NCBI GenBank assembly: GCA_947561395.2
Contig: OX387185.1
Location: forward strand, 25,053,866-25,117,865
Length of the DNA stretch: 64,000 nt
Source: Buxus sempervirens
Lineage: Eukaryota > Streptophyta > Magnoliopsida > Buxales > Buxaceae
Direction: 5' to 3'
In this document: piece after piece, positions 1 to 64,000 of the stretch
Numbering within the stretch: position 1 is the first letter of the stretch
Layout of the letters: each line of letters begins with the position of its first letter
Notes under the pieces: generated by a model
Told to the model about the DNA's origin: nothing
What the model saw: only the letters and a program-made list of their open reading frames with translations
The model's database searches: none
Made by a program: the position numbers and the translations under genes

Positions 1-2360
1 AATCACATATAACCAGGTAACAACATATCGATGAAATCATAATTTCAACAACTCAATAGATATATGTTTGTCCCAACAAGTATCATCGTAACAAATCACA
101 TCATAGCCATGACCACGCCTCCAAATGTATATCCGGCCTACTCAGGGTTTTGGATATTGAAATGACGGCCTACTCAGGGTATCGTCATCCAATGCCGGCC
201 TACTCCGGGTATCGGCATTGACAACATCGAACCACACAGGGTCACAATGCTGCTCTACACCAGCAGAAGAAATACCAATACCAAATAACCGATAAACCAC
301 ATTTAGTAAACTACAAATACCAATAAACCAGTGGATAGAATATCTCATGCCAAATAAATCGAAACCCAACATTGGTCAATGTCATGTAGTTGCTTAGCTT
401 GGTTAATCAACATGCCAGAGCAACATCCACACCTCCATGTACACAGTTCCGGCCTACTCAGGGTATCGGAAACTCTGAAATGATGGCCTACTCAGGGTAT
501 CGTCATCCAATGCCGACCTACTTCGGGTATCGGCATTGACAACCAGGCCTACTCAGGGTTTCTGGCTACTCTACACCGGTCGTGGCAACACTCCATGGCC
601 ATGCCATTACACCAATAAAGCATATACATCACATTACTAAGCTTAGACTCTGGATCCAGAACAAGCTAAACTAGTAACAATCTCAAAACAGCATTTTAAC
701 TTAACCGAGAAGATAGCATGCAAATCCAACATAAAACATAACGACGATCTATCACAACTGCTGAATATCATGGGTCACTCAGGACCAAAATAGTAACTCA
801 TGGAACTTCCAGTGATATTTGAAACCAATGAACATAAATCAAAACCTTTTTTATAATTATTTACTCAAGAAAAGTCATTGTTTATAAATTCTGCCCAACA
901 CAAAATAACCCGATAAAACCCCGGTTAAACAGTATCACAAACTGGAAATCAACAGTAAATCATGAACTAAACAAAACTAGGTACTCATGGTACCAAAACA
1001 GCCAATAAACTACCAACCAGCCCTCCAACCCTGACTTTTAGAACTCATAAATGCTAGCAAAAATTGACGGAATAATCTCAAGAGGTTACGACCACTTTAT
1101 AATATTTCTAACATCCTAATCTAGCTTCTAGCTAAGAAGTTTAAGCATTACAGTACAAGAAATGAACTCAAATTGGTCAGCCGAACTCAAATCGGAATTT
1201 GCGTGGGTGCGCTGACCTCAGCCTAGTAGGTGCCAAGTCGGTGCCAGGTCAGCGCACCCTCCTTTTTACATCCGCTGAGCTGCCGCTGAGCCCTAATCAG
1301 TGGGCGGCACTCAGCGTACACCCCAATTTCTTTCTCGATAGGATTTTAACTCTCTACTAGTGCAATTCCTCCATGCCTGACCTAAAATTAAAACTCTACA
1401 ACCACTCTCTCATGCTCATAACACCTATAACAACCATTTAGAATCAATTCAAATTTAATCCTACCAAGATCATGCTTCGAAATAAAAAATCTACTCGTAA
1501 TATCAATTTTGGTCGCTGATAACACATATAGCATATAATCTCGATTAAACTCATGCATTCGGTTTCAATACACGAAGGAAATCTAGTGCTACTCACCTAA
1601 TTCGAAATACCCTCAAGCTCAGCAACTCCAAGGCTTCGATTGAGCACCAACGGCAGTGATTCTCACTCCAAAGTCTCTGCCGCTCACCTCTGATCCCAAT
1701 TCCTCTGCCCAAAAGTTCCAAATCTGAATAGATCTTGACAAAATCTTGCTTCCTCTATCATTTTGCTTATGATCAACCAAGTTAAAACCTCCTTACCTGA
1801 TCTCTTCTGATCGCACAGACAAATCGGCCGAACCTCTGAAATCTCCAGCCGCTACAGACCTCCGACCAATTTGAGCGAAACCCTAGAACTCCAACACAGC
1901 TCCTATTTATAAGCTTCCGATGGCGTTCAAATGCCAAACCTAAAATCATGATCTGCCGTGTGTTCACCCACAGCAGCCTCTTCCTACCTAACAATTCCTT
2001 AACATCCAATCCTGTGATTTGCCTCTTTGCCTAATCGCTTACCTTGGCACCTCATTAACTTATAATAAATTTTAATACATATTACCATTAATTATCTAAA
2101 TTATTTTCATAATCACCATTTAACTTAGTTTACAACCTTCTTCACCTAGTTTAGTAAAATCTCCAAAATACCCCTTTCTCGCTACACCTCCAAACCCAAC
2201 CAATAAAATCAAATAACCATATTATAATTTTTAATAATTAATTATATCTAATTTTTTTTTAACTAACTTCCTTTTCTCTATTTCTGAGATTTTCCATTAG
2301 TTAAATTAGTTAACAACAAAAATCCCATTTTTAATATTATTAAAAATTCAGGATTTTACA
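1..2360 (-). mobile_element. Ty3-type long LTR fragment, minus orientation
   Basis: The right edge reads, on the minus strand, TGTAAAATCCTGAATTTT, the same start as the solo LTR at 57480-60546. Internal blocks resemble that LTR in the same order, for example the GTGAGTAGCACTAGATTT region near 1590 against 58495. The left edge is outside the window, and no coding domain is seen. It is an old non-coding LTR remnant. Family assignment rests on LTR ends and internal similarity judged by eye. Confidence 0.6.
130..565. repeat. Array of seven short hairpins with a common loop and differing stems
   Basis: Seven units share the core GCCTACTCAGGGT (some variants), each flanked by its own inverted stem: TATCC/GGATA (130-156), ATGAC/GTCAT (162-188), AATGCCG/CGGCATT (191-219), TTCCG/CGGAA (447-471), ATGAT/GTCAT with one wobble (480-506), AATGCCG/CGGCATT (509-537) and CCAG/CTGG (543-565). 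They form two blocks about 318 bp apart, which look like a duplicated block. The array lies inside LTR-like sequence. It is not a CRISPR: spacing is irregular and no cas genes are present. Confidence 0.75.
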
Positions 2361-4041
2361 GTTACTGTCACTTTATTAGCAAGAGATCAGGGTTTGAGCC
2401 GCATCATTCATTTCATTACTGATTTGACGGTATGATTGTATGTTTTTTACTTTATATATTGTTGTTTCAGTTTAATTTAAAATTTGGATCCTCTTTGTCA
2501 TTCTTGATTTAAACACAGTGCACAACATCATCCTGATGGACCCGATCATTACATTTACATATCACATTGTGTTTGCATGATTTTTGAAGTATATAACTGA
2601 TACTTGTGGTAATTTAAGTGCAATTTTGAAGTATATAACTAATACTTATTGTAAATATATCATTTTCTTTGAAAAAAAAACCAGAAATTTTTTCTGGTGA
2701 AATTGCCGAAATTTCGTTTGATTCACCGGAAAATAGGTTTTCCGGTGAATCATCGACATTTCGGCGGCATGTCGTCGAAATGCCGTTCGGTGTCGTCGAA
2801 ATGCCGAAACTTAAAACCTTGATTGGGAGGTCTTCATGTACAATAGGAACTCATTTCAAATTTAGCTTGTTGGCGATATTATCGCTGTATGTGGTGATAA
2901 GTGGCTACCCCCATATTCAAGTTTAGCTTGTTGCATGCTTGGATAGAACATGCCAACTTCATATTTCGAGATATAATTTGCTGGTATAAAAGTTGTTTAC
3001 TGGCTTTGCTCATAAGTCGTAAGGTGATATAGTGAATGACAAGTGTTTTCTCAAAGACTTATTTTCTTCATGAACCCTACAATATATGTCATGGTTGATT
3101 TATGAATTTATATTTGAAACTGAGATTGTTCACATACAGTGATATAGCTTGCATGTATGTTGATTATTATCCATGTTCTTGTCTATTCACATACAGTGAT
3201 ATAGCTTGTTTGTATGTTAAGAATTATTTTGAGATAGTTGTCTTGATATTGTTGGCCAGCATTGTCTCCATTTCAGAGATGAACTTTAAATTGAGTTGTT
3301 ACATGAGTTTTGCCTTATTGTTGAGATTGTATTGTGGTTATCTGCTTCTTTTGCTTCTTTTGTCGAGCATGAAAGAATATTATTTTTATTATTATGAAAA
3401 ACTGTTTATACATGCGTGTGCTGCTTACTGAAATATTCGTATTTTATACCGCACTTTGTTTTGTTTTGTTTTCAGCTGATCCACGTGAGGACGCATCTGG
3501 GGTTGGTCCACAAGGAGATAATCAGGACTTTGTTGCTGAGGATTATTACTATCCAGACTAATTTACTTTGATTTTATTTGAGGTTATTATTAGAAGTTTT
3601 ATTTTTATGGACTTTTATTTGGACTTGATTATGAGAGTGAGAGAGTTAGTTTTATTTCCCTCTACCAGACGTGGATTATTTCATTTGAGGATTGACATTA
3701 TTGATAGCCACGCTATAATTATGATTTGAATAAATGAATTTTATTTCCACAGTCTGATTGTAAATGGAATTGCTATAATATATTTGTCTGGTTTTAGTTG
3801 CTTCAGACCCATAGTAGCACTTTGGATATGGGTTTGGTGCAATTTGACATAGACCCGAATTAGAGGCGTCACATCTTACTTACCTTATAACTTAAGATCC
3901 AACCGTTGGATTCACTTCAAATTTTGGATTTCCATCATTTACATAGCCACTTATTTAGATCAAGTCATGGATTAGTAAAATTACTTACAATAACTCAGAT
4001 TTAAATTTAAAAATAAATCTTGAAAAATTCAGGATATTACA
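2361..4041. mobile_element. Mosaic of Ty3-type LTR pieces in opposite orientations
   Basis: From about 2820 to 3873 the plus strand follows the 3' part of the LTR at 57480-60546: the stretch around 2825-3060 parallels 59755-60060, including the 'ggctacccccat' block. It ends GGCGTCACA. Directly after it, 3874-4041 reads on the minus strand as another LTR start (TGTAATATCCTGAATTTTT). The open frame at 3102-3431 inside it is hydrophobic, low-complexity LTR sequence, not a gene. Confidence 0.5.
2660..2821. mobile_element. Palindrome-rich insert ending like the local hAT-type MITEs
   Basis: The insert sits within the LTR mosaic and ends AAAACCTTG, the terminus shared by other short elements in this window. 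It holds two perfect inverted repeats: a 14-bp stem at 2720-2733/2738-2751 and a 7-bp stem starting near 2683, plus repeated 'cgaaatgccg' motifs. The 5' end and target duplication could not be fixed. Confidence 0.4.
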
Positions 4042-4655
4042 AATACAATCCTAAACGTCACATTAGACTCGTGAAGTTACGAAGGCTTATGACTGCCTTA
4101 CTTATTGAACTTTTTTATTCTCGAGCTTGGCGCACGCTCAAAAATGTCTATAGGCTCGAACTTGTCTTATTAAAGCTTGGCTCAACTTGAATTGTAAGTT
4201 AGCCATATGGACTTAACATGTATTACGTGTAAAAGTGTAAATCTAAAAAATCTATGGGCGCAAAAATATAAAATTTTGAAAATAAATTATAAATTTTAGA
4301 TATTTTAATAAATATCTAAAATCCAAGTTCGACTTAGCCTCGTCAATAAATGAATTTTTTTTTTCTCTTTTTTTAGCTTAGGCTGGGCCCATGAGCCTAA
4401 TGATCGAGCTCAGTCCGAGCCGACCACAGAATTAACGGAGCGGGTGTGCGAAGAAAACGGCTGGAACGAAAGTTAAATGACGGAGACAGGGAGGGGCGTT
4501 AGGTATAACGGACAACAAGCCCATACAAATTACAGAGGAATTATATGAAATAATATTATAACTACAGAGCTCATACCGTAATTACCACAAATTACAGTAC
4601 CACATTGCGAAATGCTCGCTGTGAAGCGCGAGAACGAACCATGTGCTTCTTCTTC
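4042..4655. other. Upstream region of the phytocyanin gene, no gene seen
   Basis: The first part (4080-4440) contains repeated 'gagcttgg/ggctcgaac' words like dispersed plant repeats. The rest is AT-rich promoter-proximal DNA. I see no coding capacity. Confidence 0.5.
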
Positions 4656-4663
4656 TATAAAAG
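4656..4663 (+). promoter_or_regulatory. TATA box of the phytocyanin gene
   Basis: TATAAAAG lies about 440 bp upstream of the ATG. The expected transcript start would be near 4690. The interval to the ATG contains a strong donor (CAG|GTGAGT, intron from 4836) and an acceptor (TTTCAG, intron end 5058), which suggests a 5'-UTR intron of 223 bp. Confidence 0.6.
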
Positions 4664-5098
4664 GCGGGAAGCAGTGCAAGGCTGCAAGCTTCTCACTTCT
4701 CCGCTAATTTTCTGGTCTCTCTCTCTGCTAGGGTTTCTGGAAATTTCTGAGCTTCTTTCTCACTTGTTCTGGTTTGAATTTTTAGCTCTTTTAACCTTCA
4801 TATGATCTTGTTGATCGATCTTTTCAACTTTTCAGGTGAGTTACTCGATCTGTCTTGAATCGGACGAAGAAAGCTCCAATATGATCTGGTGAAGCTGAGG
4901 AGATTTTTATCTTCACTTGATTCTCCACGAAAAGAAAATCAATCCAACGCCTCTCTCTAGCTTAATTTTTCTTGAGATCTTCCGACATAGAAAGCCAGCT
5001 TAATTTCTGTTTCATTTTGAGGATTTTCTTCTGATTTTGATGTGGATTTTCGTTTCAGATATCTGCATTGCCGTCTTCTCTTGACGATCAGAATCAAA

Positions 5099-6477
5099 AT
5101 GCAGCGATTGCGTCCTGTTTGGGCTGTGAAGGTGATCGTTGTGCTGTTCTTCTCGTCGATCTTGTTTCGCTGCGTCTCTGCAGCTAATCATTCGGTCGGA
5201 GGAACCAAAGGCTGGGATCTCGGATCGGAGTTGCAGAGCTGGAGTTCGTCCACGACGTTCCACACCGGAGACAACTTAGGTCGGTTGATCAATCAGCTTG
5301 TTCTTCTTCTTTTCTTCGCTCTTTTTTCTTCTAAAATCATATCATCTTTACGAGTTCAAACAAAATCAGTAAGATATCTGAAACTCTGAATCGTCAATCT
5401 CATTGTGAATTATATTCAACTGGATCGGACGATCTAAATTATGTATTGCGACTTGTCGACCTTCCATACTCTAGCGTCTTCTACCATTTTTATGACTGCT
5501 AAAATGATCGTAGTATTTTTGTATCGTTCCGTTGCTGATCCATCAAAACTATCCATGATTTTGGATCACTGATACTTTCCCAAAATAGTTCTGAAAACCG
5601 TCGAAGCAGATTTAAGCTACTAGAACTTATAGTTCGTTAATCCATTTATCTTCTTCGCAATATCCTTGCTTTAATATGCACATATACCTGTGCTTTTGGC
5701 GGGAAGTAACAAATGTTCTTCTTCGGGTTCAAAATTTTCTTTGTGACAGATAGCCTTCACAACCATCAAAATTTCCCTCTACTCAGAGTTTACAAGACAG
5801 AGGGCTATTTTGTAATTTAATCGAAGCGTCACGCTCCCCTTCAAAAGATGTTTCAGTTAAGAGAACGCAAAACAGAAAAAAAATATTCCGATCATGTTGC
5901 TATCATTGCCAGGAATAATTTCGCCACGCAGGGAAAATTGTAGCAAATTAAGTTGGTTTTTCCTTTTCATGGTGTCGCAGTCTTCTCTTACGGGCCAAAC
6001 CACGACGTGATAGAGGTGAACCAAAGGGATTTCGACGCATGCCAGATTATTAGCCCCATCCATACTCATAACGACGGAGAAACCGTGGTCCCACTGGACG
6101 AGCCCGGCACGAGGTACTTCATATGTGGCACTCGTGGCCACTGCCAATTGGGTCACAAAGTCGAGGTGGACGTGCTTTCGTCTAATGGAAATGCGAGCAC
6201 GAGTTCACCTGCTGGAAGCCCAAGCCAAGATCACCCCAACCGTCATAGACGCCGACCACCAAGCCCCCAGCGATTTCGACCACCACCGCCACCGCTACCG
6301 CCACAGCCACCGTCACCGCCTCAGCACATCGGTCGTTCTCCTCCAAGTCCTCATTGTAATTTGCCTGAAGGTCCGGCACCTCAACCAGCTTCGGCTTCCA
6401 AAATCCACAATGCAATGGCAGGTTCCGTCAGCTATTTCTACTCACTGCCGTTGATTACGATGGCGATATTCTCCTGA
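5099..6477 (+). CDS. Phytocyanin (plastocyanin-like domain), probably GPI-anchored, two coding exons
   Basis: Exons 5099-5279 and 5981-6477 join as GAC AAC TTA G|TC TTC, giving 225 aa. A signal peptide (about residues 1-28) is followed by a cupredoxin domain (29-125), a Pro-rich arabinogalactan-like stretch (about 147-185) and a hydrophobic C-terminus typical of a GPI signal, so the product should sit on the outer plasma membrane or wall. Copper ligands by family alignment are H68, C109 and H114. C81 and C115 form the usual disulfide pair. The axial ligand position, Met or Gln in many blue-copper members, is H119 here, which is unusual. The start was chosen because the ATG at 5099 opens directly into the signal peptide; an in-frame ATG at 5042 falls in the probable 5'-UTR intron. 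The intron (701 bp) sits at the position usual for phytocyanins. Whether it binds copper or is an electron carrier is inference. It converges on the U-box gene at 8320. Confidence 0.9.
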
Positions 6478-8319
6478 ATTCCACATTTTCGTGAGTTCGT
6501 GAGATCTTCTGCAGTCCCATTTAACTCCCATCGGTTCTGATACTGATGTTGCCATTGCCAAGTACGTTCTAACGACGGTGAAAATTTTTACTTTCCTGAT
6601 CTGATTTCCTTTTTTTACAATGTTTTCCGGCATTTTTGCTCTCATTTGTTGCTGTTTGAATACTCGCAGATCTGCAACATAAGTGAGATCTGTTCGTTTT
6701 CCTTTGATTTGATTGACTAATAATACAAGCAATAGTATCAGTTGTTGTCCTCGTGTCTAAGCTTCTTGTTGAAAGCTTCTTTGTGGAAACTGGACCAGGG
6801 ATCGAACCGAAATATTAATAATTATTTTTTAAATAAAGAAACCAATTCAAATCTTTAGAAAGAAACGACAAATTCAACGGAAGCACTTGGGAGGACAGTC
6901 GTTAAGCCGTTATAAACTTTGGGCTTTGAAGTTGAAGCCCAAGCCGGCCAGATAGAAGAAGCATTGGGCTGAGCTAACTAGCCAACATAGAACTTAAATG
7001 ACAAAATTTCTTAAATTATCTTATTTTTAGCAAAATATTACATCTTTTTTGAAATTTTTTTTTTTTTTGCTACCACCCAATCAAATTTTTGTTGATTTTT
7101 TTTTGGCTGATTTTGCTATTTAATTGGTATCATTATATATTCTCCTACGTTTGAGATTTCAAAGGGTATAACCTATTATCCTAGCCTTGAAAGTACTCAT
7201 GATAAAATGTTACTTTTTTGAGATTTGCATTACCAAGATTTGGTGAACTGTTGCCGAACTTATTCTAACACCAGAAGCATAAACTCGGATTGTGGGGATT
7301 CCTAGAATATCTTGTATCAACAAATACTCACTATATCAATATCAATTCGATCTGAAATCTCTAATTGGATTTCTCATTCAAGAAGTTTTGGCAATCTATG
7401 ATTATCATAATTTATAATCGAACAAACCAAAACCTGCGGGAGATGGTAGTATCAATCCTTTAGGCTATCAAACTTCTTGTACAAAGAGGAATATTATGAA
7501 TTTTACAATGGCTTTTATAGGCCTACTGCATAGAATAATAGAACGAATTAATTGGGACTTTGGGGTTTTAAAAAATTTTTTTAAACACTGTTATGATTCT
7601 CAGTATAACTACCAGAAGAGAAAGATTTCCTCTAATAACTGCTTCTAGATACCAGGAAACTGCAAGAAAAATGAAGATTCCCACATGCGTAGAATGCTTG
7701 AATATCAGAAAAAGGAAAAAGAAATGCGAAGTGCTTTAGCACTCTCAATTTCAAAGGCCTCTTTGGTCATGCTCCATATAAAGTAGCACTCTCATGTACA
7801 TATGCACAAGCAGCTTCAAAAGGAAGGGCTTCATGACACCAGACCCTGCACAAGCTTTCAGATTGTATTAATTCAAGATAACTGAATGAAACTTTAAGCC
7901 ATCAGTAAATTTTGCCTGGATATAGAGATGGGATGGTTACATCTACTTCTAGCTTGAACACTATGTTTGCTTCAATCTATTTTGAATTAAAATTACAACC
8001 ATGGTAAATTCACAAGGAATATCATACGACAAAATCATGCTGTTACTAAAAATTTTCCTCTCATGAAAAGAGGACGACAGCCAATGCATACACTTTAATT
8101 CATCCTTTTCTCCCATTCTTTACAAACTTAAGAGCTATCAACTTGCAACTACAAACTTAAGAGCTATCAACTCGCAAATGAGAAATACCTTCTTCCTGCC
8201 TTTAACATTACAATGACTTACACAAAATCGTTCCAAATTTTATACATGAGAATAGAAAGATCAGATCCACAAAGAATCTCATCAAAGGAGTGGACCAAGG
8301 TGCTGCTAGCATAATTTGG
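6478..8319. other. Intergenic region between convergent genes
   Basis: This should hold the 3' UTRs of both flanking genes. It is AT-rich, and I see no further coding exon. A 28-bp tandem duplication (core aaacttaagagctatcaac) lies near 8125-8180, within the probable 3' UTR of the U-box gene. Confidence 0.5.
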
Positions 8320-8443
8320 TTATCTATTCTGAATATTTTGTGGCGGGCATACATCCTGACTAGGTTGAGAGCTTGAAATCTTTTGAAGAGAACGATACTG
8401 AAGGCGAATGCTTTCCCCACTTCCAAGAATCCGAAGGAGGTAC
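8320..8443 (-). CDS. PUB62: PUB62-like exon 12 (stop codon)
   Basis: 124 nt. TG+G gives Trp, then [20 protein letters not shown] and on to NIQNR-stop (TAA 8322-8320). The acceptor is CTTACAG. Confidence 0.88.
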
Positions 8444-10045
8444 CTGTAAGAGACCAAAAAAACAATCAGTATCTTAGATAGACGAGGTAATGCTCCTAAC
8501 TCCAATATCAGACCACAAACCAGTTGAGGTGAACCCAGATTTGATAACAATAAAGCCATGGTAACTAAAAACATCCAAATAAAAAGGACTAGGACTACAG
8601 GATTGGCAACAGTAATGCAGTGATAACCCAACCTTTCATTATATAGAATAATCTCAATTAGTGTTGATCATCTTATACCAAGATTGATATTTCAGTATTA
8701 ATTTTTCAAGTGTTACATTGTTTGGTCAAGTTAATTGATTGCAAGTTTTGTGGTTTAATATGTATTGTCTGTGATTAGAGATAGCTGAACTGATTAAAAG
8801 TGAGAAAGAAATAAAAAAATTCAACAAATATCAAAGTTCAGTTCAAGAGATGATATGATTATCAAGTGTTATGTAACTGTAGGCAAGCATACACCTTATC
8901 ATATTTTGATTTCTCAAGTGTTAAAGTAAATAGAAGATGATCATCTTTCTGGTTGTGACACATGGCAACAACCTATTAAGCATGTGAATAAACTTATTTA
9001 AACCAAATCCACTACAAGGTTTAACCTAATAATGATCAAGGTTTGCTGTTTTGGATTAGCTGGGAGTTTAGCCAAGTGTGGTCAAAACGAAATTTCAGCA
9101 ACATGCTGCCAAAAATTCACCAATTTAGGGTGAAGTCCTGAATTGAATGAATTGGTGAAACTTATTGATTGGCAAAATTTCGCTCGATTTGGGCAAGATT
9201 TCAAGTCCCGCTCATTTAAAAGTGATAAAATAAAATAAAATTTTCTGGAAAAAGAAAAAAAAGCATTTCACAGTGTTTAGCCAATTTCACCCAAAGTCTA
9301 GCATCTCACTAGATTTGGAATCGATATTCCCCCTACAAAATGTCTCGCTGGGGGTGTCTAGAGCGAAATTTAAACTGTAAACACTGCTAATAATTGAAGC
9401 TAAGAACTGTGCTATTTATATATCTTGCAGACCCCCAAATATGTAGCTTTGTTTAAGTCATTCTGAATGGAAATTGTAAATGTGGCAATATTCCAACTAG
9501 TGGCCAGAAGCCATTTATATTTTGTCATTTTATTTGACTACATATGCAAATAACTGTGCATGATGATTTATTAATTTTATTTATTATGGAATATCTCATT
9601 GCTATGTCCAGCCCCCCAATCAGTGAACGGTTTATTTTTATATGTAAGTCATCGTGTAATAGACTTTTATTTGAAGGCCTCAGTGGACAGAAAATGATTG
9701 GGCCCCTATGTGATACTATAAAGTTACTGTGAAACTGTAGGCTGACAAGCAAGTGATGTTCATCTGGAAATCTTTAGGAGAGGCAATCAATATTCATGCC
9801 ACTTTAGTTATATAGTAACTTGGATCTTTATATGTATATCTGGGACAATTTTCTATGTAATTTACAGTTATTATTTAATTTTGCATGGCACATGTTAACA
9901 TGTCTAACATTATTCTACAAAAATGTTTTATCTTCATTTTATATGCATAGTCATTGTTTACTGAGTTGAGAAGCTCATCAATTTCTCACATATTTCAGAT
10001 ATAAGTCCCAAAAACAAAAAAGGGGGTAGAGAAGACGACAGTTGA

Positions 10046-10106
<61 letters not shown>

Positions 10107-13100
10107 GGGAGGCCTTTTGTAGCAACTGGCAGACACATATTGTATCCTTTTTCGTAAGATGCTGTATAATTTTGAATTAGCTAAACTGTTTATAATATGA
10201 ATTCTCCACTGCCTTGTGTATACATATTTTAATATTAGGCAGCTAGGTAGTCGCCCATTTTAAGTGAAGTGTTGCAACGGAGCCCGATTGCAGTGAGAAA
10301 TGAGCAAGGATTGAGGGTGTCCTCTGCAAATGACGCACTGCAGTGCCGCTTGGTTGTAGTGAGAAGTGAGCAAGGATTCTCCTATCAAGCTCTACGAACA
10401 CAGGTAAAGAAGCTAGTCCAAGAGAGTAGGATTCGCTTAGGTACTTGGAATATATGAACTTTAATAGGGAAAAAACTAGAACTAGTACATACTGTGAAGA
10501 GAAGGCAGATAAATATAATGCATTTACAAGAAACTAAATGGAAAGGGGTTAAGGCTGAAAATTTTAAGTATAAACCTTGGTACGTAGCAAAAGGTAATAA
10601 TAAAAGTGGGGTAGGAATAATGGTAGATAAAAATATGAAATATAATGTTGTTAGTGATAGGAGAATTAGTGATAGAATAATCTTCCTTAAGTTAATCATA
10701 GGTTAAGAAGTTGTAAACATTATTTGTGCCTATGTACCTCAACTAGGTTTAGATGAAAGCATTAAAAGACTTTTTTGGAAAGAAATGGCATATCTGAAAG
10801 TGAGAGGAAATTTTTAAGGGGGACTTAAATGGCCATGTAGGAGATGAAAGTGATGGTTATAGTAGAATTCATGGAGGAAGAAGAGGCTTTAGCCAAAGGA
10901 ATGATATGTGAAGATCAGTCTTTGAGTTTCCAGTGGCCTATGACCTCATGTTAGCAAACACCATTTTTCCTAAAAGGACTTGAGCATTTGGTGACTTCTA
11001 AGGTGGCGTTTGGCCTAGCTTGTGCTTATGGGTGAGCACTTATGAAGAAGAGCTTGATCGAAAGGTATTATCCACAGTCCTCAGAAGTTGATTATTCAAA
11101 ACAAAAACGCATTTGGTAAACCACCGCTTAAAAGTGGATTGCGGGACGGTATCAGTTGCAGAGGATTGTGATCTTCAGGGCCAGTACTACATTACAATCT
11201 CATATATAATATAGACAATTTCGTTGGTGCACCTCATGGATGCCAAAAAGAATAAGGTTCCCCTTTTCTTCAGAAACCCCCATAATGGAGGATATCGGCT
11301 ATTTTTTGAGAGGAAAAATTAGTTCCAGACACCCAAAAATCCAACAGTTGACCGGAATCTACCTACTCAAGCAGAGTCCAAAAACAGATTTAGATACAAA
11401 CTCGAATCCTACCACTAACAAGACAAGATCTATGGTTCCCAACAGGAAATCAAGGGCATCAACCCAAAAAAAATGGTTCATGAAACCTCACTCTCTAATT
11501 TCAGAGAAAATCAGCATAACAAAACAACGAGATTTGAACAGAACAAAAACCAGAAATTTCACGGATTCATCAAAGGAAATGTTTCCAAAAGCAGATCTCG
11601 GAGCATGAACTGAACTAAGCTCAACTGATGTAGATGGGGGAGATCAGACAAGAAACTACCTCCGAACAGTAGAGAATCCGACTTTAACGCGACCAAAGCT
11701 TCAAATCCCTTCAATCCCGCAAGAAAACCGATATTACGGAAAATAGAGTCCGCTTATGTCACAGACTTTGATTTATAGTACACACAGTCCTAAACTGTAA
11801 AATGCGAGCTCAAAAAGAACCTGTAAATGGAGAAGGGAGACGAACCTGTAAATGGAGATGAACCAGTAAATGGAGAAGGGAAACCGTAAATGGAGACGAA
11901 CCTGTAACAAGTGCACAAAGAGGGAGTCGAACCTGTAAATGGAGAAGGTGCTACAGCTGAAGAGAGAAAGAGGGAGAAATTTCGCAGAGATTGGAGAAGG
12001 CGAGAGAGAGCTCAAAGGCGGGAGACAGCTCGATCGAGAGGGCTTATCGAAATAGAGGAAGGAGAAGCCACTCTCAAGTGCTTCTCCTTATGGGTCATGT
12101 TCCTCTTCTTATGGGTAAGTACTTACCCATTTAAGATAACCAAACAGATTTTAAGCTTAAATAAGTGCTTTAATAAGCCATAAGCCCTAATAAGCACTTA
12201 TTTAAGCAATCCCAAAAGCACCCTAAGAGTGGGTCAAATTAGAGTGAAATTGATTTTTTTTCTTCTTATGAGGAGTAAAATAGCCACTTGTAGAGATTGC
12301 AAAGTTATTCCAAGTGACAGTTTAGCTTCACAACATAGGTTAATGGTGATGGATTTTATTTATTTTTTTGTAAAAAAGTGGGAGAAAAACAAATACACAA
12401 CAAATCCAAAAATAAAATGGTTGAAGTTGAAAGGAGAGAATTTAATAATTTTTAAGAATAAATTAATAAAAGAGGCCAGTTGGGACCTTATGGTGACCAG
12501 TGTTTGACGTTTCGGGCTGAAATTTCGTGTTTCACCTCCCCTTTTGGCACGAAACAAAGGGGGCGGGGAAAGCAAAACAGACTTCCCCAGATTTCGTTGG
12601 GGCGCTGCCGACGAAAGTCACGAAACGTAGTGAAATTTCACTGCGTTTCACCGAGACCCCAGCGAAATGCTGGGCTATCAGGTGATGTGCCACTCGAGGT
12701 TTCGCCCAATTTGGGCGAAATCTCGAGCAGAAGCTTGTTTTGGGGAAAATCTTCCCCAAACCTCAAATTTTTTCATATTTTTCTCAAATTTCTTCCCCTT
12801 TCTTACTCCAAATCAAGTCCCAACATGGATTGAAGATGAAAACACTGATCTCCACCAACATTTGAGTGCTTTGGAGCTTTGAAGGTTTTAAAACAAAGGT
12901 AAATGACATTTTTTCCCTATTTAGTGTTGTAATCAGCTTAGAATGTTATGAATTTTGGATATGATATGTAACAACACCCGATCTATCGATGGGTGTTGTT
13001 AATTTTTTTTTTTACGAAAATTATCATTTTTAAAATTATTTTGCACGAAAATTCATTGAAAATTAGAAAAAATAAATAAAATTCATATTATATGCCCAAA

Positions 13101-16100
13101 AATCATGTAATAATTACTATAATACTAGAATGCCAATCTAATAAAAATATCTTAGGACTTAAATTAAATTTGGGTATTTAAAAATTAGTTATTAACTAAA
13201 TTCGAAAATTAAGAAAAATGTTTAAAAAAATTATTAAAATATGTAAAAATTTAGTAAAATTCATAGATCGGGTGTCCACACTTTTATTTTTGTAAAAAAT
13301 GAATAATTAATTGTTTATTTAATACAAAAAATCATTAAAAAACTTTAAAAAAAATGTTCGATTTTTTTTTTTTTTAGTATGTATTATCTAGATATGATTC
13401 TTATAACTTTCTCACAAATAATGTACCACTAGTTGATTATTTTGATAGTTAATGTATATTAGTGGTGACTTTAAGTGACACTTCTTTTAATTGTTTGCAA
13501 ATTGCAATTGACAAGTAACCTAGTGTAACGGTTACCAGCTAGCGGGTGATGGCATCAAGATCTGGTAGTGCAGGCAGTGTTGGTAGTGATGATGCCGAGG
13601 TGAAAGGGTGCAGAATGGATATAGGATGGAATCACTGTACATGCTATGAGGGGGACATAAATAAGACAATATGTAATTACTGTTATTATGTATTCAAGGG
13701 GGGAGGTATATCGAGATTGAAGCCGCACCTGGTGCATGGCTATAAGGACGTTGCAAATTGTCCTAGAATGCCACCCGAAGTAAAGAAGCAGATACGTGAG
13801 CACCTAGAGGGTGGTGCTAAAAGCGGAAAAAAGAAGCATGTGCAACAAGAGGAGGTAGAGACTAGCAGAGCCTCCAAGGGTACCCTCAGATGATGATGAG
13901 GAGGACACTGTCTACCCTGGTGATATGGTCACAGAGGTTGATAAGGCAAAGTATAGAACACAGATCCGTGCATCCCTGCAATCAGAGTTTGATAGGAGAG
14001 AGAAGCAGAGATAAGGGCTTAAGAGAGGCAGTCCTTCTGGGGTTGGTATTGAGCACACAACTGCAAATCCAAGATCGGCTTTTATGAGGCGTTCTCATTC
14101 CACGAGGATGCCTGATTATCCTGTGGATCCCGCTACAAATAGATCCTCAGACGCGAAGTAGAAGAGACTTAAAGATGTTTGGAGTGGAGGGGGTGTTAGA
14201 CAAAAGATAGGCAAATTCATATCTCGATTCTTTATATTCAATCATATTCCTACAAATGTAGCCGTCTCTCCTCATTTTAAGAGTATGGTTGACGTTATTC
14301 AGGAGTCTGAGGTTGGAGTCCTACCTCCTACCCCGAAGGAGATCATAGGAGTGTATCTAGATGATGAAGAGAAGGAGATGTTGGACTTTATTCGATCTTT
14401 GCATCCTCACTGGGAGAGATTTGGGGTTTTTATTATGTGTGATGGTTGGACAGGCCCTACGAGGCTGTCAATCATCAACTTTATGGTCTACTGTAAAGGC
14501 AAGACCATATTTCTGAAGTCAGTAGATGCCTCAAATAAAATAAAGGACGCAGATTACATCTATGGCTTACTAGAGGGGGTGATCAGAGAGGTAAAGACGC
14601 AGCACGTTGTGCAGATTGTTACATACAATGGGAGTGCCTTCAAGAAGGCTGGTTTGATGATACAGGAGAGGTACCCCATATACTAGACCCCTTGTGTTGC
14701 GCATTGTATAGACTTGATGTTAGAGGACATTAGAAAGAGGATTTCAACTCTACGAGATGCACGGACCCTGACTACTTTTGTTTACAACCATAATTATGTG
14801 TTAGCGAAGATGAAAGCAGCATGTCAGGGAGACATAGTCAGGCCAGGGATCACTGGATTTGGCACAAATTATATTGCTCTGGATAGCATCTTGCGGCACA
14901 AGCAAGGACTGGGGTCATTATTTACTAGTAAGGATTGAGGTAATTGCCCTCAGAGTCGCACTGAGATGGGGAGACGGGTAGAGGACATTGTTCTTTCCAG
15001 CAGCTTTTGGGATAATGTGAGGGAGCTAGTTGATTTATTGGAGCCCATTTACCGGGTGCTACGGATTGTTGACATAGATGCATACCCGACTATCGATTCC
15101 ATCTCTGAGTGCATGAAGGTGATGAAAGCACAAGTTTGAGCTGCAGCAGAGACCTCCTACAAGTGGGTCCACAAGATCATTAATGATCGTTGGGTTTAAA
15201 ATGATGGAGCATCCTCTACACTTGGCAAGTAATTAATTTATAATATTAATTTAGATTTGCTGATGTATTTTTTGTACTTCTTTGCTAATGCTAAGTTGTT
15301 AATATGTCATTTTCTTCTCAAAAACAAAAATAGCGCATTATTTTAACCCGAAATATCACTACAAGGAGAAGCTTGGGACGCACTCAGATATGTGGACAAC
15401 TGTGCATCAAGTTTATGCCCACCTCGATCCCAACTCAAAGGGGCAGGTAAATTTCAACAATGAGGTAAATACTAAATTAATAATAAATAAGTAATCTATA
15501 AATTGTAATTTGGAATCTATTCCACATTTTTACTAATTTCAAAACATGCTCTTGTAGTTGATCATGTTTAGAGATGCCTTGGGGTCATTTGGAATGACGA
15601 CTGTCATTGCCTCGCGGAATATGATGATACCATGTAGGTACTGTAGTACAATTTGGTTACTTTTTTCAATTCACTTAGAATTTTTGATTTTTTTTTTTTT
15701 TATTCTTATTGAAAATCATTACACTTTTCAAGAGAGTGGTGGGCCATGTACGGAGTTGATGCCCCTACTGTACTATGTCGAAGCTTGCCTATTGGATTCC
15801 CACTCAAACTGCATCCTCGTCCGCTTGCAAGCGTAACTGGAGCACCTTTGCATTGATTCATACAAAGCAAAAGAACCAACTCGCCTATCAGAAGCTGCAA
15901 AAGCTCGTGTTTTGTCATTACAATATGAGATTACGAGCAAAGCAGCTGGAGATCAAGACACGTAATACATATGTTGAGGACCCCCTAGACATCCTATGCA
16001 GCACCCACTTGATGAGGACAACCCATTCTCAGAATGGGTGAGGACCGCGGAGTTAGATGAGCCTGATGGTGGGCCAAGTTCAGTCGTTGCTTGTACCGCA

Positions 16101-19100
16101 GCAGAGATGGGGGTTGATGTTAATGCTGTTATGGAGGAGAGAGGATTTGCTTCCATTGACTCTTTCGATAGAGAAACTAGAGTAGTGCCCCCCTTCAGTT
16201 TCTGCAGCAGCAGCGACAGCCTCAGTCTCGGTTCGGTCAGGTGAGCATAGAGAGTTGGAGTCCGAGGATGACGATGATGGAGACAGTGAGAGTGGAAGTG
16301 GTGGAGGGTCTGATGATGACGATGATGATGGTGATAATCATCAGGGAGGTGGAGGACACTCACATGGGCCAAGGGTTATTCCTTTCACTGGGGAGGCAGC
16401 ATACACACACGCGACCCAGGACTCCAACCATGGAGGACGATACGCTCAGGGTGGTCAATCGAAGACAGTGACACATACTTTTCAGAGGCGAGGTAAGGGA
16501 AAGGAGAGGATTGGTGCCCAGGAGGAGGAGATGTCTCTATCTCTTATGACCATGGACATGGGGGGATCTAACAACACATCTTCACATAGTTATGGGGATT
16601 AGAGCAGACAGTATGGAGGATATGCATATCCATATCCAGGGCAGTTGCAGACATCTGACAGCTACGGGTTATTTCCATCCTATCCAGTTGCACCAGTTCC
16701 ATATCCAACTGCATACGGATATGGATATGTCCCAGTGCCAATCCCAGTCTCGGCCATCCCATATCCATATGATTATTATCCTTCACCTCCATCACCAATC
16801 GTAGCAAATAAGGAGGATGAGGATGAGGACGAGAGTATTCTTATTATGGAGTATTATGATGATTGTCCTCCTGTGGGCTTTGTTGTGTATTCAGATCAGG
16901 ATGAGTATGAGGAGGTGGTGCATCGTTAAAGAGATCAGTATGCAAGGTGCATGTCGTGGAAGCGATATGTTCATATGCTTGAGAGACGACGGCATCAACA
17001 GCAACAGCATTTCCAGCCTCCTAGACACTCCACCTCTTATTGATACTTGATAGTGATAATGATACTATCTAGTGTCCATTGGCTCCAATCTGTCTTCTCC
17101 TTTGTAGCTTGTACTTTGTTTTTACTTTGCAATTTGTATGACTTCTTAATTTGTAGTTTATAACTTCGCAGTTATACTCGTCTCTTGTAGTTTGCATTGT
17201 GTATGCATGACTATGAGTGTATGACTTCATTTACATTTTGTAGTGTGGTCTAATAGTTATTATTTAATAGTTGTGCTTGTATTTGTTCATAAATTAGAGA
17301 CCTATGCTTCCTTATTCTTTCTATGTTACATATAAACTGTATACAATCATGTGCAATATGTTTTTCTTCCTATTTTAAGCTATTTTTGTGCATTTCGCAA
17401 GTTTTCATTGGTGTGCCATCGGCGTGCCACCAATTTCTCCAAAAATGTTTTTTTTCCCCATTTCGCCATATTTCGCCGGGGTGCCGCCGGTTTTTCGTTT
17501 CGTGCCCCTGGAGGCACGCCAGGTGGCACCGAAAAGGCAATCCTTGATGGTGACCGAACTAGGATATGCAATAAAATGGCAAATTTCATCCCAAGACTTG
17601 GAAAAGAAGTATTAGGAGAATCACGAGGTAGTATTCCAGCTCATAGGAAAACTTGGAAGTAGAGTGATGTAGTCCAAGAAGCTACTAAAGAGAAAATACT
17701 TTATTTTAAAATTTGGCAAAAGAATAAAACCCAAAAAACCTTCGAAAGATAAAAAAAATATATTATAAAAGAAAGTACGAAGAAAATTAGTGAAGCTAAA
17801 ATCATGCCTATGACAGCTTAAATGATAAGTTCGATACTAAAGAAAATGAAAACTTTATATATAAATTATCAAGATTTAGAGAGAGGACAACGAGGGAGTT
17901 AAAGCAAGTCAAATGTATTATAAGTGAAGATTCAAGAGTTTTTGTAAAAGATGAGAAGATTAAAGAAAGGTGGAAGGAATATTTTATGAAATTATTATGG
18001 GGATGGTACACAGAGATCTGGATTTTGCATGGATGATAGCAGTAATGGAACTAGAGAACAAGCTTATATTCGTAAGATTCGAGTTGTAGAAGTTAGAGAT
18101 GCTTTAGTCAAAATGAGAATAGGAAAAGCCTTAGGCCCAGATGGCATCCCTAGAGAGAAATGGAAGTGCATGGGAGATATTGGAGCATTTTGTTTAACAA
18201 AATTACTTAACAAAATTACTTAATAAAATTTAAAGGACTGGAAAAATGCCAAATGCTTGGAGGATTAGTACAATAATACCAATATATAAGAATAAGGGAG
18301 ATGGGCAAGAGTATGAAAATTACTGGGGCATAATTTTATAAGTCACACTATGAAATTGTGGGAAAGAGTGATTGAGCATAAATTAAGGCTAATAACTATG
18401 AAAATGAGGATAGATAAAGCCTTGGGTACAGATGGCATCCCTAAAGAGAAGTGGAAGTACATGGGAGATATTGGTGCATTTTGGTTGACTAAATTACTTA
18501 ATAAAATTTTAAGGACTGTAAAAATGCCAAATGCTTGGAGGATTAGTACAATAATACCAACATATAAGAATAAGGGAGATGTGAAAGAATGTGCAAATTA
18601 CCAGGGCATACTTTTTTGAATCACGCTATGAAATTGTGGGAAAGAGTGATTGAGCATAGATTAAGGCTATAACTAGAGTGACAGAAAACTAGTTTGGATT
18701 TATGGCTAATAGATTCACTACCGAAGCTATATTTTTACTTAGACATTTAATAGAAAAGTCTAGAGAAAAGAAAAAAAGATTTGCACATGGTTTTTATTGA
18801 TTTAGAAAAAGCGTATGATAGGGCTCCAAGAGAATTAATTTGGTGGATTTTGTATTAAAAAGATGTACCAATGAAATATATTGATATAATGAAGATATAT
18901 ATGTGGGAACCTTAACTAAAGTGAAAATTATTGGTGGTGAGATGACTAATTTTCCGGTTAAAATAGGTTTGCATCAAGGGTCAGCTATTAGCCCTTATCT
19001 TTTCACTTTAATCATGGATGAGTTTATGAGTCATATTCAAGATGAGGTGCCTCGGTGTATGGTATTTACAAATGATGCAGTATTGATGGGTCACACTAAA

Positions 19101-21255
19101 GAAGTAAATATTAAACAGGAATTGTGGAGAGATACCTTAGCATCAAATAAGCTATGCGAATATCGAATATATGATATGCCCTTTTAATACAAATAACAAT
19201 ATAACAAATGAAACTATTAGAATTGGCAATCAGGATATCCCTTTAAGTAATAAGTAGAAATATTGTGTATAAAGGAACAAAAAGATGGAGACATTGATGA
19301 AGATGTTACACATAGAATTAGAGCTGGTTGGCTTAAGTGGAGGGGTGCTTCTATTGTTTTGTGTGATAAGCGTGTTTCACTTAAATTAAAAGGTAAATTT
19401 TATAAGACAACAATTAGACCATGTTGTACGGTGTAGAATGTTGGGCGGCAAAGAATCAACATGTTCAAAAGATGAGTGTTACCGAGATGAGGATGCCAAA
19501 ATGGACTCGTGACAAAACTAAGAAAGACAAAATAAGAAACGAAGAAATTCAAAAGTAGTTAGGCATAGCATGCATTAGAGATAAAATGTAGGAAAGTAGG
19601 TTAAGGTGGTTTGATCATATAAAGCAGAGACCTAGAGATGCACTTGCTAGAAGGTGTGAGAGTATGTAGATTGAAGGGCCTAAGCTAGCAAGAGGGAGAC
19701 CTAAAAAGACATGGATGGAGTCTATAAACCAAGATTTACAAAAACATAAATTAATTGAAAATATGATTTTTGATAGGGCAGGATAGAGAGATAAGATTTG
19801 TGTCGCCGACCCCACTTTGGTGGGAACTGGCTTACGATGCTAATGATGATGAGGCAACTCTGTTTATCATCATCATTATCAAAAGCCAATTCCCACCAAA
19901 TTGGGGTCGGCAACACGAATCTTGTCTCTCCATCCCCCTTTGTTTATCATGATGTTTATATTATGACTTGTATTTGTATATGCATAATGCTTAGTAAATA
20001 TTGTTCGTGACAACTACCTTACCCAAAGATGTCTGCGGCAGCAAAGAGACTATAAAATTCCAACCCTGCGAAGACTTCATCTCTATATGACTTCATCAAG
20101 GCCATTTCTTGTCTTCTTCTAGCCCTTTGAATCCTTCAACTTGTGCAGTATTAAACCATCTTGCAAGTGCTTCTATGAGGTTTTTCCACATGCCAAAACT
20201 AAACCAACCATCTTTTATTTTATTGCTTGAGGCAATCTGGATTCTCGACAAAATCCATTCCATATTTTTCTTTGTCCCTAACATAAAGCCATCTCATTGT
20301 CCTCATCTTGGCTATTCTCATCTGATTAATATTCTGATTTTCAGTTTTCCAACATTCTACATGTATCAGAACTGGTCTAAAATAGAATCTTACAGAATTC
20401 ACCATTTTAAATCGGTTAAAAGCATTAGTCAAATAACACCCTAAAAGCTCCCACTTCCATTCTCTACCTGTAGTTCTATGGGGACTTCCTTGATATCTCC
20501 CATTTTAAGAACAGATGATCCAAGAAAAAGCAAGCAATCATCTTTCATTGTACTATTTTCTGTTATTCCTATATTATAATATCTTTTTCGGACAGGTTAG
20601 CTATCCAGCTAGTATTCAATCATGCTCCAATTTTCCATCAATTTAAAGATTCCAGATATTCATATTAATGTCTTTAAACCATTTTGATTCAAAGTTATCT
20701 TTCCAAAAATCTAGTTTTCCAATTATTCATCCTCCAGTTCAGTTCCTAATTCCAAGTCATCTTCAAATAGCATATATCAAACTATCATAGGGCATTCTAG
20801 AAGAGTATTTCCACATGAATGGCAATGAAGCAGCTTAAACAGAGGAACCACCCAAATCTGACCCTATAGGAACATATTTGGGTACAAGAAAGGACAGAAT
20901 TGGTTCGTTGGTTTACCAAAATCCATTTCAAACTTCTCATGGTGCCATTTGTACTACGACTGGAATTCGCACGTTACACTTGAGAACCGATCAAGAAATA
21001 CCACCTCGCCCCATCCTAATAACAAGTTGCTGTCAAGTCAGAACAGGGTGTATTTCTACAGGATCCAGGTGGCAATTGCCGAACCCAAACTGAATCTTAC
21101 CCATTGCAACCGACTCCACTTAGGACCATCAGACCCATCGAACCCTGTACTTATCCTACATTGACCTTTTCATGTAGCCGACACCACTTTGGTGGGAACT
21201 GGCTGATGATGACTATTATTTTACTTTTTATCTATATTTTTTATTTACATCTATA

Positions 21256-21288
<33 letters not shown>

Positions 21289-24200
21289 TACTAAGAAATA
21301 TTATTAATATTTCAATTATATAATATATAATAATATACATATATATTAAGAATTAGGAACGAAGGACATAAACCCTTAGTCCTTCATTCAGCGACAGCAC
21401 CAGCACCATCATTCTCAGCAAAGGCTGAGAAGCCGAGAAAGAGATGGGTGAAGAGCAACAGGTACGCGGTTGGCCCCCCCTTATCTCCACTCTCCTCCCT
21501 CTCTCGCCTCCTATCTCTCTCTCTCTCCCCCCACCCTCACTGTTTCTTTTTTCGTTTTTTTCCAGATTCCCCTACCTCTGGCAACATCATTCCTTTTTTC
21601 TTTTTTCACATTCCCCTACCTCCAATGAGATCCCCTCTCTGTCTCACCTCTCCCCTCTCTCTCTCTCTCTCCCCTCTGTCTTGTTGCTCTCCATCTTCCA
21701 CCTCTCTTTTCTCTTGCTCCCTCTCTTTACTTTTTATTCTTCAAGATTCCGCACGGCACACTGTGCATGCCCTGCGGAATTCGGTGGTTTCGACGGCACG
21801 CCTTGTGTGCCATGGAAATTGTTGAAGAAATAGGCGGCACAGGCGAGACATTCTGCCTATGCCGCCCATTTCTCATTATTATTTCAGTGGTTCACCGAAA
21901 CCAGGTGGTTTCAGTGCCGCTTCTAGCTGTCATTGGCAAACCTTATTAGCAACTTCATGCATCTCGTTTTCATAGGGAAACAGCTCTCAGTCAAGATAAT
22001 AAAATTCAATTTACAATCTCCTTAGTTTCATTTTGTAAAAATATAAATAAATTAAACAAAATCTCAAAACGAATAACAGTTCATTGGCATGCATTGAAAG
22101 AACATGGAATCTTGGAAATGTAAGGGTCCTATTTGATTTTTCCCCCTTTTATGGCCCTTCTTATCTTCTTTTCTTTTTCTCCCTTTTGATGTCAGAAGTA
22201 AGAAATGAAGAACAAAAGCGTGCAATCATGATTGCATTGATCAAATGTAAATGCAGATATATGGTTGAGCATTGAGCATTATGCTCCCTAAAAGACATTA
22301 TGTTTCTACTAAGCATGTTAGGAGCAATCTAAGCATATAATATACAGGCATATACGTATAAACACATAAAAAAAGGGCTAGCCCAGTGCACGAAGTTCTT
22401 GCCACTAGGCAAGGATTGGGGAGGTTTTGATGTATGCAGCCTTATCCCTACAAGTGGGGAGGTTGTTTCCTATGGCTCGAACCTGTGACCCTTAGGCAGC
22501 AATGGAGCAACCTTACTACTGCGCAAAGGCTCGCCCTCATATACATATAAACACATATAAAGACAAAAAGGGAAAGACAAGCAGGCTGGTTCGTGTATTA
22601 AGAATACATAAAAGTAGTAGTATGTATCTTCCAGCTCACCAGCCATTGAGACACTGTGAGGTAATGACAGCTTCCTTTCCCATAAATTTATCTGGTGTCC
22701 TTCTATTACCCTGCATAAATGATCCTCCCTTAGTATTTGCTTTTATTGAAAAGGCAATATAATCAAGATCAAAGTATTGTTTTGAATGAAATTGTTAAAA
22801 ATTCACCTTGATTACCACTTTCTCATTTACAGAGAATGGATATTGCACCCCCCTTTGTAGCCTCGAATTGTCACCATCAGCAATCATCTCCCCATTTTCC
22901 TGAGTAAAGTTCTTGTTAGTCACACAAGTCTTTCTTGTCTAATCAAGATCTTCCAATTTCATTATGTCTACAAGAAAATTATGTTGCCTTTCATAGTTGC
23001 ATTATTTCTCAAAATGGTATGAACAAAAATTGCACACAAACACAAATGAATTCCCTGTGCAAAGTAGAGGGAACTTGTCCTCCTTTCATCCAATTCTCCC
23101 AACACGTGGCACATGTTTGAGCTACTTAAAAAAAAAAGAAGGAACGAAAGAAAGAAAGAAAGAAATACGAATGAAAAAGCTTAACTACATAAGCCTCTAC
23201 ACAAAAAATAACCTAGCAAACACCTGTAGCTGCGTCTTATCAAAAAAAACACCTGTAGCTGCATAACATGGTTTTAGATATCCATATATCCTTCAATATA
23301 TCTAGTGATATATCTCCTCTCCCTGGGAGGCAATATAAATCCATTGGTGTGATATTGCATATCAATATCAATATTTAAAACCATGCGCACAATCAGGCTC
23401 TCAATTGTTGATCATGTCATTTGCTGCAATGATGAACTATAATACTTTTGATATAATTAGCAATCTGAAGACTGAATCAGACAACCAAAGTGTCTGCTCG
23501 AGCTGATTATTAACATGGAAACTTACATGGCAAAAATCATAGTCATGTTTCTTATGGGCTAAAAAGTGCCACTCTCTATTGTTGATCATGTCATTTGCTG
23601 CAACGATTCATTGTAGTATTTTTTTTTTTACGTAGTCAGCATTCAGCAATTTGAGAACCAAGTCAGACAAAAAAATAATGCTTACTAGGTATCATTTTTT
23701 AAATGGAAACTTACATAGCAGAATCATTAAAAAGGTCTCCTAGGGGGCCAAAAACGTGCCGCATATAATGGTAGGGAGGATAGGAAAGATCCTGATGCAC
23801 CACACATAACAAACCTTAACATCCCCAATATACTGGAACATGGAACTTTAGGCCCACAAAAACATAAACTAATGTTTTTTGCCACATCAAGCTTCAGGAA
23901 AACGATGGCCTAATTTGACACTTATACCTATTGGATTGAGCCAATTTTTTGTATGCAGAGACAGGTGGAAAAAATAAATAGTGGATTCTTTCCTAGGCCC
24001 AAAAATCGACATCTCAAGATGTTACGGTGCAAATGAAGGTTTGTCATGCACTATACATAAGGAACTCACCACCATCACACACACACACATACACAAATAT
24101 GATATAAATATATCCACACGACAAAAACTACACTTGAGATGTACCCTGTTTAATCTCTTCAGTGAATCCATCTGGTCACCTCCTTCTCTCCTACGTTTTC

Positions 24201-27200
24201 GTAGGGCTGCATTATGGAAAAGCCTCCGGTCATCCTCATGCTTCACAGCAGTAGCTGCAGCTCTCAAAGCTGTTGAGAAGATCAGTTTCAGTGAAGAATG
24301 GCAAAACCTAGAGGTGCAAAAGAAGGCACTTTTATTTATAAACCTAGGTAAGAAACAAATGTGGAAAAAGGATATTAGAGGAAAAAATTGGCATACTATG
24401 GTTAGGGATCAAAGACCCGCCTTCAATTTCTGCATTGCAGAAGCTACATCTTGACTGCAATGAAAACAAGAATTTCTGGTTACTTTTCCCCTCTTCATCC
24501 GTTAAATCCATTTTAAGAGGGGAAAAAAAAGAGTAAAAAGGTGCACATGCAATAAACCACACAACTCAAATATGAACCATAACACACAATTCAGAAACCA
24601 GGAATGCACCATCACGTTCACCACAGCTACAAGAGATGTTACACATGTTTATCATTGTGTTAATATACTACATAATCATTTTCCTTCAACAAACTTCTTC
24701 AACCATGCAGTACATGGAGAAAACTATAGAAAACCCAATGAAATGCTAATGAGGGGAGAAATGCAACATACATTGGAACAAATAATTTATGCTTCCAACC
24801 CCAACAAGTCAAATAATACATTCTCATAACAATCACAATTTTCCTAAAATAGATTGCGAAGTAAAATTTTAATTATGAAAATTAGGGCCTAAAATACGTT
24901 TTGGAGCCAATGTTAATTTGTACAAAATGGAACCATTGAATATTCAACCAAAGGTCAAGTAGTTCACTCATCAAAATACTTTAAAAGGGGAATTTTCGAA
25001 AAAGACTCAATATTATACACCATCCCCCTATTTCTATCTTGCAAAGCTCAAACAAAACTGCAGTGCCATTTGTTTACGAAGATCTCAACGCCAACCAAAA
25101 GTGTTACTGGAGCTGCTTCTACCAAGCAGATAGTCTTAGTGCCAAGAACACCTTCAAAGAGAGAAGAATCCAGCTCTTTGTTCATAAATGCCAATATGCA
25201 CAAACTTGTGAAGACATGTTGATATGTGGGATCACTGAAAACAAATTCTCCCTCAAATTTACCTCAACAGTAGTACGCACCTTGTACTGAGATGCCCTTG
25301 GGATACTCATCCAAGACCTTGGGTTTCCAACACTCAACCTGTTGCTGCAATAAGACTTCATTAATTTCTCATAGCCTCACATATGATCTCAAACTATGAA
25401 TCTATCAACCAAGCCTATTAGGGATGGCAACGGTTCGGTTAAAACCAATAAGCCGAATCGAACCAAACCTATTAGGGTTGATTTTCGGTTGTCCTTAAAC
25501 AGTTTTGGTTTATGCTTATATAAAACCAATATGATTTCAGTTCGGTTTTGGCTTTAAGGTTGAACCAAACTGATAAGACATATAAATATGTTTAAATTGT
25601 TTAAATTAGATCACCAACTAGGGATTTTTTGATTTACCATTAAAACCAATAAACCAAACTGAAATGAACCTATTAAGTTCGTTTTGGGTTTGCATTATTC
25701 AGTTTTGGTTTTATACTCAAAAAAACAGAGGCCGTTTCGGTTCAATTTTGGTTTGAACTATATTTAATCAGCTCAGTTTTGGTTTTTGTCAAAACCGAAC
25801 CGTTGCCATCTGTAAAGCCTATTTTGTCCAAGGAATTTCAAGAAAGAATAGATGGTCCAACACATATAATCAATCACAGCCCTCCACAAGCCACCACTCT
25901 CACCAGAACTAGGTTTTAAGTATCGACCAATACTGAGAAGTATCAGCCAATACGACTTGGTATCGCCTAAGGTGATACCAAGTATCGTCTTAATACTCAA
26001 GCTTTTTCTGGAATTATCGGCCGATACCAAACCTGATACCGAGTTTTTAAACCTTGCACAGAAGTCAAAAGTTATTTACCAATAAGGGCTTTGTTCACTC
26101 TAATTGGAAAAGTGAGAAGACCACCTGCTGTTCTGAGATGATGCATCCTGCTGCACTCTACTAAAATCCTTACACGCTATTGCAATTAGAGGAAGGAAAT
26201 TTCTCTGAAAATTCTCTAGCCCAGTTTTCTGAAATACGAACTATATGTTGACCTTGACAGAGGGCTATTTCAGCTGCCAAGTCAACCCATCCTGAATCAG
26301 ATGACATGTTCTCATCAGGTACTAGTATGCATAAATCGAAACCATGACAAATCTTCTTTTTTTTTTTGGTGAGTCTCACATATTCTTTAGATTCGTTTAT
26401 TCCATTCTCTCCTCAAACCAATGCCTATCAGCCAATAAGTACTGGTTTTGGTCAAAACAAAATCAGTTGAATAAAAAGTACAATCCAACTGAAGATATGA
26501 TATATTTTTTTTATAGATTAGGACAGCTATATAGGATTCATTATCACCAACTAAATAGTTTAAGGCATTCTATTGACGCTTATGATTGTCTCAGTCCAAT
26601 CCAATCCATTTATATTTTGATCCAAAAAGAACATAAGAGGTCAATTCAAAGTGCAAAATACTTTTTCTGTCAGTGCTTATAGACCCTTGGTGAGGAACAA
26701 GATAACCATTTTTCATCTTGTATAATTTGGAAACTTCAATTTTCTTTGGAGTCGAAATATTTATGTGGAAAGCAATATTAGACAAAGTTTTCACCATCAA
26801 TTATCTAATGTCCAAGAGATAAGCTAACCCAAAATGGTATATGAGCTACTTCTGGAGCTACTTTTTACCATCAACTATCTAAACTTAAAGAGGAAAATTT
26901 ATAACTTAGACATTGCCATATTTCTATAACTTATAGAGCTACTTCTTGATTAAATTTGGGATCATGTATATATATGTAACGTTCTTTTGTTAGCTCAAAA
27001 AATATAAAGAATCCAAAATAACCTCCCAAGTTATTGCCCTATCTCATTTTCCAGTGCCTTTAAGTAAACCAATAGGAGGATATTTAGTGGTAAGATAAGA
27101 TTGACAGTGTTCCTGCATGTGCTCAAAACACTACTTCATTCATCATCAATTTCAAAGTAATAACATTGGCAAGACAACACTATTTCAAACTATAGGTGCC

Positions 27201-30200
27201 CTTCATCTTCCTCTCTTGATGATTATGTACAGCTTGGGCCAGCTTTTTTTTAGTCCTATTGTTTTTATACTTTAATTGAGATAGTGAAGATGGTGCATAT
27301 CCATATTAATTTCCTAAAGTTCTTCATTACAAAGGCAAGAGAGAGAGAGAGATTTCAATAAAGCGTTCAGACAATGAACAAAATTAGTAAAGTAATCTAA
27401 AGCTTCCATAGAAGTCTTGGCATTCGTTTCAGACAACAACCAAAAATTCACAACAATAAAGCTTCCGAAGCAGTATTCCTGCGATGCTAACACCTCAAGA
27501 TCCGACAACATAGTAAACTAACTAAAGATTGTTCATTTCACACTGATATAATGATAAAATCATTTTAAGGATTGAAACAGAGGCAGCACTCAAAATGGGT
27601 AAGATAAAAAAAATGACTTTAAAAGGTAAAACACAACCAAGTCCCCTTTACTGGGACAGGTGACTTACTAGATTTCTTTAGGATGCATTTGGGAAGCAAG
27701 AGAACATGAGAAACCATGCATTTCTCATAGCATCCTGCATCCATTTTGATAGCAGAAAGATGCAAGAAACAGCATGGGACTGACACCTTAACCATGTCAT
27801 GAGAAATTTTTTTTGCCTAAAATGTATTGTGCTACTTCTACTGGAAATCCAAACAGCACAGTGAGAAACGCACATTTCTCATAATGATGTTCACGGGTAT
27901 CCAAATGCAACCCTAGTGATCTTAAAACATATGAAATGGGAAATAAGTGGTCAAATTGATTTCCCACAAAGGAATAACTTGGTTGGCAAGGAAACAAGAG
28001 CAAGATGAAAAAGTTGGTTATTTTTCAGAAATTGTTTGTGGGCAGATGGGAAACCACCAGTTATTTTTTTAAGTTGTCTCTTCCTAGAGTGAGGGTTGTC
28101 TTCTGAGATGAATCTGGTTGATATTACATTCCTATCTTAATCCTACTGGGGAACATTTGCTGTTAGAGCTGAAGCTAAATCACAGATGCTAGACATTAAG
28201 GAAGAATTAGAGAAGGAACCATTTGTTCTTGTAATTCAACAAATTGAATCAAGTTTAGGTTTTTAGCATCATTTGTGAAAGTTTCTTTTCAATTTGTAAA
28301 CAGATTGGCAAATGAGATGGCAGTCTCTCTAGCCAGAGACTCGAACTGATCCCATGGCTAGGGTTCTAAGGGAAGATGAAAACCTGTACAAGTGTTTCTA
28401 TACTTTCTATAATGTGCTATTAGTGTAGCATGCTGATTTTTGGCTTGTGTTGCACATATTTCATTTTTTTTTTCTTCTGGTGAGATGCACTATTCTATTT
28501 CATTTCTTCTCTTCTTGTTTGTCAGCAATTCATCCTAGTCGCTGCATAAACTTTTTGTGTATGTTTGTATATACTAATGAAATTTTTTGTTATCTAACAA
28601 CAAATAAGGAAAACCCAGTGTTTTAAAACTCACAACTAACTTGGAAAACTAATCTGAGTTACTTAGGTTCAGGTTATCTAACAATAAATGTTTGTATCCC
28701 CAACATTTTAATACACAACACCATTAATTTCAAATTAAAAAAAAAAAAAAAGACATGATAATTTCAAAGCCAAACAAAGACAACACAATAACTTTCATGG
28801 TCTGATTTCCATAACATAACTTTGTGTGTATAAAGGAACATGCTCCTATGGAATTTTTCAGTTTTCCTCATTGATTTTGTTACCCAATTAATTTTCGAAG
28901 TGTAAGCACTTATGAAGTCATTTGGTATAAACTTGTTTCTTTATTTGGTATTTATCATTTGCTACTTATAAAGATATAAGCATTACGGTTAAATTATATT
29001 ATTTTACCAAACTTATATCTATCTTGACATGTAATTTCTACTTATTATATCAATACCTTTTTATTTTCTATGTTATTTTTTGAAAGAACCATGTTTAGCT
29101 CCAACTCTCCATCTCCTTAGTTCCAATCATGGTTTACAATTCCGGCAGCATGCTGGCAAAATTTCGTTTTAAGGGGGTAGCGGCGGGAAATTAGAGGGGA
29201 AAAGCCCTTCTGCGGCTATTTTCCTCCATGCTGGTGAAATCTGGGAAATTTTCCCCAGATTTCCCTCGATTAGGAAAATTTTCCCTTTGATGCCAGCGAA
29301 ATCTGGCAAAATGTAAAACCTTGGTTGCAATTAGGGGTGAAGAGAACAAAAACGCCATAAATATGGATAAACTGAAGGATCATGAAAACGGTGGGCAGGT
29401 CTTTCCTATTCTCCATAGTACATAAAGCTCTCCACAAAGTTCCTAAAGATCAACTCAACAATAGAAGCCATTGTACAAAACTAAACTGAATTTCTTAACC
29501 TTAGTCCACTACTAATTTGTATTATTACTTGACATGTGTTAGATATGTGGTTTAGTTATTGAAAAATTTTAAATTTTTACTTACATCATAGCACATTTTT
29601 AAATTTAGCCTCTGTAAAACTACATATTCTAATTCAAAACAATGTCTTGAATTACAGTCAATTAAGTAGATTTAGAGTACATATCTAAATACAAAGTACA
29701 AAGAAAGAAACATTCACAACCTCAACTTGCAATTGTAAGAGTGGGTCATGTTCGAAATGGTTACCTTCTCTTTCATTTCACAACCTCAACTTGCATTTCT
29801 GCTTCTTGAACTCCAGCATCGGGAAAATTATAAGGATATTCCTACCAGAACGACTAGAGTGTCGGCGACTGGAGTGAGCATCGGCGACTAGAACGAATGA
29901 CTGGAGCGAACGACTGGAGCAAACGACTGGTGTGAGCGTCGGCAACTGGAACGACTGGTGTGATTAACGGCGGATGAAAGTTTGGGGCTAGTATAGAATG
30001 ATGAATGGTTCGGGATTGCGAGATGTTTACAAGGACCTAGAACAGGCTGGGTATTCCATTATCGAGATTGAAAATTTTCTCGACTCTTCATCTTTTCGGA
30101 AAACAGAGCAGCCGCAGAAGGGGCTGCAAAAAATCAGTCCGTCTTACGCTGAAGTTGTAAAGAGAACATTACCCGTCCTGGGTGGTGGTCGGCGTCAATA

Positions 30201-33200
30201 GGAGTCTAACCGCAAGCCTGAGATGGCGAGAACATCGATGGTGATTGAGCGTAAAGTCTTCCAATTCGTGCGAATTTCTGGGAAGAAGGGAGTAACCTTT
30301 CGGATGGTGGAAAGAAACAAAAATTTCTCTGCTTGGGTCCAATTTCACGGCAGAGACATTTCATGGTTGCTAAACGCAGTTGAGAATGCTCAGAAGTTTA
30401 GTCGTCGGGTTGGTACTTTGTGTCGGTCGGAGATGGGTGGTCGCATTTTTACTACGAAGATTTGGATGAATAATAGAGGAAGAATGCTGGTGGTGTCTGT
30501 CTTTAGGAAGTTTGGTGAAGGCGGGATGGTGATTCTACCAATGGTGGATGAACAGACTAAGTGGAAGTATGTTTTAGATGCTTGGGATAGCTTATCTTCC
30601 AAAATGAAGGGTAAAATGATAGTGTCTGATGAGGCGCAGGGGGTACGAGAAGCTAGTGAAGTTGGGGAAGGGCTTCCTCTATTTCATGGTCGGAAGCAGG
30701 TGATGAAACAGAGTGACTCTCGTGTCTCTGTATTCCCATCTTTTTGTAAAGCTAACAAGACTAATTCCAAGATCATGAGGGAAGGTCGGGAACCAATATT
30801 GGAAATTAGAAGACCAAAGCAGAACAGTGGTTGACGATGGCATTTCCCACTTTGCTGTAAGGCGTCGGCTCCCATTAAGTGGGACGAATTTTTGGAGTGC
30901 TGTTTCCAGAAGAATGGGAGTCATTGGAAGCCATCGTTTATCCCATTGGGCCCGGAGGAAGTGGTGATATTCGTAGCCTCTGGCCTGGATGCAGAGAGAG
31001 CTGTTGCCGATAGTCCGATTACATATAACAACGCAATGGTGTTTGTTAATTGGTGGAGGAAAGATTTCAGACCGGAAGCTGGGCCGATCAATGAAGGAGG
31101 GTGGTGGATTCGAATGTATGGTGTTCCACCTCATCTCTTGGCTCAGCAAACGTTTCAGAGAATTGGAGAATGTTTGGGAGGTTTTGTGCAGATGGGTAAT
31201 GTCCACCTTGACGGTGCTGTATCAATTAAAGTGGGTGAATCAGTTGCTCGAAGGATTCCCAGAAGCTTGAATGTTTGGGATGGAGTGTTCTAGTCTGAAA
31301 TTTTGCGAGGAGAGAACATGGGGTTCGTGTCAAGGAGTCTTGAGTGTACAGAAGACAACGCCATGGGTGGAAGATGATGACCGACGTGGCAGGGAGTCTG
31401 AAGGAATTTGTATACTTGATGAAGGGCAACATGGAGAAAGTAGAGGTGGCGGTCAACCTTTCAGTACGGTTGACGTCTGGGGTGAGATACACGCAACCGA
31501 GGGGAGCAGCTTGTGTGCGGCTGGAGATTTAAATTTGAATGAAGAGGGCCTCACGTGATGGCCCAATTTAATGGGTCAGGGGATGTTTGTAAGGAGGATG
31601 GATCTTTGAATGGATGTGGGCCGAGTTACGGGCCCAAGGTCCCATATGGTGAGGGGTGGTCGAGTGTCGAACTCGTCCAACAGTCGGGCCCAAGAATCCC
31701 GTGCAACCTCCAGTCGCCCAAAGCAATTTCCGTCATGGAGATGAGCAAAGGAGTTGCAGGTTCTAGGGGAAATAAGGAGCCTGCTAAGGAAAGCGAGGAA
31801 ATGATGGCGGTTGAAGGTGAGGGCTGCGAAGTGGTCGATCCTGGTCGCATGGTTGAGGGTGGGGAAAATCAAGTAAAAGGAGGGTACATATGCTTCGAGG
31901 ATCCGAGCATGAAGAAGATGGCTCCCCATTTTCGACAGGCTTATGATTATCGAAAGATGAAAGGTGATCTGGTTCCAAACTTCAAATTAGCGTCATTTTA
32001 CAACAGATTGGAGTGATCTATTTCGACGAGTGACGCTCGCATAGCACAAATCGAGGAGTGGGTGATGTGGACGACTAGTGAATGGCGTTTGATACATCAT
32101 GGCGATGAGGAGGCCTTGCGAATGGACAAGAGGTCTATTGCGATGGTTGAGGAAAATCAATTAGGGAGATTGAAGGAATCTCCAGGGGATGACACGAAAA
32201 AAGTACTATGCTACTCAAGGCGTCGTGGTAAGAGGGGTACGAAGCTAAAGCAAGTCTCGGATCCGAAGCAGGCGAATAGTGGTGACGGTTTCCTCCCTTT
32301 CATGCCATCTTTTGATGCTGCAAATGGGGAGGTCGGGTGCCCTTCTTCTGGTGTGGTGATGGAAAGCAGTGATTCGCTGGTATGTACTCATCAAGCTCCA
32401 ATCTTGGGTAACCTTTTTTCTGAGTATTCCTCCAATCATTTTCTTCATGGCTCTTTGGAAAGCTCCCCCCAACCGTCAGATAAGCTATGTCCTAAAGAAG
32501 GTATGTGTTGTGTAAGAGTTCCCCCCTATCGTCCTTTCGATTATTTGATGACCTTTCTAGACCTGAGATTGGGACCCCTTCTGGCTTGTCTCTCAATGCT
32601 GAAACTACAAATGCAATGCTGAGTATGAGTGGTAATTTGGGTGGCAGGGAAGCGAGGGAGTTGGGGGAGTGTTGGAAGGTGAGGGAAGAGGATGAGGATC
32701 TGTGGGGTGGGGTTCAGAGGTTTGCTGAGTTTGTGATTGAAAGGGTCGAAACAGCAAACGGAGGGAATATCTCCCTCCAGAGTGCTGTCAGTAAAAGTAG
32801 GGAGAGGTTGGGGAGAATTAGAAATGGTGTTTAATGAAGATAATCTCTTGAAATATTCGTGGGTTGGGGAGTGATGGTAAGAAGAGAGCAGTTAAGGATA
32901 TCTGTCATAGAATTAATCCTAATATCATGGTTGTAATATAGAAACAAAGAAAGAAGTCATTGATAGAAGGTTAGTAAGGCAGTTGTGGGGAGATAGGGAT
33001 AGGGAGTGGGAGTTCCTCCCCGCAGTTGGATCAGCGGGGGGAATTCTGATCATGTGGAATACAGTAATAGTAAAAAAAGAAGAGATGCGAATAGGTGTTT
33101 TTACCCTTTCCATTAAATTCTCCTATTACTCTGATCAGTTCTCTTGGTGGCTATCAGGGGTCTATGGACCGCCTCGGCCTAGGGGGAGGGAGGAGTTCTG

Positions 33201-36200
33201 GAGTGAACTTTCTGATTTGTATACAAGTTTTGAGGAGCCGTGGCTAGTGTTGGGGGACTTTAATGTGATCTGTTATTCTCATGAGAAGGGTAGAGGGAAC
33301 CTAAGCCTTACCAGAAGTATGAGGGCATTCTCAAGATGGATTCAGGATTGTGAGCTGATTGACTACCCTCTTAACGGTGGCCAATTCACTTGGTCAAATT
33401 TTCAGGACCCCCCATTGTGTTCTAGAATTGATAGAGTTTTTGCTTCAACGGACTGGGATTCCCATTTCCATAATGTGAGGCAGTCTCTGCTTCCAAGACC
33501 TATTTCCGATCACTATCCAATTTGGGTGTCCTGTGTCTTGGTACCTAGAGGTCCTACTCCGTTTAGGTTTGAGAATATGTGGTTTGAGCATCCGGAATTT
33601 GAGACTTTGGTGAAAGTGTGGTGGGAGGAGGCAGTTGAAGGTATTCAGGGGTGGGCGGGTTTTATATTTTTGAGATCTCTTCAGGGGTTAAAGGTTAGAA
33701 TGAAGAAATGGAATAAGGAGGTTTTTGGTTGTATAATTGAGAAGAAAAATAAGTTGTCAAAAGAAATTGAGGAATTGGACAGAATGGAAGAAGAAGGGAA
33801 TTTTAGGGCAGTGGATAGGGAGCGGAGACAAGACATTAAATTGGAATTCCTGGAAGTTCTTATGAAAGAAGAAATCTCTTGGAAGCAAAAGTCCAGGATC
33901 TTGTGGCTCAATGAAGGGGACCAAAATACACATTTTTTCCATAAGATTGCCTCCGGTAGGCGTGGGAAGAACAATATTTCAAAGTTGGTGATTAATGGAA
34001 GGGAGACAGATAATGTGAATGAGATCATTCATGCCCTAACAGAGTTTTATTCTTCTCTTTATAAGGCTGATCAAGCCTTAAAATTCTTTTTGAAAACTGA
34101 TAATGTGACAAGGTTGGACAATGAGTCAGTTGAATGGGTTGAAAGACCTTTTGAGGAGGAGGAGGTGCTAAAAGCAATTAATGAAATGGATGGGAATAAG
34201 GCACCGGGGCCTGATGGATTTACAATGGGTTTCTTTCAAAGGAATTGGGGTCTTATGAGGAATCATCTGATGCAAGTCTTTAAGGAATTTTTTTCATCAG
34301 GAATTATAAATAAGGGTACTAATGCAACTTTCTTAGCATTGATTCCAAAGAAAGAAGGGGCCGTGGAGATTAAAGACTTTAGACCCATTAGCTTGACTAC
34401 TAGTCTATACAAGATCATTGCCAAAGTTTTGTCTAATCGGATTAAGGTAGTTCTTCCTAGACTAGTGGCCCCTAATCAATGCGCTTTTGTGGAAGGGCGT
34501 CAAATTCTTGACTGTGTCATGATAGCAAATGAGTGTATTGATTCCCGCAATCGATCTAGAGAGCCGGGGGTAGTGTGCAAGTTGGATCTTGAAAAGGCCT
34601 ATGATCAAGTGGATTGGGGGTTCCTTGATTCTGTTCTTCAATGGAAGGGATTTGGAGATAAATGGAGAAGATGGATTAGAGGGTGTGTTAGTAATGTTCA
34701 TTTTTCTTTCCTCCTTAACGGTCGGTTGAAGGTTTCTTCCCTTCTTCTAAAGGCCTCCGCCAGGGGGACCCTTTGTCCCCGTTTCTGTTCACCTTGGTAG
34801 GGGAGGTTTTGAGTTATTTCTTTAGAGTGGCTCAGGAGAGGGGGATGCTAAATGGTTTCTTGGTCGGATCAGATGAGACTCGGGTGTCTCACCTCTAGTT
34901 TGCGGATGATATTATAGTGTTTTTGGAAGAGGGTGAACACCAAGTCGATGCCTTGAGGTGCGTTTTAAAAACTTTTGAGGTGATTTCTGGTCTTTCAGTT
35001 AATCTTCAGAAGAGTCTAGTGGTTGGCCTGAACTTGGAGGAGGGCCGTTTAGAGTATATAGCCAGTAGGATGGGGTGCCCGGTTGGCTCTTTACCTATTC
35101 CATATTTGGGGTTGCCCTTGGGTGGGGTGTCTAGGTCTCTATCATTTTGGGAGCCAGTCATTGAGAGAGTGGAAAGACGTCTTTCAACTTGGAAAAGGAA
35201 TTATCTATCTTTTGGGGGAAGAATTACACTCATTAAATCCGCTCTTTCCAACCTTCCAGTTTACTATATGTCCATTTTTAGGATGCCCAAGAGGATAGTC
35301 AACATCATTGAAAAGTTGCAAAGGGATTTTTTGTGGGAGGGAGGGGGTTTCAAGAAGGATCATCTTGTCAAGTGGCAAGAAGTGTGTAGGAGTAAAGAGC
35401 ATGGAGGAATTGATGTAGGAAACCTTGTCGCTCGAAATTCATCACTACTTGCTAAGTGGCTTTGGCGTTTCAGTAATGAGAAGAATAGCCTATGGCTTCA
35501 AGTGATTGGGTCTAAATATGGTCTTACAAATAATGGGTGGGATGTTGGAGGGAGAGCTCACCCTTCAACTCTTAGCCTTTGGAAGAATGTGGCACCTCTC
35601 TCTCCTCTTTTCCTTTCCAATGTCCGCTTTATTGTGGGCTCTGGCACATCTATTTTTTTTTTGGCATGATCTGTGGTGGGGATCCATCCCTCTATCTTCT
35701 TTGTATCTTCCTTTGTTTCGAGTTGTGTTGTATCCAGATGCTTTGGTGTGTGATGTCGTCAGCATTTCCATTAGTGGTATTGATTGGAATCTTCCGTTTA
35801 GAAGGGAGCTTCGTGACCATGAGCTCGTACAATTATCTTCCTTGCTTGATCTCCTTAAGGATGTGTTTATTGATCCCCAGCATCCTGATATTCGGGTTTG
35901 GTGCCCAAAAGCAACGGGTACTTTTTCTTGTCGTTCTTTCTTTAAAATCTGTAGACCCACTATTGGTTCATTTCCCTCTTCTTTCCCTAGCTCCTCTCTG
36001 TGGAAACCTTTGGTCCCACCCAAGATCAAGGCTTTTGTATGGACTAGCTTACTTTATAAAATCAATACTGCGGACCATCTCCAAAATAGAAGAAAGTGGC
36101 TATCTATCTCTCCAAATGTATGTATCTTATGTATGGGGCAGGGGGAGACTGTAGACCATCTGTTCCTTCATTGTGTGTTTGCTAGAAAGATATGGAATTA

Positions 36201-39200
36201 TTTTCTTTCTGATATTGGTTTATCTTGGGTGTGGCCTAATAAGTTGATTGATTTGCTACATCAGTGGAGTTTTCCTGGGCTAAGGAGGAGAGGTAAGATT
36301 TTGCATAGGCTCCTATTTCATGCAATTTTATGGTTCATATGGAAGGAAAGAAACCGCAGAATCTTTGATGATAAACACTCCTCCCCTATTGAAGTGATGG
36401 AATCTATTAGGTTGTCAGTAGCATTATGGGCTATGAGATATGCTGAATTCAAGAGTATTTCCGTGACGGAAGTTGTGAGGAATTGGGTTACTATATGTTT
36501 CTCATCTTCGGTTCGGATAGCATCTTCTCCTATTTGGACACCTCCTAATTTTGGAAGTATAAAGCTAAACTTTGATGGAAGTTCTTTTGGGAATCCAGGC
36601 CAAGCCGGAGTTGGAGGGGTTTTCAGGAATCATATGGGTGAGATTCTTACTGCATTTCGTGGGCCAATTGGAGTGACGGATTCCACTAGAGCTGAGCTTA
36701 TGGCACTGATTACAGGTTTGCGATATGCTCATACTTTGGGTTTAAGTGAGCTTGATGTTGAAGGGGATGCGGCTAACATTATTCGATGGATGAATAGCGG
36801 TGGTGCAGGTCCGTGGAGATATTTGGAGCTTATTAGAGTTGCTAGATCCTTAGTGCGAGGTTTGAATGTCTCATTCAAACATGTATTGAGGGATGCTAAT
36901 GAAATAGCCGATAGTCTAGCAAAGGCTGGGGCTAAAAGTCAATCACTAGTTTTTGGGGATATTGGTGTTTGTATGCATAGTCAATAGGCTTTCTTTTGAG
37001 GGTGCTATTCTTTTGGCACCATTGTATTGTTTTTTCCTTCTCTTTTTATAAAACTTCATCACTTATCAAAAAAAAAAAATACAAAGTACAAAACTTTCCC
37101 ACAACTTAGTATAGATTTATTAAGTTTATTATTATTTTGATTACAAAATGAATTGAAAAAGCAAAATTATAATGCTCTGAAGGCAACCTATGCTATTGTA
37201 TGCAATGATCAGTTTACCACAATCCCTATAGTTCCTAAAAAAAATCATTACATCTTACAAAAACTCTTTCACCAATCCTAGTCTAAAATAAAATATAAGA
37301 AATCCCAAAGCGAACAAGTATAACTCAATTTATGAGTTACAACACATCTCCATCGAGGTGACCTTTGACAAAAGTTTGTGGTTTTCTTCATTATGCACCA
37401 GTAGCAAGTATCAAGGCCATGGGTTACCTTTGCAACATAATATACACATTGTACTAACCAATATCAAGTTAAAGTCGAAATTTAAATTCAACCGCTACTG
37501 CTCATGTATAAAGGATACTCCGGGAATAGGACTGTGGGTTCTATCCAAGTTGTACAGTCAAACCCATAGGGGTGATCTGTCACTGGACTGCAATTTGAGA
37601 GTTGCTTTACCAATCACTGAAATGAGATGATTGCAAGCCAATATCACAGTGAACTTGATGTCAAAACAACATCAACTATTTTCTATTAATAAGAACATAA
37701 TTCATTTTTTTCAGTTTTTTATTGTTAGCTTACATTAATTAACTTAGAGAGCTATAATTACCATATATACTTTATACAATCACTAATGTCCCCCGCCAAC
37801 AGCCACATGGACTTAGCTTGTGAATTGCTTCATCAGCCCGCAACAGATATTTTTTAAGCCTGAGGCTTCCTAAAGCAGTATAACACAATCATTCATTTTG
37901 GTTACTAGCCAATATCATAGTGAACTTGAAACTCAAGTCAAATGAACATAATGCAATTTTTTTTCAGGCTAGTATTGTTCCCTCAGCTTTATCATAACAC
38001 TTTTATAATATGATCATGGTTCTAATATCCATATATCCCTCGATCTGTCTAGAGATATATCCCCTTTCCTTAGAAGGTGAAATAAATCATTTAGGATAAT
38101 CTTGCATATTAACATTGATATATCAATCAATATATCTCCTTTACCCAGGTGGCGATATATCTAGTGAATCATGATATCGATATTTAAAACCACTCGAAAA
38201 CACATGCATTCGAGTAAATAAACCACTAATCATACAAATACACACGCATGTATCATGCACACATGTTGTACCCCCACCAAATTTTGAATGTTAGCATAAA
38301 TGGGCAGAAACACCTCATAAAACCAGCAGCCAAAAGAAAATGGGCATCAATAGATACTTTAATTTCCTTATTTCAACACTCAAATGTAATGTCTATAATT
38401 ATAAATAGATATTTGATGCCATATATATTCACTCCTTAGTTTTGAAGGAAAAAAATAATCAAGGAAAATATACACAATCAGGCATATTACACCCATTAGC
38501 AGTCTTAGGCAAATTCAAGTTCAGCAAATGTTTCACTACAGAAGTTACAAACTTAAGGAGGACAAAGAGCTAAAGCTTGAGCAAGAATATCAAATGTTTG
38601 TAGACACAAGTGGTATCACATAAAATATAGGATAAATTTTAAATCTAATAAAGTTGACCTAGATGAGACTACCTTTTTCTAGAAACTCATCACCAACAAA
38701 ATATAATTAATAATACATGAATACAGCACCATGAATCTCTTCCAACTCAAAAGATTATTGCAAGCCTTCAAGTTATATAAAAAAGAACCAAGGGGGACAT
38801 GTAATGGAAAACCTCATTAAAATTTGGGAAAATTAGTCACTTTTCGTCGATAATTATAAAAACAGTCCACTATAATAGGGAATTACAGAAATGAGTCACT
38901 TTTCGTTGATAATTATAAAAACATTCCATCATAATTTAATTACAAGATCACTTTTCAAATATAATTAAATTAGAGGATCACTTTACTTAGGACACAAGCG
39001 TATTGTACATAGACACAAGGGCATCTATGTGGGATTCGAGCAAGTCTATCATGGGACACAAGCGCATTCTACGTGGATACAAGCGCATCATACGTGGACA
39101 CAAGTGTGTTTTAACTACAATAAAATGACAGTATTTTTTAATATTTTTTGAAAAGTGATCCTTCAGGTCAATTACATTTGAAAAGTGGCCTTTTTTTTTT

Positions 39201-42200
39201 TGTAAAATGAGATCTTTATGTACTGTTTTTATAAATATACAGGCCAAAAACTGACCCTTTTTCATAATTTTCCCTTAAGATTTCGCAAATGAGGAGTCAC
39301 AAGTATATGAAATAATTAGCATTGATCATGCACAAAATGTATCAAAAGAATTAAAATAAAAATCCCACAGCTATCTTTAAGGATATTGGACTGCTTACCA
39401 TTTCAAGGACTTTTCTCAACATGAGACCACCAAATGAATGTCCACATGAAACAACCATTGCATCTTCAAGAAATGCACCACTACAACATCACCAAAGAAA
39501 GGGAAATAAATTTGTCAGTTGCTTCATTTATTCTACCACTACTTTATCCTTTTTCAATGAAGTAGAAAACAAGGAGATGGTTTCCATTTCACTTGTGTCA
39601 TACTTATCGCTCTATAATTAGCAAGCATGGTACGAAGTTCTGCTCCAGTGGAAGAGTAGGTAATTTTCGAAAAGGAAGGGATAATCCTACTTCTGTCACT
39701 ACAATCACCAAACACATGTTTGTATTTACAGTAGATCACCAACAATAAATCATCTTATCCATAATCATAGGATGGCTCATGACGATGATTTAGTACATCG
39801 GCCAACCCTATCAACACCGACAGTTGGCAAATGTATGGTGATGAACATATTGAAATATGTATCTATGTATGTATGTGTGTCTAATATACATATACACATA
39901 TATTATGTATATGTAAACATATATTGAAAGTTTAAATTCAAAGCAATTGATCCTATTATCAAACAAATTTATTACTGATAAAAGTAGAAATGTTAGATAG
40001 AAAATTTACTCTTTAGTATCTAATTTTTGGCTTATCAAAATTACTTTTAATAAGGTATAGAAGCAAGGCCTAAAACTCCTCAAGAAACAACAAGAGCTCC
40101 TGATTGTGAGCTTCAAACATGAAAAAGTCAAAAGACATTTCAGAACATAACTATATCCCAAGACTTTATGAAATAAATAGCTTCAGAAGTTTCAACAACT
40201 TCTGGAGAAACATAAAAAGGTTACAAGTTTTCTTCAAGAGTTTCGGATTTTTAAAATAAAATATCCAATTGTTTTTAAATTTTTATAAGTATTTTACTGC
40301 TCAAATGAGTTTACAATGCTGCCCATGATTAACAATATGTCACCCAAAACATCAATTATAAATTGTCGAACCATGCATAAAACTGATATCAATGCCGCTA
40401 GAGTTTGACTTGAGGGGTTGATACACCATAACTCGCCATGAAGTTCCAGAGCATCAACCTAAGCCCAACCAAACCAAATACTTAACCAAACTCTGTGTTC
40501 ATCAACATGGGTGCAGGTGGGGACAACAAAAAGGAAAATTCAAGATGGTCACCTGAATAAAAGCAACGGTTCTAGGTCTTTCACTGTTAGACTATAACCT
40601 AAACTCACATACCATCAGAGAACCAACACCCAAGTTGTAAAAGATAATAAAATAAAAACTTGATTAATAAGTAATATATATATGTGTGTGTGTGTGCGCG
40701 CACGCGTGTATCTGTGTGCGCGTGTGTGCACGCATACAAAGTCGTTCTGAAGAAAAACCATCCTCATCCCATGGCAGGAAATAACATATTTTCACAGAAA
40801 GAAATTTCTTTCCACAACCAACGGTAGAACTGCAAAAAATCAAGCCCAACGTAAAATTAGAAGGCAAAAGCAAGGGACATTCCACTTACGATAAAGGATC
40901 TGAAAGAACACTTCTTAATGATGGCTCCCTATTCAAATTATTTCGAGCTTCCTGTAACACAAATTAAATAACGACCATTATACACATAAAGACAAGAATC
41001 ATCCCAGACCAATTGGCAAATTTAATCAAAGAAATCACCTTCATAGTACAGGAAGACAGTGATACACGGAGGGAAAAAGCTTTCCAAGTTACATATAGTA
41101 CAATGACATGAAAAGCAATAGCTTCCATTTGAAATTGTCAATGCAGGTAATAAAATCATCGCTTAAATGGCAGAACATACGAAATAGCAAAATGATTACA
41201 TTTGAAATCATAATAGATAATAGAATTGTGCATGCAAGTCCAGCAATAGGCCCAAGAGCACCAACTACATTCTTCTTGCACAAAACTGCTCGTTCTGGTA
41301 TTATTACAAACTCTAAAATAACAGAATGCATCTTGTTTAACATTGCATGAGCTCATCAATGAAATTTTTAAAATAATTTGGACCTGCAAGGCACCTTCAA
41401 GGTTCAAACTCTAATATTTTGACACTTCGCAATTATTTAGGCCCGCAAGAAAACTCATTCTTTTTGCAGGATCAGCATTCATTCAAAATCCATTTAGACA
41501 TCTATAGCCATTTAGGGGAGCTCAAATTGCCAACCACTTCATTTGCCGTAGTGTCACACTACAATATCCCGTTAAATATTTTTTTGGTGTTGTCAGCAAT
41601 GCAAGGGATCAATTGGACAAATATGAAGTGCCCGATCAGGCTAATTTTGCCATTAAGGATGCAGCAAAAATATTAGATGGAATCCTTTTTTGTGCCCAGA
41701 AAGTGTTTTATGTAAATATATCAAGGTGCAAATAGCAAAGATTCCTATAACTCATAAGGAACACAATATTATAGAGTTCTTTGACTTCTTATCTTAATTT
41801 CATGTTGTACACTGTAATTCAATCATTTAAACATAATTTCTAAACATTTCTTCTATAAAATACGCGGTCAGTGATGCCCATATATATTTATATATATATA
41901 TATATATATATATTAAACTTCCTAAAAGATTAACATGACAATTACAAGACAATTGCCTCACAATATGTCCACAAAGTTTTCCATCATGCCAGCAAAATTC
42001 AATTGCATGCTGACAAAATTTCACCAAGTCTACTTGGTAAAATGTCAAACAAAATGGAAATGTAAAATCTTGCCTTGCAATCTAGTAAGGAAGATCTGCT
42101 CAATGCTCCTAAGATGGTCAGGTTAAAAGCTCACTCACAGCTTATCAATTTGATAAAGAAAGTCAACAAATTAGAATTTTTTATGTGATTTATCAAAATA

Positions 42201-45200
42201 AAATAGAATTTTTTTATCTGCTTGTTGAAAGGACATGGAAGATAAATAACAATCTGCATGAGGTTCAAAATTAGGTAGAGGAATTTTATTACTCAGTGAC
42301 AAAAGGATTTCCCTAAAGGCTTACCACCAATGCATATCATACAATATGAAATTGATTTGGTCTGAAGGACTACACCAAAACAGGCAGCATATCAAATGCT
42401 AACAAATATTTGAGATGAGATGAAAAGACAAGAAAGGGTTGCTTGCAATGTGCAAATGAATTAGTGCATTTAAGCAAGAGCCCATAAACTATACTTACAT
42501 TGTTTATGTCTAATAATGCTGGTTCATAGAGAATATGCATGGACAGCAGCATAATAAATAAGATAGCTTTCAGGTGCGGATGGCTTATCCAAATGGCTCG
42601 TAATGCCTTTTGGCTTATTTAATGCCCCTGGTAAATTTATGTGAGTCATGATTGAGATACATTGTCCTTCATTGAGTTCTTTTATACTACTAAGTCCACT
42701 GATATTTTAAATTTCTGGCTGCAAAAAAGAGTTCAAATTTGTTCCATTTCAACCAACTCATGTAGATTCTTAAAAATGAGACCATTTTTTATTTGAATAA
42801 ATCCTCCTTCCTGAGCAATGCGACATTTTTGTGATATACCATTCCATTAAATAGAGTAAAAATTAATTTAGAGAAAACAAAAGTGGAAAACGGCCTCACA
42901 CTTTGGTCCATGAGAAATGCTCATAATATCCACAGGTTGGCTTCCTTTCATAGGGGTTTTTCAAGTTCTGAATCGCATTGCCAAAGTACGGGTTTCCTAA
43001 TAATATGGAAGTAGGTTCGGATAATACTTTTTTCCATCCATAATAGATACTTATTCGAAAGTAACCAACTATGTGTGACACAAGGGATCCTTACATAAAT
43101 TAATTATTAGGAAGCTGCATGAAGGGAGTTTGCATGGTGATTTTGGAACAGATTAGATATCAGAAATGGTGACTGATTGGTGTCATCAATTAAGGATGAA
43201 CTGGAGGTTGAAATATTGGCAGAACATGCCAGTTTGATAAGGCGCAATCTCAAAATGCATCCTGAACTACAAATTCTGACTTCTCCATGGATTTTCACTT
43301 GTACGGATTGAGCAGGGAATTCTAAATATGGCATGTGGCTATGGACACAATTCCATATTCGTTGTAATGGATAGTTTTCCAAAGATGACACACTTCATTC
43401 TAGGTTAGAAGAAGTCTGATTCTTCAAAATCATCACTAATAAAAAAAAAGATCAGAAATCTGATGCTTCTGTCATATCAGAATGTTCTTAAGAGGGGTAG
43501 TTCATTTGCACCAGATTCAAAAACATTTCTTCTGACCAAAATGTTAAGTTTTTGGGGGTACTTTTCACTTTGTGGAAAAAAATTTGGCACTCAGTTTATT
43601 ATTCCAGCATTAATCATCTACAAACTGATGGTAGATAGAAGCTGCAAATCCGAGCATTAGAAGCTCACTAAATCTAGAAAGTGGCACATGCAGTGCTGAA
43701 CACTAGTAATTCAAAATATAGGAATTTAAAGAGATAAAATACGGGAATTGAAATAATGGAAACAGTTGCAAGTCTCTTTGTAAGTTGTAGCTCAAAATGT
43801 TTTTCCATGGGACTCTTGTGGGAGAGTAAGAGTAGTAATGGAAATCAAAAACATAGGAAACATAACCTCATTACCTACTAAAAGTATGGAAAAACTAAAT
43901 TGCCCCTTTGAAAACATTTCTTACTATAGTACTGCAAGGTTGTTTTTGGAAAGACATTATTTTATTTATTTATTTATTTTTGTTATGATTAATAAACAGA
44001 TATATTAAAATCTAAGGATAGTACAATTACAAGAAACCCATGAGATATGATTAAACGCTTACAAAGTTTGTTGTTTTATGGTTTCTTCCTTTCGGGTACA
44101 CAATTTGTGTACTTCATAATTTTTGCTGATTTCATTAATGAATTCTTATTGCCAATCTAAAAAGAAAAAAGAAAAGAACAACCAACGACAAAAACCAGCA
44201 AGCACAGATACAACAACATGATTAAAAAAATGGCAAGAAGATAATGAAAACTGGCAGAAACTGATCCAATAGTGTAAATGTAGCCCAATCCCGTCAGATG
44301 CCAAATATGGCCCAATTTTCTACTCAGGCTGAGTTCACTTCTTAGAAAAACAGCAAGAAGATAAATCAGCCCAATTTTCTGAGATGCTCTCTCCCTGTAT
44401 ATGTTTTATGGATGTATAGAGGTAAGTTATGCGAAGATGAGTAATAGTGTTCTATCTCAGGCTGAGTTCACTTACCATAACTCCGTTAACCACACAAAGG
44501 GAGATTTTTTTAGGCTATTTATGGGCACAACCCACAACATATGCCAAACCTTTTTCCGTTGACACCTAATATGCGAGTTGAGATGAAAAGTTTCTGCTGA
44601 TCACATTGGAGGTGCATCTGCATGACACCTAATGTGGCATGATGAGGTGCATGCCACCATCAAAACCAGCCATGAATAATATGTGGAGGCAACAAAACAG
44701 CATTGAAGGTTTAATGATTTCGCTAAGAATGACCAAGTTTTGGAGCATCTGAGGGATAGGTTTTCTATGGGATTGTCAAGGTGAAGCCAAGGAAGATTAC
44801 ATGCTGCAAGATTCTAAGGGAGATTAGTTGAGCTACCAAATGATTTACATAATAAACCCATCCTCGTTGTATCACATTTCGATGATTTCCATTTGTTTGA
44901 TAGATTGTTATGGGATTCCTCGTGAATAACTTAATCAAATGTCAAAGAGGCTGCATAAGGTAATAGAAGATGAGAAGATTGGACTAAAACCAATGTGGAG
45001 CTTGATGCATCGCCAAAAACTCTTCAGTTCCTCTCCTAAAGTGACTAAAGAATGGCCACCGGTGTCAAGTTCCACAAGACCTCAAGCCAAGATGATCCTT
45101 TACGAAAACTCCAAGACAAAAGAACCTGATCCAAATCTTGAGGCTGCAACCAACTCTTCCCAATTCTCAACAAGAAGGCTTTCCAAATAGCATTTGCCAC

Positions 45201-48200
45201 CTTCACAAGCATATGACTCACCGATTCCCCTTGAGATTTGCACATCACACACTTGTTTGGCATCTGCCATCCACGCTTCATGAGGTTGTCAATTGTTAAT
45301 ATTTTCCCCAATACTGCTGCCACATGAATAAACTGATTTCTGTAGGAAGAGCCAATTGCCACACTATGCGCACCAACTTGGTTATAGAGGCATCTCACAA
45401 AAAATCACCGGAACAACCCCCCCCCCCCCCCAAAACAAAAAAAAAATTCATCACATCCGGATTCAAGGTAGGTCATGAACTGAAGCCAATAGCAAAGCTA
45501 ACGAATCCACCTCCCAATCAAACAGATTCCATCTGAAATTTAAGTTCCAACTCCCTCCTCCAGAATCTTGGTGATACACCTTAGAGATGTATACTTGAGG
45601 ACCTGCTGAAAGGTTGTAGATATCCGCAAATTTGGCCTTCAGAGAGCCATCCCCACACCACACATCATCCCAAAGAGTCTTGCAGCATATAATCTTCCTT
45701 GTCTTTACCTTGAAAACTTCTTCCAATTGTAACAGGTTTCCCTTTTTCCAGGCCCGGTACACTTATCATGTACTTGTTGGACTGGTTTCTATATTTTAAT
45801 ATACATACTCTATTATTAATTTATTACCAATCAAAAGAAGGTAATAGAGATCTGCTGCACACAAAGAAAGCCCGTTATCAATACTAAAGGTTCCTAATCA
45901 AATGGCTCAGAATAAAAGTTGTGATTATCTTATGCAGAGATTGTAAGTAGCGCCCATTATATTTCAGTTTATTATTGAAGAAAAAGGATCTTTTTCCCCT
46001 CTGCAAAGACCAGAAGATTCATTCTTCTTTGTTCTTCACTTCTCTTATCATTGATATTCACAATCAAATCAGATTCTTGTTGATTTGAGTAATCTTTTCC
46101 ACATCAGATATGATTCTGTGCATTAGAATATATGTGTATATGCGTGCATGTGGGTGTGAGAGAGAGGGAGAAAGAGGAAGTGAAGACAAGGACAACAAAG
46201 GAACATGGAAGGTGGGATCAGAGAAGAAAAGGAAATTAGAGTGCCACTCATTAGAAAGAGGAGAGATGCTTGTTCGTGAAATCAATGTAGTTGAAAAAAT
46301 TAAGAAACATAGATTATAAAAAAATTAATAAAATAATTACTACTTTTTAGGAGGATACATAAAGCCATAGACTAAACATCAGAGTAGCAACCAAATAGAG
46401 GTGACACTTGAGACGGTGGTAAAGCCTTGTGATAACCATATCCAAGGCCTAAGTTCAAAACCCACCCACCCAATCAAAGAAAGTGTGCTCGATAGCTTAA
46501 CTCCAACTGAGACCATTCAAGTCATTTGAGTTACCGTTTTATGCCAGGCCATGAATCACCCCTGAAGCTGTGATCCCTAAGGAGGTATGTGTGTAATTGG
46601 CTTGTGCCAAGTGGGTAGTGCCCGTGGCAACTGCACCAACCAAAAAAAAAAAAAAGAGTAGCAACCAAATGCTATAATGCCAGATGAGACCAGCCAAAGA
46701 TACCTGCTTTGAGCCATGGAAAAAGATGCTGTTGATGAAGAATATCAAAACAAGAGTGATTTACTACAGTCCGAAAGTTTGGGCATTAAAGACTTAGTCT
46801 CAAAAAAATTCTGTGGCTGTCCAATTCGAATAAGCTAGAACCTAATGCTTTCAAAAGGAATAACAAAAATGAGGAAACCACATAAATGTAAATTGTGACA
46901 ACCACTAGTGATTTTTCTGCCTCCACTACCATTTACATTTTACAAACTCATTTCACAGGTATATATCTTTTTGTACATACTAAATTTAAAACTTACACAA
47001 GTGTTATCCGAATGGTTGCACATCACATCCTCTTCTGCAGAAAGATCGTCCATAAACTGGCTTACAGAGATTGGTACATAACTCTGGGGAATCACATGAC
47101 CAGCTGCTGCAATTGGAGAGCAATCTAATATCGCATTGCTCTGTGGCATAAGCCTGAATGCCAGTGATGTCCTATATGCACAAATTCAGCTGTCATTCGG
47201 TCCATTTCAGTATTAGGGTTTCTCAAATATGCAAAAGCTGAACAAATAACTATTTGCTTCAATTAAAAATGCATCACCATGACTAAATCAAACAGAATGA
47301 AAATCAACCTTCCACCACTGGCGGTACCAGAAAAGCTGTCAGGTGCAGCTCTGTACGAAGCAGCAGGGCGAAGACCAGCAGTAGCATGGCTAAGTGCCTT
47401 GCCAGTGAGAAGCAAAAGATCTCCTGGACTTGACCTGCCATCTGCTAGGTACCAACGATTATTGGGGTCACACACCTACAGAAGAAACAATTGATAAAAA
47501 TGATTTGGAGATCATATCAAAGCAGTTTAAATCACTAGTTAGGATTACTCTTTTATAATTGACCAAATTAAGAATCACAATAAAAATACGAAACCACATA
47601 ATGGCACAATTGCCAGGATGATGACAACTAAACTTCCATACCAAAATCTCCCATCATAAGAAATACACAATTTTTTGACATAACAATATTTTCGGAGCAC
47701 CAAGAGAAGGATACCTGAAGACCAGGACCATCCGATGCAATCAATGTCAACAATCCCTTCTCATTTTCACCATTAGCTGCTGGCTTCCCTACTCCTATAG
47801 CACTTCTGCCATTTTGTAAGGATGCATGAGAATAGGCTGCGACCAATACTGATGAAGATGCCTCGTTGGCAGGCAATGGGGTATCATCAAGCAAATGGTT
47901 AAATACACTGCCAACAAACATTTATAATAGAAAGTGTGATGTATGAAATCAAAAACAGGAGGAAAGATATTGCAAACTATTTGAAATATAGAACTTCTAT
48001 CAACGCCATCCTTACTCGCTTCTCAAACGAAGATGCCTCGCTATTGCACATAGAGCAGAGCGAGCAGCCTTTCCCATACATCTAAAAATATCAGGCATGC
48101 AAGGAGGAGATGAGTCTTCATCTTCCAAAGCCCTGCTTCCAAATGAGCCAATCATGTAAATATTTGTTCTTCCCAATGAAAAATATTCATACATGATTAA

Positions 48201-50266
48201 GGCAAACAGCCAGAAGATAATTCCATGGCACGGGGACTGACGTGATCAAGCATATAAAAACTCGCAGAGCATATGGTATACAAATCTTTAACACTTTTTA
48301 AACTTTTCATTCAAAGGGCAATCCCTCTGCGCAAAGCTCAGTAAATAGGAACTAGATGAGCTAATTTTACCAGCTCCTTTCTCTAATGAAAACCAAAAAA
48401 CAAACAAAAAAAAAATTAAAGAAAATTTTTAAAAAAAAGGATGCAGATGAAGTGGATCTCAGAAGCCTATAAGAAGCATTGTAAAAGGCAAGGCCACAAA
48501 TTTTGGTTATCATCATGGAATTAAGCTTATGAATCACATGACGGAATTATAAGAATAAGGAAGGGAGCAAAGATTAGGGAACATCATTTGTTGTGATGCT
48601 AATAGCCTTACGATGCTAACAAGTGTATGCATGTTTGAGTTTGAGCACAATAACTTCGCATAAAAATACAATAATTATGTTTCTTGTCATTCCACACCTC
48701 CCAAGACCTTGCTTGGCAGGAGCTACACCAGATTATGGTCTTTCTAGTCACAGAGCAAATATTAAGAAAAGTAACCTAAGTGTCAAATTTTGGCTTTTAC
48801 AAGTCTACCACTGATGCTACTTTCTGGTTTTTTACTCAGAGAAATAGTCAAAAAGAAGTTCAGCAAGATCCCTAATCTTGTTTGGATATCATAAATTTTC
48901 AAATCTAATTATACGATTAGAATCTAGAATCTAGAATCTCATTTTGTCCACATTGATTATTGAGATTAAATTTGGAGTTTTTATATTAAAAAGTGCACAC
49001 AAAAAATAATATAAGATATATTGAAAATTAATATCTTATTTAAACATGTTATTAAATATATTAAAAACAATAATTATATTATTATATAATAAATACTACA
49101 TAATATTATATATAAAATATATAATATATGATATTATATTACATAATATCATATATATGTTATATACAATATATAATATATATTAAGTTATTTATAATAT
49201 AACGATAATATATTACATTATAACACTATAACCAATATTATATAATATAATAAAGCATATTATATTATAATGCTTATATTATTATGTATTATAATATGCA
49301 TTATATAATATGTTATGTATAATCTGTAGAATCACAGATTTGGGAAATTTAAGCACCAACGCCCATAATCCTTATAATCACATTTCAGATAGATTTTGAT
49401 TATGGGACATTAGATTATAGAATCCAGCCTCAAAAAACCAATCAAACGCACTTTCTGGATTATAGAATCATATTTTACTAGAATCCAGATTCTATAATGC
49501 CCACCAACGCCCCATAAGAGTAAGAACATCAAGAAGATGTGGCATAAGCAAAGGTTTTTCATGCAAACTTCGATACCGTTTCGTTTAAGGTCCCACGTGC
49601 CATTTCAAATCCAAACAAATTATTAGAAAAATATAAACCATTATAAAAATAAAAAATTAATATTACAGTACTATATCATTATATTATTATTGATAATCAT
49701 AAAAATGTCATTAATAATACATATGTTTATATTAGTGTACATATATAATTATTATATCATTAATAATATAACAATATTTTACTCATTAATAATTTGTTAC
49801 AATTTTAAAATTTTGCAATATAATATAGGTAAATATTATAAATATAAATAAATATATATATATATAGATCAAAGGACTTCTTCCTATTTAGATGTTTAGT
49901 TTATTCTCATCTTAGTGCTGCCTTCATGCTTTTCGCACCTTTTTTTTCTTATCTAGCTGTAGGTTTTTGTTTCTCTTTGTATCTTTCCGCCCCTTTGTTC
50001 AATAAAACTAGCAAGATGCACGTGTATTACTGTATGTATGTAGAGAGGGAAGGGATATATACGGATGCTAAGGGAAGAGGTGGGAGGGAACAGCTTTCCA
50101 ACTGTTTAAGTTTTAAATGAATTGAGATTGGTATGACTATTATACTCCTTTATTAATGAAGCTTAAGAATGAAGTGTAAGGGCATTTTGGGGAAGTTGAA
50201 CATAATAGTTGGCACACTTTCCAAGGGGGCACTTCTCTTTATATATAATAGTTGATTTCATCACCT

Positions 50267-50303
<37 letters not shown>

Positions 50304-53300
50304 AAGGACTTCTTTAGTGAAGAAGAGTGCGCTCGCAAAAAAAGGAATGAAGAGGAGGCTGAAATCGACATAGTCTAGGTTCACCCATAACCCACCCTCC
50401 CTCCCTCCACTCCCCTCTCTCTATCTCTCTCTCTCCCCCTCTCTCTCACAAAAAACCCCAAATCCTCCCTTCCCCTTTCTCCTCTCGTCCTATCTCTCTT
50501 GCAACCCTCATCACCTCTTCCTCTCTTTCCTCACATTCTCTTTATTTCCTGCAACCCCCATCACCATCTCTTCCCATCTCTCCTCTCATCCTCTCTCTCT
50601 CTCCCACTCTTGCCCACAACACCCATCCCATTCTCTTCCCCTATCTCCTCTCGTCTTCTCTCTTCTTTGAATATTGTCAACTCTCTCTCTCTCTCTCCTC
50701 CTTTCTTTCCTCTAGCTTTTGTCTTTTTTTCTCTTTCTTTTGGAGCTCTACACGGCACACAATAGTTGCCATGCAAAATCCTACGATTTCGATCACATGT
50801 TCTCCCGTTCACATTTTGACTAGCGCAAGGAAAAAAATCGCTTGTGGCGGTCAAAATAATGGGGTTTTTAACCCTCAATGGAATCCATTGGATTCCATTT
50901 CAGAGTCCACCTAAACAGGCAAAAAATATCCGACATGGGCAAAATTAAGCTGGAATGGAATTCCTTGGGTACAGGTATAGAATCTATATTAGCATGGATC
51001 AACCATAGATGCATGTTTTATATTAAAATAACATTACTAGAGACATATGCATGGTGACTGCCTAACCGCCTAGGATATAAATACGTCCATCACCTAACTT
51101 TGCCTAAGCAAAGTTACTAACCTTGTCATGCATCTATAAGAACACATTTAATTTCTTCTCGTTGAAGGAAATCAGCTGTACTGATCTTCCTGACAGTCGT
51201 GACATACAGAAACCTTAAACAAAGCACACAAAACCTGACTAATCAAGAAATTGAGCAAATATATAGCCATTTTTTTCAAGTATCTTAAAATTTACTATTT
51301 AAATACAATTGAAATTAGATCCAAAGTCAAAAAGTTTAAATCTTATGTTTGAATCACTGGAATATTAAGATTTCTGTTCTAGGAAATTTGCTATTTTGAA
51401 TCCTAAATCCTATTGAATCCTATCATTTAAATTGATCAATATTAACCAAACCAATGAAGATCAATTGTGCATATGCATATGTCAATCATAATAACAATAA
51501 ATAAACAAACAAATCTCCCTATTATATGACATGTTTATTTTTTTTTTTTTTTTTTTTTTTTGGCATTAAAATCACATTCTAAACAGCTGAGTTGGGTTGC
51601 TCATTTAAATATTACGAAACAACTTGTACCGGAGACCGTATAAACAAGGTATGTAAACGAAAATGGAAAATAAATTATGTAAAAATGACGCAGGAAAGAG
51701 AATAAAGGGACTAGAATCAAAATAACAACAATTAAGACATAAACAACTACGTATCATTGGTTAATAGAATAAAAAACTTAATTAGTTCAATCAAGTTTTC
51801 AGTTTACTAGATAATCACATTACCTTATTGTAATCTAGTTTTCATCTTAATCATGTATATATGGAAGGTTTGAAACTCATTATACTAATATGTTGTGCTT
51901 TGAAGAGAAACTGAGTTATATTAGTCCTGGTGTTCTAAAATCTTGAATAATAACATGCCTTGTCCCAACTAGGTTGAATTCAAAACGTTAATCTTACTAT
52001 CCATCCCCATATATTTTATCCATATATCATAAAATATATCTTCAGTCAGTTATTTAAAACTAATGCCATCTAGGTTCCTTTTTGTATCACCCTCGCATCT
52101 TAACACCTTCAATGGTATCCTCCCACCCCTTATCATAGCTGCCTCCCTAGATTTTTAATTTACATGACCAAACCATATCAATCTACTTTATTTTATCTTA
52201 ACTCCTATTTAGATAACAATAAGAACTCCCGAATATGTTCATTATTTATCCTATCTTGCCCAGTTTTCCCACAAACCAATCACAGCAGTCATCCCAACAA
52301 TGTCTATCCTATGCATATATTAATTCTTTTTTTCCAATCATTTCATCCATATCTAACAATTATACTGTAAAATTTTCATTTTAGTTTGAATATGTATTAT
52401 ATAGTTTTAATTACATAAAAAGACATATTTTATGTATAATATGCTTTTATAATTTGAATCTTGATCTGTCTTTAATCTCTTTATGGCTTTCCAATCTAAC
52501 TGATTGGGGTAATATATGATTTGGGCATGGATGAACAGAAGGCTAAAACTATATCAGTTCAATAAATTTATAGAATTCTTCTTGGGGGGAGGGCTTGCTC
52601 TTATGTGTTATGTTTTCAGACTAAGGGGGGATATGAGAGATTGAAAATATAGCCTTGTAATCATAGGTACACAATCTGTGTACCCATAAAACTGTTTCCA
52701 AGTAGTTTATATAATAATATATCATGATTACCGATCAAAAAATAATAATAAATCGGTTCTAGAGAGAAACCTGGCATATTTAGAGAGGAAAGTTTTGAGG
52801 CTGGGGGGGGGGGGGGGGGGGGGGCGCGCGCGCAGCGGCGGTTTATGAGAGCTTCAAAATATAGCTTTGTAATCATAGGTACACAATCTGTGTACCTATA
52901 AAACTGTTTCCAAGTAATTTATATAATAATATATCTTGATTACCGATCAAAAAAAAATTAATAAATCAGTTCTACTTGATGGACTCCATGCATTCCCACA
53001 TTTTTAAAAGGGATTCAAGAGAGTATCAACCCAAAAAAAAAAAAATACAGGAGTTCAAAAAAAAAAGGACTGAAGAGCTCTCTTTTGACAAGCAAGAGTT
53101 GGAAAGCGTTTGTCATAAGCCCAATAAAAAACGTACAATACTACAAAAATGGTAATGCATACCTTCTTCCTCAGTTCTATCATACAGAAAATTTTTCCGT
53201 TAACACGAAAAGGAAGAAAAAATTTCACAACCATATTAACCCAAATATAATGACATTATTATTACTTCTATGGCAGCATCCAGAGAATTTCTAAAAAGAA

Positions 53301-54131
53301 TACATAATTAAGATCGAACTTTGTCCATTAATAATGTGAAGCACGATTTTAGCTTAAATCCCATAATAATTAAAACCCAGAAAATAAATTAAGGCTCCCA
53401 CCTCAATTAAACAATTCAAAATCAAAATTATGGTTTCAAATTTCCCACGTTTCCATTACATCGATCCTTCCCATATTTTGAAGTTTTTATGAACAATTTT
53501 CAATTTAGAAAATTCATAAAGAATTGTAACTTCTCCCAAATTTCCCTCAAAATTAAAATCTAAAATGCATGCTCAAGAGAACCTTTTCAGTTCAATTCAA
53601 ATGAAATTTTTTTATGATACGTATAAATTCCTACCTTCCTGCCCTGTAGATGTATACCCCTCGATTTCCCTTCCCGACCATCTGAGCCCTCGTCCTGAAG
53701 AAAAATCTCGCGGACTCCAACGCGCATCGCATCAACGCTGTGTCCTCACTCCCCAGTTCAATCACTGCCGCATTGTGCCTCATCAGCGAACCGTACAAGG
53801 CCTCCACCGACCGAACATAGATCGTTCCCGGTGCTCCGTCATAAGGAACGATATCGGAGAGTCGGACTCTGGCGAGCGGTGACACAGCAACGAGTGTCTC
53901 TCCGGGCGGATTTGCGGAGGCAATCGGCTCCGGCCCGATCACACGATCGGTTTGTGTCCGACGATGCGAAGCCGCCGTCGAAGTCGATGCAGGGACAGAA
54001 AGCAAACCGAGAGAGAGCGAAGAAGGCGGATGCTGCAGCTGCATAGAGGAAGAAGAGGGAGGGTTGTTGGAGGGAGGCACCGTTAATGGAGTCGGAGCCA
54101 TGGCAGATATCGGCATTGCTATTACAAGCAT
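8320..54131 (-). CDS. PUB62: U-box domain-containing protein 62-like E3 ubiquitin ligase, 12 coding exons over 45.8 kb
   Basis: Exons in gene order: 54131-53635, 48132-48016, 47907-47715, 47475-47309, 47171-46997, 40951-40890, 39480-39399, 24454-24397, 24269-24145, 22899-22807, 22710-22640, 8443-8320. Total 1,764 nt, 587 aa, with GT/AG borders and matching phases at every junction. Residues 1-60 are Pro/Ser-rich and about 88-340 form the conserved N-terminal region of this family. The U-box/RING-like fold spans about 405-465, with SCGHSFGG in exon 7 and [18 protein letters not shown] in exon 8, followed by the basic [20 protein letters not shown] stretch. The family's C-terminal domain ([20 protein letters not shown] to LQYRSL) fills exons 10-12. 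The first ATG was chosen because a TGA lies in frame two codons upstream. U-box proteins pass ubiquitin from an E2 to substrates; the target here is unknown. The family match is from memory of plant PUB62-like proteins, not a search. Confidence 0.92.
9037..9386. mobile_element. hAT-type MITE
   Basis: The ends are CAAGGTTTGCTGTTTTGG and, on the other strand, CAGTGTTTACAGTTTAAA. An exact 8-bp duplication, ctaataat, occurs at 9026-9033 and 9387-9394, with three extra bases before the left end. Both ends resemble the two unequal ends of the hAT element at 12498-17546. It has no coding capacity and lies in intron 11 of the U-box gene. Confidence 0.7.
10050..10103. repeat. (GA)n microsatellite
   Basis: An uninterrupted run of about 27 GA units in intron 11. 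Confidence 0.95.
11002..12223. mobile_element. PIF/Harbinger-like non-autonomous element inserted in the RTE LINE
   Basis: The 12-bp ends GGTGGCGTTTGG and (other strand) GGGTGCTTTTGG match at 9 of 12 positions. They are flanked by TAA at 10999-11001 and 12224-12226, the 3-bp target typical of PIF/Harbinger. Removing it rejoins the LINE frame (LVTF.KSGSNQ region). The interior holds tandem copies of 'cctgtaaatggag' near 11820-11945 and no recognisable transposase. The 122-aa open frame inside shows no family features. Confidence 0.75.
12967..13280. repeat. Inverted-ended AT-rich insert in the hAT element
   Basis: The left end TGTAACAACACCCGATCTAT is mirrored at the right by (other strand) TGTGGACACCCGATCTAT. 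The left end also folds on itself: AACAACACCC/GGGTGTTGTT. No target duplication was found. It could be a small LTR-type remnant or a MITE. Confidence 0.45.
13546..16930 (+). pseudogene. Degenerate hAT transposase gene (BED finger, DUF659, dimerisation domain)
   Basis: The domains appear in the order expected for a hAT transposase. A BED zinc finger ([20 protein letters not shown]) is at 13546-13893. The DUF659-type core is at 14285-14938 ([20 protein letters not shown]). Further segments are at about 15345-15475 and 15555-15640. The C-terminal dimerisation domain is near 15780-15940 ([18 protein letters not shown]). After this comes an acidic and Tyr/Pro-rich tail with [10 protein letters not shown] near 16760. 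Gaps near 15220-15340 and 15460-15550 look like introns. Stops at several points, including before [13 protein letters not shown], and frame changes show it is no longer coding. Confidence 0.8.
18111..18692 (+). repeat. Tandem duplication inside the LINE reverse transcriptase
   Basis: Two units of about 291 bp each (18111-18401 and 18402-18692) both encode the same reverse-transcriptase stretch ([17 protein letters not shown] and [17 protein letters not shown]). They have diverged by scattered substitutions. Confidence 0.8.
19859..20640 (-). mobile_element. RTE LINE 3' fragment, tail-to-tail with the previous copy
   Basis: The minus strand carries the RTE 3' end (GCCGACCCCAATTTGGTGGG) at 19890-19910. 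Upstream of it is the C-terminal coding motif [20 protein letters not shown] (about 20270-20375), equivalent to the usual 'MLYGTECW...MRMLRW' region. It is truncated and non-coding. Confidence 0.7.
21168..21215 (+). mobile_element. RTE LINE 3' tail fragment
   Basis: GCCGACACCACTTTGGTGGG followed by ctgatgatgact, the same 3' end as the RTE copies upstream. A (cata)n tract follows at about 21256-21288. Confidence 0.6.
21444..21760. repeat. Pyrimidine-rich repeat, copy 1
   Basis: Long CT-rich tract ending near a 'cacggcacac' motif. A similar arrangement occurs at 50395-50760. The open frames across it are compositional artefacts (Ser/Pro/Leu only). Confidence 0.4.
22369..22538 (-). mobile_element. 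Au-like SINE
   Basis: The minus strand starts GAGGGCGAGCCTTTGCGCAG and has the polymerase III B box GGTTCGAGCC, then a 3' T-rich end (gggctagccctttttt region). The flanks are 19-bp target duplications, atatacgtataaacacata (22350-22368) and atatacatataaacacata (22539-22557), matching at 18 of 19. It sits about 100 bp downstream of exon 11 in the sense orientation of the U-box gene. Confidence 0.85.
22640..22710 (-). CDS. PUB62: PUB62-like exon 11
   Basis: 71 nt. Encodes [23 protein letters not shown] plus TG, with donor GTGAGC. The following intron is 14.2 kb. Confidence 0.88.
22807..22899 (-). CDS. PUB62: PUB62-like exon 10
   Basis: 93 nt, 31 codons. Encodes [17 protein letters not shown] then [14 protein letters not shown]. 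The flanks are ACTCAG and GTGAAT. Confidence 0.88.
22900..24144. other. PUB62: Intron 9 of the U-box gene
   Basis: 1,245 bp. It holds a small MITE (23267-23385), an (aaag)n tract near 23145 and two related stretches of about 150 bp (23400-23570 and 23575-23740) sharing 'gttgatcatgtcatttgctgcaa'-type sequence in shorter blocks. No exon is seen. Confidence 0.6.
23267..23385. mobile_element. Small MITE, 'CATGGTTTTA' family, copy 1
   Basis: The ends CATGGTTTTAGATATCC and (other strand) CATGGTTTTAAATATTG enclose about 119 bp with repeated atatatc words. It is the same family as 38015-38192. The target duplication is unclear. Confidence 0.55.
24145..24269 (-). CDS. PUB62: PUB62-like exon 9
   Basis: 125 nt. 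A+CT gives Thr, then [20 protein letters not shown] and on to DSLKRLNR. It ends AGG|GTACAT in phase 0. Confidence 0.9.
24397..24454 (-). CDS. PUB62: PUB62-like exon 8 (second half of U-box)
   Basis: 58 nt. TTGCAG|TCAAGATG encodes [19 protein letters not shown] plus one base. The donor GTATGC is weaker than its neighbours but keeps the frame. It lies 14.9 kb downstream of exon 7. Confidence 0.88.
25420..25814. mobile_element. MITE with GATGGCAACGGTTCGG ends
   Basis: Inverted ends share GATGGCAACGGTTCGGTT. An exact 9-bp duplication, aagcctatt, lies at 25411-25419 and 25815-25823, a length usual for Mutator-like elements. The interior is made of many 'ggttttggttt/aaaccaa' words. It lies in intron 7. 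Confidence 0.75.
25909..26056. mobile_element. Small hAT-like MITE
   Basis: It begins CTAGGTTTTAAGTATCG and ends TTTAAACCTTG, enclosing repeated 'gtatcg/cgatac' words. Flanking 8-mers caccagaa and cacagaag agree only partly. Confidence 0.5.
26057..28139. other. Part of intron 7, no gene seen
   Basis: AT-rich sequence without a recognisable coding exon or repeat family. Open frames are short and lack family features. Confidence 0.4.
28140..28640 (+). mobile_element. Eroded L1-type LINE 3' end
   Basis: The plus strand reads [15 protein letters not shown], like the end of the RNase H domain of plant L1 elements, near 28300-28350, followed by a T-rich L1-style 3' UTR. It is heavily decayed. Confidence 0.4.
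29128..29323. mobile_element. hAT-type MITE, 196 bp
   Basis: The ends CATGGTTTACAATTCCGGCA and (other strand) CAAGGTTTTACATTTTGCCA match at about 14 of 21. The flanking 8-mers gttccaat (29120-29127) and gttgcaat (29324-29331) match at 7 of 8. The interior has gaaatc/gattt words. It lies in intron 7. Confidence 0.7.
29849..29962 (+). repeat. Short tandem units in the L1 5' UTR
   Basis: About eight imperfect units built on cgactgga(g/a)(c/t)gaa with spacer words 'gcgtcgg', directly upstream of ORF1. Confidence 0.7.
29998..32834 (+). pseudogene. L1 ORF1 (nucleic-acid chaperone-type protein), broken
   Basis: Most segments keep one frame, with in-frame stops after GGGRRQ (about 30200) and RPKQNSG (about 30833) and at about 31292. 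The frame changes around 31294-31555, and a further shift comes before the last segment. A DUF4283-like patch with [18 protein letters not shown] is seen near 31105-31160, as in plant L1 ORF1. The last segment ends TAA at 32832-32834, overlapping the ORF2 ATG by one base. Confidence 0.75.
32834..36987 (+). pseudogene. L1 ORF2 (endonuclease, reverse transcriptase, zinc-binding region, RNase H), broken
   Basis: It starts MKIIS at ATG 32834. Domains in order: an apurinic-type endonuclease ([22 protein letters not shown] near 33510); a reverse transcriptase ([42 protein letters not shown] near 34900); a zinc-binding region ([18 protein letters not shown] near 36120-36175); and a C-terminal RNase H ([42 protein letters not shown]). 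About five breaks are visible: two early stops before 32945, a frame change near 34760, a stop directly before FADD, and a slip at the T run near 35655. The RNase H domain is typical of many plant L1s. Confidence 0.9.
37093..38014. other. Part of intron 7, no gene seen
   Basis: AT-rich, and no recognisable exon, repeat family or RNA gene. Confidence 0.4.
38015..38192. mobile_element. Small MITE, 'CATGGTTTTA' family, copy 2
   Basis: CATGGTTCTAATATCCATAT at the left and atatttaaaaccac at the right, with the same atatatc-rich interior as 23267-23385. The right edge is approximate. Confidence 0.5.
38826..39274. mobile_element. Mutator-like MITE
   Basis: Inverted ends share GGGAAAATTA and, further in, ATAAAAACAGT. 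The flanking 9-mers ttaaaattt (38817-38825) and ttaagattt (39275-39283) match at 8 of 9. The middle carries 3-4 tandem units of 'ggacacaagcgcat..tacgt' (38990-39110). It ends 125 bp from exon 7 of the U-box gene. Confidence 0.7.
39399..39480 (-). CDS. PUB62: PUB62-like exon 7 (first half of U-box)
   Basis: 82 nt. TC+T gives Ser, then [20 protein letters not shown] and LRKVLEM. The donor is GTAAGC. Confidence 0.9.
39481..40889. other. PUB62: Intron 6 of the U-box gene
   Basis: 1,409 bp, AT-rich. It contains an alternating purine-pyrimidine tract at 40676-40737. No other element was recognised. Confidence 0.6.
40676..40737. repeat. Alternating TA/TG/CG tract
   Basis: About 60 bp of nearly strict purine-pyrimidine alternation, moving from (ta)n through (tg)n to (cg)n blocks. 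Confidence 0.9.
40890..40951 (-). CDS. PUB62: PUB62-like exon 6
   Basis: 62 nt. TTACAG|GAAGCTCG encodes [20 protein letters not shown] plus TC, with donor GTAAGT. It was located by predicting the missing family segment. Confidence 0.88.
42570..43400 (+). mobile_element. Ty3/gypsy polyprotein fossil fragment
   Basis: The plus strand shows weak but ordered family motifs: a reverse-transcriptase patch ([10 protein letters not shown] near 42605-42640), a later patch like LASFHRGF (near 42940), and an integrase-region patch with TCQ and FSKMTHFI near 43210-43400. It is heavily decayed with many breaks and large losses, and no LTRs are recognised. It is old. Confidence 0.6.
44972..45837. mobile_element. 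L1 insertion with inverted 5' part (twin-priming structure)
   Basis: The left, larger part reads L1 ORF2 C-terminal coding on the minus strand (45045-45762: zinc-binding region [36 protein letters not shown]). The right end (about 45755-45837) reads an L1 3' UTR on the plus strand, ending ttaccaatcaaaag. The outer flanks are a near-identical target duplication, aaggtaatagaagat (44957-44971) and aaggtaatagagat (45838-45851). A 15-base C run (45417-45431) interrupts the coding part. Confidence 0.75.
46397..46654 (+). mobile_element. tRNA-derived SINE with perfect target duplication
   Basis: 258 bp ending in a 14-base A run, flanked by an exact 16-bp repeat agagtagcaaccaaat (46381-46396 and 46655-46670). 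The head has polymerase III-like boxes: 'tggtaaagcc' near 46417 and 'agttcaaaaccc' near 46452. It lies 343 bp downstream of exon 5 in intron 5, antisense to the gene. Family not identified. Confidence 0.85.
46997..47171 (-). CDS. PUB62: PUB62-like exon 5
   Basis: 175 nt. AG+G gives Arg, then [19 protein letters not shown] and on to CNHSDNTC. The donor is a consensus TGT|GTAAGT. Confidence 0.9.
47309..47475 (-). CDS. PUB62: PUB62-like exon 4
   Basis: 167 nt. Follows TGTAG and encodes [19 protein letters not shown] onwards, ending GGA AG|GTTGAT. Confidence 0.9.
47715..47907 (-). CDS. PUB62: PUB62-like exon 3
   Basis: 193 nt. GA+T gives Asp, then [15 protein letters not shown]. It ends at TTCAG|GTATCC in phase 0. 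Confidence 0.9.
48016..48132 (-). CDS. PUB62: PUB62-like exon 2
   Basis: 117 nt. The acceptor GCAG|GG restores AG+G (Arg), then [20 protein letters not shown]. The donor is GA|GTAAGG. Confidence 0.9.
48870..49510. repeat. AT-rich repeat-like block
   Basis: 'gaatctagaatctagaatc' words at the left and 'gattatagaatc' words at the right surround about 300 bp of nearly pure A/T (49010-49330). The right part has 'caacgccc' twice, as at the ends of some plant MITEs. Boundaries and family are uncertain. Confidence 0.35.
49883..50299 (+). mobile_element. 417-bp insert with 15-bp direct repeats and (TA)n tail, family unknown
   Basis: An exact 15-bp repeat atcaaaggacttctt flanks the insert (49868-49882 and 50300-50314). 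It contains 'gttcaataaaact' near 49997 and ends in a (ta)n run. The layout fits a non-LTR retroposon or retroposed transcript with a simple tail. Confidence 0.55.
50395..50760. repeat. Pyrimidine-rich repeat, copy 2
   Basis: CT-rich tract followed by 'cacggcacac', as in copy 1 at 21444-21760. No coding value. Confidence 0.4.
51945..52390 (-). mobile_element. RTE-related LINE 3' fragment
   Basis: The left edge 'gccttgtcccaactaggttg' is the complement of an RTE/retroposon 3' end. Sequence upstream on the minus strand resembles, weakly, the decayed RTE copy at 19859-20640. Confidence 0.4.
52630..52990 (+). mobile_element. Two copies of an L1-type 3' tail flanking a G run
   Basis: About 125 bp is repeated at 52645-52745 and 52855-52955 (both contain 'aggtacacaatctgtgtacc' and end 'gattaccgatcaaaa'). 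Between them is a 22-base G run (52803-52824) followed by (cg)n. Confidence 0.6.
53635..54131 (-). CDS. PUB62: PUB62-like exon 1 (start codon)
   Basis: 497 nt, residues 1-165 plus two bases. It starts [11 protein letters not shown] and ends GVYIYRAG + AG|GTAGGA. Alternative in-frame ATGs lie 5 and 10 codons downstream. Confidence 0.9.
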
Positions 54132-55564
54132 CGATCATTCTTTAGTTTCTAGGGTTTCAAGAGAAACATTCTGTAACTGAAGAAATTAGAAAGTCGAGCA
54201 TGAGAAGCCACTGAACGTGTTAGGCTTCAAGAAATTAGAAAGATTTCGCTCGATCATGTTAGGGTCTGCAAGGTTCAAAGAGACTGTTAGGGTTCTTGGC
54301 CTTGGGTTTCGAGGTTTAGTGGCAAATCTCAAGAAATTCTGCAACTGAAATCGAACTTTTTTCAGGTTTGATTTGATTTTCTTGCTTTGTTTAATTTCAC
54401 TGTAATATCTACGTGGATAAAAGAAATGTCCTATTGCAAAAGATCTATTAACGCATGATGCTGCATAACATATATTTGAGGAAATGAATGTAGGATTTCA
54501 TATTGAAAACTTCTGTCTATAATAAATAATAATAAATAAATAAAACTCTAAAAGAGGGTTCAGGTCGTTTTGTCTCTCACATTTGATTTGGAAAAACTAC
54601 ATTCCCTAATAACAACAAGTAAAAATAAGAGCTATTTTACTAACTTTTTGTCTCTCACATTTTGATTTGTCGAAACTAACCTCCCTAACAACAGCCAATT
54701 TACTAACGTTCTCGACAAGCTTTTGGTTTACTTGCATATTTAGGCTATTGCCGCTTTTGCAATCGGTGCACATAGGTAATGATTAATGTCTACCATCTTC
54801 TCTCCCCTCTCCCCTATCTCTCTCTAGCCCTATCTCGTGCTCTCACCTCTCTCTTTTGGTAGTGATATATAAAAATTGTTGCTGTAAGCATCTCATTTTT
54901 GCACCCCCTCTAAAAAGGCAGAAATGAAAACCCTAAAAGACAGGTCAAACCCTAAAGAACAAAATTGGACTTCCTAATTAAGTTAGAATAGATTCCACAC
55001 CCTAACCAAATGGATAAGAAATCCTGACATGATTCCAACGCAACTGAATTTGCGTGAATCGGAATCCAGATGAAAAAAAGGGAGCAAAACAGTAAAAGGG
55101 CAGTAAAATGCAGATAAACTGGGCACGTGGCAAGACCTGACAAGTGACAAACTAAAGCACTAAAAGACAAAACATAAAATCAGATCAAATCGTATCTGAT
55201 CAAGTCTAATCAAGGTCAAATCAAGTTTTAATCAGTATAAAATCAAATCTTAAGAAATATGATCCAACCGTATGGTATATACAATTAGGCCAAAAAATGT
55301 ATAGTCTATACGGTTGGAATGATTCTTTGATGATTGCAGATTTGTCAGATATTTGTCAAAAGATCTGGTCAAAACCGTATCCTATATACGATTATGCCTT
55401 ATTTGATCTAACTTGATTAGATTTAAATAAGGTGAAAATGACAAGACCACATTTCCAATACGATTTTGGAAGATTTGATCAAAATCTTATCCTCTGCGCA
55501 GATTTGCCATGTAAACGAATTTGATTATTGCTAAAAAGACATATAAAACCATATAAAGTATACG
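54132..55564. other. Upstream region of the U-box gene, no gene seen
   Basis: The proximal 250 bp should hold the promoter and 5' UTR; no clear TATA box was found. Further out are a CT-rich tract (54795-54860) and AT-rich sequence with 'ccaaccgtat/atacggttgg' inverted words near 55263-55315. Confidence 0.4.
54150..54157 (-). promoter_or_regulatory. Telo-box-like motif in the U-box gene leader
   Basis: AAACCCTA on the minus strand, about 20 bases upstream of the start codon. Telo-box motifs are common near starts of plant housekeeping genes. Function here is inferred only. Confidence 0.35.
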
Positions 55565-57017
55565 TGTAACGCCCCGAATCCAGGTTTACTTGCCTAAACC
55601 CCGAGGTGTTAGTATTTTTTTAACCAAAACTAACTAAAAACTCAAGAGATTTTAAACCTTTTATTTATAGCAAAACTAAAACATAAAATAAGAATCAATT
55701 CTCTTTCAATTACACATTGGATTGCAAGATCATCTACTATTTTACTAACTAAAATTTACAAGCCAAAATACTATTTACAATCTTTAATTTAAATTCTGGA
55801 TCAACACTATATTCTACCCCTTTTAATGCACTACCCAAATTTGGACATCCTCTCTAAGAATACCTTAAAAATGGGGAAAACTGGAGTGGAATATAATTCT
55901 CAACAAGTAGCAATATGCATGCTATAAAACAGTCCATAATTTTATAAATCAAGTAATGAGGTATACGATTAAACCAAATCAATAATAATTAATAATAATG
56001 ATAATGCATAGATCATAACAATCAGCAAACCACACATGTGACATCACAAGACTAATAGAATCGTAAACAGAGTTACTATAGACATGTGCCTATATGCCAC
56101 CTAACCGATTTACAAGCGGGCCAGCCGATACCGGTCAGGCTCTTTAACGCAATACGGAAGTACTCAACCGATACCGGAGTAAGTTGGCATGTAAAGTCCA
56201 ACTAATCCCAGAGTGGATAACGTAACAACCGACTAATTTAGGAGCGATACGATCCTCAAAAAGATGGAATCCTTATGGCATAGAATAAGAACTCCATAAA
56301 ACAATTCCATTTACTAGCTACTCTATGAATTCATTAAGAGTTAAGCCTGCTAGACACAACTCACAAACAAAAATATTTAATAACTTATTCATAAATGCAA
56401 TCAATACTAAATAAAAAGGCATATAACACCATGAAATAGCACATTTTTTCCACCGAGTATACAGATTGAAGAAGTATCCCGTTGAGTACACGGACCGAGG
56501 ATATAAGGCATATACCATAAAATAACCGCATATGTGAAGTCACATACGTGATAAAACAATACCCACATATATGGAGAAATATACATGTCATGATCAAACC
56601 TCCATACGAGGAGACACCAACGTATCGAATCATATAATAACAATTATCACCAAAATCTCGGTTGAAATCCAACAAATATATAAAATAACCAAAATCAGGT
56701 TTTAAATAGAGTTCTAGGTCTTTAAACAAGATAAGTATAAAAGCATGTCCAATTCTTTAGTCAAAGGTTCACAATATGATTTATCAATGTAGGCATCCTT
56801 AAATCATCCTTCTTTAATTATTAGAAAAGTTAGTAATTCACTTTAATGAGTCTTACTCCAATCCTATACCTTGGTCAAAACTTATCTTGTTAATTCATTC
56901 AATAATGTCCAAGTTTCCTCATTAATAACCTAAGATGTTAAAACTTAATAACATTGCTATTTAATCCTTACAGAGGGTAATTTAGATCTGTAGTGAAGTT
57001 TAGGAATATGTTTTATT
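55565..57017 (-). mobile_element. Ty3-type LTR fragment, minus orientation
   Basis: On the minus strand it ends GGATTCGGGGCGTTACA and matches, block by block, the 3' half of the solo LTR at 57480-60546 (for example 'atgcatattgctacttgttg' against 60230-60250). The upstream end is lost at the copia junction near 57017-57031. It is non-coding; the 114-aa open frame inside is LTR sequence. Confidence 0.65.
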
Positions 57018-57479
57018 AAAATAGTCTAACAATCCCCCTCTTATTTTAATAAAAATAGAAAAACTGAAATACAAAAGAGAAATTGAAATACTGGGCAAAA
57101 CAAGAATAACTTGCATAATAGTGGTGACAATGTCTTGAACCTCTACTTAGTGTAATTATATCTCTTATATAAAAAACAATGGTGAACAAAGTCTTGAACA
57201 AAGTTTTTTGGATATACAAAATTTATAGCTACACAAAATATTCACTGGTGTCTACATATGCTCTCAAGCCAACACATTACTGCCTTGCGCTTAATCTCAG
57301 ATTCATAAGTGTTCCTAGAGAGTAAGCCCCCATTCTCAGAGGAAGCGGCCTCACTTCCATACACTTACATAGGTGAGACTACCAAGGATACTCCTGTAGC
57401 TAAACATCCCACTTATAAGAGTTATAGTACTCATTAAGAGTTTAATACTCATCCTTTAACCTCGCTACAGGACCATGCA
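57018..57479 (-). mobile_element. Ty1/copia remnant, 3' non-coding part
   Basis: The minus strand has a polypurine tract (aataagagggggat) directly before TGTTAGAC near 57031, the layout at the start of a copia 3' LTR. It continues beyond the solo LTR at 60547-61575. Confidence 0.5.
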
Positions 57480-60400
57480 TGTAAAATCCTGAATTTTTGG
57501 AAAATAATTAAGGCATAAATAAATAAGAGACAATAGGGGCGTGAATAAATTGGAAATAGAAGAGGAGAAAATTAGATGATTGATAATAAATAAGAAATAA
57601 GAAAAATAAAGTAAATAAAATAATAATAATGATAAAAATATATATTTAATAAATTAAAGTGTTAGAGAATTAAAAATAAGTAATATTATAAAGTTAAGGA
57701 ATTAAAATGAGAATTTTAAAAAGAAAATTTAGTTAGGGAAAGAAAAGGGTAATTTAGTAATTTTAATGTGCCAAATAATATATTAAGATAATAAATTGAG
57801 AATAATTTAATTAGATCCAAATTGGGTTAGATTTGAGTCTAATTTAAATTATTTAAGATTTAAAAGTAGGAAAAATGGCTTATTGGTAATTATGGTTAAT
57901 TATAAAGTTAAGGAATTAAAATGAGAATTTTAAAAAGAAAATTTATTTAGGGAAAGAAAAGGGCAATTTAGTAATTTTAATGTGTCAAACAATATATTAA
58001 GATAATAAATTGAGAAGAATTTAATTAGAACCAAATTGGGTTAGATTAATTTAAATTATTTAAGCTTAAAAGGAAGGAAAAATAGCTTATTGGTAATTAT
58101 GGTTAATTAGGGTCCTTAATTTGTGAAATATGTAACTTAATGAGGTGTTTAAGTAGTGTCTAAAAAAAGGTATTAAAATATGCACGAATTTTTTATTAAA
58201 TTAGGAGTTTTAATGAAAATAGAAATAAGGAATTAGAAACTAGAAATAAGTAGTAAGAGTTGTAATGAAATAGGAAAGTGAGTGGGATTAGTAGGAATCC
58301 TAATTAGAAAGAATGTAGAGAATTGTAGAATCTATATAAAGGAGTAGAAAATAAAGAGTAGGGTTTTGATCAAAACCACATGTATGGGAGAAAAAAAAAT
58401 AGAAGAGAGAAATCAAAGCTTGGGAGAAAAAGGAAGATGAAAAACAGAAGAGAAGATCCCAAAGACTTGCGGAAACATGGATTTCGTATTAAGGCAAGTA
58501 GCAATCACTTGAAAACTGGAGGAATTGCATGTTTGTTATGATTTCGAATGATTTCTGATGTTTTGATTTAGATAAATCATGTTTTGATGGATTGAATAAT
58601 TTTCCCTGCGAAGTTTCTGTGTTCTTGAAAGAAAATAAGAAAAGTATTGATTTGATTAAGTTTGATCTTTGTAGACACCCATAAATCCGTAATTAATTTG
58701 TGAAAATAGGTTTAGAGTGTTGTAGAGATGATTTAGATTAATTAGAAGCAAATTTAGATCAAATAAAAATCAAAGAAAATTCATAAAGTTCAGAAAAATT
58801 GAGGAAACAGAAAATTTCTAGAATTGGATAAGTGCTCAACAAATCGCTCGAGTGCCCTCTATCAGATTTTGAAATTTGTGGATTTTTAGTCAAAATTAAT
58901 ATTTAATAATTTTTCTAGTAATCTAACTATTGTCACACTTGTATATAGGTTAATTTGAGGTGTAGGAATTGACGGAATTAAATTTGGAATTAATACCATT
59001 AATTTGGAACAATGAATGTAAAGAAGGGCTTAAAAGGACAATGTGGTGGAATTGGTGGACTAGATCTAATTAAATGTAAATTTGGAGTGTAGCCTAAACT
59101 TCAATAAGGACTTGTATGACCCCTTGGAAGTGATAAATAACAAAGATTTCAAGATTTGATACCTTAGGTTCTAAATAAGGAGAATTTGATGGTAAATGAT
59201 ACTTTAACCTATACAGAGTAAAGTTAAGATCTAAGGGATTGGGTAAGCAAGTAACGTAAATTAATAACTTATCAAACACTTAAATAGGTATGATTTAAGT
59301 ATGTCTACATTGATGAAACTTGTTTTGAAGTTTGAATTGTGTTTCGGGTATATCTTCTTCCGATTAGCATGTTTTTGAACTATTAAAGGATTTTCTTGTT
59401 TTAATTCCTTGATTTGAGAAATTTAATTGAACACAGAACTACTTGTGAATAATTACATTTGGAATCATGGATCTGATATTGGAATGGCTGGAAATATTTT
59501 GTGAATCTTGGAGTGGGTGAATATCCTCTTTCACTGGGATTGAGATGAGATGTTATTGTGAATTGGAAAGCTTTGCATATTGAATGACAGACTTATTTGT
59601 AATCAACTTGATAAATGTGTTGAGTGCAAATTGTGTCTAGCGAGCATAGCAGTGTATGAACCTATAGGATAAACTAGATAGTGAAGAGGTATTTACTTTG
59701 TTTGGTTACTCTGACTCCACGATATGTGCTTCCTCTTGCAAGTTAATTTGCATTGGAGGGTCCTCATATACAAATGAGATTCATTTCAGATTTAGTTTGC
59801 TGGTGAGGCTCACGTCAGTAAGGTTATCTTTGTATGTAGTGACAATGCGGCTACCCCCATGATTGTGATTTATTGTGCTACATGCATGGTAGTACGTGCC
59901 AAACTCCATATTTTAAGATTTATGGTGCTAGTATGTGAGTTTCTTGCGCTATAAGGCGATAGCCATACCCCATATTTTGAGATTTAGCTTTGTTGGTATG
60001 GTGGGAACTGTGGTTTACTGGCATTACAATAAGTCATAAAGTGGCATAGTGGAGACTTAGTTACTTTTCAAAGACCTATCTTTCTTCATAAGTCATGTAT
60101 ATCACATGTGTTGTTTTGAGAATGTTTTGCCTTTTTCTCTGGATCTGTATATTATTGAACTGAATTTATTACTATTGATTTGATTTATCGTCATGCCTTA
60201 TGACTGTTCCATAAAATGGACTGATTTCTTGCATGTACATTGCTACTTATTGAGATTTATATCTCACTCCGGCTTTCCTCTATTTTTCAGATATGCTTGG
60301 AGAGATCATCAAGAATGGGGTAGTGTGTACAACGGTAGAATTATGTACATGAACCTGAAATTAATTCAGCTTTAGAGAACCCTTTATTGTAAATTATTTT

Positions 60401-60546
60401 GTTTAAATTGAAATTAATTATGCTATGCTTCCATTTGAACTCTAATATTAATAAAAATTTTAATTTCCCATAAATTTTAGTTTGTTCTAGCCCATTTTCA
60501 CTAACACTTCAGGTTTGGTAAATTGAACTGGATCCGGGGCATTACA
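57480..60546 (+). mobile_element. Solo LTR of a Ty3-type element, 3,067 bp
   Basis: It begins TGTAAAATCCTGAATTTTT, ends GGATCCGGGGCATTACA, and is flanked by the exact 5-bp duplication atgca (57475-57479 and 60547-60551). There is no internal coding region, so it is the product of LTR-LTR recombination. It splits the copia remnant and is therefore younger than it. A 3 kb LTR would fit Del/Tekay-like chromoviruses, but that is a guess. An internal tandem resemblance is seen between 57655-57800 and 57895-58040. Confidence 0.88.
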
Positions 60547-61575
60547 ATGCACTCATATATAGGGATGGACAAAATAAAATTAAATATAGTGCATGCTAAT
60601 CTCAATTACACTATGACTTTGTTTTCCCCTTTGAACCTAGTTCTTGGGATCTCCACTCCCTAGGTTGGGTATCCATCATATGCAATTCATGTCATGGGCT
60701 TCAATCCCATCCTTTTAGATGTATTCCAAACCTTTTCTCTAACTAGAGCTTTAGTCATGGGGTCAGCAATGTTATCCTCGGATCTAACAAAGTAACTATA
60801 ATGGTACCATTAGTCCATAGCTCACATATAGTAGAATGCTTACGTCTAATAGGTCTGGATTTACCATTGTAATATTTATTTTGCACTTTGTTTAGTGTAG
60901 CTGTGCTATCACAATGTATTAATGTTGGAGGAACAGGTATTTCCCACATAGGAAAGTCAAATAATAGGGTTTCCAACCATCTTGCCTCTTCACTAGCTGT
61001 GGCAAGTGCAATAAGTTCAAATTCCATAGTGGAGTGAGCAATTATAGACTATTTCTTTGACTTACAAGAAACTGCTCCTCCTCCAATGGTCTACACATAA
61101 CCACTGGTAGACATGGAATCATTCGATAAGGTATTCTAATTGGAATCGCCAAATCCTTCAAGCATTGCGGGATACTTGTAATAATGAAGTCCATAATTCA
61201 AAGTTCTTTTCAGATACTTCATAATACGATTTACAATATTCCAATGTTCAAAATTAGGATTAACAGTAAATCTACCAAGCACTCCTACAGCATAAGCTAT
61301 GTCTGGTCTAGTGCAATTAGTACAAATCTCAAATAGGCTTACAATCAAAATATCTATATTTCTTTAAAATCTGCTTAATATAATGAGACTAATCAAGTGA
61401 TATGAATTTAGATGATCTAGTAATTTTAATGCCAATAATGACTTTGGTGAAGCTCATTCATTCTAAAATTACTAGATATTAATTTTTTAATTTGGTTCAC
61501 AACATGTATATTATAACCAAAAATCAAAAGATCATCCACATATAAACAAATCGAAAGCCTTTCCTTTAGAGCTAG
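60547..61575 (-). mobile_element. Ty1/copia remnant, reverse transcriptase end and RNase H
   Basis: The minus strand carries the reverse-transcriptase catalytic motif YVDDLLIFG near 61515-61545, a C-terminal RT patch (CTRPDIAYAVGVLGRF), and the copia RNase H (ALATASEEARWLETLL; DSTATLNKVQNKYYNGKSRP). It has several breaks and is cut at its 5' side near 61575. It is old. Confidence 0.85.
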
Positions 61576-63178
61576 AATCCGGTGGTACCATGAAACCACC
61601 GGATGGGGTGTGTTCTGGGATGTGGGGTGTGAAACCCCGGATTTCCAATACCACTAGCACACCCTGATCAGTAAACTTGTTGTGTAGGTGGAGCTGGAGG
61701 AGCCCAGACTTGAAGCCAGTCAAGTGGCTAAGTCCAAGCTTGTCAGTAGCCTATGAAGGTGAGCAATCTCTAGTTATTGAATAAGATTTGACATTGTGAA
61801 GGAAATGGCTAAGTGTTGGTATTGTGCAATATAAGAGAATGGCAAAGTTGTAATTCTTGGTGGCTGGTGAGAGAAATTAGTTAAGTGGAAAAAAAGAGAG
61901 AGGAAGCCCCATTTGAACAACACACCCGACCCCTCTCCCATTTTCTTCTCTTCATCTCTTTCTCCTTTCCCACTCCCAAATCTTCTTCATGTCCTTCTCC
62001 TCATTTTCTTCTTCTCATTTCATTCCCTCCCTTTATTAAACCCATTTGAAGAGAGTTCCTCGCAAGAAGAGAAAGAAGAACACAAGAAGCCATTTTCGTT
62101 TGGGAGCTTTGGTTGGAGATTTGTGGAGGAATCAACCAAGAAGCTTACAAGGTGCTGTTCGTGGCTTGAAATAGGAGCTAGGGAGTTTGCTCGAGTGATT
62201 GCAAGAGGTAAGCAACACCACCCTCACCTATATTTCAATTTTCGGCCAAATTTGTATGTAATAGAGGAAACCTAGGGTTTGGATATGAAAATGTTTATTA
62301 GTGCAAATAGGAAAGATTTCTATTAGGGGTTTTGTAGGGAATAGATAACCACACATGTTAGAGACAATTTAGAGCCCAAAAACACAAAAAATAAGTGAGA
62401 TCTGAGAAAACCAACATTTTCCTAAAGTTCAGATTTTGCGAACTGTCGAGAAGCCCAGGTGCCTGAACTACAGCTCGAGTGCGGTATTGGGCGACCTTTT
62501 AGGAGTTAGTTTAAGGCATGGCCGCTTGCTGACCGCTCGAGCGACTGTTCGAGCGACCTACCTGAACCAGAGGAACCCGAGAGCTGTTTTGCAACCATTA
62601 GTAGCAGGCTCGAGCACCCCTTCGAGCGTCCTGAACTGTTTTCCCAATTTTTTGTATCAGAGTATAAATTAGATCCAAAACCTAGAATAGAAGCCTTAGG
62701 TTGGTTTGGGGAAATGAGTGCACGCTAGCTAGAACCCCTAGATTGTTTCTAGGGATTCGTTTCCTTATTTTTTATTGAATACCTATTACTATTACTGTAT
62801 GTGATTGTGTGTGATGAGTCAGATGTATCTGGTTATACTAAGGTATTATGAAGCATCATCCAATGTTGAATATATACCGAAATGACTAACCTTAAACAGA
62901 TGTGATAGCTTATTAGCTAAATCTTGCATGAAATGAACTTGAATATACATATATACTATTATGAAGAAATTAGTGAAGGGATTTTCGTGGCGAACCCCGA
63001 CCTTCGTATAGCTACAGATATATTTAAGGGAGTGGTTGTGATGAAGTATTCCTTCGGATTTCTTTTCCTTTTGTAACTTGGTAACGCATGTGAATTCCTT
63101 ATTTTAATTGGTTGTACTTGTTTAAATTGATTGTTTGTACTTGTCTAAATTGGTTGCACTTGTAAAATTTCAATTTTT
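61576..63178 (+). mobile_element. Probable LTR and leader of a Ty3/gypsy element
   Basis: It lies directly upstream of a gag region. TGTGAAACCCCGG at 61628 looks like a Ty3 LTR start. There is a CT-rich tract (61920-62035) and a GC-rich block of 'ctcgagcgac' words (62440-62640). The LTR end and primer-binding site were not fixed. Confidence 0.5.
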
Positions 63179-64000
63179 ATGGCTCTTAAACCCAGGGGTA
63201 GAGGCCGTAGAGTGGTAGTTGCCCATGTTCCAATATATGATGTCGCGGATATACCAGCGGATGACCATGTTATAGACCCAGTTGAGGATCCTATTGCAGC
63301 TCTGGCTGGTGTTCCAGCTGTTGCAGATGTTGTCCCACCCGATGTCCCAGTTACTAGGGGACAGATAGACTAGATTTGGAGAGCCTTAGGTGAAGCATCC
63401 ACTTTGTTCTAGTAGCAAGCTGCTGCGAACCATAATCACGGGCAGAATCCATCCAGACATGAGAGGGGTGATCTAATAGCAGACTCTATGAGGCAGTTCA
63501 AGAGGATGTCTCCTCCTCCCTTTCATGGGCATCTTGATCTCATGGAGGCAGAGAGATGGTTGCTGAGGATTGAGAAAATCTTCCCAGCCATAGGATGTAG
63601 AGAGGACGATAAGGTAGGCTTGGCCACCTATGTATTGGAGGGCGATGCTGACTTCTGGTGGAGTTCAGTGATGGCTGAGATGGATGTTGAGGGAGTCCCA
63701 TTTACTTGGGAGGAGTTCCGAGATTGGATCTTCGACCGATATTTTCCCGAGGAGGTCAGGATATAGAAGGAGGTGGAGTTCCTCCATATATCCCAGGGGA
63801 GCCAGTTTGTGGTTCAGTATGTGGCGAGGTTTACAGAGTTATCGAGATTCACCCCACACCTTGTTGATACAGAGGGCAAGAAGGCCTGACATTTTGAGAG
63901 AGGACTTGGGCGGGATATTAGGGACCGAGTGGAGGTGTTTTTGAGCAGTAGTTTCTCCGAGTCTGTGAGGAGAGCTACCGTAGTTGAGAGGACACAATCC
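63179..64000 (+). mobile_element. Ty3/gypsy gag region, running off the window
   Basis: The start MALKPRGRGRRVVVAH is followed by a typical retrotransposon gag domain (PPPFHGHLDLMEAERWLLRI; TYVLEGDADFWW; TWEEFRDWIFDRYFP). It is broken in a few places and continues past the right edge. The basic, Arg-rich start is common in plant chromoviruses; lineage not settled. Confidence 0.8.

Follow-up and report, generated by a model that had tools for sequence, protein, structure and literature searches.

Long introns rich in transposable elements (TEs) are common in some plants. The mean intron of ginkgo is reported as 7,884 bp, with 12.45% of introns exceeding 20 kb (PMC5118899), and that of Pinus massoniana as more than 11 kb (PMC12122422). 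The long-intron genes presented in the available parts of these two reports combine TE-rich introns of at least 10 kb with conserved exons, and the elements stressed there are LTR elements (PMC5118899, PMC12122422). Among the plant PUB62/63 proteins, AtPUB62 corresponds to AT5G05230, and the Brassica oleracea gene paired with it, BoPUB96, is approximately 1.7 kb long (PMC6947298). PUB62 and PUB63 labels in papers on other species follow the numbering of each paper, orthology to AtPUB62/63 is not established in the available text of those papers, and the labels were therefore set aside. RING-type domains with a single zinc site are also on record. In SP-RINGs the first zinc site is missing (PMC13061254) and the distal one retained, whereas in the UBR4 hemiRING it is the proximal site that remains (PMC10873205).

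The window analysed here, a 64-kb stretch of Buxus sempervirens DNA taken at its full length, contains a gene that can be compared with these systems. Rebuilding the minus-strand chain from position 54131 to position 8320 yielded 12 exons and 11 introns, and the joined exons (1,764 nt including the stop codon) form a 587-aa open reading frame with no internal stops. The gene spans 45,812 bp, 96.1% of it intron, and all 11 introns start with GT and end with AG, measuring from intron 1 to intron 11 5502, 108, 239, 137, 6045, 1409, 14944, 127, 1245, 96 and 14196 bp. The first-pass annotation of this DNA had proposed 12 exons, 587 aa, 45.8 kb and about 96% intron, and both its numbers and its coordinates were reproduced, as were the lengths that it gave for intron 7 (14.9 kb) and intron 11 (14.2 kb). 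We consider the open spliced frame and its splice dinucleotides to be established. When ranked with plant consensus matrices, the 22 splice sites fall between the 79.9th and the 100th percentile of all 2,180 GT and 2,446 AG sites in the span, the lowest rank being that of the exon 8 donor. Exon 8 is also the weakest exon when scored alone (coding score -1.7 bits, equalled by 15% of random AG-bounded segments), and exon 6 is weak as well (0.5 bits, equalled by 8%). For introns 1, 5 and 9, whose joins lie outside every homology match, support comes from phase and splice sites.

Table 1. Exons, the two longest introns and transposon coding traces of the PUB62-like gene (window coordinates).
Feature	Position	Strand	Remarks
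Exon 1	53635..54131	-	Residues 1-166
Exon 2	48016..48132	-	Residues 166-205; oxygenase-like match begins
Exon 3	47715..47907	-	Residues 205-269; E252 and E254 at iron-binding HxD positions
Exon 4	47309..47475	-	Residues 270-325; Y310 at third iron-ligand position
Exon 5	46997..47171	-	Residues 325-383; R325 and S327 of RxS motif
Exon 6	40890..40951	-	Residues 384-404; RING/U-box-like region begins
Exon 7	39399..39480	-	Residues 404-431; predicted zinc ligands C416, H418
Exon 8	24397..24454	-	Residues 432-451; predicted zinc ligands C434, C437
Exon 9	24145..24269	-	Residues 451-492; RING/U-box-like region ends, then charged stretch
Exon 10	22807..22899	-	Residues 493-523; PF23112 begins
Exon 11	22640..22710	-	Residues 524-547; within PF23112
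Exon 12	8320..8443	-	Residues 547-587 and stop; PF23112 ends
Intron 7	24455..39398	-	14,944 bp; divides retained zinc site (predicted)
Intron 11	8444..22639	-	14,196 bp; divides PF23112
LINE, several open segments	30835..36984	+	DUF4283, Exo_endo_phos, RVT_1, zf-RVT, RVT_3 (Pfam); antisense, intron 7
hAT transposase pieces	13543..16038	+	zf-BED, DUF659, Dimer_Tnp_hAT; antisense, intron 11
Reverse-transcriptase fragment	18885..19184	+	RVT_1, below curated cut-off; antisense, intron 11
LINE fragment	45048..45404	-	zf-RVT; sense, intron 5

The start codon at 54131 lies in a poor context (tgatcgATGC), and two more ATGs in the same frame lie downstream of it, at 54116 and 54101. The last of these has a better context (gccATGG) and would give a protein of 577 aa, so that, judged by context, translation is more likely to start at 54101 than at 54131. 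With the start uncertain and in-frame ATGs lying downstream, 587 aa is to be read as an upper value. Upstream on the minus strand there are also three out-of-frame ATGs, at 54201 (14 codons), 54169 (6 codons) and 54138, whose 99-codon frame overlaps the main one. It is possible that they exert translational control, or that transcription starts further downstream.

Assignment of the product to the PUB62/63 family, which has received little study, follows from its C-terminus, where the Pfam domain PUB62-63_C (PF23112) is matched over residues 510-568 at all 59 of its 59 profile positions (E = 1.3e-35; 121.3 bits, cut-off 27.1). Exons 10 and 11 by themselves match profile positions 1-37 (E = 1.4e-22) and exon 12 by itself positions 39-59 (E = 2.2e-6); the position missing between the two half matches corresponds to W547, whose codon is divided by the 14.2-kb intron 11. 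An open 587-aa frame together with a complete PF23112 domain that spans intron 11 bears out the earlier proposal of an intact PUB62-like gene, and the C-terminal domain of the plant PUB62/63 proteins is thus preserved in full. Two scans each of the genome-contig and viral-contig sets found no relative.

The introns contain repeat copies (in introns 1, 5, 7, 9 and 11) and four elements with transposon coding traces, three of which run antisense and one sense to the gene, as judged from their strands (Table 1). In the intron 7 LINE, Exo_endo_phos denotes the endonuclease and RVT_3 an RNase-H-like domain. Where the first-pass annotation had described two LINEs of 5-9 kb span, a 5-kb hAT element, SINEs and MITEs, the profile matches confirm one such LINE in intron 7 and hAT pieces distributed over 13.5-16.0 kb of intron 11. 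A below-cut-off dCache_3 match at 10458-10703 was dismissed as spurious; by eye, this stretch resembles a LINE endonuclease. We also observed a local duplication in intron 11 (18110-18669; spacing 278-291 bp, copies 87-90% alike) and, in intron 1, two 122-bp copies that are 92% alike, separated by 212 bp and adjacent to a long run of C (52625-52958). An imperfect inverted repeat occurs in intron 7 near exon 7 (38932-39174), with 54-nt arms that are 70% complementary and 135 nt apart; its shape is MITE-like and makes it a candidate MITE.

As in the long-intron genes of ginkgo and pine, conserved exons are here combined with TE-rich introns of at least 10 kb, but the coding traces in this gene are those of LINE and hAT elements and not of the LTR elements emphasized in the available text on those species (PMC5118899, PMC12122422). 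The present gene extends over 45.8 kb, compared with roughly 1.7 kb for BoPUB96. The suggestion that the gene is exceptional because of its length is weak; long TE-rich introns being common in some plants (PMC5118899, PMC12122422), gene length is not a novelty. The gene does provide a clear example of exons that stay conserved while introns grow heavily, and annotation software could usefully be tested on it.

Elsewhere in the window, a phytocyanin-type copper-binding domain (PF02298, E = 1.4e-16) is encoded on the plus strand at 5944-6474, convergent with the PUB62-like gene, and the segment at 5021-5389 on the same strand looks by eye like a probable first exon of that phytocyanin-type gene, with no Pfam match. 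A segment at 63416-63763 on the plus strand resembles a retrotransposon gag (PF03732, E = 0.00019), its match narrowly missing the cut-off, and minus-strand segments at 60755-61363, with no Pfam match at E 0.01, look by eye like the polymerase and RNase H of a Ty1-copia element. The 64-kb window gave no matches in Rfam and tRNA scans.

Much of the N-terminal half of the product consists of an oxygenase-type domain, which was absent from the first-pass description. Sequence comparison establishes homology between residues 180-366 and the 2-oxoglutarate/iron oxygenases. A hidden Markov model built from 12 plasmid-borne 2-oxoglutarate/iron oxygenases and ANS matched the whole product with 25.3 bits (E = 9.4e-7) in a search of 2,003 sequences including 2,000 shuffles, the best of which reached an E-value of 2.2. 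Alignment of residues 81-370 to oxygenases with hhalign gave 96.0%; the value was 0.2% when the fragment was reversed and 0.3% for the last 217 residues of the protein. A PDB sequence search with residues 84-349 returned as its sole match at E ≤ 10 the iron/ascorbate family oxidoreductase 3on7 (E = 0.0036). A tblastn search of plasmids with residues 84-365 yielded 21 records at E ≤ 10; the 15 matches listed, with weak E-values of 0.03-2, were all annotated as isopenicillin N synthase or 2-oxoglutarate/iron oxygenase. Pfam and NCBIfam profiles produced no oxygenase match on the protein. Scored singly against the oxygenase profile, exons 2, 3, 4 and 5 attain 0.3, 1.0, -1.4 and 0.3 bits, values equalled by 8, 5, 22 and 18 per 1,000 shuffles, respectively. 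We also considered exon 1 as the usual N-terminal half of an oxygenase and rejected this assignment as unsupported, 58 of 1,000 shuffles scoring as well against the model; a structure predicted from exon 1 by itself was of low quality (mean pLDDT 45.7, pTM 0.26).

At five active-site positions of this domain where 13 of 13 reference oxygenases have H, D, H, R and S, the product has E252, E254, Y310, R325 and S327. The RxS motif for 2-oxoglutarate is thus present, whereas all three positions of the HxD...H iron ligands are changed. ANS and isopenicillin N synthase type oxygenases share with the product both the homology over residues 180-366 and the RxS motif, but they carry the H, D, H ligands that are replaced here by E, E and Y. 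Because the three iron-ligand positions are replaced, neither the usual binding of iron nor catalysis is expected, and we predict the domain to be a pseudo-oxygenase.

The region that follows (residues ~392-454) had been interpreted as a U-box formed by exons 7 and 8, in what was called a U-box E3 ligase. The Pfam U-box profile (PF04564) gave no match at E ≤ 10 with either the whole protein or the fragment, in HMMER searches whose filters discard most matches with E above ~0.1; a motif scan found no canonical U-box in the gene, and a phmmer search of all ORF pieces with the PUB14 U-box gave no significant match (best E = 3.7). The best library matches are RING-related and weak, namely a rad18 model (0.0024, falling far short of the cut-off), ZnF_RZ (0.1) and zf-C3HC4_2 (0.16). 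A PDB search with the fragment returned 18 matches at E ≤ 10, the first 10 of which are COP1 or BMI1-type RING sequences (one was deposited as COMMD3, but it aligns like BMI1), headed by a weak match of residues 393-453 to the COP1 RING (E = 0.016). RING and U-box proteins account for 12 of the 18, counting a plant U-box, which appears only at E = 1.2, and Cwc24, which we take to be a RING protein; the remaining six are unrelated (two PurM, two cytochrome c6, a ribosomal protein and an aldolase). Against the COP1 RING (PDB 7vgg), exons 6-7 (residues 384-431) score 14.9 bits and exons 8-9 (residues 432-492) 3.4 bits, whereas the joined 76-residue stretch 389-464 reaches 24.6 bits, with 5.7 bits for the best of 300 shuffles. 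The RING score obtained by joining exons 7 and 8 across intron 7 therefore exceeds the sum of its parts, which upholds the union of the two exons in one domain, though that domain is closer to a RING than to a U-box.

The eight zinc ligands of a RING are arranged in a cross-brace, in which ligands 3, 4, 7 and 8 make up one of the two zinc sites. In the COP1 alignment, these four ligands are kept, as C416, H418, C434 and C437, and they flank intron 7, whose junction falls between residues 431 and 432. Ligands 1, 2, 5 and 6 are replaced by D401, S404, G421 and M424; as aligned, D401 could in principle serve as a zinc ligand, and S404, G421 and M424 cannot make a normal first zinc site. The region consequently has neither the eight ligands of a RING such as that of COP1, four of which are missing, nor the lack of zinc-coordinating residues typical of a U-box, given that four Cys/His residues align with RING ligands and are predicted to bind zinc. 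A parallel in this respect is the SP-RING (Siz/PIAS), in which the first zinc site is likewise lost and the second kept, as the COP1 alignment suggests for this protein, but no SP-RING Pfam profile matched and the sequence is nearer to COP1-type RINGs. The UBR4 hemiRING also has one site kept and one lost, but, as far as the published text available to us describes it, its kept site is the proximal one. In RINGs and SP-RINGs, the hydrophobic residue preceding ligand 2 contacts the E2 (PMC13061254); in the present protein, this residue is L403.

An ordinary zinc-free U-box, in which the Cys and His residues are incidental, would offer another account of this region. The family bears the U-box name, and the PUB14 U-box aligns with 10.3 bits (6.4 for the best of 300 shuffles), placing DPLS under CPIS and LIPN under LTPN. 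This score is nevertheless well below the 24.6 bits obtained with the COP1 RING, the leading PDB matches are RING sequences with the plant U-box far behind, and the four residues retained are those of one zinc site. We consequently regard a zinc-free U-box as unlikely, while granting it appreciable weight. The earlier designation as a U-box E3 ligase is supported only in part: the Pfam U-box profile gives no match, the region is nearer to RINGs, and it keeps the ligands of one zinc site while losing those of the other.

A different alternative concerns the transcript. With two introns of more than 14 kb that harbor TE remains, RNA polymerase II might terminate, or the transcript be polyadenylated, within intron 7 or intron 11, so that two or three shorter transcripts would arise and the full-length protein would rarely or never be made. 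Intron 7 does contain 9 sense AATAAA words and intron 11 has 20, and reading on would yield a 446-aa product without C434 and C437 from intron 7 and a 547-aa product from intron 11. The antisense strand, however, contains even more of these words (12 and 22), so there is no sense enrichment. Moreover, the exons downstream of both introns are all open and in frame, their splice sites rank at or above the 79.9th percentile, and exon 12 alone still matches PF23112, all of which makes habitual truncation improbable. Less probable still, to the point of being a marginal concern, is that this copy was silenced not long ago and, its sequence undamaged, goes unexpressed while another copy does the work, given the complete lack of stops and frameshifts in 1,764 nt and of broken splice dinucleotides at the 11 introns.

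Taken together, these results lead us to favor, with considerable confidence, a single intact PUB62/63 gene with long introns that is expressed as one mRNA and encodes a protein combining a pseudo-oxygenase with a half-RING; on the sequence evidence, this is the most likely reading, and the oxygenase part is predicted to have no enzyme activity. The locus would have grown chiefly in introns 1, 5, 7 and 11, with transposon coding traces in introns 5, 7 and 11. RNA polymerase II would then read across ~44 kb of intron, and splicing would produce the single mRNA, the intronic elements perhaps being tolerated in part because most of those seen are antisense to the gene. If these elements form silenced chromatin, a system of the ASI1(IBM2)-AIPP1-EDM2 type, reported in plants to bind heterochromatic introns and to favor the distal poly(A) site (PMC7472560), might, as a guess, do the same here. 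In the protein, residues 180-366 would adopt a metal-free oxygenase-type barrel used for binding or as a scaffold, and residues ~392-454 would fold into a half-RING with a single zinc, to which an E2 could dock. PF23112, at the C-terminus, may provide an additional interaction surface.

How the domains of the PUB62/63 protein are read is of more interest than the length of its gene. Which metal ligands are lost and which are kept is shown, by alignment, in one protein, the product of this gene. We found no description of an oxygenase-like and half-RING reading of PUB62/63 in open-licence PubMed Central, although curators of fold databases may well have noticed the fold already. We tentatively propose, as a possibility to which we would not yet give even odds, that PUB62/63-type proteins are a separate design and not usual U-box ligases, pairing a metal-free pseudo-oxygenase that keeps its co-substrate Arg and Ser with a single-zinc, SP-RING-like half-RING. 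Such proteins could be E3 ligases for ubiquitin or a ubiquitin-like modifier that receive substrate or small-molecule input through the dead oxygenase. If the pseudo-oxygenase and half-RING reading is true, the PUB62/63 proteins should be reclassified.
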